DNA of 60,177 bases from contig CANPYO010000003.1 in NCBI GenBank assembly GCA_947588645.1, positions 1 through 60,177 on the forward strand, read 5' to 3'. Made by a program: the position numbers and the translations under genes. Below the pieces are notes generated by a model. It did not search any database and was not told where the DNA came from. It saw nothing but the letters and a program-made list of their open reading frames with translations. The DNA comes from an uncultured Akkermansia sp. GTDB lineage: Bacteria > Verrucomicrobiota > Verrucomicrobiia > Verrucomicrobiales > Akkermansiaceae. This document shows positions 1 through 60,177 of the stretch, piece by piece. Every line of letters begins with the position of its first letter. The first letter of the stretch is position 1.

Positions 1-189
1 TTTATTGTATTATTTTTCTCCTTTCTCCAACTTTTTTCCCGCGTTTTTTCACCTCGGTAGTTTTTAGAGGTGCCAGATTTACGATTTGAATGCTAACACG
101 GTACGCGCGTTCCTGCGAAAATTGCGATTTTCGTATTCGGAAATAGGCGCGTGATCAACCGTTTGGAGAGGTTTCCCTGCTTTTTCACT
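1..189. repeat. Intergenic repeat block downstream of mpl
   Basis: No gene is supported here. The first ~60 bases are pyrimidine-rich. From about 75 the sequence matches dispersed repeats elsewhere in the window: 'ACGATTTGAATGCTA' recurs at about 1745, and 122-208 is a gap-free match to 21083-21169 (about 76 of 87 bases by eye). The block ends in the single hairpin arm AATGCGTTTGCC at 197-208, inside the 3' end of mpl. No intrinsic terminator with a U-tract was seen for mpl. Confidence 0.7.
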
Positions 190-1611
190 TCATCCAAATG
201 CGTTTGCCGTGGCCAGGGCGGTGAGAAGCTTATTATGGATGCCACCGAAGCCACCGTTGCTCATCACCAACAGCACGTCGCCTGGACGTACGCGCGAAGT
301 GACGTAGGCGACGATCTCAGGGATATCCTTGCCCACATGGCACTCTTTGCCGGCAGCGGATAATTCTTGCGCCAGAGCATTCTCATCCAGTCGTTCCTCC
401 GGGTTGAGTTTTTTGTAGCTTTCTACCGGTGACAGGACCACAAAGTCAGCTTTGCTGAGGGAGATTGCCAGCTCGTGCTGAAAGAGGTTGCGGATCATCG
501 TATTGCTGCGCGGGTCAAAAAGCACCCACAGACGGCTTTTGGGAAAACGTTGGCGCAAGCCGGCAATAGACTGCGCCACGGCAGTAGGATGGTGAGCAAA
601 GTCGTCCACCACCGTTACGTCCTTCACTGTACCGCGCACTTCTTGCCGGCGCGCTACACCTTGAAAGCGCGCTAATGACTCGCGTATCTGATCCGGAGTG
701 AGTCCTGCTTCCGTTGCCGCACAGGCGGCCATCGCCGCATTGCGCACATTGAACTCCCCGACCATCGGTATGGTGTAGAGTTCACCATCCAGTGCAAAGG
801 AGGAACCCGACGGTTGTAAATTCACGGCCGTAATACGTCGCTGAGCTCCCTCTCCAAGCCCCACAGTGACAATGCGCACGTGCTCTCCAAGCTCGGCTTG
901 GGCTCGCATGCGCACATCCTGACAGTTGGGACAGTCTGCATTCATGAAAACCACTCCATTGCTTGGCACCACCCTCAACAAACGAGAGAACGATAACTTA
1001 ATCTCCTCCACATTGCGGTAAATATCCGCGTGATCCATCTCAATATTATTCACGATGAGCACGCTCGGCAGGTAGTGCAGGAATTTCGAACGTTTGTCAA
1101 AGAAGGCAGTGTCATATTCATCCCCCTCCAGCACGCAGTATTTTGAGTCTGTGAATCGTCCGCCGCGCCCCAAGTTACGGGCTATGCCACCAATCATGAA
1201 TCCCGGGTTCATCCCTTGATCCTCCAGCAGCCAGGCAAGCATGGATGTCGTCGTTGTTTTCCCATGTGTTCCCGTCACCACAAAATTCTTTTTACCCCAC
1301 AGGAAGAACTCCTTCATCGCCTCCGGCAGACTCATGTAACGCAGCCCACGTTCCAGTACGGCTTCCACTTCAGGATTTCCCCGACTTAGCGCATTGCCAA
1401 TTACCACAAGCTCTACATCATCTTTCAGGTTTTCCGCTTTGTAGCCGCTGTACACCGTGATTCCCTCTTCTGCCAAAAAGGTCGACATGGGGGGGTAGAC
1501 ATTCTCATCCGACCCAGTTACTTTGTACCCCTTGCGAGCCATGGCGGAAGCGACTGCACCCATGGCTGTGCCACAAATGCCCAGAAAGTGGATATGTTGT
1601 ACGCCAGTCAT
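190..1611 (-). CDS. mpl: Mpl, UDP-MurNAc:L-Ala-gamma-D-Glu-mDAP ligase
   Basis: Cytoplasmic ATP-dependent ligase that attaches the recycled tripeptide to UDP-MurNAc (murein recycling). It has 473 residues, against about 457 in E. coli. The N-terminal Rossmann segment HFLGICGTAMGAVA and the following SDENVYPPMS are more Mpl-like than MurC-like. The ATP P-loop is GTHGKTTTT (about residue 115), followed by EGDEYDTAFFD and the central NNIEMDHADIY. The C-terminal part contains DDFAHHPTAV and LNPEERLDENAL. The gene stands apart from the dcw operon, with 425 bp of repeats separating it from tatD. The last codons (ANAFG) and the stop lie in a dispersed repeat arm, so the C-terminus appears to have been remodelled by that element. 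The usual MurC is not in the window; a MurC assignment is the main alternative but less likely. Confidence 0.9.
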   Translation of the reverse strand: MTGVQHIHFLGICGTAMGAVASAMARKGYKVTGSDENVYPPMSTFLAEEGITVYSGYKAENLKDDVELVVIGNALSRGNPEVEAVLERGLRYMSLPEAMKEFFLWGKKNFVVTGTHGKTTTTSMLAWLLEDQGMNPGFMIGGIARNLGRGGRFTDSKYCVLEGDEYDTAFFDKRSKFLHYLPSVLIVNNIEMDHADIYRNVEEIKLSFSRLLRVVPSNGVVFMNADCPNCQDVRMRAQAELGEHVRIVTVGLGEGAQRRITAVNLQPSGSSFALDGELYTIPMVGEFNVRNAAMAACAATEAGLTPDQIRESLARFQGVARRQEVRGTVKDVTVVDDFAHHPTAVAQSIAGLRQRFPKSRLWVLFDPRSNTMIRNLFQHELAISLSKADFVVLSPVESYKKLNPEERLDENALAQELSAAGKECHVGKDIPEIVAYVTSRVRPGDVLLVMSNGGFGGIHNKLLTALATANAFG

Positions 1612-1679
1612 TTCTCGTTAGCTCACGAAGAGTAGCCTATCTCTCCCTACTTTGCAAGCTTTTTCCCATATCGGAGGGC

Positions 1680-2051
1680 GACAAGCCGGGGCAAACGCAT
1701 TAGAAAATGCGTTTGCCTATGTACGATTTACGATTTACGATGTACGATTTGAATGCTAGCACGCTGCGCGCGTTCCTGCGAAACAAAAGCAAAGCAGAAT
1801 TTTCGAAGACGATGGTGCGTTGATAGAAGGAAGGTCTCCTGTGTGAGACTATGTCGGTTTCACGGCTTTGCTCAATCATCAATGGTTTAAGCTTCTTGCT
1901 GGCTTATCTTCTTCATCCATGGGAAACGCATGAGGAATGGGTTGAATGAGCCCAGAGATGATTTTATTGGGACACGTGCACGACAAGCCGGGGCAAACGC
2001 ATTAGAAAATGCGTTTGCCTATGTACGATGTACGATTTACGATTTACGATG
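1680..2051. repeat. Two hairpin/heptamer repeat copies between mpl and tatD
   Basis: Two copies of a perfect hairpin (arms GGCAAACGCATT and AATGCGTTTGCC, loop AGAA) lie at 1690-1717 and 1992-2019. Each is preceded by GACAAGCCGGG and followed by tandem 7-mers of the form TACGATT/TACGATG. Segment 1930-1975 is the reverse complement of modules near 20625-20663 and 21172-21190 (ACACGTGTCCCAATAAAA, GGCTCATTCAACCC). The small open frames in this gap are not convincing genes. Confidence 0.85.
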
Positions 2052-2666
2052 CGGTGTGCGAATATCCCCTCTCAGCATGGTGAGCAGCCCCACTGCTCGT
2101 GGAAAAGATTCCGGGTCGTCGTCAGATTCCGCGAACAGACGGTCGGCCGGAATACGCGCGTAGCGTTCTGCCGCCTTGGGATGTGAGAGCTCGCGCACGC
2201 CAACGGAGAAGAGGGCACCCAGAGAGAGGAATTCCCGCGCCAGCTCGTGGGAGCCGTTCCAGGCGTGCAGGAGGACACGCGGCAATGTTCCGTCATGATC
2301 GCGCTGCCGAAGCAATTCCAGAAGGCGTGCCCATGCGCCGGCACCGTGCAACTGCGCCAAGCGTTCGTGTCGAAACGCAGCGCCTAAATGCACCTGCAGC
2401 AGGATTTCCTGCGCATTCAGAGTTTCGCGGTGGCGCGGTGTGGCATCCAACCCGGTTTCCCCCACCTGTGCTTGTGGAAAACGACACAGGTATTCATCTA
2501 AATCGTAGGCGATTTGAGCCGCAGGCGCTTCTGCGGCATACCACGGGTGTATCCCAAAGCAGGGAATCATGTCCTGGGCAGCAGCTACGCGATCCCAATC
2601 ACTGCGTCGCACGGCACACAGGAAGCCGCCGGAAGGACCCGGCTTGTGGGCGTGATAGTCCATCAT
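2037..2666 (-). CDS. TatD-family metal-dependent hydrolase
   Basis: TatD-like amidohydrolase-fold protein (209 aa; E. coli TatD is about 260). Family members are metal-dependent DNases or hydrolases. Metal-ligand motifs are visible in order: the N-terminal HxH in MDYHAH, GIHPWY, the Glu of GETGLD, the His of LLHAWNGS and the Asp of AESDDD. It is shorter than typical, mostly in the first strand. It overlaps the radC stop by ATGA (2663-2666), so the two are probably translationally coupled; two adjacent ATG codons are possible starts. Its stop codon lies inside the TACGATTTACGATT tandem repeat, and the last five or so residues (PHRKS) are repeat-encoded. Exact substrate unknown. Confidence 0.8.
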   Translation of the reverse strand: MMDYHAHKPGPSGGFLCAVRRSDWDRVAAAQDMIPCFGIHPWYAAEAPAAQIAYDLDEYLCRFPQAQVGETGLDATPRHRETLNAQEILLQVHLGAAFRHERLAQLHGAGAWARLLELLRQRDHDGTLPRVLLHAWNGSHELAREFLSLGALFSVGVRELSHPKAAERYARIPADRLFAESDDDPESFPRAVGLLTMLRGDIRTPHRKS

Positions 2667-3418
2667 ACCGTGGGTAAATGACCTGCCTGTCTGAAACTGT
2701 AGAAGGGTTCTCTTTCCCCATCCTCAGTGCCAATGATAACGTGATCCTCCACGGGGATGAGCAGCATTTGCCCGACCTGCGCCAAGCGCTCCGTAAGCGA
2801 GATATCTTCCCGGCTGGGGGAGGGGTTGCCGCTGGGGTGATTATGCACCAGCACAATGCGAGCGGCGCTGTGTCGAATGGGGTCGCGAAAAACATCCCGA
2901 GGGTGCAGGGTAACACGCGTGAGCGTGCCCAGGGCGATGGAAGATCGATGGATGACCTCATTGCGAACATTCAGCGAAAGCACGCAAAAATGCTCCTGCA
3001 TTTCATAACGCAGTTCGCCAGCCATTAGATTGTACACATCCCGAGGTCCGGATATCTTGAGACTCTCGGGAGCCTCCTGCACAGCGCGTTTTCCCAGTTC
3101 GAACACCGCGGCCAACGTGGCGGCCTTTGCCGGGCCTATCCCCCTCACCAGCTCCATGATTTCCGAAGCCTCCATACGTCCGAGAGCCGTGAGTGATCCC
3201 GCTCGCTTTTTGAGCTGCCGAGCCAGCTCCAGCACGTTGCAACCGTGTAGCCCGGTGCGTAGGAATATGGCGATCAGCTCCTCATCCGACAGGGTTTTGC
3301 GTCCGCGTGCGATAAGCTTTTCACGCGGCATTTCCTCCGCGCTCACGCAGCTGTGCAGAGTCTGACCGAGACACTCGCGCGAATCTGCATGAGGTGCTGT
3401 CTCCGGGCATTCGGACAT
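2663..3418 (-). CDS. radC: RadC-family JAB/MPN protein
   Basis: UPF0758/RadC protein of 251 aa. The N-terminal part has a helix-hairpin-helix-like stretch (SDEELIAIFLRTG, then VRGIGPAKAATLAA). The C-terminal JAMM metalloprotease-like domain carries HNHPSGNPSPSREDIS and DHVIIG, so the metal-binding HxH, Ser and Asp are all present. Cellular function is poorly defined for the family despite the name; a DNA-repair role is not well supported. It starts 3 bp after the ctp stop and overlaps tatD by 4 bp, forming a tight ctp-radC-tatD unit. Confidence 0.9.
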   Translation of the reverse strand: MSECPETAPHADSRECLGQTLHSCVSAEEMPREKLIARGRKTLSDEELIAIFLRTGLHGCNVLELARQLKKRAGSLTALGRMEASEIMELVRGIGPAKAATLAAVFELGKRAVQEAPESLKISGPRDVYNLMAGELRYEMQEHFCVLSLNVRNEVIHRSSIALGTLTRVTLHPRDVFRDPIRHSAARIVLVHNHPSGNPSPSREDISLTERLAQVGQMLLIPVEDHVIIGTEDGEREPFYSFRQAGHLPTV

Positions 3419-3421
3419 CGC

Positions 3422-5626
3422 TCAGCGCAAATCGATCATATCGCGCAACACGTAGAGCGACTCGCGTAACACGGGATCGAGATTTGAGGGATAATCCAGA
3501 GAATCCTCGAGCTCCTCCTCCGGGTCCTTTGCCTCGCGCATAAAGTTATCCTTATCCTCCTTGGAAGCCAAAGGCAGCTCGACACTGTCCAGATCCGAGA
3601 GCTTAAGCCGATAAATGGTAAGTTTCTCCGCGTCGTCTTTGCTCATAGCCTCGTAGCGCTTCTTGCGATCTATATCGCTCTTTTTCTTGAAGTCGCGCAA
3701 CTCAGCGATCTGAGCCTGCCGCTTGTCCTTGTTCAGGGAATACGAGTTTTCCTTGATAAGGCGGCGCCGATAGTTAGCATACCACACATTGTTCTGCAAG
3801 TCGCCATCCTTGGCCACACGCGCCGCACTCAGTTCGCGCAAGCGCGGCAGGATGCTCGCCAAATGGGTGCTGGGCACATAGCTGCCCGCCTGCGCAATCG
3901 CATCATAGGGCATGGCGTGATCCATTTCCGCCTCACCAATTTGCATGCCGGAGGTCACCGTCGGCAGTTCGATATCACTGCTCACCCCCTTCAGCTGGGT
4001 GGAAGCGCCATTGATACGATAGAATTTTTGCACCGTCACTTTGATGAGACCGCTTCCCTCGCGCGCCGAAAAGAAGGGCATGTAATCTGCGAGACTGCGC
4101 GGCACCTGAACCGTTCCCTTGCCGAAAGTGGTTGCATCGCCCATGATTATGGCGCGACCGTAGTCTTTCATTGCTGCGGCGAAAATTTCAGAAGCGGAAG
4201 CGCTCGCTTTGCTGGTGAGTACTACCAACTCGCCCGGGAAACGCGGTTTGCCGCTTACCGTGAGACGCTCCACCTGCCCGCGCGCATCCTTAACTTGTAC
4301 CACAGGGCCCGCGCCGATGAATAAGCCCACCATCTTGCGCACTTCCTCCAGCGAGCCGCCGCCGTTGGATCTCAAATCAATCACGAGTCCCTGTACTTTT
4401 TCGCGCAGCATACGAAGGAGAATGAGTCTCACATCGGTAGCGCAGTGCACATCCCCACCATCGATATCCACGTAGAAAGATGGCAGGGTCAGGATACCCA
4501 AGCGGTAAGTGCGTTCTTCGCCCTGCGGACCCCGCTCATGCAGGTCAACGATACGGGCGCTCGCCAAAGACTCGGACATGGGAACCTCGTCGCGCACGAT
4601 GGTGATGATCCGTTCATCGCCACTCTCGGCGCTTTGCACCCGCAGGCGCACCGGTACATCCTTCTTGCCGCGGATGAGGTTCACCACCTTGTCGATGCTC
4701 ATGAAGAGAATATCCGTCCAGTTGTCATCGCCGTTCGTATCCACAGCCACCACATGGTCGCCGAGCTTGAGCTGCCCGTTTTTGTCCGCCGGACCTCCCT
4801 TCACGATGCCTTCAATCTTGGTAGAACCATCGTCATCCTCGCGGAGCTGCGCACCAATGCCCACCAGGGAGGCCTTGATCGAATCCTTAAACTGCTTTTC
4901 CTCGCGAGCTCCCATGTAGTCGCTGTGCGGGTCGTACACATGCGCCACAGCGTTAAGCAACAGGCTCACCATATCCTCTTGGTCGGCCTCCTGCACCTCC
5001 ATGCGCACGCGCTTGAGTCGCGCCAGAATTTTGGCCGCCGGGGAGGGTTCATTGGCATTCGGGTCCGGTTTACCCTTTTCTGCGGCCAGGCGAGCAACGT
5101 TTTCGCGGCGGCACACCTCGGTGAGCATCATATCCTCTACTTGGTCGCGCCAAACCTGATCGAGCTCGGCTTCATTCTTGGCGCGGGGCAACTTGCGGCG
5201 CGTGCGCGGCACCGTGCGATCTGAATCAAAAGCCGGCGGATTTTTCTCGTACTCGTGCAAGATCTCCTCCGCCTGAGCGATATGCTTCAGGGCGCGCTGA
5301 GCGTACATGCCGTACAAGTCTTGCGCCAGCGAGACGGTCTCGCGGTTGAGGAGGTAATCCCCAAATGAATCCCCGTACTTCTTATGCAGAGCATCCGCAT
5401 CCTCCTGCGTGAAATACAGATGCTGAGGGTCTATGGACTGTAAGTAGCAATCGAGGAACTTGGCATATAAAGCCGCGGAGAAACGCTCCCGTGAGAAGTG
5501 CGAGTTTTGAAGCACTTCCGAAAACTGCTTCCCAATCATGTTATAATCCGGCGCCGCGTGACCAATGCTACTGCACGATACCAGCAACGCCAAGGCAACC
5601 ATTCGCAGGTTGCGTATTTTCTTCAT
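3422..5626 (-). CDS. prc: Tail-specific (C-terminal processing) protease, Prc/Tsp type
   Basis: Envelope S41 serine protease that trims proteins from unstructured C-termini; in E. coli Prc also controls peptidoglycan hydrolases. Order: signal peptide (MKKIRNLRMVALALLVSC), a long N-terminal helical domain, a PDZ domain (about residues 240-320), the S41 catalytic core and a charged C-terminal domain. The catalytic Ser lies in SASASEIFAA (about residue 477) and the general-base Lys in TFGKGTVQ (503). LVSC at the end of the hydrophobic stretch fits a lipobox, so it may be a lipoprotein; GHA/AP is an alternative signal peptidase I site. I chose the ATG at 5626 because it opens a clean signal peptide; 5638 is also possible. 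The more upstream ATG at 5716 overlaps a good -10 box and is unlikely. Downstream, radC and tatD follow almost without gaps. Confidence 0.9.
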   Translation of the reverse strand: MKKIRNLRMVALALLVSCSSIGHAAPDYNMIGKQFSEVLQNSHFSRERFSAALYAKFLDCYLQSIDPQHLYFTQEDADALHKKYGDSFGDYLLNRETVSLAQDLYGMYAQRALKHIAQAEEILHEYEKNPPAFDSDRTVPRTRRKLPRAKNEAELDQVWRDQVEDMMLTEVCRRENVARLAAEKGKPDPNANEPSPAAKILARLKRVRMEVQEADQEDMVSLLLNAVAHVYDPHSDYMGAREEKQFKDSIKASLVGIGAQLREDDDGSTKIEGIVKGGPADKNGQLKLGDHVVAVDTNGDDNWTDILFMSIDKVVNLIRGKKDVPVRLRVQSAESGDERIITIVRDEVPMSESLASARIVDLHERGPQGEERTYRLGILTLPSFYVDIDGGDVHCATDVRLILLRMLREKVQGLVIDLRSNGGGSLEEVRKMVGLFIGAGPVVQVKDARGQVERLTVSGKPRFPGELVVLTSKASASASEIFAAAMKDYGRAIIMGDATTFGKGTVQVPRSLADYMPFFSAREGSGLIKVTVQKFYRINGASTQLKGVSSDIELPTVTSGMQIGEAEMDHAMPYDAIAQAGSYVPSTHLASILPRLRELSAARVAKDGDLQNNVWYANYRRRLIKENSYSLNKDKRQAQIAELRDFKKKSDIDRKKRYEAMSKDDAEKLTIYRLKLSDLDSVELPLASKEDKDNFMREAKDPEEELEDSLDYPSNLDPVLRESLYVLRDMIDLR

Positions 5627-5714
5627 AAAGTGGTTCATATACTGACAGCTATTCGTGTCTATGCGCCGCCTGGTTCCGGCTGATGCCGACTCTCCCCTGC
5701 ATGCGCCCTCCCAC

Positions 5715-5742
5715 ATTATACACCACGTAAGCCCTCAGTCTA
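5715..5742 (-). promoter_or_regulatory. Putative sigma-70 promoter of ctp-radC-tatD
   Basis: On the minus strand TAGACT (5742-5737), a 16-bp spacer and a perfect TATAAT (5720-5715). Transcription would begin near 5708, leaving a leader of about 70-80 nt before the ATG at 5638 or 5626. Confidence 0.55.
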
Positions 5743-5825
5743 TCGAATTTTCTCAATACTGACAAAACAATTTTGTCATTCGCGCGTTTTCTGGAATTAA
5801 AAAATCAGAACCGAGCCCGTGCGTG

Positions 5826-6304
5826 TTCCAAGCACACGTGTCCCGATCAAATTTTCTCCGAGTTTATGCAACTCATTTACGATGTGCGATGACTCACTGG
5901 CACCACCCTGCCAGTGAGCCCTTCGGGCAAAAGCTGCGCTTTTGTCCAAACTGCCTTACGCCGTCGGCAGTTTTGTACGATTTATTAATAATGTGCGCAT
6001 TGCGCAGAATTTTTTAAATCATTAACGTATGCAGGGGCTTCTTTAGAACCATCAGCATGATGAGTGCATGTTGTCATGATTTTAGATGCGTATCAACGAT
6101 GGTATCAGTCCATAAGAGCCTTTTCTCCGCTGCTTCACTTCTCTCAAATGCGGTTGCCCCGGCAGAAAGACCACTGTGTCATCGCATTTGCGGTAATTTT
6201 GCTACAAATGGATATTAAATTGCGATGTGTCTTGTAAAAAATTCGCGTTGTTCTTGCTCCGCTCTCTTGCGAGCTCGGCTCGCCGAACCTTCCGAATCGT
6301 CAAT
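5826..6304. repeat. Mosaic repeat block between ctp and the MBL RNase gene
   Basis: No gene is supported. The module ACACGTGTCCC is at about 5829 (related to about 20630 and about 1965). A perfect 10-bp-arm hairpin CTCACTGGCA/TGCCAGTGAG lies at 5893-5918. It is followed by small hairpins (CCCTTCGGG, AAAAGC/GCTTTT, AAACTGCC/GGCAGTTT) up to about 5975. Segment 5974-6158 matches 26183-26364 over its whole length and ends in the arm-like AATGCGGTTGCC. The segment 6270-6304 is a variant of the CCAAATCGTAAATG module and stops 4 bp from the stop codon of the next gene. Confidence 0.75.
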
Positions 6305-6308
6305 GTCT

Positions 6309-7688
6309 TTATCTTTTCAACCTATGCGCTCGACCCGGTACAGGTCGGGTAATCTTCACCTCGCCCGGCATATAACGTGCCAGTTCTTTGTGCATCTGCC
6401 GTTGCGCAGCCTCATCTCCGTGCACCAGCACGATTTCCCGCGGGTTGAGGGAACGAGCGTAGTCCAGCAAGGCAGTGCGGGGCGCATGACCGGAGAAATC
6501 GAAACTTTCGATGCGGCAAGCCACCTTGTACGCCTGTCCCACATTTGGGTCTTCACCCAGTCGCACATTGTCCCCGGGTTTGGCGGCTTTGATTCGCGCC
6601 GCCGGGCTGTCCGGGTCACTATACCCCACAAACAGGATGGCGTCAGCAGGGTGGGGCAGCACTTGCGCCGCCAGTTTATTGGAGAGAGTGTGCGGACTCA
6701 TCATGCCGCTGGATACCAAATAGATATTGCCCGGGCTCACGCGCAGCGGACCATCCACTTCTCGCGGCAGGGGCATCGTATCCACTGCCGCGCGCACAAG
6801 CAAGCCGGGGTGCAGGCGCGGGGTTTCATACGTCATGCGGTCATACACGCCGGTGACCTTCGCACCTAAGCCCCCACTGTAGATCGGCGCATCCGGTATA
6901 CGTCCGCTGTCCCTCATTTTACCGATCTCATAGAGCAACTCCTGTGTTTTACCGAGGGCAAAAACGGGGATGAGCACGGCGCCGCCGCGCAGCAATGTTT
7001 CTCGTATAGCCTTAGCAAGACGGCTTATCTCGCGTTCTCGCGTGTAGTTCAGCGATCGCTCTGTGTCGCCATGTGTGCATTCCATGATGAGTACATCGAC
7101 GCCATTTTCAGGAAAAGCGGCGCCGGGTATCAAGCTCTGATTTTCGAACTGTACGTCCCCCGTGTAAAAAAGACGCATTCCCGCCCGCGTTTCAAGCATC
7201 ACCCCGCAGGATCCGAGAATATGTCCGGCATCGTAGAGAGTGACCAGCATATCGCCGTTCCGCCCCACTCGGAAACTCTCTTCGTAAGGACGTGTCACCC
7301 AGTTGTTGGCGGCGTGATCCAGCTCGCCGTGGCTGAAGAACGGGTACTCCGCTACGCCGTCATAAAGCCTCTTTGCCGTCATCACATTGACGGAATTGTG
7401 CAGCATCACGCGCCCGATCTCTGCCGTCGCTCGCGTCATAATGACCTCCGCCTGCGGAAATTTGTCCTGCAGCACCGGTAACGCGCCGATGTGATCCAAA
7501 TGCGCATGGGATACGATGATCGCCTGGGGGTCAGTTCCTTCCAGCAGCTCGAAGCGCGGTTTTGATTCTTCCCCCACCTTCTTGGGGTGAACTCCGGCGT
7601 CCAGTACCACGCTGGTCCTGCCGTCCTGAATGAGGTAACAATTCGCGCCTATCTCCATGGCGCCCGTCAAGTTGGTGAAACTCGTCAT
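6309..7688 (-). CDS. MBL-fold/beta-CASP RNase (CPSF73/YSH1-like)
   Basis: Predicted zinc-dependent RNA-processing nuclease (459 aa). The metallo-beta-lactamase core has SHAHLDHIG (motif 2), DAGHILGSCG (motif 3) and FYTGD (motif 4). The beta-CASP insert lies in the middle (residues about 200-340), and the C-terminal RMMBL part has FDFSGHA and EIVLVHGDEAA. This order is typical of the bacterial YSH1/CPSF-like group rather than RNase J. The start ATG overlaps the murG stop (ATGA, 7685-7688), so the gene is the last member of the dcw operon, where murC or ddl would be more usual. The link of an RNase to cell-wall synthesis is contextual only. Confidence 0.88.
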   Translation of the reverse strand: MTSFTNLTGAMEIGANCYLIQDGRTSVVLDAGVHPKKVGEESKPRFELLEGTDPQAIIVSHAHLDHIGALPVLQDKFPQAEVIMTRATAEIGRVMLHNSVNVMTAKRLYDGVAEYPFFSHGELDHAANNWVTRPYEESFRVGRNGDMLVTLYDAGHILGSCGVMLETRAGMRLFYTGDVQFENQSLIPGAAFPENGVDVLIMECTHGDTERSLNYTREREISRLAKAIRETLLRGGAVLIPVFALGKTQELLYEIGKMRDSGRIPDAPIYSGGLGAKVTGVYDRMTYETPRLHPGLLVRAAVDTMPLPREVDGPLRVSPGNIYLVSSGMMSPHTLSNKLAAQVLPHPADAILFVGYSDPDSPAARIKAAKPGDNVRLGEDPNVGQAYKVACRIESFDFSGHAPRTALLDYARSLNPREIVLVHGDEAAQRQMHKELARYMPGEVKITRPVPGRAHRLKR

Positions 7689-8779
7689 ACCGATTGAACA
7701 AGGAGTTGAGCTATGATCTTTGCCGCGTCCGGGCGCGCACGGGAGAGCATAGCCTGCTGCATCGACTCACGTACGGCGGAATTGAGCACGTGCTGCCGGA
7801 TAAACTCAACGATTCCAGGCAGCGTGAGGTTCGCCTGCTCGCATAAGCAGCTGGCGCCGGCCTCCGAAAAAATTTTCGCGTTATAAAACTGGTGATTGCC
7901 CGCAGCAAAGGGATAAGGCACCAGCAAACATGCTTTGCCAACCACGGAGAGCTCCGTCAGCGTGGATGCGCCACTGCGCGCTACCACAGCATCCGCAGCC
8001 GCATACGCCGCCGGCATGTCTGAACAAAAGCCCAGTACGCGTACATTTGCACAGCCCTCAGCCAGACTTGTCACGCGCGGCTGGTCCGCTTTGCCGGCGA
8101 TGATGAGAAATTGCACGTTCGGCAGTTCTTTGGCGGCTTCCACCATGAGTGAGTTCAGTTTCTGTGCTCCCTGAGACCCGCCCGTTACCAGAAGCAGAGG
8201 TTTATCAGCAGGTATGCCTAACGCCGCACGTGCGGTTGCGGGCTGCGGCGCGTGCAACATCTCACTGCGCACCGGTGTGCCTACCTCTCGACAGATTCTC
8301 CCCGGAAAGTGTTTGGCCGCTTCTCCCAATCCCAGCAGCACTTCCGTGCAAAAACGCGCCGTGAGGCGGTTTGCCCGTCCGGGAATGGCATTTGACTCAT
8401 GCACATAGGTGCGCAGTCCCAGCATGCGACCGGCCATCACCGGCGCCAGTGAGGTGAAGCCTCCCATTCCCAACACGGCATGCGCCTTTTCCTGCCGCAG
8501 CAGCCTGTAACTGCTGAAGAGAGTGCCGATAAAGCGCGCGAGAAAAGGAATCATGCGTGGCGAAAATGTGCGTGGTTTGGCAATGGCCGGTACCGTGCGA
8601 AATTCCAGATGTTCGTACTTCCGCGAGCCCTCAGCATCCACCTCCTTGCGTGAGATGAGCAACAGGGGACGGTGACCGAGCGCCTGCAGCTGCTCCGCCA
8701 CGGCAATGCCGGGGAACATATGACCGCCTGTGCCGCCACAGGCAATGACGATGCGTTGAGATGCGGGGACTTCGTTCAT
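7685..8779 (-). CDS. murG: MurG, lipid II-forming GlcNAc transferase
   Basis: Transfers GlcNAc from UDP-GlcNAc to lipid I at the inner face of the membrane, giving lipid II. It has 364 aa, close to the family norm. The N-terminal glycine loop is ACGGTGGHMFPGIAVA; ESNAIPGRANR and GTPVR sit before the hinge; LLVTGGSQGAQKLN opens the UDP-binding C-terminal domain; SGASTLTEL and PFAAGNHQ complete the donor site. I chose the ATG at 8779 because it overlaps the ftsW stop (ATGA) and fits the family N-terminus. The open frame runs about 100 codons further upstream, but that part lies inside ftsW and is not homologous to MurG. Confidence 0.96.
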   Translation of the reverse strand: MNEVPASQRIVIACGGTGGHMFPGIAVAEQLQALGHRPLLLISRKEVDAEGSRKYEHLEFRTVPAIAKPRTFSPRMIPFLARFIGTLFSSYRLLRQEKAHAVLGMGGFTSLAPVMAGRMLGLRTYVHESNAIPGRANRLTARFCTEVLLGLGEAAKHFPGRICREVGTPVRSEMLHAPQPATARAALGIPADKPLLLVTGGSQGAQKLNSLMVEAAKELPNVQFLIIAGKADQPRVTSLAEGCANVRVLGFCSDMPAAYAAADAVVARSGASTLTELSVVGKACLLVPYPFAAGNHQFYNAKIFSEAGASCLCEQANLTLPGIVEFIRQHVLNSAVRESMQQAMLSRARPDAAKIIAQLLVQSV

Positions 8780-9915
8780 GAGTCTTTGATGAGATGCCTG
8801 GGCCAAATATCCTGCCGCATATTGGGGGTGTACCTCTGAATGCTCGTAAGTATGCCCACGGAAAGGATGGTGAAGATGAGATTGGTGCCACCGTAGCTGA
8901 TGAAGGGAAGAGGTAACCCGGAATTGGGCAGCAGGGATGTGACAACAGCCATGTTCAGAGCCGCCGGCCAGAATATTGTGCATACAATGCCGATGGCTAA
9001 CAGACGCCCGAAGGTATCCTGCGTTTGCAGCGCAAGCATCGTGCCGAAGATCATGAGCAGTGTGAAGAGCATCAGCACGCCCAGCGTACCGATGAGTCCC
9101 CATTCTTCCCCAATTTCTGCGAAAATGAAATCGGTGTGTGCAAAGGGCAAATTGCCGAACTTTTCTATCCCGTCACCCAGGCCGACGCCTGTCACTCCGC
9201 CGCGCGCCAAGGCCAAGATAGCGATCCATTGTTGCCTTCCCACGCCCTGGCTGAAAGCCTGTGGGTCGAACCACGCGTAAATGCGCTCCAAGCGGTTGTC
9301 ATTGCCGGTCGCCATGTCGAACATCAGCACCATGCCCACCAGCATGGCAGTGAAAAGCAGCCAATTCCGCACACCGGCCACATACATCACACACCCGCCG
9401 GATACCGCAAGAGCCGCGGCCGTACCCATGTCCTTCTCAAACAAAATGAGCGCAAGAGGTATGCCGAACAACACGGCCCCCGGCCATACAAAGCCCCGCC
9501 AAAATGTGCCCGGCATTTCGCGGTGCGTGGTGTACCAATCTGCCAGCGTCAGCATGAGGCATATCTTAGCTACCTCGCTGGGCTGAAACGAGAGGAAGCC
9601 CAGATTAATCCAACGCCTCTCCCCGTTAATTTCCATCCCGATGTATGGTACGTAGCAGAGAATGAGCATCCCCACGCACCCCCACCACATGACGCGCACC
9701 CATGGTCGCAGCGACTGGTAGCGCACGGTACTCATCGCCAGCGCCGCCAGCAACCCTAAAAAGCCAAAGCCGCACTGCTTGTAGAGAAATTGCGCCGGGG
9801 TCCCTCCATTGGGCACATAGGCGCACAGCCCCGTGCTTGCTACCATCATAATCCCCAACACCAGAAGGATGATGAAGCAAACCCAAATGCCTATGATGCT
9901 CAGACGCGGGGACAT
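8776..9915 (-). CDS. ftsW: FtsW, SEDS peptidoglycan glycosyltransferase
   Basis: Polytopic SEDS-family polymerase of lipid II, partner of the class B PBP encoded upstream (ftsI). It has 379 aa with about ten hydrophobic segments. Family motifs: MEINGERRWINLG and FQPSEVAK in the first half, LFEKDMGTA, then FAHTDFIFAEIGEEWG in the large periplasmic loop, and PFISYGGTNL near the C-terminus. Its position just before murG supports FtsW over RodA. It starts 25 bp after the LysM gene and overlaps murG by 4 bp. Confidence 0.95.
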   Translation of the reverse strand: MSPRLSIIGIWVCFIILLVLGIMMVASTGLCAYVPNGGTPAQFLYKQCGFGFLGLLAALAMSTVRYQSLRPWVRVMWWGCVGMLILCYVPYIGMEINGERRWINLGFLSFQPSEVAKICLMLTLADWYTTHREMPGTFWRGFVWPGAVLFGIPLALILFEKDMGTAAALAVSGGCVMYVAGVRNWLLFTAMLVGMVLMFDMATGNDNRLERIYAWFDPQAFSQGVGRQQWIAILALARGGVTGVGLGDGIEKFGNLPFAHTDFIFAEIGEEWGLIGTLGVLMLFTLLMIFGTMLALQTQDTFGRLLAIGIVCTIFWPAALNMAVVTSLLPNSGLPLPFISYGGTNLIFTILSVGILTSIQRYTPNMRQDIWPRHLIKDS

Positions 9916-9940
9916 GGACGGACTCTGACCAAGGTGGTGC

Positions 9941-10783
9941 TCAACGGCTCAAACGCAGTTGCATGCCGGGACTGAGACGATTGGCGTCCTTGATGCCGTT
10001 GATTTCCATGAGCTCCTTGATGGGTACTTTTACTTTGCGCGAGATACGCGAGAGCGTCTCGCCACGTTGCACCACATGCACTTTCCCGGTCGCAGCAGGT
10101 GTGCTCGGGGCAGGGGATACAGAACGAGCGGGCGCGGACGCGGTGGCACGCGCTCCGGCAGGCCCTGTGGGCACCACCAAATTCACGCCCACTCGCGGTT
10201 GCGCATCGGTCACACCCGGATTTGCCGCCTGCAAGGTTGCCGGGCTCACTGCGTATTGCGCTGCAATATTCTGCCACGTATCACCCGTGGCCACCATGTG
10301 ATACACGGGCGTCGCCGTGGTCGCGGGAGCAATCGCTACATCGTCGACCACCTCCTCAGCCGCTTCTTCATCCGTTGGTCCCGCAGGCTGAGTGATGTGG
10401 TTTGCTGCGGAGGCGGGAGCTTTGGCATCCTGCAGAGCGGGGGTCGCGGGGGCAAGAACGGGTGGCGGCGTCAGGATCGGCTCCACGGCTGAAGCCGGGG
10501 CTGTGGCCGTGGTCGGCGCTTTCTTCGGGGCAACCGAAACGGGAGCCGTATTCATGGCGCTCCCTCTCACCATGTGCCCGCGCAGCAGCACGCCGCCGAT
10601 AATGATGAGGTGCAGCATCAGCAAGCCCACAATGATGCGCACAATCGTGACGCTGCTCGTGCGGTCTTCCACCAACCCGGTATCACTGCGGTGCCGGTAC
10701 TTTTGCATGAGGGAGCGGAAAAAATGGCGTTTAGGTTTTGTTCTACCGAGTGTGGGTGTGGCATAAGGGTCGTTCTTTTTCAT
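9941..10783 (-). CDS. Single-pass membrane protein with two LysM domains
   Basis: 280 aa. A basic cytoplasmic N-terminus (about 40 residues) is followed by one transmembrane helix (VTIVRIIVGLLMLHLIIIGG, about 45-66). Next comes a Pro/Ala/Thr-rich linker with an acidic patch (DEEAAEEVVDD), then LysM 1 (YHMVATGDTWQNIAAQY, about 162-205) and LysM 2 (VHVVQRGETLSRISRK, about 236-280). LysM domains bind GlcNAc-containing glycans, so this is probably an inner-membrane protein that grips nascent peptidoglycan. It sits between murD and ftsW, an unusual place in a dcw operon. No catalytic domain is present. A divisome-linked glycan anchor is my inference. Confidence 0.85.
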   Translation of the reverse strand: MKKNDPYATPTLGRTKPKRHFFRSLMQKYRHRSDTGLVEDRTSSVTIVRIIVGLLMLHLIIIGGVLLRGHMVRGSAMNTAPVSVAPKKAPTTATAPASAVEPILTPPPVLAPATPALQDAKAPASAANHITQPAGPTDEEAAEEVVDDVAIAPATTATPVYHMVATGDTWQNIAAQYAVSPATLQAANPGVTDAQPRVGVNLVVPTGPAGARATASAPARSVSPAPSTPAATGKVHVVQRGETLSRISRKVKVPIKELMEINGIKDANRLSPGMQLRLSR

Positions 10784-10810
10784 GGGGTGCTGGAGGAATG
10801 GTTAAAGTCG

Positions 10811-12124
10811 TTATGAAAGATGGAGGTTTTCTTGCACAGCCCGGCGAAAATCATCACCACGCTGCGCGTAATTTTTGTATTGATCGAAAGATGATGTGCC
10901 GGGAGAAAAGAGCACGACATCCCCGACAGTCGCGCGCTCTGCCGCTGCACGCACGGCCTCGCTCACGGTCTGCACACGCACGGTTGTATGCGTTCCGGAG
11001 AAAGTGCGTTCCAGCTGCTCAGCTATTTGCCCGAATACGACACAGAGCTTCACTTTGCCCGACATGGCGGGCAGCAGGGGCGCGTAATCCAGCCCCTTAT
11101 CCTTGCCTCCTATGAGCAGAATGATGGGGCGCGTTTGTGAATGGATGGCCGCTTCGGTGGAGTGCAGGTTGGTGCTCTTGGAGTCGTTCAGCCAAAGCAC
11201 GCCATTTTCCTCTGCCACAAACTCACAGCGATGATGGGGCGGTTCAAAGCTGGCAAGGGAGAACACAATCTCATCATCACTGAGCCCTACGGCTCGGCAC
11301 GCGAGGATGGCTGCCATGGTATTTTCCGCATTGTGTGCCTGCACGAGAGCCGTCCCTTTCAAGTCAGTCACTACGGTATCAATTTGCTTGATGCATGTGC
11401 CCTCGTAGCGCAGCAGACCACTGCCGGCGCAGGAGGAAAATTCGACGATTCGGGGCTTGATGGGCGGCAATTTTTCGCCCACGCGCACAATCGCAATCTG
11501 CCCTTCATCCATCTTTTCGAAAATGCGTAATTTTGCGTTGTAGTAATCGCTTACTTTCGTGTAGCGATCCATGTGGTCGGGGGCAAAATTCAGCCACACC
11601 GCGACCTCCGGTCGAAAACTTTGCACCGTCTCCAGCTGAAAGGACGAGACTTCCAGTACGGCAAATTCCGGCTGGGGCTTCTGCAGCGCCACCTCGCTGA
11701 ACGGGTAGCCGTAATTCCCACAAGCCTTTGCACTGCGACCTGCTTGCAGCAGGATGTGCTCAATGAGTGCGGTTGTCGTTGTTTTACCGTTCGTGCCGGT
11801 GATGGCTATGACCCGCCCGCTGAAATAGCGGAACGCCAGCTCCACCTCGCCGATGATCGGAGCCCCCGCGCAGGTAAATGCAAGCGCCCACGGCTTGTCG
11901 GCCTCGATGCCGGGCGAAATGATGACGAGATCCGCCGCAAAATCATGCGCCTCTTTTTCTCCGGCTCCCGCAAAAAACTCCACCGCTTGGTCGGAGCAGA
12001 CGGATTCAGGGTTAGAGTCAAAGATACACACCCGCGCCGCGCCGTGCGCCGCCGCTAAGCGGGCCGCGGCAACCCCGCTACGACCGCATCCCAGCACTGC
12101 CACTTTTCTCCCGTGTAAATTCAT
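10811..12124 (-). CDS. murD: MurD, UDP-MurNAc-L-Ala:D-Glu ligase
   Basis: Cytoplasmic Mur ligase that adds D-glutamate, 437 aa. The N-terminal UMA-binding fold reads VAVLGCGRSGVAAARL; the P-loop is ITGTNGKTTTTALIEH; LEVSSFQLETV and LNFAPDHMDRY follow; the C-terminal domain has LNDSKSTN and LLIGGKDKG. The ATG at 12124 overlaps the mraY stop (ATGA). An AGGAGG Shine-Dalgarno sits only 1-2 bases before this ATG, tighter than normal, but no better start was found in register with the family N-terminus. Confidence 0.95.
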   Translation of the reverse strand: MNLHGRKVAVLGCGRSGVAAARLAAAHGAARVCIFDSNPESVCSDQAVEFFAGAGEKEAHDFAADLVIISPGIEADKPWALAFTCAGAPIIGEVELAFRYFSGRVIAITGTNGKTTTTALIEHILLQAGRSAKACGNYGYPFSEVALQKPQPEFAVLEVSSFQLETVQSFRPEVAVWLNFAPDHMDRYTKVSDYYNAKLRIFEKMDEGQIAIVRVGEKLPPIKPRIVEFSSCAGSGLLRYEGTCIKQIDTVVTDLKGTALVQAHNAENTMAAILACRAVGLSDDEIVFSLASFEPPHHRCEFVAEENGVLWLNDSKSTNLHSTEAAIHSQTRPIILLIGGKDKGLDYAPLLPAMSGKVKLCVVFGQIAEQLERTFSGTHTTVRVQTVSEAVRAAAERATVGDVVLFSPGTSSFDQYKNYAQRGDDFRRAVQENLHLS

Positions 12125-13137
12125 ACCTCCTGAATGAGAAACTCTGCGATTACGAACAATACCCATGCCACAATCCACGAACGCACACACACCTGCGTCT
12201 CGCTGATTCCGCATTTCTCAAAGTGATGGTGCAGCGGCGCCATGCGGAAAAAGCGGCGCCCCTCACCGTACAGGCGTCTGGTGATTTTGAACCACGCCAC
12301 TTGCACCACGACGGATGATGCCTCTGCCACAAAGACGCCACCCAAAATCACAAACACAAATTCCAGACCCGAGCACACCGCCAGTGTACCCAATGCGCCG
12401 CCCAGAGCCAGGGAGCCGGTGTCGCCCATGAATACCTTTGCCGGGTGGCAGTTGTACCACAAAAAGCCCGCACAGGCAGCGATCATGGCCAAGGAAAAAC
12501 CGGCAAGTCCGGCAAAAGATTCGTTGCGGAAGTAGAGGAAAAACAAGAGAGCCGCCGGCATCGTGCAGCCGCTTGCCAATCCATCCAACCCATCCGTCAG
12601 GTTCACGGCATTCGATGTGGCAATGATAGTGAGAACAGCCAACGGTATGAAAACCCAACCTATGTTCACCCACCCGAAGAAAGGCAGGGCAATCCTGCAT
12701 ACGTTTGCATCCGAGCTGTAGAGATAGACGGCGCAAATGGCCGCAGCAAGAGTTTGCAGCGTAATCTTAAACCAGCCGTTTACTCCGTCGCTGTTATGTT
12801 TTTTCACCTTTGCGTAGTCGTCCAAAAAGCCAAGGAACGCTGTCACGGACGTGACCAAAAGAACGCACTGCACCCGCGCATCTGTCAGCGGGAGAAAGAG
12901 CAGGGAATAGACGAGTATGGCTCCAATGAGCAGCACCCCTCCCATCGTTGGCGTACCGGCCTTTGCCTCGTGTTCCGGAGCATGCACATTCCCGTGAGCC
13001 GCACGCACCGGTTGCCCTGCCTTGAGAGCTCGGAGCTTTTTCACAACGTACGGACCAAGTGCCAATACCATCACCAACGGCACGACAAGCGCCGCCAGGT
13101 TTGGATCAACTCCGATAGGGTAGGAACAGTATGGCAT
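12121..13137 (-). CDS. mraY: MraY, phospho-MurNAc-pentapeptide translocase
   Basis: Integral membrane enzyme that makes lipid I from UDP-MurNAc-pentapeptide and undecaprenyl phosphate. It has 338 aa, slightly shorter than the usual ~360 because the N-terminal region is compressed. Signature motifs are present: KAGTPTMGG, FLDDYAK (Mg-binding Asp pair), NAVNLTDGLDGLA, FMGDTGSLALGG and MAPLHHHFE. It lies 4 bp after murF and overlaps murD by 4 bp. Confidence 0.96.
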   Translation of the reverse strand: MPYCSYPIGVDPNLAALVVPLVMVLALGPYVVKKLRALKAGQPVRAAHGNVHAPEHEAKAGTPTMGGVLLIGAILVYSLLFLPLTDARVQCVLLVTSVTAFLGFLDDYAKVKKHNSDGVNGWFKITLQTLAAAICAVYLYSSDANVCRIALPFFGWVNIGWVFIPLAVLTIIATSNAVNLTDGLDGLASGCTMPAALLFFLYFRNESFAGLAGFSLAMIAACAGFLWYNCHPAKVFMGDTGSLALGGALGTLAVCSGLEFVFVILGGVFVAEASSVVVQVAWFKITRRLYGEGRRFFRMAPLHHHFEKCGISETQVCVRSWIVAWVLFVIAEFLIQEV

Positions 13138-13141
13138 GGTT

Positions 13142-14521
13142 TCAGTCTTGCTTGAGAAAATCGTTCATGACCCGTTCAATGCCTGCCGCGCGGGAGCCCT
13201 TGAAGAGAATCGCATCTCCCTCGCTCACCATCGCGCGCAGGGCTTCTGCCGCCGCCCGTGGGCTCTCGACGCGCTGTACCGGCACACCCCCTGAGCGTAC
13301 AGCCTCCACCAGGGCGTGCAGCTCAGCACTGCCCTCACCCAGTACCACCACCCCAGCGTAGTTTAATGCCGCCGCACATTGCCCCACCTCCGCATGTGCG
13401 GTCACACCGGAGCTGCCCAGTTCCCCCATTTTGCCGAGCACAGCATAGCGCTTGCCGCGCACTGCCATACTCGCCACGGTGCGGAGTGCGGCCATCATGC
13501 TTTCAGGATTGGCGTTGTAGGTATCGTCCACCAGCAGTATCCCCATCTCTTCACGGCAGGTAAGTCGCCCTTGTGTGAGGGTGATATGGCTCAGCCCGGC
13601 AGCAATTTCCTGCAAACTGCAGCCCAACTGCCATCCTGCCGCTGCCGCCAGCAAACTGTTGCTCACCATGTGCTCCCCCGGCACCGGCAAATGTACCGGG
13701 ATTTCACCTGCTCCCTCGATCACAAGCGTGTAATCGCTTCCCTGAGCATGGCTCTCCACCTCGCGCGCACGGACGGCGCTTGATGCACCTCCCACCGGCA
13801 ACGGGTGCGCCCGCGTCTGCTCGGCGATATAATCCGCGTAGTCATCGTTGGCAGAGTAAATCATGCAACCATCCGCCGGCAAGGCACGCGCCACGGTGCA
13901 TTTTTCCCGGGCAATGGCGTCTCGCGATCCAAGCATACCGATGTGAGCGGATCCGATGTGGGTGATAATGCCGATACGTGGCTGAGTCATGGCGCAAAGC
14001 GGGGCGAGTTCCCCGGCGTGATTCATCCCCATTTCCCACACGGCTGCTTCGGTGTCGGCCGGGGCGGACAGGATGCTCAGAGGCACGCCGATGTGGTTGT
14101 TCAGGTTGCCCTTCGTGGCGACCACCCGTGAGAAATGTTGCGTCAGGACAGAACAGACCATATCTTTTGTGCTGGTCTTGCCGCTTGAGCCCGTGATGCC
14201 CACGACTTGCACCGCCATTCGCGCACGCCACCATGCCGCCAAATCATGCAGAGCCTTCAATGTGTCCGGTACCAGCACCACGCTGCACGCTGCGTCGTAC
14301 TTACCGACCTCTTTGCTCACTACGACGGCCGCAGCTTTCCGCGAGACTTCGGGTGCGAAATTATTGCCGTCAAATTTGTCTCCGTTGAGCGCAAAAAATA
14401 CACATCCTTCGCACACGCACCGGCTGTCGGTACACACCCCGGCCGTGATGGAGCGCGGACCCTGCGCTCTCAGCGTGCCGCCCGTGCTTTCAACAAGATC
14501 CTGGAGTTCCAATTCAGTCAT
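13142..14521 (-). CDS. murF: MurF, D-Ala-D-Ala-adding ligase
   Basis: Adds D-Ala-D-Ala to UDP-MurNAc-tripeptide; 459 aa. The N-terminal domain contains TDSRCVCEGCVFFAL and GDKFDGNNF. The ATPase core has GITGSSGKTSTKD and KGNLNNHIGVPLS. WEMGMNHAGEL and the C-terminal VDDTYNANPESM are MurF-specific. It overlaps the murE stop by 8 bp (14514-14521). Confidence 0.95.
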   Translation of the reverse strand: MTELELQDLVESTGGTLRAQGPRSITAGVCTDSRCVCEGCVFFALNGDKFDGNNFAPEVSRKAAAVVVSKEVGKYDAACSVVLVPDTLKALHDLAAWWRARMAVQVVGITGSSGKTSTKDMVCSVLTQHFSRVVATKGNLNNHIGVPLSILSAPADTEAAVWEMGMNHAGELAPLCAMTQPRIGIITHIGSAHIGMLGSRDAIAREKCTVARALPADGCMIYSANDDYADYIAEQTRAHPLPVGGASSAVRAREVESHAQGSDYTLVIEGAGEIPVHLPVPGEHMVSNSLLAAAAGWQLGCSLQEIAAGLSHITLTQGRLTCREEMGILLVDDTYNANPESMMAALRTVASMAVRGKRYAVLGKMGELGSSGVTAHAEVGQCAAALNYAGVVVLGEGSAELHALVEAVRSGGVPVQRVESPRAAAEALRAMVSEGDAILFKGSRAAGIERVMNDFLKQD

Positions 14522-16040
14522 GCTTCTTCTCTGCAGTCTTGGTGGCGATAATATCGGCTTCCTTGCGCTCTACAAAGCGGCGCACCGCCTCGGCGTCCGA
14601 AAAACGGATCGTTTTATCGCCGATGATTTGGTAATCCTCGTGCCCCTTGCCGGCAATGAGCACCACATCCCCCGGACGTGCCTGGGTGAGCGCTGTCTCA
14701 ATGGCTTCGCCGCGGTTGGTGATGCGTTGGCGTTTTTCCGCCGGAATGCCGGGCATGATCTCGTCAATGATGCTCTCCGGGTTCTCATGGCGGGGGTTGT
14801 CGCTGGTAACGATACACACGTCCGCGTACTTCGCCGCCGCTTCTCCCATGAGCGGACGCTTCGTCCTGTCTCGATCGCCACCGCAGCCAAACACCACAAT
14901 GAGACGCCCCTGGCGCGTGAGGGCACGCATGGTGCGGCATACGTTCTCCAGTGCATCCGGCGTGTGCGCGTAATCGACGAAGCATTGTATATGATGTGCT
15001 CCGCTCACCAGCTCCAGGCGGCCGGGTACTTGCGGAGCCGTGGCAAGACAACTGATGGCATCCCGAAAGTTCACGCCCGCTGCCGCTGCGCCTACGAGAG
15101 CAGCTAGACTGTTGGAAACATTGAAGTCTCCAATGAGCGGGACACGCACGAGGAAACTGCGCCCTTTCCAGGAGAGTTCGTACTGGCTGCCCTTCAGGGT
15201 GATGAGGCGAGGAGTCATGCGATACTCCGCATCGGCGGCTCTGCCAAAGGTCCTCACTTTCATGAGCGGCTGCATTTCTTTCGCCAGACGCCGTCCGTAC
15301 GGGTCGTCGATGTTGATCACGGCTACGGCCTTGCGATCTGTCCCCAGCGCCATGCTGGTGAAAAGCTTTTTCTTCGCCTGGTAGTAGCTTTCCATGTCAC
15401 CGTGATAATCCAAATGATCTTGCGTGAGGTTGGTAAAAATACCGACGCGAAAATCCGTGCCGACGGTTCGTTGCTGGTCGAGCGCATGGGACGAGACCTC
15501 CATAGCTACGGCGCGGCAACCGTTGCGCACCATATCAGACATCATACGCTGCAGATCCGCACTGCCCGGCGTGGTATTGTGTGAAGTGATGCGTCGCGCG
15601 CCGTCATCATACAGCACTGTACCGATGAGACCGGCCTTCTGCCACGTGCTGCGCAGAATGTGGTGCAGCAGGTAGGCAATGGTGGTTTTACCGTTGGTCC
15701 CGGTTACCCCCACCGTGATGAGCTGCTGGCTGGGAAAACCGTGCCACGCGCTCATGAGCGTTCCGCAGGCTTGCCGCGTATCTTTCACTTGCACCCAGCA
15801 CACGCCTTTCTCCTCGACTCCGGCGGGACATGGCTCCTCGGCCACGATGACAACGGCACCGCTGCTGATGGCCTTCGGAATGGCATCGTGCCCGTCAAAT
15901 TTGCTTCCACGCACGGCAATGAAAGCACTGCCGGGGGTCACCTTGCGGCTGTCATCCGTCAACTGTCCGATGGTGCGTCTCAGCACTCCGGTGATGACCG
16001 CATCGGGCAGCACGGAAAAAAGTTGTCTGTGGTTAATCAT
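14514..16040 (-). CDS. murE: MurE, meso-diaminopimelate-adding ligase
   Basis: Adds the third stem-peptide residue to UDP-MurNAc-L-Ala-D-Glu; 508 aa. Visible motifs: TDDSRKVTPGSAFIAV, the P-loop GVTGTNGKTT, HNTTPGSADLQ, EVSSHALDQQR, DYAHTPDALENV and CGGDRDRTKRP. The substrate-specificity motif is DNPRHENP; DNPR is the meso-DAP signature (lysine enzymes differ here), so the cell wall is predicted to be of the mDAP type, consistent with mpl. It overlaps the ftsI stop by ATGA (16037-16040). Confidence 0.95.
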   Translation of the reverse strand: MINHRQLFSVLPDAVITGVLRRTIGQLTDDSRKVTPGSAFIAVRGSKFDGHDAIPKAISSGAVVIVAEEPCPAGVEEKGVCWVQVKDTRQACGTLMSAWHGFPSQQLITVGVTGTNGKTTIAYLLHHILRSTWQKAGLIGTVLYDDGARRITSHNTTPGSADLQRMMSDMVRNGCRAVAMEVSSHALDQQRTVGTDFRVGIFTNLTQDHLDYHGDMESYYQAKKKLFTSMALGTDRKAVAVINIDDPYGRRLAKEMQPLMKVRTFGRAADAEYRMTPRLITLKGSQYELSWKGRSFLVRVPLIGDFNVSNSLAALVGAAAAGVNFRDAISCLATAPQVPGRLELVSGAHHIQCFVDYAHTPDALENVCRTMRALTRQGRLIVVFGCGGDRDRTKRPLMGEAAAKYADVCIVTSDNPRHENPESIIDEIMPGIPAEKRQRITNRGEAIETALTQARPGDVVLIAGKGHEDYQIIGDKTIRFSDAEAVRRFVERKEADIIATKTAEKKHD

Positions 16041-18244
16041 GGCGTGGTAGATGAGGCATGCTGTGCTGTGCGGTCCTTACTGTTGCGGTATTGCTCGTAA
16101 GCCGCAGGGTCACTGGGTTGGATATTCAGGACACTGATGAAGCGTTCTGCCGCCTGCCGGAAAATGGGCGCTGCTACTGTTCCTCCGCCCGGATTGCAAT
16201 CCGTTGGATGCGGTTCATCGATCACGGTCATCACGACAAGCTGTGGGTTGTCGACGGGCAGTAGCCCGGCGAAGGATACGGTATAAAGCCCTTCGTAATA
16301 TCCGCCCTTTTCCTTGACTTTTTTCGCCGTGCCGGTCTTACCGCCGATCAGGAAGCCGGGAATGGCAGCCGCTGTGGCTGTTCCGCGTCCGCCTTGCCCG
16401 GTACTCTCCGTCACACTGCGCAAGGCGCGGCGCAGATCACGCGCGGTCTCACTCGTCATCACGCGTCGCACTTCCTGAGGCTTGCATTCGTCGTACACAG
16501 AACCATCCGCCGCAATGATCTTATCGATGAGCCTTGGCTTCATGCGCACGCCGTCATTGGCAATGGTGGCATACACCATCGCCATGTGCAGCGGGGAAAC
16601 GGAAACGGAATAACCGTAGGCGATTCGGGAGAAGTTGACAATGTTGTTGCCATCTGCCAGCAAGCATGCGCCTCCACTCGGCAGATCCACACCCACAGGC
16701 TTATCCAGGCCGTAGCGTTGCAGGTACTCCTTGTAGTTGGGCCATTTGCACGCCAGTGCAATGCGTGCCGCTCCCGGGTTGCTCGACTTCTTGAGTACGC
16801 AGTACAGCGGTTGTGTGCCGTAATTGAACCGGCCGTCGTTGATCGGCTTGCTGCCGAAGCCCACGCTGAAGGGTGAGCAGTTCACCGGTGTGTCGATACG
16901 CATGATATGCTTGTCCACCGCGGTAGTAGCCGCTATCACTTTGAAGGTCGAGCCGGGCTCGTAGCGCGTTTGACAGGCAAAGTTGAAGTCGCCGGTCACC
17001 GGATTGCCCTTGGCATCCTTTACCGTGCCTCGCTTGAACGTACCTTCCGGGGTGATAAGATCCTTCGTGTTCAGATTGAATGAAGGGCGGCTTACCATGG
17101 CGAGGATGTCACCGGTGTGCGGCTCCACCACGATCATGCAGCCGCGTTTGGCGCGGTAATGTTTCATGCCGCGGTCCAGCTCCTGCTCGCAAATGGCTTG
17201 CAACCGCATGTCGATCGTAAGCCGCAGATTCAACCCGTCCTTCGGCGCCAGATAACGGTCATCCTCATTCGGCAACACCTGACCGCGTGCATTGTGGCGG
17301 TACTCGCGCATACCGTCAACACCCGCTAGGTAGCTCTGGAAATATTCTTCCACGCCGCTCATGCCGTGGTTCTCGTGATCCACGTACCCCAGCACATGGC
17401 AGAGCATCTCCGGCATCACGTACGAACGCTTTGGGTTGGATTGAACCATAATCCCACGCACATGGGCATTCTTCAGTGTTTCCTTAATTTTCTCTGCCGT
17501 ATCCAAATTGAATCCTTTGGCCAGAATGATCTGATTCCGGAACGAGCGCGTCGGCTCCCCTTTCTTCTCCGCCTCGCGGTTGTATTGCTCGGTATCGGTT
17601 TGAGCAATGCGCTCGATAATGTCCTCCCTCGTCATGTAGCGCTTGTTGCGCGGGGAATGCTCCTCATCCCCGTCCTCCACGTGGCAAAGGTAAGGGAAGA
17701 GTAGCTCGGCTACCAAGCGATCGTGCAGCTGGTAATAGTACGCGCATACTTCCGGATCGTATTCGAGCATGCGGTTGGTTTTTGCATCTGCCGTGCCCAG
17801 CTGGCGGCGCAGCTCGGCCTTCTCTTCCGGCGTCATCCGCCGCCGCGCATTTTCCAAGAGTTCAGCGCGTTTTTTTGAGAGCATTTTGCGACGCTCGGCG
17901 GCATCTTTGGTCTGAGCCCATTCCATGGTGTGGCTCACTTGGTTGTACGCCAGACCATCCACCACGGCCGTAAGCTCACGCAAGTGATAACGATTTGCCA
18001 CCAATTCTGCGTTCTGGATATTGTTGGTGAGTATCTCCTCATTGCGATCCATGATCACCCCGCGTTGAGCCGGGATGCGCTCTTTCTCGATCAATTCGTC
18101 TGCGGCAAGGCGTCCCCGGTTCCCGGAGTCGACCACCTGCAGTTCCACCAGGCGGTAGGTAATCACGCACGAGACTCCCAGCACCAGCACGCAGAGCCAT
18201 GCGCATCGGTTCGCAAAGGGTATTTTCGTTTTCATGGTTATCAT
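16037..18244 (-). CDS. ftsI: Class B penicillin-binding protein, FtsI type
   Basis: Septal D,D-transpeptidase that works with FtsW. At 735 aa it is longer than E. coli FtsI (588). One N-terminal transmembrane helix (about 12-33) is followed by the pedestal domain, which begins near ERIPAQRGVIMDRN and carries an extra charged, probably helical insertion at about 95-250. The transpeptidase domain has all three motifs: STFK (Ser432), SSN (487-489) and KTG (636-638). A second possible start is the ATG at 18235. No Shine-Dalgarno is visible. It follows the ftsL-like gene by 15 bp and overlaps murE by 4 bp. Confidence 0.93.
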   Translation of the reverse strand: MITMKTKIPFANRCAWLCVLVLGVSCVITYRLVELQVVDSGNRGRLAADELIEKERIPAQRGVIMDRNEEILTNNIQNAELVANRYHLRELTAVVDGLAYNQVSHTMEWAQTKDAAERRKMLSKKRAELLENARRRMTPEEKAELRRQLGTADAKTNRMLEYDPEVCAYYYQLHDRLVAELLFPYLCHVEDGDEEHSPRNKRYMTREDIIERIAQTDTEQYNREAEKKGEPTRSFRNQIILAKGFNLDTAEKIKETLKNAHVRGIMVQSNPKRSYVMPEMLCHVLGYVDHENHGMSGVEEYFQSYLAGVDGMREYRHNARGQVLPNEDDRYLAPKDGLNLRLTIDMRLQAICEQELDRGMKHYRAKRGCMIVVEPHTGDILAMVSRPSFNLNTKDLITPEGTFKRGTVKDAKGNPVTGDFNFACQTRYEPGSTFKVIAATTAVDKHIMRIDTPVNCSPFSVGFGSKPINDGRFNYGTQPLYCVLKKSSNPGAARIALACKWPNYKEYLQRYGLDKPVGVDLPSGGACLLADGNNIVNFSRIAYGYSVSVSPLHMAMVYATIANDGVRMKPRLIDKIIAADGSVYDECKPQEVRRVMTSETARDLRRALRSVTESTGQGGRGTATAAAIPGFLIGGKTGTAKKVKEKGGYYEGLYTVSFAGLLPVDNPQLVVMTVIDEPHPTDCNPGGGTVAAPIFRQAAERFISVLNIQPSDPAAYEQYRNSKDRTAQHASSTTP

Positions 18245-18259
18245 TGAATGTTTGTTGTT

Positions 18260-18613
18260 TTAACGCGAGGCAGTGGATCGGATGGGGACTTCCTGGCGGG
18301 TGCTGCGCGCTATTTCAATCTGACTGTGACGGATATCGCGCAGTGCGGAACCGTCATGGGTCAGTCGTTCGCGCATGGCCCAACGGTTGGTAAGAGCATC
18401 CGTTTTGGCACGGTATTGGTTGGCGTTCATTCGGGAAATGGCAATTTCGCGGTTCAGCTTATTGATTTCTGTGCGCTCTGCCACCTGTTCATTCTTGAGA
18501 ACGGCATAGGACACGCCCATGGCGGTAGCGATCACGGCAAATGCCACCATCCACACCAGGAAGCCGAAGCCGATGCGTTCCGAGTATCGCGACTTGGTTT
18601 TTCGTCGTATCAT
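18260..18613 (-). CDS. FtsL-like small divisome protein
   Basis: 117 aa; recognised by position and architecture rather than sequence. A short basic cytoplasmic N-terminus (MIRRKTKSRYSER), one transmembrane helix (about 14-40) and a predicted coiled coil (about 42-90, EQVAERTEINKLNREIAIS) match FtsL, which joins FtsB/FtsQ in the divisome. It sits between rsmH (4-bp gap) and ftsI, exactly where ftsL occurs in most dcw clusters. Confidence 0.65.
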   Translation of the reverse strand: MIRRKTKSRYSERIGFGFLVWMVAFAVIATAMGVSYAVLKNEQVAERTEINKLNREIAISRMNANQYRAKTDALTNRWAMRERLTHDGSALRDIRHSQIEIARSTRQEVPIRSTASR

Positions 18614-18617
18614 TGTC

Positions 18618-20072
18618 TTACAGTTTTTCTATGACCCGTAGTTTTGCACTGCGCGAGCGAGGATTAGCGGTCAATTCAGCCTCTCCCGGCACCACCGGTT
18701 TGCGCGTGACGCTGCGAGCAGTGTATTCCGGATTCGGTCGCGGCTGCGCCCACTCGGGACGGTCGATTTCCGGCTTTGTCACGCGTTCAAAAAAATGTTT
18801 CACCTTGCGGTCCTCCAAGCTGTGGAATGTGATGATGGCCATGCGACCGCCGCTGCGCAGCAGGGAAAGCCCGCCGCTCAACAGATCATCCAGTGCTCCC
18901 AGTTCGTCATTGACGGCAATGCGCAGTGCCTGGAAACTGCGCGTAGCCGGGTGCTGTCTGCCCTTGCGCGGCAACACCGAGTTGATGATGCGAGCCAGCT
19001 GAGTGGTGGTCGTGATGCGACCGTGCTCGCGCTGCTGCACGATGCGGCGTGCAATGGCGCGAGCGGCCCGTTCTTCCCCGTACTGCCACAAGATATCCGC
19101 CAATTCCGTCTCATCAGCTTCATTCACGATGTCTGCGGCGCTGCGTGGCAGGGAAGGATTCATGCGCATGTCCAGCGGTCCTTCGGCCATGAACGAAAAG
19201 CCTCGCTCCGCCGTATCCACTTGGGGGGAGGAGATGCCTAAGTCTGCCAACACGCCGTCAACTGCATCTACCCCGTGGCTGTGCAGCAGTGTTTTGACAT
19301 CTCGAAAATTACCTGCCAGTACATGCAATTTTTCGCCGTAGCTTGCGAGTCGCTGACGAGCCGCGGCTCGTGCCATCGGGTCCTGGTCGATACCCCACAC
19401 GCTGGCCCCGGCTTGCAGTAGCCGTTCGCTGTGACCACCGCCGCCCAGCGTGGCGTCCACCATCACTTTACCCTCCGCCGCTCCCATCATTTCGACTGCT
19501 TCCTGCAGCAGCACTGAGGTGTGGCAGTACGTCGGAACATTCGCCATCTCCCCCACCGCGTCTTCTGCGCCGGCAGCGTGCGCCGCCCTCTGCATGTCCC
19601 TCGCATCTTGCTCCGAAACCTGCTCGATGATGCTTTCCGGGCTCCATGCGGCATCCGGCAATGCTTCCTTCCACTGCCGTACATGCTCGTCTACGCCGAT
19701 CTCATCCGTGAGCTCCACCCATACCTCGGCCGCCGCGTCCCCCAACCTGTAACCGAGCACTCCGCCGTCCGCCTGCAGCGCCGCTCGCAGTGCCCCTATG
19801 CGCACACTCTGCGCGCGCGTACGAAAAGCAAACGCCTGCTGACGGATATCACGGTTGAAGTTGTGCAGCTCCTGCTGCGCCAGCGCCAGCGCCCCGCGTG
19901 CGCCACGCGTGCCTGCGTCCCGCATACGCGCCACGAGCTCCGCTCGCTTATGCTTGCACGAGGAGAAAAACTGCTCACTCACAGCATCGAGCAGCCATAT
20001 CAACGCACGGTAGCAAGCCCCCCCTTCAGGAGGGTGGGGTGCAATCCAGCTTTCTGCCTCCTGCTCGCTCAT
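18618..20072 (-). CDS. rsmH: RsmH, 16S rRNA C1402 N4-methyltransferase with N-terminal extension
   Basis: SAM-dependent methyltransferase acting on 16S rRNA C1402. The canonical enzyme (about 310 aa) starts at about residue 176 (MANVPTYCHTSVLLQEAV). It shows MVDATLGGGGHSERLL (SAM site), VDGVLADLGISSPQ, RGFSFMAEGPLDMRM, SFQALRIAVNDEL and MAIITFHSLEDRKVKHFF. In front of it is an extra ~175-residue region, rich in Ala, Arg, Glu and Gln, that I do not recognise. The upstream ATG at 20072 overlaps the mraZ stop (ATGA), like most junctions in this operon, which argues that the extension is translated. An internal ATG at 19547 sits directly against a GGGGGAG run, so a short form is conceivable. Confidence 0.9.
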   Translation of the reverse strand: MSEQEAESWIAPHPPEGGACYRALIWLLDAVSEQFFSSCKHKRAELVARMRDAGTRGARGALALAQQELHNFNRDIRQQAFAFRTRAQSVRIGALRAALQADGGVLGYRLGDAAAEVWVELTDEIGVDEHVRQWKEALPDAAWSPESIIEQVSEQDARDMQRAAHAAGAEDAVGEMANVPTYCHTSVLLQEAVEMMGAAEGKVMVDATLGGGGHSERLLQAGASVWGIDQDPMARAAARQRLASYGEKLHVLAGNFRDVKTLLHSHGVDAVDGVLADLGISSPQVDTAERGFSFMAEGPLDMRMNPSLPRSAADIVNEADETELADILWQYGEERAARAIARRIVQQREHGRITTTTQLARIINSVLPRKGRQHPATRSFQALRIAVNDELGALDDLLSGGLSLLRSGGRMAIITFHSLEDRKVKHFFERVTKPEIDRPEWAQPRPNPEYTARSVTRKPVVPGEAELTANPRSRSAKLRVIEKL

Positions 20073-20539
20073 GAAAGAATGTGGAATAGTTGGTCGAGCT
20101 TCAGCTTACTGAGCGCATCGGCTGTGTGTGTCTTCTCGTAATCAGCAGGATTCCATATCTCAAAAAATTCCCCTCGCCCCACGATAGTGGCCGTCTCCTC
20201 CAACTTCATGCGCTCCCGTTGAGGTTTAGGTATCAGCAACTTCCCTTGCGTGCTCACCTCAGCCTCGAAACTGCACCCCGTTATCTTACCCACGTACTGG
20301 TCGACCTCGCCGGGCGGTATCATCTGCTCCCGCGCATGTTCCCGTATGGCCTCTATCTTTTCCGCAAAGCTCTCCTGCGTATAGCATTTCAATACCCTGT
20401 AGCTCTCACTGTGCGCCTCAATCAGCACCAACACCTCCCCCTGTGCCGCTCGCCAGCCCGCCGGTATGGCTACCCGACTCTTCGGATCCAGCTTATGCGT
20501 CACATTCCCCGTAAAGAGCACTGTTCGATCCTTCGACAT
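20069..20539 (-). CDS. mraZ: MraZ, dcw operon regulator
   Basis: AbrB-like DNA-binding protein that in other bacteria represses its own dcw operon. 156 aa from the ATG at 20539. Two MraZ repeats: the first has the DxxxR motif (KLDPKSRVAIPAGW), the second a degenerate version (STQGKLLIPKPQRE). I chose the start MSKDRTVLFTGN because the family begins just before this strand; the open frame extends 30 codons further, but that part contains the promoter. First gene of the dcw operon, overlapping rsmH by 4 bp. Confidence 0.9.
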   Translation of the reverse strand: MSKDRTVLFTGNVTHKLDPKSRVAIPAGWRAAQGEVLVLIEAHSESYRVLKCYTQESFAEKIEAIREHAREQMIPPGEVDQYVGKITGCSFEAEVSTQGKLLIPKPQRERMKLEETATIVGRGEFFEIWNPADYEKTHTADALSKLKLDQLFHILS

Positions 20540-20567
20540 GTTGCTTCGTACACCTGCCGTCACACAT

Positions 20568-20596
20568 AGTACACTCCAATACACCTCGATTGTCAA
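20568..20596 (-). promoter_or_regulatory. Putative promoter of the dcw operon (mraZ)
   Basis: On the minus strand a perfect TTGACA (20596-20591), a 17-bp spacer and TGTACT (20573-20568); TACTAT two bases further is an alternative -10. The transcript would start about 20 nt before the mraZ ATG. I could not make out a clear array of MraZ-type TGGGN operator repeats. Confidence 0.5.
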
Positions 20597-20625
20597 CATT
20601 TTTTCTCCACTTTTTTCACTTTTTA

Positions 20626-21330
20626 TCACACGTGTCCCAATAAAATCTTCTCCGGGCTCATTCTAGGGCAAACGCATTAGAAAATGCGTTTGCCTATGTA
20701 CGATTTACGATTTACGTTGACTCAGCGCCGCCCCATCGGCGCTTGCTTCGGAGTCGCCTCACGACTCCTTACCCCTGCGGGGCAAAAGCTATCGCTTTTG
20801 GCTAATCGACCTTACGGCCGTTGGTCGCTTTCGCCCTTCGGGCAAAAGCTCTGCTTTTGTCCAATCCCCCTCCGAGCCCTCGGGGGCTTTGACTCGTAGG
20901 CACCCCATTGCCTACTCGCCCCTGCGGGGCAGCGCCTTCGCGCTGTCCATCCGCCCTTACGCCGTCGGCAGTTTTGTACGATTTATTGATAACGTGCGCA
21001 TTGCGCAGATATGTTCTGGACGGCAGATGTACTCAAAAACGAGAAAGGAACAACTTCATTTGCATCGCAGAGTGCGCTGTCATTGCGGTTTTCGTATTCG
21101 GAAAAAGACACGTGCTCAAACGTTTGGAGAGTTTTCTCTGCCTTTCCATTTCATCCAAATGCGTTTGCCCCGGCTCATTCAACCCATTTCTTCGCGTGTG
21201 GAATGCGAGACACACCACTTGCCTCCGCGCACGTCTTTCAAATTCCGCGTCGCTTTTGCTCCATCTCTCCGCCCCGCGCAACGCGCGCGGATTTTCCAAA
21301 TCGTAAATGTCTTGCTTCTATTTCGTTCAG
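20626..21330. repeat. Composite repeat element between mraZ and tkt
   Basis: No gene is supported. 20667-21169 (503 bp) begins with the complete hairpin (20667-20694) and ends with its single arm AATGCGTTTGCC (21158-21169), so it carries perfect 12-bp terminal inverted repeats. GGCTCATTC occurs just outside both ends (20655-20663 and 21172-21180). Inside are heptamer repeats (about 20697-20716) and a dense string of short hairpins (20725-20985). After these come an ATTTATTGATAA..GCGCATTGCGCAG module and the 87-bp segment shared with 122-208. A CGCGCAACGCGCGCGGATTTTCCAAATCGTAAATG-type module (about 21277-21310) adjoins the tkt promoter. Confidence 0.8.
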
Positions 21331-21337
21331 ATTTTAC

Positions 21338-21365
21338 TTTACAAAGTTGGGTAATCTGCTACACT
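21338..21365 (+). promoter_or_regulatory. Putative tkt promoter, nearly leaderless
   Basis: TTTACA (21338-21343), 16-bp spacer, TACACT (21360-21365). The tkt ATG is only 10 bp after the -10 box, and no Shine-Dalgarno fits between them. Confidence 0.5.
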
Positions 21366-21375
21366 GGCGACCCAA

Positions 21376-23391
21376 ATGAAGGCGGACATTTTACAGCGAG
21401 CTGCGAATGAGGCCAGGGGATTGGCAGTAGATGCCATATTTGATAAAGCTTCCGGGCACATAGGACTGCCGCTTGGGTGTGCGGAGATCGGAGCGGTTTT
21501 GTACGGAGAGTTGCTGCAAGTGAATCCGGATGAGCCGCGCTGGCTGAACCGCGACCGCTTTGTCCTCTCCGGTGGGCATGGCTCGATGTTTTTGTACGCA
21601 TGGCTGCACCTGAGCGGGTATGATGTCACGATGGAGGATGTGCGCGCTTTCCGCACGAGGGGATCGCGCACCCCGGGGCATCCGGAGTTCGGTTGTTGCC
21701 CGGGGGTCGAGTGTACCACGGGACCTTTGGGGCAGGGCATTGCGAATGCCGTGGGTTTTGCTATTTCTGCCAAGCATGCCGCCGCCCGTTACAACACGCC
21801 CGAGTTTGAGATCTTCAACCAAACTGTTTATTGTCTGGCGGGAGATGGTTGTATCCAGGAGGGAATTTCCCGCGAGGCAGTGGCTATCGCCGGAACGCTT
21901 CGCTTGGACAACCTTGTGCTCATCTACGATGCCAATGGTATCACCCTGGATGCTCCGGTAGAAAGGACGCAGGTGGACGACATAGCTGCATGCTTTTCGG
22001 CGCAGGGGTGGGATGCCGTCGCTATCGACGGGCATGATTTGCAGTCAGTGGAAAATGCTTTGCGCACGGCTCGCTTGGAGCGTAATGGTCGCCCCAAGCT
22101 GATCATTGCCCACACCACCATTGCAAGGGGGGTTCCGGGATTTGAGGGTACCACCAAGGGGCATGGCGAGGGTGGTGCGAAAGCATGGGAGTCCGCACAT
22201 GCTCACTGGGGGTTGCCGACGGATCAGCGTTATTATGTGTCCGCCGAGGTGCGCGAATACATGGCGCAGCTGAAAGCGCAGCGTGTGGCGGCGTGCGCAG
22301 AGTGGCACAGTCTCTTCGCGGCGTGGCAGCAGGCTTATCCGGAGAAAGCGGCGGAGCTGGAATCCGGCATGAAGTTGGCGACCTGCGGGTTGAGTGCGGA
22401 GGCATCCGGCGCCATGATACCGCCCTTCGAGGGCGAGCCCAAACTGGCCACCCGAGCATCTGCCGCTCAGGTTGAGAATGCCATTTCAACGCATTGTCCG
22501 GCTCTCCTCTCCGCAAGTGCCGACCTTTTCTCGTCCAATAAAAACTATCTGAAGGATGCGGGGGATTTTTCGGCGCAGAATTATGCGGGACGCAATTTCT
22601 GGTTCGGTATTCGCGAGCACGCTATGGCTGCCATCTGCAACGGCATTGCCTACGATGGCCTTTTCCGCGTGTCTGCCGGTACTTTCTGCGTGTTTGTGGA
22701 CTATATGCGCGCCGCCATACGCGTGGCAGCGCTGGCTCACTTGCCCGTCACCTACGTGCTCACGCATGATTCCGTGGCTGTGGGTGAGGACGGGCCGACG
22801 CATCAGCCGGTAGAGACCGTGACGGGGCTGCGCATCATCCCAAACCTGGATGTGGTGCGTCCGGCAGACGAGGAGGAGGCCGCCGGCGCTTGGATGTGTG
22901 CCATGGAGCGCACGGACGGTCCAACCGCCCTCATCCTCACTCGTCAGAATGTGTCCTCCCTTGCGACGATTCAACCGGAGTTGAGCGCACAAGTGCGGCG
23001 TGAAGGAACGTTGCGCGGCGCTTATGTTGCCCGGCGTGAGACAACCGATGAACCTCGGCTCATCATCCTTGCTGCGGGGTCAGAGGTTATACTCGCGCTG
23101 CAAGCGGCTGCCGAGCTTGGTGAGGGAGTACGCGTGGTTTCCATGCCTTCCATGAGAAGATTTAATCAGCAGAGCGAGGCCTACCGTGAGAGCGTCCTCC
23201 CGTCTTCCTGCACCCGCCGCCTGGCTGTGGAAGCTGGCAAATCCGACCTCTGGTACCGCTATGTTGGTTCTCAAGGTTCCATCATCGGCATCGATCACTT
23301 TGGATTCTCTGCTCCCGGTGAGCAAGTGTTCAGTGAACTTGGCATGAACGTGCCCAATATCGTGGCGCACGCCAGGCAGCTCTGCAAATAA
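21376..23391 (+). CDS. tkt: Transketolase
   Basis: Thiamine-diphosphate enzyme of the non-oxidative pentose phosphate pathway (two-carbon transfer between ketose and aldose phosphates). 671 aa, full length. The substrate and TPP residues are recognisable: KASGHIGLPLGCAEI, SGGHGSMFLYAWLHL, TPGHPEF, TTGPLGQG, CLAGDGCIQEG (TPP/Mg motif), and in the PYR domain FGIREHAMAAICNGIA with the catalytic Glu, then DGPTHQPVE. The C-terminal domain is intact. It stands alone, divergent from the dcw operon and convergent with recF. Confidence 0.96.
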   Translation: MKADILQRAANEARGLAVDAIFDKASGHIGLPLGCAEIGAVLYGELLQVNPDEPRWLNRDRFVLSGGHGSMFLYAWLHLSGYDVTMEDVRAFRTRGSRTPGHPEFGCCPGVECTTGPLGQGIANAVGFAISAKHAAARYNTPEFEIFNQTVYCLAGDGCIQEGISREAVAIAGTLRLDNLVLIYDANGITLDAPVERTQVDDIAACFSAQGWDAVAIDGHDLQSVENALRTARLERNGRPKLIIAHTTIARGVPGFEGTTKGHGEGGAKAWESAHAHWGLPTDQRYYVSAEVREYMAQLKAQRVAACAEWHSLFAAWQQAYPEKAAELESGMKLATCGLSAEASGAMIPPFEGEPKLATRASAAQVENAISTHCPALLSASADLFSSNKNYLKDAGDFSAQNYAGRNFWFGIREHAMAAICNGIAYDGLFRVSAGTFCVFVDYMRAAIRVAALAHLPVTYVLTHDSVAVGEDGPTHQPVETVTGLRIIPNLDVVRPADEEEAAGAWMCAMERTDGPTALILTRQNVSSLATIQPELSAQVRREGTLRGAYVARRETTDEPRLIILAAGSEVILALQAAAELGEGVRVVSMPSMRRFNQQSEAYRESVLPSSCTRRLAVEAGKSDLWYRYVGSQGSIIGIDHFGFSAPGEQVFSELGMNVPNIVAHARQLCK

Positions 23392-23400
23392 GCTTCCCTC

Positions 23401-23625
23401 AAGGCAAGCGCATTAGAAAATGAGTTTGCCTATATACGATGTCCGATGTGCGATGTACGATTTATTAATAATGTGCGCGTTGTGCAGAGAAGCGGAGCCA
23501 AAGCGAACGGAGATACATAAAGTTGTGCGCGGGGAGATGTTAGAAAGCGGTAAGCGTGTGAACAGTACCTTCGCGTTGTCCATCCTCCCCGCGCAACGCG
23601 CGCGAATTTCCTAAATCGTAAATGG
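23401..23625. repeat. Repeat block between tkt and recF
   Basis: A degenerate hairpin copy (23403-23430, two mismatched arm positions) is followed by heptamer-like TACGAT/GTGCGAT units and an ATTTATTAATAATGTGCGCG module. Then comes a segment around 23490-23555 (ending GTTAGAAAGCGG) that matches 26100-26172. Last is GCGCAACGCGCGCGAATTTCC with an AAATCGTAAATG tail, which ends about 7 bp from the recF stop codon. Confidence 0.8.
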
Positions 23626-23632
23626 ATAGCGT

Positions 23633-24688
23633 CTAAATCAGGGCGGCTTGATGGATTTTTTGCACGGGCAGGGGGAGTTTTTCGTTCTCCAACCAATTGA
23701 GGTGGGTGGTCGTTATGAAGACCTGTCCATCAGGCGGCAGGGATTTGAGCAAAGCCTTGCGGCGTTGGGGGTCGAGCTCGCCGAATATGTCGTCTATGAG
23801 CAGCACCGGAGCGCAACCTGTCTCCGTATGCAGCAGGCTTGCCTGAGCCAACATGAGCGCGACAGCGAGGGTTCTCTGCTGTCCCTCGGATGCATAGGCA
23901 GCTGCGGGTTCGCCGCCGATGCTCAGCTGCACATCATCGCGGTGCGGACCCACCGTGGTGAACCCCGCGCGCAAATCTGCCTCCAACGCGTGCACGATGC
24001 TCTGCAGCAAGGGGGGACGAGCCGAGAAGTCATAACGCAAGGTGACCTGCTCGCGCAAGTGCCCGCTAATGCGCGCGTGATGCTCGACCACATGCGGTTC
24101 CAGCAGGCGCACCAGCTCCTCGCGCAGAGCCATGAGGCGCTCTCCATGCTGCGCGAGCACATCCGCATAGCTTCGCAGCGCCTGCACGTCCGGGCGCGCG
24201 TGCCGCAGGAGGAGGTTGCGCGATTTGAGGGCCCGTTTGTAGTTGAGCAACTCTGCGCGGTACTCCGGGTGCCATTGCGCGCCGAGAAAATCCAGGTAAT
24301 CGCGGCGCAACTCAGCGGCGCCGCTGACGAGCCCGAGATCGCGGTTGCCGAGCCATGCCACGGGAGGCGCGGCATTCAAGTACTGCGCGTAATCACGCAC
24401 ATCACTGCCATCCACCTGCATTTCCAGGCGGTGAGCTTGCCACACGACGCGGCGCCGTCCGCGCTGTGTATCCATGGACACCCCGAACTGAGCGCAGCCG
24501 TGGCGAACGAGGCGGGAAAGCCTACCCGTGCGCGGGCTGTGCAGCGTGAGACCCACGCAGATGGCCTCGATTAAACTCGTCTTTCCCTGCGCATTATCCC
24601 CCAGCAGCAGGGCGCCCTGCTCCGGGATTTCCCAGTTGAGTTGCCCGTAACATCGGAAATCCCGCACTCGCAGTGCCTGCAGCATCAT
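23633..24688 (-). CDS. recF: RecF, recombination mediator ATPase
   Basis: SMC-like ABC ATPase that helps load RecA at gapped DNA. 351 aa. Walker A GDNAQGKTSLIEAI, the RecF segment TVGPHRDDVQL, the ABC signature region YASEGQQRTLAVAL and Walker B APVLLIDDIFGELD are all present. It is not next to dnaA, dnaN or gyrB; here it is the last gene of cmk-plsC-recF, overlapping plsC by ATGA (24685-24688). Confidence 0.95.
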   Translation of the reverse strand: MMLQALRVRDFRCYGQLNWEIPEQGALLLGDNAQGKTSLIEAICVGLTLHSPRTGRLSRLVRHGCAQFGVSMDTQRGRRRVVWQAHRLEMQVDGSDVRDYAQYLNAAPPVAWLGNRDLGLVSGAAELRRDYLDFLGAQWHPEYRAELLNYKRALKSRNLLLRHARPDVQALRSYADVLAQHGERLMALREELVRLLEPHVVEHHARISGHLREQVTLRYDFSARPPLLQSIVHALEADLRAGFTTVGPHRDDVQLSIGGEPAAAYASEGQQRTLAVALMLAQASLLHTETGCAPVLLIDDIFGELDPQRRKALLKSLPPDGQVFITTTHLNWLENEKLPLPVQKIHQAALI

Positions 24689-25308
24689 TCAATCTCCGTG
24701 GGCAAGGCGCGGATGGCGTCCATAATCTTTTGCCCCAAACGCAACTGGGCTTGCCGTCCCTTGGCGCACAGCTCCTCCGCGCTGAAGTGAATGGGGTCGC
24801 CCACGGTGACGGTGAGGGGGTGGAAACGCAGCCTTTTGCTGTGGATGGGAAGGCTCTCGAAAGCGCCCTCGATGCGTAGGGGCTGCACGGGGACCGTCGC
24901 CAATTTGCCGATGATGAGACCGATGCCAGGCATGGCTTCGTGGATCTCGCCATCCGGGCTGCGCGAACCTTCCGGGAAGATGACGATGCGCCCCCCACTG
25001 CGCAGCAGGCGCATCACCCGCAGGAGGCTTCCGGGATCCGGTCTGTCCTGGTCGATCGGCAGAGCGTAGCAAAGCGGGAGCACCTGCTTCATCACCGGCG
25101 GATCAAACAGGGTTTTGCGCGCTAAAAAATGCACCGGACTCTCAAACATTTGCCCGAGCAGGGGGGGATCAATAAAACTCTCGTGGTTGGCCACGTAGAT
25201 GCACGCTCCGCTCTGGATGAGCTTATCATATCCGATGATGCGGAGCTGGAAAAAGCTTCCGAATATCCCGCGCAGCAGCGCATGTCCTAAAAAATAGACC
25301 GGATTCAT
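24685..25308 (-). CDS. plsC: 1-acyl-sn-glycerol-3-phosphate acyltransferase (PlsC family)
   Basis: Membrane-associated acyltransferase of phospholipid synthesis (lysophosphatidate to phosphatidate). 207 aa. The catalytic HX4D motif is NHESFID and the phosphate-binding block is FPEGSRSPDG. A hydrophobic N-terminus anchors it to the inner membrane. It overlaps cmk and recF by 4 bp each. A cmk-plsC pairing is also known in other bacteria. Confidence 0.9.
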   Translation of the reverse strand: MNPVYFLGHALLRGIFGSFFQLRIIGYDKLIQSGACIYVANHESFIDPPLLGQMFESPVHFLARKTLFDPPVMKQVLPLCYALPIDQDRPDPGSLLRVMRLLRSGGRIVIFPEGSRSPDGEIHEAMPGIGLIIGKLATVPVQPLRIEGAFESLPIHSKRLRFHPLTVTVGDPIHFSAEELCAKGRQAQLRLGQKIMDAIRALPTEIE

Positions 25309-25952
25309 GGTTGGGCTTGCGTTTTGCTTTTGATATCGTTGACAATTTCCGCGACGACCTGCTCAATGGTCATGTCGGACGTGTCGATCACGCGTGCATC
25401 AGCCGCTTGGGTAAGCGGGGAGCACGCCCGTTCGCGGTCGTTTTTATCGCGCTCCCTGATGGAATCCGTCAGCCCCTGGGCGGCACGACGAGCTGCGCGC
25501 ACCTCCTCTGACGCTGTCACGAAATACTTGAACGGCGTGTCCGGGAAAACAACGGTACCGATGTCGCGACCCTCCATGACCACCGCCTCGCTCTCGTTGT
25601 ACTCGCGCTGCTTGTGCAGCAGGAAAGCGCGTACCTCCGGGATAGCCGCGACCAGCGATACACTGTCGTTGACCACCGGCTCGGTAAGCTCGCGTCCCAA
25701 GCGCTTCCCCGCACAGAGCACGGTGGAAACGGCTCCCTCCTTCCCGAAGTTCAGCGGCATGTTCGGCAACATTTCAGCTATCTTTTCACGCTGCGCGGGC
25801 GTCACACCCTGCTGCGCCAAATACCACGTTATGGCCCGGTACATGGCTCCAGTGTTGATGAAAGTATACCCCAACTCCTTCGCAACAAGTTTTGCTACCG
25901 TTGATTTGCCGGACGCCGCCGGTCCGTCTATGGCTATTGCCGGTGGTTTCAT
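25305..25952 (-). CDS. cmk: Cytidylate kinase
   Basis: Phosphorylates CMP and dCMP with ATP; 215 aa from the ATG at 25952. P-loop AIDGPAASGKSTVAK, NTGAMYRA and the NMP-binding insert, MEGRDIGTVVFPD, and the lid region RRAAQGLTDSIRERDKNDRE with a downstream DTSDMTIEQV. A TTG at 25961 would add three codons, but it lies at the -10 box and is unlikely. First gene of cmk-plsC-recF. Confidence 0.95.
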   Translation of the reverse strand: MKPPAIAIDGPAASGKSTVAKLVAKELGYTFINTGAMYRAITWYLAQQGVTPAQREKIAEMLPNMPLNFGKEGAVSTVLCAGKRLGRELTEPVVNDSVSLVAAIPEVRAFLLHKQREYNESEAVVMEGRDIGTVVFPDTPFKYFVTASEEVRAARRAAQGLTDSIRERDKNDRERACSPLTQAADARVIDTSDMTIEQVVAEIVNDIKSKTQAQP

Positions 25953-25960
25953 ATGCTCCA

Positions 25961-25989
25961 AGTATAGTCCGCGAAAACGGGATTGTCAA
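25961..25989 (-). promoter_or_regulatory. Strong sigma-70 promoter of cmk-plsC-recF
   Basis: On the minus strand a perfect TTGACA (25989-25984), an optimal 17-bp spacer and TATACT (25966-25961). The ATG follows after 8 bp, so the mRNA is predicted to have almost no leader; the only GGAG lies within that 8-bp stretch. Confidence 0.7.
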
Positions 25990-26010
25990 CCGCAAGACCA
26001 AGGCAAACAG

Positions 26011-26364
26011 GGCAAACGCATTAGAAAATGCGTTTGCCACGTACGATTTACGATGTACGATGTACGATGTACAATGTACGATTTGCAAAGCTTGCGCGCG
26101 TTGCGCGGGACGGCAAAGCAGGAGCGAGCGGAATGTGATAAAGCCGTGCGCGGGAATCGCTAGAAAGCGGCGGTGGTGCCTATGTGCGATGTATTAATAA
26201 TGTGCGCATTGCGCAGATTTTTTTGACTCAACGTATGCAGAGATTCCTCTAGATATATCATCATGATGATTGCTGGTTGTCACGATTTTTGATACGTATA
26301 AGCAATGATATCAGTCAATAAGAGTATTTCCTCCGTTGATGAACTTCTCTCAAATGCGTTCGCC
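26011..26364. repeat. MITE-like composite repeat upstream of cmk and the PrsW-like gene
   Basis: Starts with the perfect hairpin (26011-26038) and ends with AATGCGTTCGCC (26353-26364), giving 12-bp terminal inverted repeats with one mismatch. Inside are five or more heptamer units (TACGATT/TACGATG, 26041-26085), the AAAGCAGGAGCGAGCG..TAGAAAGCGG module shared with 23490-23555, and 26183-26364, which matches 5974-6158. No coding capacity. Confidence 0.8.
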
Positions 26365-26789
26365 CTAGCAAACGCAGACCATGCACCATGGACGACGTTA
26401 GCAATGATGATAAGGTAGCTTTTTGCGACCATTGTCGTGTCTTTCATGGAGGCTCGCATACGGTTGTACGCAAGTAGCACGGAAAACTCCTCGGTGAACA
26501 GGTGGATGAAAAAGGGGGAAATAAAGATAATTACAGGGAAAGAGATATTTTTGGCTTGAGATTATGGTTAGGTTGAGGTAGAGTGCCAAGGGAGTGGGGG
26601 GAGAAGTGATCGAAACAGCTTCATTCCATGCTAAGCTGAAGAGGGTACAGCCTGGGGAAGATGGCAGAAAGAGCAAAAAATAGATAAGTATCAAATTTCA
26701 GACAACAAAGCCTATTCGACAGGACAAGCTCATGCAATCATTCATGAGGGATCAGTAATTTCTCCCTAAACAATCGACAATATTACGTT
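26365..26789. other. AT-richer gap without a recognisable gene
   Basis: 425 bp with visibly lower GC than the neighbours. Reverse-strand open frames of 66 and 98 codons overlap here, but neither has a recognisable product or start signal. It may hold the promoter and upstream region of the PrsW-like gene or the remnant of a decayed gene. I see no RNA gene or terminator. Confidence 0.4.
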
Positions 26790-28412
26790 ATGCCAAATGG
26801 TCAACAACTCTATTATGTGAATACCGGCAACGGACCTACCGGGCCGTTCACATTAGCCACCATCAATGCAATGGTGCAAAATGGGCAACTGACGGCGGAC
26901 GTTCGGGTGTGCCCACCAGGCGGGCAGAATTGGATGCCGCTGGCGAGCCCGTCGAATGAACCGAAGTCGGACGAACGGTCGGTTGCTTCTGTGGGGGATT
27001 CTCAAGCGGCGAGGCTCTATTACGTGCAGCAGGGGAGGGAGGCGAAGGGACCGTACCGGTTCGAGGTGTTGCAGGACATGGCAGCTAAGGGACTGGTGAC
27101 GGCGAAGACGTATGTGTGGCATGAGGGGGCTACGAGGTGGGTGCCGTACGAGCAGATTTTGCAGCAAGGAAACGGTGCAGTTGTAGTTGCGAATTCGGCA
27201 ACGGACGCACGGCAGCAAGGAGACGGTGCAGGTGCGGTTGCGAGTTCGGCAACGGACACACAACAGCCGGGAAGCGGCCCATCTCTTATCGAGAAAGGTT
27301 TGAAGGTTAAGGATAAGGTGGTTGGAACCGTGTCGAAAGTCAACTCAATCGTTGTGGCAACTGCTGATCTGCATAAGTTGGAGGGATTTTCGTGGAAATC
27401 TTTTTTCGGCGGTGTATTCCGTAAACATTCCGATGAAGAGGTGTACGAAATCTTCCAATGTGGCACACCGACTTCGACGCCGCCCATTGAGCAGATCTCC
27501 GATAAATGGCCGACTCCTTGGTTTTTCTCTCGTTTTCTCTTCTTCGGGATGGCGCTGTTCGGGACCTTTTGGTATCTTGTATTCAAGCAGGGTATGCCGA
27601 CGTTAGCTCCGTTTTACTGCATTACGGCAGCTCTCTTCTTCCCGCTGGCTCTGTACATTCTCTTTTATGAGTTGAACATCTGGCGCAATGTTTCCATGTA
27701 TAATGCTGTACGATGTTTGGTAGTGGGAGGAATACTCGCTCTCATCTTTCTTGTGTTGAAAGGAAAGAATATAGATGACGATAAGTGGTATTTCGAGGCT
27801 CCGGTGAAAGAGTATTGTAAATTGCTTTCGGCGCTGTACATTGGATCCATGCTTATCAAGATTCGCATGAATCGCATCTTGCCAGGAATGTTGATGGGGT
27901 GCGCTGTGGCGGCCGGTCTGGCTATTATTGAAGGTGGTAGTATTATGTTCGTCCTTCTAATGAACGAAGATTTCGAGAGAATAGCGGCGAATGCGGAGGA
28001 GCAGTTTTTGGGGGTGATAGGCGGGTCTTTATACGAATTTTTGGAGGTGGTGTGGTGTATAATTATTGTTGGGGCTTTCTGCAAGGTTCAGGCTTTGCGG
28101 GAAAAAGAAGGCGGACAAAGTGCGGATAAGTGGAGCAAATCCACCATGTTTGACCGGCGATTTATCGTCCTGGTTGCCGTGCCCTTGCTTATGCATTTTG
28201 CGATAACTTTCTTAAACGCACACGGGGCTGATAACACTGCATTCCGTCTCACATTTTTGGGCTCGTTACTTCTTTTTGCCATCATATCGTGGCTATTTGT
28301 CCTGCGTCTCATCCAGAATGGGATTGACCAAGTACGCGAGGAAAAGGAGTCCCTCCAACATGCGGAGCCGGAGCAAACTCCGGCGGATGCTATGCCGGAA
28401 CAAGTTTCGTGA
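26790..28412 (+). CDS. Membrane protein with two GYF_2 domains and a PrsW-like region
   Basis: 540 aa. Two N-terminal GYF_2 (DUF4339-like) domains: LYYVNTGNGPTGPFTL (about 7-50) and LYYVQQGREAKGPYRFEVL (about 76-122). A 17-residue tandem repeat follows (QQGNGAVVVANSATDAR and a second copy, DNA 27162-27263). After a linker come about eight hydrophobic segments (from about residue 245). PVKEYCKLL, GCAVAAGLAIIEGGSIMFVL and LLMHFAITFLN resemble the three conserved blocks of the PrsW intramembrane protease family (EExxK-like, Glu in a helix, His), but the first motif is imperfect. No Shine-Dalgarno is seen. It heads a plus-strand group of small membrane proteins. Protease function is a hypothesis. 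Confidence 0.6.
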   Translation: MPNGQQLYYVNTGNGPTGPFTLATINAMVQNGQLTADVRVCPPGGQNWMPLASPSNEPKSDERSVASVGDSQAARLYYVQQGREAKGPYRFEVLQDMAAKGLVTAKTYVWHEGATRWVPYEQILQQGNGAVVVANSATDARQQGDGAGAVASSATDTQQPGSGPSLIEKGLKVKDKVVGTVSKVNSIVVATADLHKLEGFSWKSFFGGVFRKHSDEEVYEIFQCGTPTSTPPIEQISDKWPTPWFFSRFLFFGMALFGTFWYLVFKQGMPTLAPFYCITAALFFPLALYILFYELNIWRNVSMYNAVRCLVVGGILALIFLVLKGKNIDDDKWYFEAPVKEYCKLLSALYIGSMLIKIRMNRILPGMLMGCAVAAGLAIIEGGSIMFVLLMNEDFERIAANAEEQFLGVIGGSLYEFLEVVWCIIIVGAFCKVQALREKEGGQSADKWSKSTMFDRRFIVLVAVPLLMHFAITFLNAHGADNTAFRLTFLGSLLLFAIISWLFVLRLIQNGIDQVREEKESLQHAEPEQTPADAMPEQVS

Positions 28413-28511
28413 GCGAAAGAAAAAAGGTTTCGAGGCGCATGGCAAACCAATCCGGAACGCTCACAACGTATGTAACAACAGAATGACAGGTAGTGTAACC
28501 TTTTAGAGTTT

Positions 28512-28646
28512 ATGAAAACTTACGTTCTAGCCTCGCTTCGTGATTTTGTGGAATCGATGCATTCTTTATGGCCGGATGTGCCGACGTGGCTGATCGCCGT
28601 GTGTGTGTTTGGGTTGGCGTATCTTTCACTGAAATTATTTAGGTAA
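28512..28646 (+). CDS. Small single-pass membrane protein (44 aa)
   Basis: Begins MKTYVLASLRDF and ends with a hydrophobic helix WLIAVCVFGLAYLSLKLF close to the C-terminus. Not recognised. It lies 99 bp after the PrsW-like gene and 5 bp before the next small gene; the tight spacing and clear transmembrane helix support it. Too short for a firm call. Confidence 0.5.
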   Translation: MKTYVLASLRDFVESMHSLWPDVPTWLIAVCVFGLAYLSLKLFR

Positions 28647-28651
28647 CGAGC

Positions 28652-28843
28652 ATGGAGACGAATAGTCAGAGACGAGGACTCAGGGGTTGGTGGCAGAGGC
28701 GTGTGGAGAGGGTGAAGGATGCTGTTTGTCCGCGGCATATCGTAGATCCGATGCCGCCGCTGCCGTGGGAGTTGCTGTTGCTTTTGCCTGTGCTTGCATG
28801 TGGACTGGCGGGTGTGGTGTGGCTCATTGCGGCAGTTTGGTGA
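28652..28843 (+). CDS. Small membrane protein (63 aa)
   Basis: An Arg-rich cytoplasmic N-terminus (METNSQRRGLRGWWQRRVER) is followed by a proline-containing turn (DPMPPLPWE) and one transmembrane helix (LLLLLPVLACGLAGVVWLIA) at the C-terminus. No family recognised. It sits 5 bp downstream of the 44-aa gene in the same direction and 71 bp upstream of the TM2-domain gene. Confidence 0.5.
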   Translation: METNSQRRGLRGWWQRRVERVKDAVCPRHIVDPMPPLPWELLLLLPVLACGLAGVVWLIAAVW

Positions 28844-28914
28844 AGAGCGTGATAGGAAAGAGTGAGTTTCACGGCAGCAGGGAGAAATCTTTTAAACAAA
28901 ATCATCTTACGGAC

Positions 28915-29145
28915 ATGGAACAAAATGTATCGCCCAGGTCACGGACAGTGACGTTGATATTAGCCTGTTTGTTGTTCTGCTCGTTTTGCGGTGGGTTGCA
29001 CCGTATTTACACGGGGAAAATCATCTCAGGTGTTTTGCAGATTCTGACGGGTGGAGGTTTCTTTATTTGGCAGGTCATCGACATCATCCGCATCCTCCTG
29101 GGCACCTTCGATGACGCCCAGGGGCGGGATATCGTGGAATGGTGA
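28915..29145 (+). CDS. TM2-domain membrane protein
   Basis: 76 aa with two transmembrane helices and the TM2 pattern: TLILACLLFCSFCGGLHRIY, then TGKIISGVLQILTGGGFFIW, then IDIIRILLGTFDDAQGRDI. TM2 proteins are widespread; in bacteria their role is mostly undefined. I chose the ATG at 28915 because the helix follows directly; the upstream frame overlaps the previous gene. Last gene of the group headed by the PrsW-like gene. Confidence 0.75.
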   Translation: MEQNVSPRSRTVTLILACLLFCSFCGGLHRIYTGKIISGVLQILTGGGFFIWQVIDIIRILLGTFDDAQGRDIVEW

Positions 29146-29154
29146 AGGCTTTTA

Positions 29155-29424
29155 CGATAATTCATTTACAATTTACGATTTACGATTTGGGAAGAATGCG
29201 CAGCGAAGCTGCGGGAAAACGGCCGGCGGCTGTAAGGCCGCTTTCGCCAAATTCGCGCTCCAGCGCGGGAATTTTCCGAATCGTACAAAACTGCCGACGT
29301 CGTAAGGTAGTTTGGACAAAAGCGCAGCTTTTGCCCCGCAGGGGTAAGGAGTCGTGAGGCGACTCCGAAGCAATAGGCAAATGAGGTGCCTACGAGTCAT
29401 CGTACATAGGTGCCGTCAGGCGCC
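29155..29424. repeat. Repeat block between the TM2 and DUF3737 genes
   Basis: Heptamers TTTACGAT (29165-29187) are followed by small hairpins (GCGCAGCGAAGCTGCG, GGCCGGCGGCTGTAAGGCC) and GAATTTTCCGAATCGTA. 29283-29400 is an inverted, shortened copy of the hairpin string at 20735-20985 (ACTGCCGAC, AAAAGCGCAGCTTTT, CCCCGCAGGGG, GGAGTCGTGAGGCGACTCC, TAGGCA..TGCCTA). It ends in the hairpin GGTGCC-GTCA-GGCGCC (29409-29424), whose loop contains the stop codon of the minus-strand DUF3737 gene. Confidence 0.8.
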
Positions 29425-30252
29425 TTGCACCACTCGTCCCCGAGCAGCTTCATCGTCCATGATCACTTCCCCCACGGAGGGGACGTAGATGGCGCCGGAA
29501 GCGGGATTTTTGATGCTCAGCACCGGGGTGGTGATGGTGGCCTGCACATCAGATTTTTCGAAAGCGAGGTCCGTGTCCACCATCTCGCAATCGCGCAGCG
29601 TCAAATTGCGGCAGTAACACAGCGGCTGAGTACCGATGATTTTGCAGCGTTCCAGCGTGAGTCCGTCCGCAAACCACGCCAGATATTCGCCGGAAAGCAC
29701 GCTATCGCTTACCACCACGTCGCGGCAGTGCCAAAGGGCGTCTTTGGTGTACAGCTCGCAATGCCTCAACCGTGCATGTTCCACGTATTGAAACGAGTAT
29801 TTGCCATGCAGAGTGACGCGCTGAAAATCCAGCCCACGCGAACGGAGCATGAAGTATTCGCTCTCCACCTCGCACGCCTCCATGCGCACCTCATCCAGGA
29901 ACCACCCGAACTCCGGAGACACAATTTCGCAGCGGGTGAGCTCCACATCGCTGCACTCGCGAAAAGCCTTGATGCCGTGCAAGCGGCTCTCCGTCACCAC
30001 GGCATGGTGCGTGTACCACATCGCAGCGCGACAGTTTGGAGTGAGCTCGCATCGCTCCATCCGCAGTCCATCCACGTGCCAGCAGGGGTAGCGCAAGTTG
30101 AAGCAACACTCCCGCGCGGTGATGTCCCTGCTTTCCTTGAGGGCGCTTTCGCCGTCCGCCGGACCGTCAAATCGGCAGTTGCTCAACAACAGCTCGCTGC
30201 TCCCGTAAAGCGCGCGCTCCTCATCAAATGTCTGGTCACTGATTGTCGTCAT
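29416..30252 (-). CDS. DUF3737-family right-handed beta-helix-like protein
   Basis: 278 aa. The sequence follows the DUF3737 pattern closely: ERALYGSSELLLSNCRFDGP, GESALKESRDI, LRYPCWHVDGL, CRAAMWYTHHAV, HGIKAFRECSDVEL, EFGWFLDEV, GKYSFQYVEHA, TKDALWHCRDVV, GEYLAWFADGL and GTQPLCYCRNLTL. The regular ~20-residue periodicity suggests a beta-helix. Biochemical function unknown; no signal peptide, so probably cytoplasmic. Start ATG at 30252 with GGAGG about 11 nt upstream; a TTG start would add 8 codons. The stop codon lies in the loop of a repeat hairpin. Confidence 0.85.
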   Translation of the reverse strand: MTTISDQTFDEERALYGSSELLLSNCRFDGPADGESALKESRDITARECCFNLRYPCWHVDGLRMERCELTPNCRAAMWYTHHAVVTESRLHGIKAFRECSDVELTRCEIVSPEFGWFLDEVRMEACEVESEYFMLRSRGLDFQRVTLHGKYSFQYVEHARLRHCELYTKDALWHCRDVVVSDSVLSGEYLAWFADGLTLERCKIIGTQPLCYCRNLTLRDCEMVDTDLAFEKSDVQATITTPVLSIKNPASGAIYVPSVGEVIMDDEAARGRVVQGA

Positions 30253-30276
30253 TTTCCCGTCTACCTCCACGCGCAA

Positions 30277-30451
30277 CGCGCGCTAACTCCCCAAATCGTA
30301 CATCGTACCTCGTACCTCGTACGTAGGCGGCGTCAGCCGCCCACGGTTTCAATCACATCCCGTTCGCCTCTGCTTCGCAAAAATCGCGTGCAAGCGCGGG
30401 AACTTCCCAAATCGTACTTCGTACATCGTACATAGGCGGCGCCCCGCCGCC
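30277..30451. repeat. Repeat block between the TPR and DUF3737 genes
   Basis: Two consecutive copies of the composite AAATCGTACxTCGTACxTCGTAC + TAGG + GC hairpin. Hairpins are GGCGGC-GTCA-GCCGCC (30326-30341) and GGCGGCG-CCC-CGCCGCC (30435-30451). The second hairpin abuts the TPR gene's stop codon with no gap. The only gene-like signal is the Shine-Dalgarno of the DUF3737 gene. Confidence 0.8.
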
Positions 30452-31822
30452 TTAACTATAGGCCGCCTCCACCTTCTGCGCGACATCCCGGTACCCGTAG
30501 TCCACCTCGTAGATGACCTTGTAGCTCTCAAGGGCTTTCTCTTTATTATCCGCCTTCTCGTACAGCGTAGCGATGGTGTACAGGAGCTCTTTTTTGGTGT
30601 CGTCCATGCTGACGTACTCGCCGTTTGCCTCCTCAAGCTGCCGAATAGCCATATCCGTCATATTCTTGGCAGCATAGCACTTGCCGAGCATCAGCATGGC
30701 CTTCACACGCAGGTTGGGATTCGTACGGGCTCGCTGCAAGGCGGGGATAGCCTCCGAAAACTGCTCGGCATCATAGAGAGCCTGCCCGTACTTGAACTGC
30801 AGCTGAGCGTCCGTCGGGTTGGCATCTACGCGTGCCTTGGCATCCGCCACGACCGTCTGAGCGATGGCCTTCTTGCGCTGGGCCAACTGCGCCTTGGCTT
30901 CCTCGTTGTTCGGATCCTGCGCCAGCACGCCCTGGTAGTACTCCAGCTCAGCCTGCATCACCCTCTCGTGCATCTCCATCGCTTTGTCGTTGATCGACAG
31001 ATCCGTCGACCCGCTCAGCTGGAATGCGTACGCGTAGAAAGAGTAGGCGTTGGCGAAATCCTCCATCTGCTCATACACGGAGGCAATCCCTTTCACCACT
31101 TGGAGGTTGGTGTTGTCTGCGGCGTACTCCTGCGAAAGCTGAGCGAGACGCATCTCGAGCTCCGCGCGGGTAAGCCCCACCTTGTCGGCGCTCTCCAAAT
31201 CGGCAGTGGCGTTCTGATTCTTCATCTTGGAACGGAAATCCCCGCTGGCTTCCCAGTTCCCTTGGCGCATGGATGCACGAGCCGCGCAATCCTTCTCGCC
31301 GCGCTGCGCCACGGCATCCGTACGATCCAGCTCGAGAACGCGGCGGTAGGTCTCTGCCGCCTCGGCAAATTGCTCGTTCTTGATGTAGTGGTTGGCCAGC
31401 AAGTGCAGATGCTTCTTCGGATTGGCCTGTCCCTGGCATATCGTCTTCAACGCAAAAGCCGCAATGTCCGGCAGATTCAGATCCGTCGCCGCCGCAAAAA
31501 GACTCTCGTTCGCCGGTATCGAATATGGATCCTTTTCCAGCTCATCCTCAATGGTTGTCAAGGTGGTCTCCGGATCGCGACGCGTGGTGGTAAGCCGCAC
31601 GCCCGTAAGGATGGACGACTTGCGCCCCGCGTCAGGGGTAACCTTCACCTCGCACGCTCGCAGCACTTCCCGCCCCTTCAAAAAGCCCGGAGCCCGCTTG
31701 ACGAGTGTGCGCAATATGCTCACAGCGTATTTGTAATTCTTGGCCTCCACAGCCTGCTGTGCTTTGATCCAAAGTCCAACTTCGGCAGCAGGGAGTTGCT
31801 TGTCAGTAATGATGGTGATCAT
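30452..31822 (-). CDS. Tetratricopeptide-repeat protein
   Basis: 456 aa, rich in helical TPR units: for example AAEVGLWIKAQQAVEAKNYKYAV near the N-terminus, HYIKNEQFAEAAETYRRVLELDR, VYEQMEDFANAYSFYAYAFQL, KYGQALYDAEQFSEAIPALQRA and TLYEKADNKEKALESYKVIYEVD. No signal peptide or membrane helix, so a cytoplasmic scaffolding role is likely; partner unknown. Start ATG at 31822 (MITIITDKQLPAAEV); the open frame extends 14 codons upstream but without support. No Shine-Dalgarno. Divergent from the rsuA-type gene. Confidence 0.8.
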   Translation of the reverse strand: MITIITDKQLPAAEVGLWIKAQQAVEAKNYKYAVSILRTLVKRAPGFLKGREVLRACEVKVTPDAGRKSSILTGVRLTTTRRDPETTLTTIEDELEKDPYSIPANESLFAAATDLNLPDIAAFALKTICQGQANPKKHLHLLANHYIKNEQFAEAAETYRRVLELDRTDAVAQRGEKDCAARASMRQGNWEASGDFRSKMKNQNATADLESADKVGLTRAELEMRLAQLSQEYAADNTNLQVVKGIASVYEQMEDFANAYSFYAYAFQLSGSTDLSINDKAMEMHERVMQAELEYYQGVLAQDPNNEEAKAQLAQRKKAIAQTVVADAKARVDANPTDAQLQFKYGQALYDAEQFSEAIPALQRARTNPNLRVKAMLMLGKCYAAKNMTDMAIRQLEEANGEYVSMDDTKKELLYTIATLYEKADNKEKALESYKVIYEVDYGYRDVAQKVEAAYS

Positions 31823-31923
31823 AGGGGAAGATGCTATTGCCACTGATCTGCCGCAGGAGACCAATGGCGTTTTCGCGGAAAACTCTTCCCCCTATCTATC
31901 ACATTCGGAACCAGATTTCAATC

Positions 31924-31951
31924 TTGTTTTTCAAAAAAATGATGATAAACT
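31924..31951 (+). promoter_or_regulatory. Putative promoter of the pseudouridine synthase pair
   Basis: TTGTTT (31924-31929), 16-bp spacer, TAAACT (31946-31951); the ATG is 6 bp downstream of the -10 box, predicting a leaderless transcript. Confidence 0.4.
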
Positions 31952-31957
31952 GATTTT

Positions 31958-32674
31958 ATGCTTCGAGCCGACGCCCTCCTGAGCCGATTCGGGTACTGCT
32001 CTCGCCGAGAAGCGGCGGCTTGGCTGCGCGCCGGTCGAGTGCTGCTTGATCAAAGCCCCGTCACTTCTCCATCCGCCAAAGTCGACCCCGCCCGCGTGCT
32101 GGTGGATGGACAACCTGTCCCTTTCGTGCACGGCATTTTCGCCGCCCTGCACAAACCCTTGGGGTACACCTGCTCCCACACATCGGAGAATGGCTCTCCC
32201 ACCATCTATGAACTCCTGCCCGCGCAGTGGGAGTCCCGCACTCCCGCCGTGCAATCCATCGGGCGGCTTGACAAGGAAACGTCGGGGTTGCTTCTGCTCA
32301 GCGATGACGGAGCGCTTGTGCATGCTCTCACCTCCCCCAAGCGCCACATAGAAAAAGTGTACGAGTACCGCACGGCCTCGCCGGTTCCGTCGGAAGCCGC
32401 AGCCCTCTTCGCCGCCGGCAGCCTCACCCTGAATGGGGAAAAATCCCCGTGCCTGCCCGCCACACTGGAGCCGGATGCCTCCGATCCCTGCCATGGTCTC
32501 CTTCGCCTGCACGAGGGTCGCTACCACCAGGTACGACGCATGCTCGCCGCCGTGGGTGCCCCGGTGGTGGAGCTCACCCGCGTGGCCATCGGTCCTCTGC
32601 AGCTCGCTTCCCTCTCCTTGAAACCCGGCGAATGGATCCCCATCAACCCGCAGCGCTTCACCGATGTCTCGTGA
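31958..32674 (+). CDS. rsuA: RsuA-family rRNA pseudouridine synthase
   Basis: 238 aa. N-terminal S4 RNA-binding domain (LRADALLSRFGYCSRREAAAWLRAGRVLL), then the synthase domain with the catalytic Asp in SIGRLDKETSGLLLLSDDG. The C-terminal blocks LHEGRYHQVRRMLAAVGAPV and LKPGEWIPI are characteristic of the RsuA/RluB/RluE/RluF family. Length and the PxxSEAAALFAAGSLTLNGEKSP region fit RsuA (16S U516) best, but the target base is inferred. It overlaps the next gene by 11 bp. Confidence 0.85.
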   Translation: MLRADALLSRFGYCSRREAAAWLRAGRVLLDQSPVTSPSAKVDPARVLVDGQPVPFVHGIFAALHKPLGYTCSHTSENGSPTIYELLPAQWESRTPAVQSIGRLDKETSGLLLLSDDGALVHALTSPKRHIEKVYEYRTASPVPSEAAALFAAGSLTLNGEKSPCLPATLEPDASDPCHGLLRLHEGRYHQVRRMLAAVGAPVVELTRVAIGPLQLASLSLKPGEWIPINPQRFTDVS

Positions 32675-33440
32675 CTTTCCCATTGCCGTCCACCCCGATT
32701 TTTCCGTAGTTTACGAGGATGCAGATGCGCTGGTGGTCGACAAAGCGGCGCCGCTCATCATGCACCCCACCGGCTGCGTGCGCCGCCACGAGCCCACCCT
32801 GCTCGGCGGTGTATCCCAGCTCCTCGCCTACGAACTGGCTTGCGGGGGCTGCGTGTCGCTCATCAACCGCCTGGATCGCGAAACGAGCGGTCTCGTGCTC
32901 ATCGCCAAAAATGCGGCCTCCGCTCGCGAGTTGGGCTGTGCCATGCAGCACCACCTCATCCGGAAACGCTACCTGGCCATCGTGCGTGGGTGGCCGCTGT
33001 GGGATTCCGCATGCTGCGCCGAGCCGCTGGCTCCCATGCACACCTTCGCCCCCACCCGGATCCGCGTGCGCCAAGCCTGTCACCCCGACGGTCGCCGCTG
33101 CCGCACTCTGTTTCGCGTGCTGAAACGCATCCCGGCGCACGATAATCTGCCGGAACTCGCGCTCATGGAGAGCCTCCCCATCACCGGCCGCATGCACCAA
33201 ATTCGCGCCCATCTTTCCTTCCTCGGCTTCCCCATCCTCGGCGACAAAATATACGGCCCCGATGAGTCGTGCTACCTCGATTTCATACGCGACGGCTGGA
33301 CCCCTCAACTCGCAGCCCGCTTGTTGCTGCCGCGTCATGCCCTCCATGCCTGCGACCTCGAGTTCCCCCTTCACGGACAAACCATCCGCGTACACGCTGA
33401 ACCTCCATCAGACTTCTCCACCATCATACATCCAACCTAG
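32664..33440 (+). CDS. RluA-family pseudouridine synthase without S4 domain
   Basis: 258 aa. Catalytic motif INRLDRETSGLVLIAKN, then RKRYLAIVRG, ITGRMHQIRAHLSFLGFPI and LGDKIYG, and the C-terminal LHACDLEFPLHG. No S4 domain, as in RluA and TruC; specificity (23S rRNA or tRNA) cannot be assigned from sequence alone. Translationally coupled to the RsuA-type gene by an 11-bp overlap. Its TAG stop coincides with the TAGG that starts a repeat hairpin. Confidence 0.88.
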   Translation: MSRDFPIAVHPDFSVVYEDADALVVDKAAPLIMHPTGCVRRHEPTLLGGVSQLLAYELACGGCVSLINRLDRETSGLVLIAKNAASARELGCAMQHHLIRKRYLAIVRGWPLWDSACCAEPLAPMHTFAPTRIRVRQACHPDGRRCRTLFRVLKRIPAHDNLPELALMESLPITGRMHQIRAHLSFLGFPILGDKIYGPDESCYLDFIRDGWTPQLAARLLLPRHALHACDLEFPLHGQTIRVHAEPPSDFSTIIHPT

Positions 33441-33535
33441 GCCCCGTCAGGCGCCCCGCCGCCCCGCGCAAGCGCGCATTCTTCCCAAATCGTACGTCGT
33501 ACATCGTACCTCGTACATAGGCGGCGTCAGCCGCC
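33440..33535. repeat. Convergent-gene repeat block with two GC hairpins
   Basis: Hairpin GGCCCC-GTCA-GGCGCC (33440-33455, one mismatch) begins at the last base of the plus-strand gene's stop codon. A GCGCAAGCGCGC palindrome, CCCAAATCGTAC and four CGTAC-type units follow. The block ends with the hairpin GGCGGC-GTCA-GCCGCC (33520-33535), one base before the stop codon of the minus-strand gene. Confidence 0.85.
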
Positions 33536-33536
33536 A

Positions 33537-34871
33537 TCAGTCCCACAGGGTGGGAGGCGGCGGGGAGAGGCGTCGCGGGGCGAGAGCAGAGAGAGCCACA
33601 AAGAGGAGCAGCCAGCAAAGGAGCCATGTCGTGAGGCTCATCCAGAGGTCAGAGCGGTAGGAGAGCCAGGCGAGGAGCCAGATGCCGGCAAGCCCGGCTA
33701 TCATGAGAGTGAGACGGGGAAGCAGCGATATGCGCGGCAGGAAAATGAGCGCAACCAAGGTCAGCAGGGCAAGGATGGCAAGTCCGAATGGTGTAGCTTG
33801 CAGCGGGGTAAGGTGCAGGAAGTGCGCCTGCTCGGTGCGTGTGCCCGGCAGGTAGGTGGTGCGATCCTGCGCGAGGAGACAGGAGATGCTCGCGGCGATG
33901 AGTTCCCCGCGGTTGGCCGGGGTGTTGGACAGAGAGGGGCGGAAGAGCACGGCGATTTCACCGGCTGCGTCGGAGGCGCTTGGGGCGGGCTCGGTCGTCG
34001 GATTCAACGCATCTTGGAGCGGAAGCATCGTGGCACGGGCAGCTCCCAGCGGCGTGCGCGCGTGAGCATCCAGCGGCAGGGTGCGGTCGCCGAGCTTCAG
34101 GTAGCGTCCAAAGTGTACGCGCAGATCGGCCGAGGTGATTCCCAGATGGTGCATGACGATGCTGAGCGGCAGCGTGGGCAACACATCCCCGTTCCAACGC
34201 ACAAGCAGGGGCAGGGAGAGTCCTCGAGCGTTTGCTTCCTCACGGCTGAGCAGTTCATCTTCCACAAAGTCGGGGACAGGACTCACAGCCTCATCCACGC
34301 GATGGGGCAAGTGGTAGGGGCGAGCCATGTTGGCCGTGGGAATCCCGGAGGGGTCTCCCTCCAGATGGTCGGGGGGAATGGCCGAATCTCTGAGGTGCTG
34401 CGGGGTGACTTGCGCCTGAGCTGCATTGTGGGCTTGCAGACCTACGGAGAGGTGTTTCAGCGACCCCAGAGCGTTGTCGAGCATGAGGTGCACCGTCTCG
34501 TTGCCTTCATCGAGCCAGGTGAGCGGAGAGGAAAGAGCTACGTGGTGGATGGCGTGGCGGGTGGAGAGGCAATGCAGGATCGTTGCAAGTTCCTGGAGCT
34601 TGGGGGCGGGCGCGGGGGACTCATCGAGGTCGGAATCCCAGACGGTGCAGTACACGGGGGGATACTCCGGCACGCGGTGGGGTGTGAGCACCTTAAAGGT
34701 GCGAGGTCCTTCACCGGGGAGAAGGAGGCGCAGCGACTCATTCGGGCGCTCAGCGGCAGCGCGGTAGAGAGCCAAATCTGCGTTGAACAATCGTGGCGCT
34801 GCAAACCATGCCACGAGACTCAGTGCGCAGAACCAGAAAAAAACAGCTGCTAGATGGCGGAGAGGAGGCAT
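33537..34871 (-). CDS. Membrane protein with CHASE2-like extracytoplasmic region
   Basis: 444 aa from the ATG at 34871 (MPPLRHLAAVFFW). One N-terminal transmembrane helix, a large extracytoplasmic region (about 30-365) and three or four closely spaced C-terminal helices (about 365-430), then a short tail. The segment LGITSADLRVHFGRYLKLGDRTLPLDAHARTPL resembles the end of CHASE2 sensory domains, and the N-helix/domain/C-helices layout fits. No kinase, cyclase or other output domain follows. The start overlaps the APH-kinase stop by 22 bp; the open frame runs 31 codons further upstream into that gene without support. Confidence 0.6.
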   Translation of the reverse strand: MPPLRHLAAVFFWFCALSLVAWFAAPRLFNADLALYRAAAERPNESLRLLLPGEGPRTFKVLTPHRVPEYPPVYCTVWDSDLDESPAPAPKLQELATILHCLSTRHAIHHVALSSPLTWLDEGNETVHLMLDNALGSLKHLSVGLQAHNAAQAQVTPQHLRDSAIPPDHLEGDPSGIPTANMARPYHLPHRVDEAVSPVPDFVEDELLSREEANARGLSLPLLVRWNGDVLPTLPLSIVMHHLGITSADLRVHFGRYLKLGDRTLPLDAHARTPLGAARATMLPLQDALNPTTEPAPSASDAAGEIAVLFRPSLSNTPANRGELIAASISCLLAQDRTTYLPGTRTEQAHFLHLTPLQATPFGLAILALLTLVALIFLPRISLLPRLTLMIAGLAGIWLLAWLSYRSDLWMSLTTWLLCWLLLFVALSALAPRRLSPPPPTLWD

Positions 34872-35830
34872 GGGACGAGGGGATGGGCTGGTGAGTCCGG
34901 AGAAATGGTCGCGCAAAGCTCGCGCAGGGTGCGCAGAGCGGTGGGTATGAGCTGCAGGTACCATTCCTTGTGCTGATTGTAGCCGATGTTAGCGTAGGCT
35001 CCCAAAGCTTGCATGAGGCGTTGCAGCGCGCAAGCCTGCAGCACGTCGTGCCGAGGTTGGGAGCCGGACATGGTTGCGAGCTGAGCGAGCAACTCTGCGC
35101 GGTCGTCGTCGGTCAGTTCCATGTACGGATCGTAGAGGAGCGAGGCCAGGTCATACTCCGGCAGGCCGAGTCGCATGCCCTGGAAGTCGATGCAGTAGGC
35201 AACACCATCGAGCAGGATGATGTTCTGGCTCTGAAAATCGCGGTGAACCGGGCAGCGCGGCAGCTTGTCGAGCCAGTCGGCGAGCGCGCGGGCAGCGGGA
35301 AGCTGTGCAAAGGAGGTCGCCGACGGGCGCCCCAGGTGGCGTCCCAGCAAATGTTCTGCAAAGTAGGCCTGCTCCCATGTGTAGAGCGAGGCATCGAAAG
35401 GCGGCTGGAGCGGCCAATCGACCCGCACGGCGTGGAAGGCTTGCATCGTGCGCAGGGCAGCTGCACAAGCAGCCAGGCGTGCAGCGCGCGGAGCGGTACG
35501 CAGGGAGAGCAGGCTCTGCTCGCCCAGATCTTCCACCAAACAGGCTCCGCAGTCGTTGGGGAGTGCGCGACGGGCAAACACGCGTGGTACCGGCACTCCT
35601 GCCGCCAACAGTCCGTCTGCCGCCGTCAAAAAAGAGGCATTATCCGCGCGATCCGGAGTCCAGAAAATGCCGATGATCCCGGAGCAGACCGGAAGCGAGC
35701 AGCGCATGATACAGCGGCCAGAGGCTCCCTCTGCGACCATGGCGAGTTGGTCCGGCAACACGGCGGTGCGGGTGTAATCCGTCATCAACTCTGCCAGGGC
35801 GATGCGCCCATTTGGGGGAGTTTTTTCCAT
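34850..35830 (-). CDS. APH-family small-molecule kinase
   Basis: 326 aa with the aminoglycoside-phosphotransferase/choline-kinase fold. The Brenner-type motif is CPVHRDFQSQNIILL (catalytic Asp), followed by YCIDFQGMRLG (Mg-binding Asp) and PEYDLASLLYDPYMELT. The N-terminal lobe is less conserved (AEGASGRCIMRCSL). DFQGxRxGxPEYDLASLL is typical of sugar kinases near AmgK (anomeric MurNAc/GlcNAc kinase of murein recycling), so a cell-wall sugar is a plausible substrate, not an antibiotic; this is inference. Middle gene of a three-gene minus-strand operon. Confidence 0.75.
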   Translation of the reverse strand: MEKTPPNGRIALAELMTDYTRTAVLPDQLAMVAEGASGRCIMRCSLPVCSGIIGIFWTPDRADNASFLTAADGLLAAGVPVPRVFARRALPNDCGACLVEDLGEQSLLSLRTAPRAARLAACAAALRTMQAFHAVRVDWPLQPPFDASLYTWEQAYFAEHLLGRHLGRPSATSFAQLPAARALADWLDKLPRCPVHRDFQSQNIILLDGVAYCIDFQGMRLGLPEYDLASLLYDPYMELTDDDRAELLAQLATMSGSQPRHDVLQACALQRLMQALGAYANIGYNQHKEWYLQLIPTALRTLRELCATISPDSPAHPLVPCLLSAI

Positions 35831-35851
35831 GGTGCGGGAGCGAGAAGGAAC

Positions 35852-36367
35852 TCAGAGCTTGAAAAAGTTCAAGTCCGTGTCATTTTGTGGGGAGGGTTCG
35901 GCCTTGGGCTCAGGAGGCTGCGGGGAATTGGGCGCCTTGCTTTCAAAGGGCGGCGGAGTAGAAAAAGGGGCGGGAACAGCAGCTTTCGCACGCCCCGATG
36001 AGGGGGTACCGGCTTGGGCTGGGGATTGGGGCGGAAGCTCCTGCCCATCGATATGGAAGTATGAGCCGTGCCTGTTCATCTGGCTGTTGCCGGTGGAATT
36101 CGACGAAATCGCGGTTCTTTTGGGAAGAGAACTTTCGGGGATGTCTGTTTCATCATCCGATGCAAGCCCGATGACGGAGCGCTGAAGCCGGATATCGATG
36201 AGCACAAAGAGAACGGCAGCAATCGCCAATGGCCATGCCTGCAACATGAGACTATCCAAGTATTCCGGTAGATCCCCCACGCTCGTCCGCGCAATAAAGC
36301 TTCCCAACTTGAAACAACCGGCAAAAAAGAAAAACAGCGCTATGATGACAGCTAAGACGGTAGGCAT
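35852..36367 (-). CDS. Membrane protein with Pro-rich cytoplasmic tail
   Basis: 171 aa from the ATG at 36367. Two transmembrane helices (PTVLAVIIALFFFFAGCF; AWPLAIAAVLFVLIDIRL) precede a low-complexity Pro/Ser/Ala tail (PPQSPAQAGTPSSG, PNSPQPPEPKAEPSP). Family not recognised. The open frame extends to 36460, but those 31 extra codons run through a dispersed repeat (LFLGTDV is repeat-encoded), and a promoter with TACAAT lies just before 36367. Leads the operon with the APH kinase (21-bp gap). Confidence 0.6.
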   Translation of the reverse strand: MPTVLAVIIALFFFFAGCFKLGSFIARTSVGDLPEYLDSLMLQAWPLAIAAVLFVLIDIRLQRSVIGLASDDETDIPESSLPKRTAISSNSTGNSQMNRHGSYFHIDGQELPPQSPAQAGTPSSGRAKAAVPAPFSTPPPFESKAPNSPQPPEPKAEPSPQNDTDLNFFKL

Positions 36368-36373
36368 GCCCGC

Positions 36374-36402
36374 ATTGTACAAAAACTCAGACGGATGTGC
36401 AA
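36374..36402 (-). promoter_or_regulatory. Putative leaderless promoter of the membrane protein/APH operon
   Basis: On the minus strand TTGCAC (36402-36397), a 17-bp spacer and TACAAT (36379-36374), preceded by TG. The ATG at 36367 follows after 6 bp. Confidence 0.5.
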
Positions 36403-36419
36403 GAAAGAAAAACCAACCA

Positions 36420-36558
36420 AGGCAACCCGCCACATCCGTCCCAAGAAAAAGCCTGGTCATTTACGATTTACGATTTGAAAATAATGCGCGCGCTGCGCGG
36501 AGAAGCGGGGCGCGCGCGAATTTCTCAAATCGTAAATGAGCAGCCGTCCTGCGGCTGC
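36420..36558. repeat. Repeat block upstream of the membrane protein gene
   Basis: ACATCCGTCCCAAGAAAAAG module (about 36425-36445, also at about 37115 and 39660), heptamers TTTACGATTTACGATTTG, a palindromic GCGCGCGCTGCGCGG tract, CTCAAATCGTAAATGAG, and the hairpin GCAGCCG/CGGCTGC (36540-36558), which ends 4 bp from the next stop codon. Confidence 0.8.
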
Positions 36559-36562
36559 CAGA

Positions 36563-36994
36563 TTAGTCCATCCCGCGGCGGGAATAGTGGTACTTGCTCT
36601 GGAATCCAAGCTCCTCCGGGAATTCGGAGAACCCGGACCATGTGTTGTACTCCTTGAGACCATTACGCCCGCAGCTGCCCTGATAAGGCGGACGATAGGT
36701 GCATTTGTAGGTGGGAGCCCAGAACGTCACCAGCTCGTAGAAGCCGTAGCCCATGCGCGTGAAAGAGCGCGAGAAGCCATCCACGATACCGACAGAGTAG
36801 CCGAAGTAATCCCCTTCGCGTTCCTGCCAGCGAAGCATGGTGACAGGCAGTTCCTCGATACCCCAAAGGATGTTGCCGACGGCACGACCTAGCTTGCGGG
36901 TCGCCGTGTACTCAGACGCAGGAGGCGCCTGGATGTCGCCATATACGGAACCTACCATTGCCAAAAGCAGGACTGAGAGAAGTATGCGCTTCAT
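36563..36994 (-). CDS. TIGR04073-family (exosortase-associated) secreted protein
   Basis: 143 aa from the ATG at 36994. Signal peptide MKRILLSVLLLAMVGSVYG followed by a short mature protein with TRKLGRAVGNILWGIEELPV, GYSVGIVDGFSRSFTRMGYG and FYELVTFWAPTYKC. This matches the pattern of the TIGR04073 family, which occurs in bacteria with exosortase/PEP-CTERM systems. Function unknown; presumably periplasmic or outer-membrane. The longer open frame to 37081 has no support. No exosortase gene is in the window. Confidence 0.75.
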   Translation of the reverse strand: MKRILLSVLLLAMVGSVYGDIQAPPASEYTATRKLGRAVGNILWGIEELPVTMLRWQEREGDYFGYSVGIVDGFSRSFTRMGYGFYELVTFWAPTYKCTYRPPYQGSCGRNGLKEYNTWSGFSEFPEELGFQSKYHYSRRGMD

Positions 36995-37099
36995 GGTAAC
37001 AAGACCATTAGCACATCCTGAATGACTATGCAAGAAAAAAATCCCGTTTTTTGCAAAATTTACAAATTTTTCTGATGCCAAAAAGCATTAAATTACGCA

Positions 37100-37196
37100 A
37101 TTCTCAATGGTTCGTCCACCACGTTCGTCCCAAGAAAACATCACTCCGCCAAACTCGCGCGCGAGCGCGGGAATTTTCCAAATCGTAAATCGTATA
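37100..37196. repeat. Repeat block downstream of the DUF456 gene
   Basis: ACGTTCGTCCCAAGAAAAC module (about 37118), an ACTCGCGCGCGAG palindrome, CGGGAATTTTCCAAATCGTAAATCGTATATGAG; ends about 9 bp from the DUF456 stop codon. Apart from repeats nothing is seen between 36995 and 37208. Confidence 0.75.
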
Positions 37197-37208
37197 TGAG
37201 TTGGTTCT

Positions 37209-37736
37209 TTAGCTGCAAAAGAAAATTCCCAGCATCACTCCCCCCACCGCAAACTTGGCCATGATGCCCAAGATGGCGCCGATGAGCGCGCCCAGACCGG
37301 ACTTGACAGATGCCTGCATCGTTTTGCGGGCGTACACCAACTCGCAGACGAGAGCTCCCAGGAAAGGACCGAGGAGCAGGCCGATCGGGAAAAAAAGGAT
37401 GCCGCCGATGATCATGCCCAAGCCGCTGCACAAAATGGCGGCAGAACTGCTGCCAAACCGCCTGGCTCCCACCATGGCCATCAGATTATCCGTGAAAGAA
37501 CCCAGCAACGCCAGCAAAACGAGCGGCGTCCATATCCCCCATCCCGGCATGGGCGCCTCCCGTGCAAAGGCCCACGCCACACACCCGCCCAGCAGCACCA
37601 AGTGCCCGGGGTACGGAAGAGCGCAACCTAAAAACCCCAGCACGAATAGTATCATGGCTAAGGCATAAAGCAGGCTGCCCGTCACGGAATCCCATGAGAG
37701 GATGCTTGACCAATCGATGGTGCAGATGAGGAACAT
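37209..37736 (-). CDS. DUF456-family membrane protein
   Basis: 175 aa with about five hydrophobic segments. LGFLGCALPYPGHLVLLGG near the N-terminus, SFTDNLMAMVGARRFGSSSAA in the middle and GGILFFPIGLLLGPFLGALVCEL fit DUF456 (PF04306), including its Gly/Pro-rich membrane helices. Function unknown. It starts 3 bp after the typA stop, so it is almost certainly co-transcribed with typA. Confidence 0.8.
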   Translation of the reverse strand: MFLICTIDWSSILSWDSVTGSLLYALAMILFVLGFLGCALPYPGHLVLLGGCVAWAFAREAPMPGWGIWTPLVLLALLGSFTDNLMAMVGARRFGSSSAAILCSGLGMIIGGILFFPIGLLLGPFLGALVCELVYARKTMQASVKSGLGALIGAILGIMAKFAVGGVMLGIFFCS

Positions 37737-37739
37737 GGT

Positions 37740-39590
37740 TCAGGATGCAGAGTTTTGGAACGAAGCGCGTTTGCGAGCCGTGGCATCGGTGATGCGTTTG
37801 CGAAGGCGTATGAAGTGGGGCGTGGCCTCAACCAACTCGTCGGGTTCGATGTATTCAATGGCTCGCTCCAGCGAGAAGATACGCGGCGGGGTGAGCTGGA
37901 TGGACTCGTTTTTATTGGCTGAGCGGTGGTTGGTGAGGTGTTTCTCGCGCGTGGGGTTCACGGGGATATCCACCGGTTTGGGCGTTTCACCCACAATCAT
38001 GCCCTCGTACACTTCATCTCCGGGCGAGATGAAGAGTGCGCCGCGCTCCTCCATCGCTTCCAGCGCATAGGGACGCGCGATGCCGTTTTCCATGGACACG
38101 AGTGTACCGCTGCGGCGCGTGACAATTTCCCCGGCAAGCGGAGCGTATTCCTTAAAGAGGTGGGAGAAAATGCCGTGCCCGCTGGTGAGATTGACCAGCT
38201 CGAACTCGAAGCCAATGAGACCGCGTGTCGGGATGGTGGCGGTGATCAACGTGCGCCCGGTTCCCTTGCTTTCCATGCTTTCAAGCACGCCGCGCCGATT
38301 GCCCAAAATGCGCACGGCCCCGTTCACGCACTCATCCGGTATTTCGATGAAGAGCGTTTCAAAGGGCTCCATCTTCTTCCCATCTATCTCCTGCGTGATG
38401 ACCTGTGGACGCGAAATGAGCAGCTCGTACCCCTCCCGGCGCATTTGCTCCACCAAGATAGCCACCTGCATGGTGCCTCGAGCCGATACCCGAAAAATTC
38501 CGGCCTGATCCGTGTCCTCCACCTTGATGGAAATGTTGGTGCGTTGCTCGCGCATCAGTCGATCACGAATGACGCGGGAGGTCACATTCTTCCCGTCCTT
38601 GCCGCCAAGGGGTCCATCGTTGATGCTGAATTCCATCTGCACGGTGGGCGGTTCTATGTTCACGAAGGGAAGCGGGGTGTCTTCTTCGTCGGCCACAAGT
38701 GTCTCGCCAATATCGGCATCCTCAAATCCCGAAAGCCCGATGATATTGCCCGCTTCGCCTACTGCCGAATCGTTCGTTTGCAGACCGCTGTACTCAAAGA
38801 GCCGTGTCACTTTCGCTTGCACTCGCGAACCATCCGGGCGCAGCAGGTAGAGTGTATCACCCTTGCGCACCGTCCCGCAGGAGATACGCCCCACGGCCAC
38901 GCGCCCCACGTAGTCATCCCAATCGATGTTCGAGATGAGCATCTTGAAACTGCCGGTGGGATCAGCCTCCTTCGGCGGAGGAATACGCTCGATGATGCGG
39001 AAGAGCAAGGGGGAACAATCCACGGGCGGCTCATTTTCCAAGCTGTTCATGAAATACCCGTCCTTGGCGGAGCCATACACAAACGGAGCATCGAATTGCT
39101 CTTCCGTCGCATCCAACTCCATGAGCAGCTCCAGCACTTGGTCGTGCACGGCTGCCGGGTCGGCATGCGGACGATCTATTTTGTTGATCACGACAATGGG
39201 CAGCAGCCCTTCTTCCAATGCCTTGCGGAGCACAAAGCGCGTCTGTGCCTGCGGCCCCTCATAAGCGTCCACCACCAAAATAACCCCATCCACCATCTTC
39301 ATGACGCGCTCAACCTCAGCGCCGAAGTCGGCATGCCCCGGTGTGTCCACGATGTTGATGGTATACCCGTTCCACCGGATGGACGTGTTCTTGGCCTTAA
39401 TGGTGATTCCCTTTTCCCGCTCCAGATCCATGGAGTCGAGCGCGCGATCCTTCACTTCCTGATTCTCGCGGTATGTCCCACCGGCCTTCAGTAGCTGGTC
39501 CACCAATGTCGTTTTCCCATGGTCCACATGGGCAATGATGGCCAAGTTCCGAAACTTAGCCGCCCCCGCCTGCTGCAATTCATCCTCCAT
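37740..39590 (-). CDS. typA: TypA/BipA translational GTPase
   Basis: Ribosome-binding GTPase related to EF-G and LepA, involved in stress and 50S assembly in other bacteria. 616 aa, full length. G1 [16 protein letters not shown]2 around [14 protein letters not shown]3 [10 protein letters not shown]4 [10 protein letters not shown]. The C-terminal TypA-specific region is intact: [50 protein letters not shown]. Start ATG at 39590 with a promoter directly upstream. Confidence 0.96.
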
Positions 39591-39601
39591 ATGCGCCGCC
39601 T

Positions 39602-39630
39602 ATTCTACACCCATTCCGCGTCCCTGAAAA
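39602..39630 (-). promoter_or_regulatory. Putative typA promoter
   Basis: On the minus strand TTTTCA (39630-39625), a 17-bp spacer and TAGAAT (39607-39602). The typA ATG follows after 11 bp, leaving a leader of about 4-5 nt. Confidence 0.5.
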
Positions 39631-39642
39631 GACAAAATACAA

Positions 39643-39870
39643 GGCAAACGCATTGGAAACACATCCGTCCCAAGAAAAAGTCCGTTCATTTACGATTTGG
39701 GGCCCTCGAGCGTCTTGTACATAGGCAGGCTCCGCCTGCCACCGCCGCCCCGCGCAACGCGCGCGAATTTTCCAAATCGTACATCGTACCTCGTACATCG
39801 TACATGGGCAGGCTCCGCATCCCCGCAGCTTTGCTGCGCACTCTTTCCAAATCGTAAATCGTAAATGAAT
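39643..39870. repeat. Repeat block upstream of typA
   Basis: Single hairpin arm GGCAAACGCATT (39643-39654), ACATCCGTCCCAAGAAAAAG and TTCATTTACGATTT. Then the hairpin GGCAGGC-TCC-GCCTGCC (39724-39740) and two tandem copies of the TTTCCAAATCGTA(A/C)ATCGTA module (about 39766 and 39845). No gene is supported. Confidence 0.8.
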
Positions 39871-39883
39871 TGTTCCACACGTT

Positions 39884-39910
39884 GCTCATCTCTTTTCAAA
39901 AGAGATGAGC
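39884..39910. promoter_or_regulatory. Perfect 27-bp palindrome, operator-like site 1
   Basis: Arms GCTCATCTCTTTT and AAAAGAGATGAGC around a single central C. Its core TCTCTTTT-n-AAAAGAGA recurs at 40046-40062 and, with one change, at 40184-40200. Sites 2 and 3 have a central G, so this copy is inverted relative to them. Lies between typA and the giant plus-strand gene. Confidence 0.6.
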
Positions 39911-40039
39911 TAGTCGGGGTGCTGATGCCCTTCAGACTGTGCGTATGACACAAAAGAAACTTCCATGCCCACCCCTGAGAAAAGAAGAAAAGACAAATAC
40001 GCAATTCGCTTATTATACGCTGCTTTTTGACGATAACCC

Positions 40040-40062
40040 TGGACATCTCTTTTGAAAAGAGA
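40040..40062 (+). promoter_or_regulatory. Operator-like site 2 with -35-like TGGACA
   Basis: TGGACA (40040-40045) directly followed by the 17-bp palindrome TCTCTTTTGAAAAGAGA (40046-40062). No -10-like hexamer follows (AACACG), so this copy looks like a site without a working promoter. Confidence 0.5.
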
Positions 40063-40177
40063 AACACGCCGATTTTCCTCCCTTACATTTTGCCTATCAT
40101 CTTATTGAAGTTTCAAAGGAGAAAAAATCGCCGAGGATGATTCTCCCGAAAAAAATTGAGAAAGTTAGAAAAGTAGC

Positions 40178-40206
40178 TGGACATCTGTTTTGAAAAGAGA
40201 TAAACT
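40178..40206 (+). promoter_or_regulatory. Promoter-like site of the giant surface protein with palindromic spacer
   Basis: TGGACA (40178-40183), a 17-bp near-palindrome TCTGTTTTGAAAAGAGA (40184-40200) and TAAACT (40201-40206). The palindrome fills the whole -35/-10 spacer, where a bound regulator would block or reshape the promoter. The ATG at 40298 lies 91 bp downstream, giving a leader of roughly 85 nt. Confidence 0.5.
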
Positions 40207-40270
40207 GTCAGTTACAGAAACGCACGAGCGCACGCGCGTGTAGGGCGCGCGTTCCCCGATTTTCACAACT

Positions 40271-40300
40271 CATCAACATTCATCATCATTCATCATCATG
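40271..40300 (+). repeat. Three tandem decamers ending in the start codon
   Basis: CATCAACATT, CATCATCATT and CATCATCATG follow each other without gaps; the last contains the ATG of the giant gene. No Shine-Dalgarno is present. Confidence 0.7.
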
Positions 40301-43300
40301 AAACTCCACTTACCCACTGGTTTACGCAAGGCTCTGTTGGCCTGCCTTGCAGCCTTAGCCGGACGCCGCGTTCTGCGACGCACCATGGCTTCCGGGACGG
40401 CTCTCTTGGGCGCCTTTTCCGTGCTGTGGAGCACGGCGCCCCCTGCCCAGGCGGACGATGAGCCCCCGCTGGCTGCCCCCGCAGGTGATGAACTCACGCT
40501 GGGGACTGCTCCGGAAACTGTGGAAAAGGAAGAAGTTGCCCTCGATGTTCCCATTTGGTTGGAAGAGGACGATGAGGATGAAGAACAAAACCTTCTCGCC
40601 GCCAACAGCGGGGAGGACATCATGACGATTTCTCAGGGGGATTCGGGAATCATGCCGATTGCCGCAGGCTCGACTACCAATGACGTGGATCCTAGGCACA
40701 AAGGGTTGGTTGATCCTGTCGATGAGGAGGGGGATGGAACGGTATCTTACAACGGGACGATCTATTCGTGGAACACGAGTGGCACTGGGAATGGAGGCAA
40801 TGCAAGAGATTCTCTGTACAAGGGCAATGGTTCTAATTTTGCATACGACACCTACACGTGGGCGGCGAATGGGGAGAACTCGGCAATGGTGGAAACTCTC
40901 GGGACAGCTGACCCTGCCCAGTATTTCATGACGAATGGTCATAACACCCTTCGCTTGACCGGCACGGGGAGTACCACTACTCTGACCTTTGGAAATTATA
41001 CGACAAATGCTGCTTCTGTGTATTTCGGTGGGCTTATCGTCGAGGAAGGGACTGAGCAATATGAGTTCAATATAGTCCGCGCTGATCGGCTCTATAATAA
41101 TTATGCCATGGAGTGGGTGGGAGGTGCAGAAGGGACACCATTCCAGGCTTTGATTCTTTCCAATACCAATTTTACCCTTGTGAGTGGAAAGACTCTAACC
41201 ATAACCGAAAATGCCAACTTACGCATAGGAAAGGGCAAGACGCTCAAGGTAACAGGCAGCACAGCTTTCACTGCCGGTAAGAATTTATCGCTTTACGCTG
41301 TTGGCGACGGGGAAGGAAATGCGGAGTTTTACCTCACTAATGTGACGGGAACCAATGCCTTGGGTACGCTCTCTGTGGGCACGTCCGTCACGTTCACAGT
41401 AGACGCCGGCACGCTGAGTGCGGAGACAGTGAATGTGGAAGGAAATTTGAGTTTGAACGGAGCAACGCTGAATGCGGGGACAGTGAATGCGGAAGGGAGT
41501 TTGACTCTGAACGGTACAACGCTGCACATCGGGGACGCTAAGAGCTCCAATCTCGGGACGCTCACGGTAGGAGCTTCCTCGACCCTGGAACTGGGGGGGC
41601 TCACTTCCATTCAGGACACCGTGCAGCTCACGAACCTTGCGGGCGTCAGCTCGGAAAACACACTCACGATCACCATATTGAACCTGTATGACATCCTGAA
41701 GGATGAAAACTTCTCGCAAGGAGCAGTCACGTGGAACATTTTTGGTGAAGCCTTGGGAGACTCAGCACTGCCCGGACTTTCTTTCACCTCGGACTGGGGC
41801 TACAGTCTTAATTGGGAAAATGGGGCGCTCCGGATAAGCGACACCTCTGCTGAAAGAACTTGGACGGAAGATTCGCATTCGGGGGAGACCCTCACATGGG
41901 CACAGGGGGAGAACGGCTGGGACGTTGTGGGCGACGCAAGTGGAAGTTTTAACAGTAACGACAGAGTCGCCTTCATCGGCAATACAGATGAAGCAAAAAG
42001 TATCCACATGCAGGGAGATCTGGCGGCGCGGACGGTGGATATAAGCGGTCCGGGCAGCTTTACCTTCTCCGCAGAGGCGGATCAAACCGCGAGTCTTGCC
42101 GTCGCCGCCATGACCGTGGGAGCGGATACCACCGTCGACACGGCGCTTACTGTAGCCAGCAGCTTATCATTGAGTGATGGAAAAACCTTGACTGTGGGAG
42201 GTGCTTTCCGGGCAGAAGGCGCGACGATTACCTTGAATAAGGAATCCAAACTCGTCCTTGCGGTGCAATCTACGGCTCCACAGTATGGCGCGTTTTCTTT
42301 GGTGTACGGCGACGACGAAGAAGGCGTCGGCAGCGTGGAGGTACAGGCGCAATCGAATCAGACCATTGACCTTGCTAGGGTTAAAATTGGGGAAAAGGTC
42401 GCTCTTCTCCTGAAGCACGTGGAGAGCAGCAGTACCAACTGGGCTTTTTACCAGAATATCGACAGCTTGGAGGAGAACGGGAAAACGGATGTCACCGTAG
42501 AGGGGAATCAAATTCTCCTGCAAGGAACCAACGTTGTCGCCAATATCAGCGAGACAGAGGTTGGTCTTTCGGACCGGCTTGTCATCAACAATGGAACGAC
42601 GACATTATCGGGAGATTTAACGCTCCATAGGGGGCTGCTGGACGTGCGAGGCGCAACACTGAACGTCTCGAATGGTACGATCGATGCCGGCAACGGAATC
42701 ATTTCCAATAATGCTAGCGCTAATGGAGGTCTCATCAACGCTCAACACGTCGAGACAACTGTGGGGAGTGGGCTCACCCGGACGTACTACGGCGCCATGG
42801 CGCTGAGCGGTAACTTGACCAAGAAAGGGCAAGGGTCGCAAGGGGTGTCGGGTGGGTCTGCCAACCAACTTTCCGTCGGAGGAAATGTGGCCATTGAGGA
42901 GGGCACGCTCGCATGGGGCAAGACGGGGCTGGACTCTTCCATCGCCGGGAAACTCGATATCCGGGAGCAAAGCACCTTCAAGCTCTCCGGCGGCGTTCTG
43001 ACGGTAAGCGGCGCTCTCGAGGCGTCGGCGGGCACCCTTGACATAGGCTCAGCTGCGGGTACGCTCAAGCTGCAGGGGGCTGGGGACCATACGCTGGGCA
43101 CGCTGAATCTGTCCGGCGTCAATGGAACGCTGGATTTGGCAGGTAAACTCACGGTGCAACGCCTCACGGGAAACAACCTCACCTTTGCCGGTCTCACTTT
43201 TGCAGAAAACGGACACCTCGTCCTCGGCGCGCCGATCGATGCGGCCATCAATCTCGGTACCATCACCATGAGCGGGAATGCGGAGATGACGCTGGGCGGG

Positions 43301-46300
43301 AGCTCATACGCGAACCTCCGCTTCACGGGCGTCTGGGCGGATGGCGCCGGCGGCACGCTCACCATTCACCTCTCCGAAGCTTTCCTGCGCAGCATTGCGG
43401 GAAATGGGAGCGGTTACCAGCTCTTCTCCTCTTCATGGGCAGACCATGTGGAATTCGCCACAGATGAAGACAGCTTATACGAGGAATACGTGCACCTGAG
43501 CTCAGATGGCATGTACGTTATCGTCGATTCTGTGTTAGCCACGGATCTCTACTGGGCCGGGGAAAATGACCTGGTGTGGGGAGAGGGCTCGGATGTTTGG
43601 GCGAATGCTGAGGGTGCGGAAGGCAGCACGGCTTGGGGCGGCGTGGGCTGCAATGCTCATCTGGGCTCAGCTTCGGGCACGCACGCAGTCAAACTTGCGG
43701 GGGATGTGCGTACGGCTAATTTGGAGATAAAAGGAGCAGATTCGTCTGTAACGTACAACTTTACATCGAATGATGGTACTCTTCATTCGCTCGAGGTAAC
43801 CGGTAATCTGACCGTCGGCGCTAACGCCCATGTATCATGGGATAACACGGCAAGTTTGTCCGTGGAGGATGATATCACTTTGGGAACCGGCAGCACACTG
43901 ACCTTTCAGTCCAACTCCCACTCAGTGACGGGCAACTTGGTCATCGGCGACAGCTCTCAAGTGTCGTTAAGTGACGGGGCAAGTTTATCCGTGGGTGGCG
44001 ATGTCACCTTGACAACCGGTAGCACGCTGGAGTTCCAGTCCAACTCTCACTCAGTGATGGGCAACTTGGTCATCGGCGACAGCTCTCGTGTGTCGTTAAG
44101 TGGCGGGACAAGTTTGTCCGTGGGCGGCAATGTCACCTTGGGAAGCAGTGGTACGTTGGGGCTCCAGTCCAGCTCCCACGCCATTGTCCACGGTTCTACC
44201 TCTGGTGGTTCTATTACGATTGCCGAGGAAGCCACCTTGGAGATGGATGGTGCAACAGCTTCTCTTGCCAGCCAGCTCTCCGGTTCGGGTACCCTGAAAT
44301 GGACCGGCGGTACGCTGACACTGGCTGAAAATTTCAGCGTTAGTGAAGGAAGCCCCAAGATTAACGTAGCCGGCGGCACGCTCGTCCTCGGCTATACGAG
44401 CACAGTGGACACGGATTATTTGTCCGGTACGGTGCTGGAGATGAATGGAAACCTATACTTCGCCGGAGCATCAGATGTTGCCAACGCCACCTATGTGGTA
44501 GGAGGACTGAAAGGAACAGGCTCAGATGTCAAATTGGGCGCGGGAGGAGAGACGGCTAAACTCATCATCGACTACAGCGGAGAAGAAGAGATCTCTTTTA
44601 CGGGGCAGTTCTCAGATCGAGCTAGTGGCGCCGGGAAAAAGGTCGACCTCGTGAAACAGGGATCGGGCACGCAGATCCTTACAACCGGTCATCTCGATAC
44701 AAAATCCACCACAGTGAAGGGTGGCACGCTGAAGTTCACAGATGCCGGTACGACATGGTCTGCCTTCACCGTTGAATCTGGCGGAACAGCCATCTTTGAG
44801 AAGGGGTGGACATTTAATGGCAGCCCGCTTACCGTGAACGGCGGTCAAATGACGGTAAACGGGAATGCGTCTATTGTCAGCGTCACCATCGAGGGGGGAG
44901 ACAGCAGCCTGGAAGTCAGAGGAAAGGCTACGGTTACCTCAAATATCACTATTGCTGGGGCGATGACCGTGTATGAAGCTCTTGTCGGAAATGGTTACAC
45001 CGGAGACATCGTTGTAAATGGCGGTACACTGAAGGTGGGGGAGGCGCATAAGGGTGAAGGCCAAACCGCTGGGCAGCAAAGCCTCAACGATGCGTGGGTG
45101 CACAGCCTCGCGGTTCATGGGGGCGAGGTCAATATTGCGGGCAGCCTGGTGGCGCAGCTTAACGGTAGCAATACGGCTATTACTGTGGATAACGGGGGGC
45201 AGTTAACCATTGGCGGGCAAATTGCCAATACGTATAACTACAACAGCAATACAGGCATCATAACCTTAGGCGGGGAGACGGGAGAATCGAACAAGGGCAC
45301 CTTGACTGTTGATGGTGAGGCGAGGATTGGAGGTCTTGTGCTCTATCAAGCAAGTCAAGCTACTTTTGGTGAACGGTTGATACATGTTGGAATTACCGTA
45401 AACGCGGGTAAGGTGGAGATAGGGACTACCAACAGAACAGTAGCAGATGATGGAGCCATTTCCTTGACGCCTCAGCAGGCGTGGAACGAGATGGCTTACG
45501 GATCCAGTGGTGCGACCACGCTGGTAGAAAATGGCGCAGAACTCGACATCTATGGCAGTGCGCTTTTCCATACAGGACACCATGTCACTGTCAAAGGAAA
45601 CATGACAGTATATGGCGCACTTATGGGAACATGGACCACTGCCGGGAACGTCGTTGTTGAGGGTGGGACGCTCACGGTCGGAGAGGGAGCCAAGGAAGCA
45701 AACGCGATAGACTCGACGGGAAGTAGAACCAGTAGTAGTGATGGTGGGCACAGGACTGGAAATACTGGGACAACAAATAATGCGTATGTAACGACCCTTG
45801 CTGTGCATGGGGGACATGTGCGGATATATGGGTCCTTGGTGGCGAGTGCAGGAGATAATGCCATCGTGGTGGATCAAAATGGAGAGCTCAATATACGTGG
45901 TGCTATTAACCACGATAGGGGTCGCGTAAGTGACCTGAAAATAGGCAGCGAGAATAGCCTCGGCACGGTCACCATGCAGGATCAGGGTGTAGCTAAGTTG
46001 AGAAACCTCACCCTGCAATACACGGGAAGCACGTTTACCACCTCAGGTGGGGTGGATGCGGAAAGCATATCGATCGGCGCCGGCACGTCAGCGACCTTGT
46101 CCGGGCAGTTGACGGTGGGAACTGGAATCACGGCGAACGGCAATCTGTCGATAGGCGGGGCGGCAACGGTGAATGGAGCGCAGACGTGGACGATCGGCGC
46201 AGGGGGCAAGCTGGAGATGACGACGGCAGGTGCTTCGCTGGCGATGGCGAATGGGGGAAGTCTGGAAATTGTTGTCAACACCGATGGTGGAGGTGGGAAG

Positions 46301-49300
46301 TTGAAACTTTCGGGCGGTGTCATGCAGAGCTTGGCGGCGGTGAGTGGCGTGAAATTGATGCTGGGTGATTTTGCGCCAACGCAAAGTTGGGACTACGCGC
46401 TCTTTGACATCAGTGCAGATGGATGGTCCACAGAGGCTGCCCTTTCCATGCTAACTCATCTTCTGGGAGCAGACTACACCGGACTTGAAAACAACCTCTC
46501 AGTCCTTGATAACGGAACGGTTCACTACGAAATGACCATAAAACCCAGAGAGCTCACATGGAATGGCTCTGGGGGAGGAGGTACATGGTCAAACGCAACG
46601 AATCCGTTCTATGCGGACAACAAGCCTTGGACGGTGGACGGAGCGGAAGCAGGCTTTTCCTCTTACGATAGCGCCTCCTTCGTCGGGGGACAGGGGGAGG
46701 GAGCCATTATCGTTGATGGTCACATCCTCGTCGGTTCGATGAACGTTTCCGGCGGGACAGCGTGGAGCTTCAGCGGGGACAATGTGGAACAGGACACGCT
46801 TTTGCTGCGCAGCGGACTGCATCTCACGCAGCTCGGCACACAGGTCAGCTTCGGTGGGAACTTGGCAGTGACGCTCGGGGAAATAACCTTCGCGGGTGGG
46901 GGAGGTGTCAGCGGCGAGTCGACGGTGACCTTTGAGGGTACGCATGTCACCCTCTCTTCCTCGCAGCCTGGCATCAGCGGCGCGGGCACGGTGACCTTGA
47001 GTGGTGCATCCACTCTCATGTGGGATATCACATCGGATCTTGTGATCGGCGATGGCAGCTCCGGCGAAACTGTACTTAAGATTGCCGGCAGCGGGGAGTT
47101 GAGCGGCGGATCTGTGGTCATTAAAAACGGAGCCGAGCTGTGGCTTGCGATGAGCGGCTCCGTTGAACGCAATATACACGGGGACGTGGAGGTGGAAGAG
47201 AGGGGTGCGTTTGTGGTAAGCGGCAGCGAGAATTATCTGAATTTGCCCGCCAACAACGACGCCAACTTTTCACTTAAAGTGCATGGTGGGGGGACCTTGG
47301 AATTACATGGTATTGGTACCACGTTCACGTATGGTGGCGGTGGAAAAGGGCTCTATTCCTTGCTAACGAGAAACGGTGCCGGCGAGGGTATAGATCATCT
47401 CGTGTTGAGCGGGGATACATGCCTGAAAACCGGCTCACAGTACGATGATGATTATGTCTCGAATCACATTCTAAAGTCGATCAGTGTTGAAGAAGGAGCA
47501 TCGCTGTATTTGTATGACGCTGGGAGGAGCATGCTCTCACACTCAGGACGCACACTGTATATCACCGGGGCGGGAGGAAGCGATCATGCCTATGCTTTGA
47601 GTTTGGAGAATAGTGCGCTTGTCAACTGGGACGTTTCTCTTGGAACGGAGGCAGAGAGTGCCGATGCAACGATTGAGGTGACTTCCGGAATTGCGACCAT
47701 AGCCGGTCAGTTTACGGTGGGAACAGCAACACTCACGAAGACCGGTGCAGGCGAGTTGAAATTGACCGGCGCCGTAATGGGTGAAGGCGGCACCATTGAC
47801 GTCAAAAATGGCTCTATCACATTGGCTTGTACCCAAGCCTCCGATACTCTGCAGAGCATCGACATTAACCTTTGCGGCGCGGCGGAGCCTGCCACGACGA
47901 CGGGTGCGCTGAAAGTGGATGAAAGTGCGAGCATAGGCGCGCTGTATGGCAGCGGCACGGTAACGATTGCGGCGGAGAAGACGCTCACGCTTTCGAATGG
48001 AAGCGGGGGCCATGAATTGACGGGCACGCTCTCCGGCTCCGGCACACTGCAGGTGCAGGGCGGCATCCTTACCCTGGGGACGGGCTTCAACGTCGGGGAA
48101 GGCGCTACACCGCAGATCGCGGTGGAGTCTGCCGATTCCGGCGCTTTGAATGTCAATGAAAGCGCTGCCATAGGCGCGTTGTATGGCAGCGGCACGGTAA
48201 CGATTGCGGGGGAGAAGACGCTCACGCTTTCGAATGGAAGCGGCAGCCATGAATTGGCAGGCACGCTCTCCGGCTCCGGCACACTGCAGGTGCAGGGCGG
48301 CACCCTCACCCTGGGAACGGGCTTCAACGTCGGGGACGGCGCTGCACCGCAGATCACGGTGGACAACGGTGCGACCCTCGTCCTCGGCTACACGAGTTCG
48401 ACAAGTACCAGTTACTGGTCCAACACGGTGCTGGAGGTGAACGGTAAGTTGCACCTCGGGAATGCAGCAGCAGAGGAGGTGGACAACAACGCCACCTACG
48501 TGGTGAAAGGGTTGAATGGCAGTGGTTCCGAGGTGAGGCTTGCCGAGCAAAGTGGTAATGCCAAGTTGATTATCGACACCGCGGAGGGAGAGTATTCCTT
48601 CTCAGGAGCGCTCAACGACAATCCAATCAGTGGGGTTAACCACAAATTTGACCTCGTCAAGCGTGGCAGGGGCACCCAGATCTTCACAACAAATCAGTTC
48701 GATACGAAATCTACCACAGTGGAGGAAGGCACGCTGAAGTTCACAACTGCCGGTACGACGTGGTCTGCTTTCACCGTTGAATCCGGCGGAACAGCCACCT
48801 TCGAGAATGGGTGGACATTTAATGGCAGTCCACTTACCGTGAATGGCGGCATAGTGGATGTGACCACTGGCAATCTAAGCGTGGGTTCTGAGCTGACAAT
48901 GACCGGCGGAAGTATTACAACCAGCGGGACCGGGACGGTTTCTGCGAGTACCTTGACGCAATCTGCCGGAAGCATTAACGTGGCGGGTGGTCTCAATGTT
49001 ACGGCGAACACGGGGGTTTACACGATGGCCGGCGGCAATGCTGAAATAGGCGGTAAATTGGGTCTTAATGATACCGGAAACGATGAAAAATTAGTCATCT
49101 CCGGCAACGGGTCTGTGACAGCGCAGCAAGTTAAAGGAACGGGAGACGGTCATGCCGGTCGTATCACAGTGGGTACCAAGACCGATGACGGAGTTTACTC
49201 AACGGGTTCTCTGACAGTGACCGGAACCGATGGCGATGTTCTGAAGAGCAAAGGGATTTTGGTGCAGGGAAGCGGATCATTGGTGACGGCAGCAGGCTCC

Positions 49301-52300
49301 GCGAATTTCTACAACACGTGCAGTGACGGAACGAATTCCTTGCACGTGGACGCCGGAAGAGTGGAAATTACGGGAGGAGTGACGATCACTGGGGGTCATG
49401 TGTTGGTCGAGAACGCAGGTAGTCTGACAGTGGAAGGACTGATGAGTATGAGCGGAAAGAACCTGAGCGTCAACAATGGCACGGTCGCCTTGAGTGGCGG
49501 ACTAACAGCCGCTTCTGTGACTCTAACCCAAGGAAGCCTGACGCTGGGTGGGGATTTGAACGTAGCGAACGGGGTGACCGTGAGCGGCGGCACGATGAAG
49601 CTGGGTACGGCGAACGTGGCGGAGAACCTGGCGATCTCGCTGAGCGGCGACGCAGTCCTCGAGATGAAGGAGGGGTCTCTGACCATAGGTGCGGACAAGA
49701 CACTGACATTGACGATCGATGTGGCGAGCGCCGCGGAAGGCGTTAAGCTGCGGCTTACGAACGACGTCATGAGTGCGTTGCTGAGTTTGGCGAGCCAGAT
49801 CAATTTCAGCATCACGGGTGCACATATTGGAGCCAACTGGGATTACCAGCTCTTCGACGTGACCGATCTGAGCGATATGTGGTCAAATGTCGTCGCGGAG
49901 AGTTTCCTGAACGGGATTCTTCATCCGGCCGAAGGAGCCAGCCTGACTGTGGGTGCGGACGGCACGGTACACTATGCTCTCTATGCTGCAAGCCGTGAAC
50001 TCACATGGACCGGCAGCACAAATGTGTGGAACTCATCCGCAACCAACTGGCAGGCGGGAGGGCAAACGAAGCAGACCTTCAGCGCGCACGATTCCGTCAC
50101 ATTTGACAACAGCGCAACTACGAAGGACGTGACCGTTTCCGGCGACTTAACGCCAGGGGATATCCACGTGACAGGCAACAGCACGTACACCTTCACCGGG
50201 CAGGATGCTGCAGACTCTTCAGCATCCATTGAAGCATCCGGGAACTTGTATGTGGACGCCGGTTCGTCGGCAAGTTTCAGCAATTTAACGTCGTTCAGCG
50301 TAGTCGGTGGCGAGATAACCGGCTCTCTCACGCTCGAGAGTACGGTGACCGGCACAAAGAGCTTGGGTCACATGACCGTGGAAAGTGACGGCAAAGTTAC
50401 CATTATGGGCGGAGATGTGACCAACTGGAGCGGCACAACGCTCTCCGGGGGGGGTACGGTGTTGCTGAATGCGGGTAACACTGTGACCGTCGATCGCGAC
50501 CACAATCTTTTTGCTGCACTTTTTGCGGCGGGCGATGCCAATATCCAGCGTGATGACGCCCACTCGGGCATCGGGCGGTTTGAAATTGCGAGCGGCACGA
50601 CGCTATCGTTGAACAACAAGGGAGATATCGGCAAAGGACTGAGTTTCATTCGGAATTTAGCCGTGGGGAGGGGCGCCGTTTTGCAACTGGCCGATAATGT
50701 GTTTGATCCCAACGATTCCAGCTATACGAACGCCGGGACCTTGGTACTCTCCGGCGGAGAGGGAGAAGGGGCTGCCGTTCTGGAAAACACCAGACAAGGT
50801 GGTTCGAACAACGGTGTATGGGTAAAATGGAACATAGAACTGGAAGACGATGCGACTGTGAAGAACAGTGGCAGTGGAGTCTTTAATATCACCGGGTCGG
50901 CAACTCTCGATGCGCATGGGCACACGCTGACCCTGGAAGGACAGCAGAAGACCTTCTGGTTTGGTGAGCAGTCCGGGAGCTCCTCCTTTGGGGCGGCAGA
51001 AGAGTCCACCGGCGCCATTTCACTGAACTCCGGGGTAACGCTGAACTTCAAAACGACGAACGGCGCCAGCTTCTCGGGGTACGACATGAGGCTTTCCGAG
51101 AACTCAACGCTCCAGATGAAAAATAACGCCACGTTTAAAGCCCTGTCGGGTGCGGGCACCGTGGGCTTTGACAACAACGTTACAATGACGTTGGCCGACG
51201 AGAGTACGGTGGCGTACACCGGCACGCTCGCCAGCGGACACAATGGAACGGTCGCCGTGAGTGCCGGAGCAAAGTTTCTGCTGGGGAGTGGTGCAAGCGT
51301 TGGCAACACGTTGAACATTCTTGGCACGCTTTCAACGGAAGCGGGAGCCGGTGACAGCCTGGTCGAGGCAACGGTCAACGTTCTCAATGTTGGGGACGGT
51401 GGGCAAGTCACGCTCGGGGATCACTCGACACTCACAGTGACTACGCTCGGAGGTGTGGAGAGTCAGTATGGCAGCATCACCGGTTCCGGCACCTTGAAGC
51501 TGACCGGAGATGGGGGAAGTTTCGCAGGCGCCATCGGGTCGAACTTGGAGTACGCGGGGAGCGGGACAACGGCTTTCAACTACACGGGAGCCTTCTCGGG
51601 GACGACCCTGACCGTGACGAGCGGGAGTCTGACTTTGGGAAGCGGCTTTGGCTTTGGGACGGAGGCAGCGCCGGCTGTCGTGGTAAACGACGGCACGCTA
51701 ACCTTGGATTATGAAGACGGACAGACAGGCGGTCTGCTCACCATGGGTGGAGGCACTTTGAGTGTCGGTACGACAGCGACAAATGGCTACACCTTCGCAG
51801 GTCTCTCCGGCACCAGCGGCGCCTTCTCCGGCTCCGGCAAGTTGGTGCTGAATGTCGGCGATGGGACACAGGAGTTCGAGGGAGTTATCCAAAACTACTC
51901 CCTTTCGCTTGAGAAGAGTGGGGATGGCACGCAGACGGTGAAAGGAACTGCGTCGGCTGGAAGCCAGGTGAAGGAACTCACGGTGAGTGGCGGCGTGTTG
52001 GAGTTTACCGGTAGCTTGACCGAATCTAATGCAGGCGGCACCTACGGCGTGACGGTGAACAATGGCGGCGGATTGAGCGTAGGAGGAGGTTTGCTGACAA
52101 ACAGGGGCGTGCAGGTGACTGGCACGGGGAGTTCCCTATCTGTCACCGGTAATCTGACACTGAATACGTGGGCGGATCTCACGGTGACGAATGGAGGCAG
52201 TGTGACTGCACAAGGAGGATTGGGTGGAAACCAGAATGGTGCCGGGCAGGTAGCAGTAGGCGGGCACGATGAAAGTGGGAACTCCATTGGCACTCTGATA

Positions 52301-55300
52301 CTTGGTAGGAGTGAGGGGAACACTACAAACCAAGTTGCGGGGTTAATGGTGATGGGGACTTCCGGGGCGCAGACCTCCACATTGACAGTGTATGGAAATC
52401 TTGCAGTACAAGGGTATTCACACACAGGTAACAGCAACGTTGCGTTAGAGAACGGTATGCAGCTTGGCTGGGGAGCTACGGGTACCATCACAGGTGCGCT
52501 GACGGTTGGGAACGCGCAATATTCAAGCGGTCTTGCCATAGGTGGCGCGGAGGAGGGTAACACGGGCACGCTGACGGTGACGGGTCTGTTGACGGCGCAT
52601 CACCTCGCGGTGGCTGGTAACGGAAGCCAACTTACGACGAACGGCGGGTTGACGGTGACAACAAGTGCTGTGATTGAAAGCGGCGCATCCTTGATTGTGG
52701 CGAACGGCGGCGTTTCTTCAGGCGCTTTCACCGTGGGCGGTTCCCTCGCCTTGACGGGGAGCATCGCTACCGATGTGCAATTTATTGGGCAAACCGGCAG
52801 CACCATCACGCTGACAGATGCCGGAACTGCGTTGACGAATTCGCAATTCTCGGGCACGATCGCGAAATTGGTGCTGGGTGGTTCTCAGAGTAACGCACCT
52901 TCAACGGTGTTCAAGATGTCCGGTACTGTGACGCAATCATCTCACGTCTTTGATTCTATTGAAGTGGGCGCGGGGGCGCGACTCTCTCTTGGAAGTACAG
53001 CCTACTTGGACAAACTCATTTTGGCAGGCGGAGAGCTCTACAACGATCACAGCAGCCCATCAACGGGAAACGTGCAGGAAATTGAACTGAAGGAGGGTAC
53101 AACGTCCTCATACAATTCGAACAACTACGTACTATCCCTCAAACTGGCGCATAAGTTGACCGGGAAAGGGTCTCTGCAGTTCATTGCGGGTGACTCTGGA
53201 CTTGAATTTTCTGCAGGATTTGACGGAACAGAGTTTGAAGGTCTGTTGGAGATGAACGTTGCTAGCGGGAGCTACGGAAATCTCGCGGTGGATAATGATG
53301 TTGACGTGGTGTTTGCCGATGGTGGCAGTCTGAAAGTCACCAGCGCAGGTGCTGTGAGTTTGGGAGCCAGCTCTTCTCTGACAATTTCCGATGCTTTCAA
53401 TGTACGGGGAAGACTACTTCTTGGGGAGGGAGCTACCCTTACTCTGGATGGAACAGGAAATGGTGCCGTAGAAGGGAATACTTTGAATAACAATGTTGGT
53501 GGTCTTGGTGGTTCCGGCGGTAATCTGGTGCTAATGGGCAGCCAACTAACTGTGAGTAAAACAAGGGATGACTTCGGCGGTCTCGCTTCGTTGGATTTGC
53601 AGACCAAAGGAGATGTCACTTCCTCCTTCACGCTGACGACGGGAGACTTGACCGTGAAGGATTTGAAGGGAGCGGGGAGTGTGACGTTGAGCGGCGAGAA
53701 TGCCAAGCTGACGCTGGCGTACGGCGGAGACGAGGCGGACGGAGGAAGGTATGAGGGAACGATCAGCGCGGCGGAGCTGGCTTATGCCGGAACGGGCAGC
53801 GACAAGAAGTTCACGCTGACGCAGGGCTTTGCCGGCGCGAAGCTGAGCCTGAGCGGTGGCACCCTGGTGTTGCAGGGATCAGTCGGTGCAGCGGGAGAGA
53901 ATACGTGGGACATTAGCGGAGAAACACAGCTGGATTTGAGCGCGGAAGGACTCAGGCTCTCCGGTGAAAGTATCGCGTTGACGGTCGATGTGAGGGAGGA
54001 CAACACGCTGGGGGCGCTCAAGCTGAGCGAGGCGATGTTTACTTCTTTGCAGGAGCTGGCGAGTGGCCATAATCTGACGCTCACTCTGACGGGAACAGCG
54101 TCCGGGCAGAAGTACAGGCTGATTAATACAACGGAGCTGGGAGACAGCGTCACGCAAGAGACTCTGCAGAGCTTCCTGGACAGCATCCTGCCGAGTCATG
54201 ATGCGGGGTGGCGAGGAAGTGTGACCATTGATGGTGAGGGCTACCTAGCGGTGGCGACGGGGCACGCCCTGACGTGGGATGCCGCCGGCAGCCCGAGTGG
54301 GACGTGGAAGACCTTTGCAGAGAACGAGAGCGACAAGCCGTGGGATGATGGCAATGCCGGAGGTGCGGAAAGCGGGTTCTATGATGGAGACAGCGTGGTG
54401 TTCAATGACAGCGAGACCACAGAGCACACTATCACGGTGAGCGGCACGGTGCAGCCGAGCACGATGGAGGTGCAGGCGGGGACGTGGACGTTCAACAGCA
54501 CCGAAACCGCCGCCATTACTTCCGAAAACGAAGCCCTGACGGTGTCGGGTTCAAACGCTAACGTGACCTTCTCGGGCTCCGTGGGCATCAACTTTGGCGG
54601 TGGGGTGACGGTGTCGGGGCAGAACGCCACTCTGACTTGGGCGAGCTCCGGGAACATGCAATCTGCCGGTGCTCTGACCTTGTCGGGAAAGGACGCGGAG
54701 ATGCTCCTCACCGGCGCGGGACAAGTCCGATTCAGCGGCTTGCACCTGGAGAATGGCGCGAAGCTGTACGTCTCGGGCGGCGGCGTCAAGAATTTCGGGG
54801 GGAGTACATCCAGCCCGGGCATCCACTTGGGCGCAGACACGGAACTGGTGATTCAGGATGGCGGTGATACGTATGGAACGGGCGATGGATGGATCAAAGA
54901 TGGTGTGAACTTTGCGACGGGCGAGGGAAGCATTGTGCTGGAGGGAGTGACGACGACTAACGCTGGAGACCACATCGGTCTTCTGTGGGCGTTTATGGGC
55001 GCAGGAGATTCGGCAACCGGAGATCAGATCGGGGCGCTGAAGCTGCGAAAAACTGAGGAGGGGAGAGGCACGGTGCTGACGATGAGCGGTGAGATGGGTG
55101 GCAGTGGCAACGGGCACGCGCTAGGTAATTTCAAGCATATTTATGTGGAAGAGGGCAGCACGCTGATCATCTCCTCCGCAGCGTTGGGGACAAAGCGCCA
55201 CACGGGCAATGTGCTGCATGTGGCTGGGACCGGTGCAACGGGACAGGATGCGGCGCTGATTTTGAATAATGGCAGCCTCGATTGGGACATCACGGCCGAT

Positions 55301-58300
55301 GACAACGCCACCATCAAGACAACGGCTGGCGTAACATACGGAAATCACACCTTGGATCTGAATGGGCACGCGCTGACGTTGAACTTGGGGGCGGCGTTGA
55401 CATTGAACACCGGCACTACGTTGACCGGCATCGCTGATGGAGGCAACACACTGGTGAAGATGGGGACAGGTCAGTTGACCATGGGCGCCGGTGCGATTTC
55501 AGTGGGAGAGGGAGTCACCGGGACGTTGGACGTGCAGCAGGGAGCGCTGTGGATCCAGCACAACGATCTCACGGGGTGGGGTGTGAAATTGGCGGACGAA
55601 ACAATATTCCATGTCGGTCATCTCGACGGGACCAATGGTGGTGAGGTCAAGGTGGGATTCCTGGAGGGCGGGAGTGGGATCGTTCGCTCATACACGTCTA
55701 CCTCCTACCTCGCCACACTTGTCCTGACAGGGGGCGAGGGCGTGGAGAAGACTTCCTTGGCGGTGTTTAAGAACTCTAACGATAATGCCTCGAATACGAG
55801 CTATCTTAATTTGAAGAAGGAAAATTCAGGTACTCAGACTTTCTCGGCGGGCGCCTTCGGTAACTTGAATACAGTTACCGTGACGGGCGGCGAGTTGACG
55901 TTCACCGGGACGGGAGCAGTTACGGATGGGGTCACGTTGAGTGGGACGGGCAAGCTGACGTTGAGTGGCGGCACGAACTTCGAGGTCGGCAATTTTGTGA
56001 ACATTGGAGGAGCCATCAGCTTGGAGGGTACGTCGTCGGAGCTGGTGGTGGATGGTTATGTGCAGGCAACCGGCTTGGAAGGCTCAGGTAAGGGCGTGAC
56101 GGGCTCGGGCACGTTGAAGTTGACCGGGGACGGCGGAAGTTTCTCGGGTAGAATCGGCTCGAACTTGGAGTACGCAGGGACAGGGACGCTGACCTTGAAC
56201 GGGCAGGTGACGGGCGCAGTGGCAGTGGACAGCACGAGTGGCACGCTGGTTCTGAATGGCGCGAACAACACCATCGGTGCGCTGAGCGGAGGCGGCGAGT
56301 TGGATGTGCAGGGTGCGACGCAACTGACGGCGGGTGGCGACATCGGCACATTGAAGGTCGGTGCGGCGATTGATTTGCGGGAGAGTTTGACCGTCACCAC
56401 GATGGGTGGCGGTGCGGGAAGCATTGTGGTGGCGGCGGACAAGACGCTCACCGTGTACGGCTGGACGGCGGAGAATGCGACATTGACCGGGCTCACGCTG
56501 AACGGCGGGGCGACCTTGGATTTGAAGGCGATGACGAGCGGCACGGCAGACATCGGAACCCTCACGGGGGCGGAGTTGTCTGAGGAGAAGAAGGCGACCG
56601 TGAAGATTGGCAACGTGTTCGCCGAGAATAACAACCTCAAGCTCAAGATCGGCTCGTTGAGCGGATTCGACAGCGTCAAGCTCCAGTTGGATGTTAGCGC
56701 GCTGGAATTGTCTGAGGACGGCGACAAGTACGAGCTCTTCAGCGATTTCAGGGAAGATCTTTTGGGCAGCATTGAGCTCACCGGACTGACCGGGTTTGTT
56801 CCGGACGGTCATCACGTCCTGCGGTTGACGGCTGCGGGCGTCCTGGAGTACAACGTGAGTGACGGAACGCTTGTGTGGGACAAGAACGAGACGGAGGATG
56901 GCACGTGGGAGGCGAGCGACAGCAAGGATTGGAAGGGCGGCTTCACCTTCGCGAATGGAGAGGACAGCGCGAGTTTCGGAGAGGAAGGTCTGACGGATAG
57001 CTCGGCGACCGTGACTCTGAGCGGCGAGGTGAAAGCCGTGAACGTGCAAATTGCGTCTGGGGGCTACACCTTCGAGATGAACGCAGAGGACGGCTCGCCT
57101 GACAGCTTGACCGTGAGCAGTAAGCTGGAGTTGGGTGCGGCCACGCACACAACCTTCAAGGCGACCGTGAACGTGAGCGGTGCGGAGAGCAAGCTGACCG
57201 GAAGCGGAGACTTGACCCTCGGCGAGAACGGCAGTCTCACGGTCGATACGGCGCTCACGAGAGACGGAGACAGTTCTTACACAGGCACCATCACGCTGGA
57301 CGGCGGTGCGCTGACCGCGAAGGGCGCAGTGAACGTGGCTCTGGGCAAGAACGGTGGTACGCTGCACGACAGCAGCGCAGCATCCGGTGAGGGCTTGACC
57401 GCGACTCTGAACGATGCGGAGGGTGCAGATAGCGTGGGCGTGTTGACTGCGGAGGGAACGCTGACACTGTCGGGCACGACGACGGGAACTGTGTCCGTGG
57501 CGGGCGGTGCGACCGTGACGGGCGATGCGACGAGCGGCGTGACGGTGGCGGGCATCACCGGAGGCGCGGTGGGGGATGACGCTACAGCGACGACGCTGGC
57601 CGGGAAGATCATCGTCAGTGATGGAGTGGTTGAGGGAACCGAGCCAACTGAACACCAATACGCGGGCAAGCTCCGCACGGATCTGGAGCTGACGGTCAGC
57701 CAGGGCAAGCAGAGCCTCACGGCTGCTGACCAGGGCATGGCGAAAGCCACGGTAGAAGGCGGCGGCGATCTGACCCTGGCGAGCGGCACGGTGGTGTCGG
57801 GTGAGGTGACCGTGAACGACTCCGGCAAACTCACATGGAGCGGTACCCTGACAGCGGGGGTGCTGAAGGGCGACGCGAATCTTGGCGGAGAAGGGTTGAG
57901 TTTGGAACTGACCGGCGACGGCAGCAGTTACAGCGGCAACTTGAATTTGGATGCCTTGACCGCGAGCAGCGGCACGCACGAGCTGGCGGGTGGCGTGGAT
58001 TTGGACACCTTGACGATTGAGAATGGCGCCACCCTCGTGCTCAACGACACGACAGGGGAGACTGCTGCCATCGGCACGCTGGATCTGAAGAGCGCCGGCA
58101 CGCTGACCATCGGCGGCGACGAGGCTCACGCTGGAGTCAGCTTCACTCTGGAGGACGCGGAGCTGGCCGGCGGCACGATCAATGGCTACGGCACGCTCAA
58201 CCTGACGGGCACGGGCACGATCGGCAGTGCAATTGCCGGCAGTCTGACGATTACCTCCGACGGTACGCAGACCCTCACGGGCAACGTGAACGCCGGAAGC

Positions 58301-60177
58301 ATCACGGTGGCCAGCGGGACGACTCTGGAACTCGGTGCAAGCGAAGGTTCCGAAGAGCAGACCATCACCCTGACCGGAGGCTTGATTTTGGAGGACGGCG
58401 CCAAGGTGACCATCAACGCCGGTGGTATGAAGAGCTTCGGAGGGAGTTGGCATAGTCAAGGTAACACCTCAGGGGGCATCACACTCGGCGAGGGCAGTGA
58501 GCTGGTCATCACCTCTGCTGCCGCTACCGCGGGTGGATGGAAAGGTGATAATAACGGCGGAAATTGGGGAGACTGCTTCGTGCATGGTACGGGGGGCAGC
58601 TTGGTGTTGATGGGGGTGACAAATGCGGCAGGTCTCCTCAGCGACCATCTTGTGGAAGTGTCAAGTGCGACAGCTCTGACTAATCACGTGATTGGTACTT
58701 TGGTGCTGGGCACTGATGAGAGTGGTACTGGAAGCACATGGACTATCAGCGCCGAAACTATGAGATCCATTTGGAGCGCTTTTGGTGCTGTGCGGGTAAA
58801 GAGTGGGAGTCTGTTGCAATTAGGATTCAACGTAGGTACTACTGCCGCTGCACCCACTATTGAGTTGGAGGGTAGCGTGGCGGGCGACGCCCTGCGGCAT
58901 TCGTTGCTCGTTAGCGTTGCCGGTACATTTACGCACCTCGGAGAGTTCAAGCTCATCGGAGAGCAGGAACAGGTGGCGATTGAGGTGGCACAGGCGAATG
59001 GAATCTTGGACCTGCAAGGAAAACTTACCACGGTCGATGGCGACAACGTCAGCCACACGCTGGTGAAGCAGGGCGCGGGTACGTTGAAATTGAGTGGCAA
59101 CTTCGCGACGGGAGAAGGTCAGAGTGGCACGCTGGATGTGACGGCGGGTACACTGACGCTGGCGTACACGGATACCACGGCGTTGGCTGACTACGGCATC
59201 ACGTTGGGCGATACCAGCGCGGAGGGTAGCACAGTCGTGTTGAATTTGGGCGACGCAGCGTACAAGGTGAAGAGCCTGGCTGACGATGAAGGTGTGACTG
59301 CCGGCGGACAGATCACGGGCACGGGTACGCTGGAGTTACTGACGGCTGATGAGAAGAAGAGCACGTTGGCGAGTGTGGGTGCGAACGTGAGCCTGATCAT
59401 GAGCGGCGAGGGCACGCAGAGCATCACGGGCGCGTTCAATGGTGCGAACATTACGGTGAATGAGGGCGAGCTCGTTCTGGGATCTGCAGACAATCAGGTG
59501 AACGCGACGGGGAATGTGACGCTGACGAGAGGCACGCTTGCTTTCGGGAACACGGCGAACACCGTGGCTGGAACGATGAGTGGCACGGGCAACTTGCAGC
59601 TGACCTTCGGTACGGAGGGAGAGCAAGCGGGCAAGGCGACGCTGAGCGTGGGCGCGATGAGTGGCAGCTTCAGTCTGCAGGATGCGGCGACGGGTAAGGA
59701 GCTGTCCGGTGATACCAACAAGCTGTATCTCACCATCACGGCGGGAGCGGAGAACGAGGAGGGAGAGGGAGCCGACTACACCGGTACGCTGACGCTGAAC
59801 AGCCTGACGATGAGCGGCAGTGGCACGCAGCGACTCAGCGGCGATGACAACAGCCTTGGAGTGTTGACTATGGATGGCACCGGCACCCTGGCTTTGGATG
59901 GCACGACGAGCGCGACAAGCGTCACTGGCGAGGGCACATTGACGGGTAGCTCGACATTGACCTTGACGGGTGAAGGCAGCAACTTCGGCGGCAGCGTGAC
60001 GGCGACGGAAGGCCAGCATTTGTCTCTGAGCATCGCGACGGAGGCGGTGGAGCACAGCCACACCTTCAGTGGTACGAATCTCAGCTTCGGGTCGGTGTCC
60101 ATCGATCGCGGCACGCTGAAGTTCACCGGAACCGGGCTGGATATCACCGGATCCCTGACCGTCGGCAATAACCAGTA
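40298..60177 (+). CDS. Giant secreted surface protein with autotransporter-type beta-strand repeats (partial, open at 3' end)
   Basis: One frame stays open from the ATG at 40298 to the window end: at least 6,626 codons. I re-read the frame at the start, near 41.8, 43.5, 46.5, 50.0, 54.3 and 56.9 kb and at the last codons, and it is the same throughout. An extended signal peptide (about 58 aa: MKLHLPTGLRKALLACLAAL, a second hydrophobic stretch, cleavage probably AQA/DD) precedes an acidic stretch (EEDDEDEEQN). The rest is Gly/Thr/Ser/Leu-rich, low in Cys, and made of short units such as GSGTLTLTG, NGGTLTVGG and LTLGSG, like PATR/TIGR02601 autotransporter-associated repeats. At least six Trp-rich modules (first TGG codons at 41861, 43553, 46559, 50006, 54275 and 56876) divide it into macro-segments. 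Probably an adhesin or surface-layer-like passenger; the C-terminal translocator or anchor lies outside the window. Confidence 0.85.
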   Translation, partial: MKLHLPTGLRKALLACLAALAGRRVLRRTMASGTALLGAFSVLWSTAPPAQADDEPPLAAPAGDELTLGTAPETVEKEEVALDVPIWLEEDDEDEEQNLLAANSGEDIMTISQGDSGIMPIAAGSTTNDVDPRHKGLVDPVDEEGDGTVSYNGTIYSWNTSGTGNGGNARDSLYKGNGSNFAYDTYTWAANGENSAMVETLGTADPAQYFMTNGHNTLRLTGTGSTTTLTFGNYTTNAASVYFGGLIVEEGTEQYEFNIVRADRLYNNYAMEWVGGAEGTPFQALILSNTNFTLVSGKTLTITENANLRIGKGKTLKVTGSTAFTAGKNLSLYAVGDGEGNAEFYLTNVTGTNALGTLSVGTSVTFTVDAGTLSAETVNVEGNLSLNGATLNAGTVNAEGSLTLNGTTLHIGDAKSSNLGTLTVGASSTLELGGLTSIQDTVQLTNLAGVSSENTLTITILNLYDILKDENFSQGAVTWNIFGEALGDSALPGLSFTSDWGYSLNWENGALRISDTSAERTWTEDSHSGETLTWAQGENGWDVVGDASGSFNSNDRVAFIGNTDEAKSIHMQGDLAARTVDISGPGSFTFSAEADQTASLAVAAMTVGADTTVDTALTVASSLSLSDGKTLTVGGAFRAEGATITLNKESKLVLAVQSTAPQYGAFSLVYGDDEEGVGSVEVQAQSNQTIDLARVKIGEKVALLLKHVESSSTNWAFYQNIDSLEENGKTDVTVEGNQILLQGTNVVANISETEVGLSDRLVINNGTTTLSGDLTLHRGLLDVRGATLNVSNGTIDAGNGIISNNASANGGLINAQHVETTVGSGLTRTYYGAMALSGNLTKKGQGSQGVSGGSANQLSVGGNVAIEEGTLAWGKTGLDSSIAGKLDIREQSTFKLSGGVLTVSGALEASAGTLDIGSAAGTLKLQGAGDHTLGTLNLSGVNGTLDLAGKLTVQRLTGNNLTFAGLTFAENGHLVLGAPIDAAINLGTITMSGNAEMTLGGSSYANLRFTGVWADGAGGTLTIHLSEAFLRSIAGNGSGYQLFSSSWADHVEFATDEDSLYEEYVHLSSDGMYVIVDSVLATDLYWAGENDLVWGEGSDVWANAEGAEGSTAWGGVGCNAHLGSASGTHAVKLAGDVRTANLEIKGADSSVTYNFTSNDGTLHSLEVTGNLTVGANAHVSWDNTASLSVEDDITLGTGSTLTFQSNSHSVTGNLVIGDSSQVSLSDGASLSVGGDVTLTTGSTLEFQSNSHSVMGNLVIGDSSRVSLSGGTSLSVGGNVTLGSSGTLGLQSSSHAIVHGSTSGGSITIAEEATLEMDGATASLASQLSGSGTLKWTGGTLTLAENFSVSEGSPKINVAGGTLVLGYTSTVDTDYLSGTVLEMNGNLYFAGASDVANATYVVGGLKGTGSDVKLGAGGETAKLIIDYSGEEEISFTGQFSDRASGAGKKVDLVKQGSGTQILTTGHLDTKSTTVKGGTLKFTDAGTTWSAFTVESGGTAIFEKGWTFNGSPLTVNGGQMTVNGNASIVSVTIEGGDSSLEVRGKATVTSNITIAGAMTVYEALVGNGYTGDIVVNGGTLKVGEAHKGEGQTAGQQSLNDAWVHSLAVHGGEVNIAGSLVAQLNGSNTAITVDNGGQLTIGGQIANTYNYNSNTGIITLGGETGESNKGTLTVDGEARIGGLVLYQASQATFGERLIHVGITVNAGKVEIGTTNRTVADDGAISLTPQQAWNEMAYGSSGATTLVENGAELDIYGSALFHTGHHVTVKGNMTVYGALMGTWTTAGNVVVEGGTLTVGEGAKEANAIDSTGSRTSSSDGGHRTGNTGTTNNAYVTTLAVHGGHVRIYGSLVASAGDNAIVVDQNGELNIRGAINHDRGRVSDLKIGSENSLGTVTMQDQGVAKLRNLTLQYTGSTFTTSGGVDAESISIGAGTSATLSGQLTVGTGITANGNLSIGGAATVNGAQTWTIGAGGKLEMTTAGASLAMANGGSLEIVVNTDGGGGKLKLSGGVMQSLAAVSGVKLMLGDFAPTQSWDYALFDISADGWSTEAALSMLTHLLGADYTGLENNLSVLDNGTVHYEMTIKPRELTWNGSGGGGTWSNATNPFYADNKPWTVDGAEAGFSSYDSASFVGGQGEGAIIVDGHILVGSMNVSGGTAWSFSGDNVEQDTLLLRSGLHLTQLGTQVSFGGNLAVTLGEITFAGGGGVSGESTVTFEGTHVTLSSSQPGISGAGTVTLSGASTLMWDITSDLVIGDGSSGETVLKIAGSGELSGGSVVIKNGAELWLAMSGSVERNIHGDVEVEERGAFVVSGSENYLNLPANNDANFSLKVHGGGTLELHGIGTTFTYGGGGKGLYSLLTRNGAGEGIDHLVLSGDTCLKTGSQYDDDYVSNHILKSISVEEGASLYLYDAGRSMLSHSGRTLYITGAGGSDHAYALSLENSALVNWDVSLGTEAESADATIEVTSGIATIAGQFTVGTATLTKTGAGELKLTGAVMGEGGTIDVKNGSITLACTQASDTLQSIDINLCGAAEPATTTGALKVDESASIGALYGSGTVTIAAEKTLTLSNGSGGHELTGTLSGSGTLQVQGGILTLGTGFNVGEGATPQIAVESADSGALNVNESAAIGALYGSGTVTIAGEKTLTLSNGSGSHELAGTLSGSGTLQVQGGTLTLGTGFNVGDGAAPQITVDNGATLVLGYTSSTSTSYWSNTVLEVNGKLHLGNAAAEEVDNNATYVVKGLNGSGSEVRLAEQSGNAKLIIDTAEGEYSFSGALNDNPISGVNHKFDLVKRGRGTQIFTTNQFDTKSTTVEEGTLKFTTAGTTWSAFTVESGGTATFENGWTFNGSPLTVNGGIVDVTTGNLSVGSELTMTGGSITTSGTGTVSASTLTQSAGSINVAGGLNVTANTGVYTMAGGNAEIGGKLGLNDTGNDEKLVISGNGSVTAQQVKGTGDGHAGRITVGTKTDDGVYSTGSLTVTGTDGDVLKSKGILVQGSGSLVTAAGSANFYNTCSDGTNSLHVDAGRVEITGGVTITGGHVLVENAGSLTVEGLMSMSGKNLSVNNGTVALSGGLTAASVTLTQGSLTLGGDLNVANGVTVSGGTMKLGTANVAENLAISLSGDAVLEMKEGSLTIGADKTLTLTIDVASAAEGVKLRLTNDVMSALLSLASQINFSITGAHIGANWDYQLFDVTDLSDMWSNVVAESFLNGILHPAEGASLTVGADGTVHYALYAASRELTWTGSTNVWNSSATNWQAGGQTKQTFSAHDSVTFDNSATTKDVTVSGDLTPGDIHVTGNSTYTFTGQDAADSSASIEASGNLYVDAGSSASFSNLTSFSVVGGEITGSLTLESTVTGTKSLGHMTVESDGKVTIMGGDVTNWSGTTLSGGGTVLLNAGNTVTVDRDHNLFAALFAAGDANIQRDDAHSGIGRFEIASGTTLSLNNKGDIGKGLSFIRNLAVGRGAVLQLADNVFDPNDSSYTNAGTLVLSGGEGEGAAVLENTRQGGSNNGVWVKWNIELEDDATVKNSGSGVFNITGSATLDAHGHTLTLEGQQKTFWFGEQSGSSSFGAAEESTGAISLNSGVTLNFKTTNGASFSGYDMRLSENSTLQMKNNATFKALSGAGTVGFDNNVTMTLADESTVAYTGTLASGHNGTVAVSAGAKFLLGSGASVGNTLNILGTLSTEAGAGDSLVEATVNVLNVGDGGQVTLGDHSTLTVTTLGGVESQYGSITGSGTLKLTGDGGSFAGAIGSNLEYAGSGTTAFNYTGAFSGTTLTVTSGSLTLGSGFGFGTEAAPAVVVNDGTLTLDYEDGQTGGLLTMGGGTLSVGTTATNGYTFAGLSGTSGAFSGSGKLVLNVGDGTQEFEGVIQNYSLSLEKSGDGTQTVKGTASAGSQVKELTVSGGVLEFTGSLTESNAGGTYGVTVNNGGGLSVGGGLLTNRGVQVTGTGSSLSVTGNLTLNTWADLTVTNGGSVTAQGGLGGNQNGAGQVAVGGHDESGNSIGTLILGRSEGNTTNQVAGLMVMGTSGAQTSTLTVYGNLAVQGYSHTGNSNVALENGMQLGWGATGTITGALTVGNAQYSSGLAIGGAEEGNTGTLTVTGLLTAHHLAVAGNGSQLTTNGGLTVTTSAVIESGASLIVANGGVSSGAFTVGGSLALTGSIATDVQFIGQTGSTITLTDAGTALTNSQFSGTIAKLVLGGSQSNAPSTVFKMSGTVTQSSHVFDSIEVGAGARLSLGSTAYLDKLILAGGELYNDHSSPSTGNVQEIELKEGTTSSYNSNNYVLSLKLAHKLTGKGSLQFIAGDSGLEFSAGFDGTEFEGLLEMNVASGSYGNLAVDNDVDVVFADGGSLKVTSAGAVSLGASSSLTISDAFNVRGRLLLGEGATLTLDGTGNGAVEGNTLNNNVGGLGGSGGNLVLMGSQLTVSKTRDDFGGLASLDLQTKGDVTSSFTLTTGDLTVKDLKGAGSVTLSGENAKLTLAYGGDEADGGRYEGTISAAELAYAGTGSDKKFTLTQGFAGAKLSLSGGTLVLQGSVGAAGENTWDISGETQLDLSAEGLRLSGESIALTVDVREDNTLGALKLSEAMFTSLQELASGHNLTLTLTGTASGQKYRLINTTELGDSVTQETLQSFLDSILPSHDAGWRGSVTIDGEGYLAVATGHALTWDAAGSPSGTWKTFAENESDKPWDDGNAGGAESGFYDGDSVVFNDSETTEHTITVSGTVQPSTMEVQAGTWTFNSTETAAITSENEALTVSGSNANVTFSGSVGINFGGGVTVSGQNATLTWASSGNMQSAGALTLSGKDAEMLLTGAGQVRFSGLHLENGAKLYVSGGGVKNFGGSTSSPGIHLGADTELVIQDGGDTYGTGDGWIKDGVNFATGEGSIVLEGVTTTNAGDHIGLLWAFMGAGDSATGDQIGALKLRKTEEGRGTVLTMSGEMGGSGNGHALGNFKHIYVEEGSTLIISSAALGTKRHTGNVLHVAGTGATGQDAALILNNGSLDWDITADDNATIKTTAGVTYGNHTLDLNGHALTLNLGAALTLNTGTTLTGIADGGNTLVKMGTGQLTMGAGAISVGEGVTGTLDVQQGALWIQHNDLTGWGVKLADETIFHVGHLDGTNGGEVKVGFLEGGSGIVRSYTSTSYLATLVLTGGEGVEKTSLAVFKNSNDNASNTSYLNLKKENSGTQTFSAGAFGNLNTVTVTGGELTFTGTGAVTDGVTLSGTGKLTLSGGTNFEVGNFVNIGGAISLEGTSSELVVDGYVQATGLEGSGKGVTGSGTLKLTGDGGSFSGRIGSNLEYAGTGTLTLNGQVTGAVAVDSTSGTLVLNGANNTIGALSGGGELDVQGATQLTAGGDIGTLKVGAAIDLRESLTVTTMGGGAGSIVVAADKTLTVYGWTAENATLTGLTLNGGATLDLKAMTSGTADIGTLTGAELSEEKKATVKIGNVFAENNNLKLKIGSLSGFDSVKLQLDVSALELSEDGDKYELFSDFREDLLGSIELTGLTGFVPDGHHVLRLTAAGVLEYNVSDGTLVWDKNETEDGTWEASDSKDWKGGFTFANGEDSASFGEEGLTDSSATVTLSGEVKAVNVQIASGGYTFEMNAEDGSPDSLTVSSKLELGAATHTTFKATVNVSGAESKLTGSGDLTLGENGSLTVDTALTRDGDSSYTGTITLDGGALTAKGAVNVALGKNGGTLHDSSAASGEGLTATLNDAEGADSVGVLTAEGTLTLSGTTTGTVSVAGGATVTGDATSGVTVAGITGGAVGDDATATTLAGKIIVSDGVVEGTEPTEHQYAGKLRTDLELTVSQGKQSLTAADQGMAKATVEGGGDLTLASGTVVSGEVTVNDSGKLTWSGTLTAGVLKGDANLGGEGLSLELTGDGSSYSGNLNLDALTASSGTHELAGGVDLDTLTIENGATLVLNDTTGETAAIGTLDLKSAGTLTIGGDEAHAGVSFTLEDAELAGGTINGYGTLNLTGTGTIGSAIAGSLTITSDGTQTLTGNVNAGSITVASGTTLELGASEGSEEQTITLTGGLILEDGAKVTINAGGMKSFGGSWHSQGNTSGGITLGEGSELVITSAAATAGGWKGDNNGGNWGDCFVHGTGGSLVLMGVTNAAGLLSDHLVEVSSATALTNHVIGTLVLGTDESGTGSTWTISAETMRSIWSAFGAVRVKSGSLLQLGFNVGTTAAAPTIELEGSVAGDALRHSLLVSVAGTFTHLGEFKLIGEQEQVAIEVAQANGILDLQGKLTTVDGDNVSHTLVKQGAGTLKLSGNFATGEGQSGTLDVTAGTLTLAYTDTTALADYGITLGDTSAEGSTVVLNLGDAAYKVKSLADDEGVTAGGQITGTGTLELLTADEKKSTLASVGANVSLIMSGEGTQSITGAFNGANITVNEGELVLGSADNQVNATGNVTLTRGTLAFGNTANTVAGTMSGTGNLQLTFGTEGEQAGKATLSVGAMSGSFSLQDAATGKELSGDTNKLYLTITAGAENEEGEGADYTGTLTLNSLTMSGSGTQRLSGDDNSLGVLTMDGTGTLALDGTTSATSVTGEGTLTGSSTLTLTGEGSNFGGSVTATEGQHLSLSIATEAVEHSHTFSGTNLSFGSVSIDRGTLKFTGTGLDITGSLTVGNNQ
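41411..41518 (+). repeat. Tandem 54-bp repeat (18 aa, two copies) in the giant gene
   Basis: Units at 41411-41464 and 41465-41518 encode TLSAETVNVEGNLSLNGA and TLNAGTVNAEGSLTLNGT. Confidence 0.8.
43802..44188 (+). repeat. Tandem 129-bp repeat (43 aa, three copies) in the giant gene
   Basis: Units at 43802-43930, 43931-44059 and 44060-44188. Each starts GNLxxG and ends with a stretch such as GSTLxFQSNSHSV. Copies 2 and 3 are the most similar, including long identical DNA runs, so that duplication is the younger one. Confidence 0.85.
44381..44844 (+). repeat. Long-range duplicated block, copy A
   Basis: Encodes LVLGYTS, a variable centre, then VDLVKQGSGTQIL, KSTTVKGGTLKF and TWSAFTVESGGTA, then TFNGSPLTVNGG. 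The same order occurs at 48377-48849. The 3' third is close to identical at DNA level. Confidence 0.8.
47903..48376 (+). repeat. Tandem 237-bp duplication (79 aa, two copies) in the giant gene
   Basis: Units at 47903-48139 and 48140-48376. Both encode IGALYGSGTVTIA, then EKTLTLSNGSG, LSGSGTLQVQGG and LTLGTGFNVG with few differences. Confidence 0.85.
48377..48849 (+). repeat. Long-range duplicated block, copy B
   Basis: Partner of 44381-44844, directly after the 79-aa tandem duplication. Encodes LVLGYTSSTSTSYWS, then FDLVKRGRGTQIF, KSTTVEEGTLKF, TWSAFTVESGGTA and TFNGSPLTVNGG. Confidence 0.8.

Follow-up and report, generated by a model that had tools for sequence, protein, structure and literature searches.

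Secretion by type Va autotransporters is established, and a review of these proteins gives 280–3,333 aa as the range of their most length-diverse adhesin group (PMC9289746). Other giant proteins have been described in Omnitrophota (39,678 aa), Lawsonia (LIC091, 8,746 aa) and Apilactobacillus (Giant1-5) (PMC10066038, PMC3463550, PMC12863079). In Akkermansia, invertons (group 138; motif CGGATT..AATCCG) are known, and one group lies near autotransporter genes (PMC13343947, PMC11892184). Giant Akkermansia autotransporters were untreated in the literature searched, which mostly excluded subscription journals, and neither the passenger size nor the switch layout presented here is described in it.

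We analysed a window of 60,177 bp, which is the entire contig C3 of an Akkermansia draft genome (2.49 Mb, 158 contigs, 95.9% complete) whose near relatives are rabbit-gut MAGs. The features of the window are summarized in Table 1. We consider it highly probable that the frame entered at the ATG at 40298 forms the 5' portion of a giant gene for a classical type Va autotransporter, a gene that encodes an adhesin with a solenoid passenger, reaches its barrel through contigs C87 and C136 and is phase-variable.

Table 1. Features of the giant gene and its surroundings (window positions unless a contig is named).
Feature	Position	Strand	Remark
BipA/TypA GTPase gene	37740..39590	-	divergent neighbour of the giant gene, synteny marker
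Distal 17-bp palindromic box	39889..39905	-	TCTCTTTTGAAAAGAGA on the minus strand
Middle 17-bp box	40046..40062	+	157 bp from the distal box
Promoter-like TGGACA-17-TAAACT	40178..40206	+	spacer is exactly the proximal box
Proximal 17-bp box	40184..40200	+	138 bp from the middle box
N-terminal 6,626 codons of the giant autotransporter gene	40298..60175	+	ATG start, 3' open, gene cut by the contig end
Bipartite leader, 52 residues	40298..40453	+	MKLHLPTGLRKALLACLAALAGRRVLRRTMASGTALLGAFSVLWSTAPPAQA; common to giant paralogues and relatives
Junction unit 1	41663..42112	+	starts at aa 456, end approximate
Junction unit 2	43349..43798	+	starts at aa 1018, end approximate
Junction unit 3	46361..46810	+	starts at aa 2022, end approximate
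In-frame tandem duplication	47932..48363	+	period 237 bp, 93% matches
AlphaFold2-modelled segment (aa 2960-3560)	49175..50977	+	beta-solenoid and junction, mean pLDDT 89.6
Junction unit 4	49808..50257	+	starts at aa 3171, end approximate
Junction unit 5	54065..54514	+	starts at aa 4590, end approximate
Junction unit 6	56678..57127	+	starts at aa 5461, end approximate
Assembly-graph branch, 77 bp	60101..60177	+	same sequence as the start of C87 and the end of reverse-complemented C78
Box pairs near small genes in G000	C42:9918-10102, C52:14727-14910, C55:3896-4080, C11:7646-7829

The initial annotation had claimed a frame of at least 6,626 codons, open to the last codon of the window, and the ORF determined here agrees with it: 0 stops were found up to the contig end, and from stop to stop the frame starts at 40244. 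Because the window is the whole contig, the frame is truncated by the contig end. The probability of 6,626 open codons is approximately (61/64)^6626 = 1e-138 under uniform codons, so that chance cannot explain the frame. The periods of its tandem repeats (54, 129, 237, and 18 bp) are all whole codons. When homologous stretches were aligned with one relative and one paralogue, pN/pS was below 1 and dN/dS was 0.2–0.5, values which indicate that purifying selection is acting on these stretches. The part of the protein within the window has a mass of 665.7 kDa, with 16% Gly, 12.5% Thr, a pI of 4.4, and seven Cys. The giant ORF belongs to a genuine gene, whose product is an enormous surface protein of a gut Akkermansia. 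No clear Shine-Dalgarno sequence precedes its start at 40275-40298; the start codon is abutted there by CATCATTCATCATCATTCATCATCATG, and the paralogue C50 is much alike.

Proteins of this size had been called rare, which is wrong for the source organism. Frames of the giant composition comprise at least 103,800 codons (~311 kb), or about 12.5% of the assembly, and the genome contains 18 PF03797 barrels and five N-termini of the giant type (on C3, C104, C50, C1, and C20). One paralogue is complete at 6,969 aa, with the same kind of leader, a barrel and a stop. A further chain connected by 77-bp links leads from C23 (9,477 aa) or C37 (7,294 aa) through C83 (3,598 aa) to C59 (5,202 aa, with barrel and stop), and amounts to ~16,000 to 18,200 residues, still without an N-terminus. 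Relatives in other genomes were recovered by a search with the C-terminal alignment; the N-terminal 700 aa gave 0 matches in the related-locus search. Complete relatives on single contigs, counted from MKLHLP to the stop, measure 9,997, 13,121, 15,246, 16,862, and 21,150 aa, and another of 19,078 aa continues past its contig end. A one-contig genome of 3.5 Mb has barrel frames of 7,223, 7,840, and 8,552 aa. Of the 76 genus members, 75 have barrels of the C-terminal alignment, for the most part on frames of 1,000–4,000 aa.

The position beside BipA is occupied by a giant ORF in G055 as well (6,182 aa before the contig ends), and no giant gene lies beside BipA in G049 (BipA 97% identical) or G023 (95%). 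These results indicate turnover of the gene between closely related species, with a recent gain or loss. Two side observations concern the wider family. L109, from a record titled Oscillospiraceae (Lapin-018 bin19), is an Akkermansia-type autotransporter with 61% identity, and its contig is probably mis-binned. In G000, two smaller autotransporters (C49 and C12) are 98.9% identical over their last 356 residues, which suggests gene conversion of the barrel.

The protein begins with a putative export leader, which is hydrophobic, ends in AQA and is conserved in the family. Downstream of it, a junction unit of ~140 aa with the pattern y.LF ... L.W.G....W ... F...D.V.F ... V.V.G ... Y.F.G was detected by an HMM in 6 copies spaced 562–1,419 aa apart, and in 22 (the longest relative), 19, 15, 14, and 10 copies in the large relatives. 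The number of junction units rises with protein size, and length thus follows module number. The passenger is a beta-solenoid built of modules of ~0.5–1.4 kaa, each of which is opened by a junction unit. Structural comparison aligned residues 1–262 of the modelled segment to right-handed beta-helices, with Hbp as a neighbour (Z 12.5, 3.2 Å over 174) followed by the passengers Ag43b (Z 11.7), UpaB and TibA (both 11.5); pectate and alginate lyases were also among the neighbours. For the one 601-aa segment examined, the model thus predicts the beta-helical passenger of type Va. Turns of the type 'VVGGSY / IAGGFW' are repeated in a further domain, which precedes the C-terminal region in L009 (aa 2179–3098). 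C87, C1, and the majority of complete relatives have this domain, but C51 and C59 yielded none; a model of it from L107 was beta-rich (pLDDT 79.9). Foldseek returned no match at E < 0.001 for either model, and the C-terminal alignment profile had 0 matches to PDB sequences. A search with PF12951/TIGR02601 had been proposed; it gave no Pfam match, and TIGR02601 scored 18.0 bits, below its cut-off of 19.85. The description of the product as a secreted, repeat-built, autotransporter-like protein of over 600 kDa is nevertheless supported.

The leader would take the protein into export, and family membership implies display as a rod on the outer membrane. This rod, a very long beta-solenoid, could extend for hundreds of nanometres if the solenoid is continuous. 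Beta-helices use ~20–25 residues and 0.48 nm per coil. On this scale, 11,760 residues, the minimal length derived below, would correspond to ~0.25 micrometre, and 21,150 residues to ~0.45. Most likely, the rod serves as a surface filament or adhesin in contact with mucus, plant fibre or other cells. Adhesion is the most likely use, being the commonest role of beta-helical autotransporters (PMC9289746). Pfam detected no domain, either enzymatic or binding, in the 6,626-aa ORF or in C87, which would also suit a filament that is a shield, an antibody or phage decoy, or an enzyme scaffold rather than an adhesin. The large repertoires and phase switching fit antigenic variation too, and nothing decisive speaks against such a role. 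Given the commonness of adhesion, we regard this alternative as possible but rather unlikely, and we retain the adhesin as the preferred reading.

Three 17-bp boxes lie upstream of the giant gene, and none was obtained from shuffled sequence. Boxes of opposite orientation are 157 and 295 bp apart, so that inverted repeats flank a segment bearing a candidate promoter (a consensus-like match), as in an inverton. Similar arrays occur upstream of many giant genes in the clade, and they were found in two states. Of the 11 arrays in the state (-,+,+), 10 had TGGACA beside the proximal box and 0 beside the distal one. Of the four independent arrays in the state (-,-,+), 3 had TGGACA beside the distal box and 0 beside the proximal one. 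The association of position with state gave a Fisher p of ~0.004, calculated by hand on paralogues that are not fully independent. The box spacings swap between the states, from 157/138 to 138/158. When the DNA between the boxes was aligned across states, that of G055 C2 against G023 C18 scored 140.5 in reverse complement and 19 forward, that of C20 against G049 C43 gave 122 and 13, and that of C24 against C18 within the genome G023 gave 142 and 13; shuffles gave at most 17. Both orientations, with the inner DNA reversed, thus occur between paralogues and relatives in consensus assemblies. The window array carries TGGACA at the proximal box, and its inner segment is reversed relative to that of the syntenic counterpart in G055 (27 against 17), the arrangement expected if only the stretch between boxes 1 and 2 had inverted.

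The two states, with their reversed inner DNA and displaced TGGACA, point to a phase switch, and expression of the giant gene is probably phase-variable. Site-specific inversion between boxes would bring the -35-like TGGACA to the fixed -10-like TAAACT, or remove it. We give roughly even chances to the full scheme, in which the palindromic recombination site is itself the 17-bp promoter spacer, inversion swaps the -35 element while the -10 element stays fixed, and the living cell thereby picks which giants it displays, a divergent pair on G023 C53 being served alternately. On that contig (6900-7700, L203), one three-box array is common to two divergent leaders of the giant type, so that an inversion would serve one gene or the other. 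If the scheme is true, the cell chooses members of a repertoire of 7,000–21,000-aa autotransporters for display. Alternatively, the boxes might be operators for a DNA-binding regulator, and the orientations seen between genomes might be old rearrangements without any switch; perfect palindromes upstream of many genes and a single orientation per locus in each consensus assembly would agree with this. We find that reading unlikely, because the reversal is exact between the boxes with the flanking TGGACA moving along, because orientation differs among paralogues of one genome, as in the G023 comparison, and because Akkermansia is known for many invertons, including one group near autotransporter genes (PMC11892184, PMC13343947). 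The published Akkermansia motif was considered as the identity of the box and rejected, since its sequence is different.

As to their distribution, the boxes were found in 18 of the 76 genus members, including every genome that matches the giants' leader; G060 and G066, each a one-contig genome, had none with up to 2 mismatches allowed. In G000, the same box also occurs in pairs 167–168 bp apart near other small genes, and the box family is therefore not limited to autotransporters. Rfam had no match in the window.

The initial annotation had left the C-terminal anchor open and had proposed extending the contig rightwards. The final 77 bp of C3 recur in the same frame at the start of C87, whose 3,356 codons are all open. 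C87 has two predecessors in the graph, C3 and C78, for which reason we infer, rather than read, the path through it. In the complete 9,997-aa relative (G008 C17), the C3 tail maps to residues 4805–5249 and C87 to residues 5224–6857; this adjacent and colinear arrangement indicates that the order C3-C87 is natural. On four complete relatives, 385–414 aa separate the end of C87 from the start of C136. C136, which was assigned as the end of the gene by homology and elimination, terminates in a PF03797 autotransporter barrel (105.7 bits). Most likely, the gene runs from C3 through C87 and an unassembled gap of ~1.2 kb to C136. The minimal path is 6,626 + 3,330 + 400 + 1,401, or near 11,760 aa, and the full length would be ~11,700 aa or more, as the route through C78 is longer and contigs below ~2.5 kb are missing from the assembly. 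The far ends of C87 and C78 gave no further overlap link, only a 78% paralogue in C1.

The anchor is thereby answered at the level of the family, with a PF03797 barrel at the end of six complete relatives and of C136, while the stop of the window gene itself lies beyond the contig. The giant protein is most likely anchored by its own outer-membrane barrel, and the C-terminal conserved region together with this barrel would hold it in the outer membrane. Since the C-terminus is beyond the contig end, another route (PEP-CTERM/exosortase, type IX or a lipid anchor) with a mere likeness to autotransporters can be imagined; this is very improbable in view of the family barrels and of C136, in which the PEP-CTERM or type IX signal sought was absent from Pfam and NCBIfam scans.

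Mis-assembly had also been raised as a concern. Within the giant ORF, 0 exact repeats of at least 60 bp were found. Among the fetched contigs compared, the ORF has 77-mers in common only with C87 and C78, all of them in 59477-60177, and codons 1 to ~6,393 are consequently free of ambiguous joins; the concern persists for the final ~700 bp of the window, which could be swapped with C78. The contig links found all had a length of exactly 77 bp, as a k=77 assembly graph would give. A 51-bp exact repeat (two overlapping 50-mers) was observed outside the ORF, at window positions 1689 and 20666, 19 kb apart. That the great length is an artefact, with repeats from different genes or strains falsely joined into one frame, is very improbable: the 158-contig draft does have k=77 branches inside giant genes, and C3 has an exact stretch near 59477 and its last 77 bp in common with C78, but the ORF lacks long exact repeats, other genomes carry complete genes of 9,997–21,150 aa on single contigs, barrel frames reach 8,552 aa in the one-contig 3.5-Mb genome, and the C3/C87 junction is colinear in a complete relative.

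These results show type Va autotransporter genes as long as ~21,000 codons in a host-associated commensal, and a 2.5-Mb genome that devotes ~1/8 of its length to giant frames. They open to testing how a barrel would export a megadalton chain and how repeat modules would set the length of a surface fibre. The three-box array would be a compact phase-switch design in a genus studied for gut health.

Compared with the giants of Omnitrophota, Lawsonia, and Apilactobacillus, which are likewise huge predicted surface proteins with proposed roles in attachment (PMC10066038, PMC3463550, PMC12863079), the present protein is unrelated in architecture, judging by their descriptions; the Omnitrophota giant has many transmembrane helices and no reported autotransporter barrel (PMC10066038). 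The Gly/Thr/Ser-rich strand repeats resemble those of PF12951/TIGR02601 proteins, although the window ORF falls below the cut-offs of both models. Like the known Akkermansia invertons (PMC11892184, PMC13343947), the arrays consist of short inverted repeats in front of genes for surface proteins, autotransporters among them, but here the repeat is TCTCTTTTGAAAAGAGA, is present in three copies and itself forms the promoter spacer. Also among the closest systems is the classical type Va autotransporter (AIDA-I/Ag43/Hbp-like, PF03797), with which the family shares the leader, the beta-helical passenger and, in relatives, the single C-terminal barrel, whereas the Akkermansia passenger is several times longer, with complete genes of up to 21,150 aa against 280–3,333 aa (PMC9289746).
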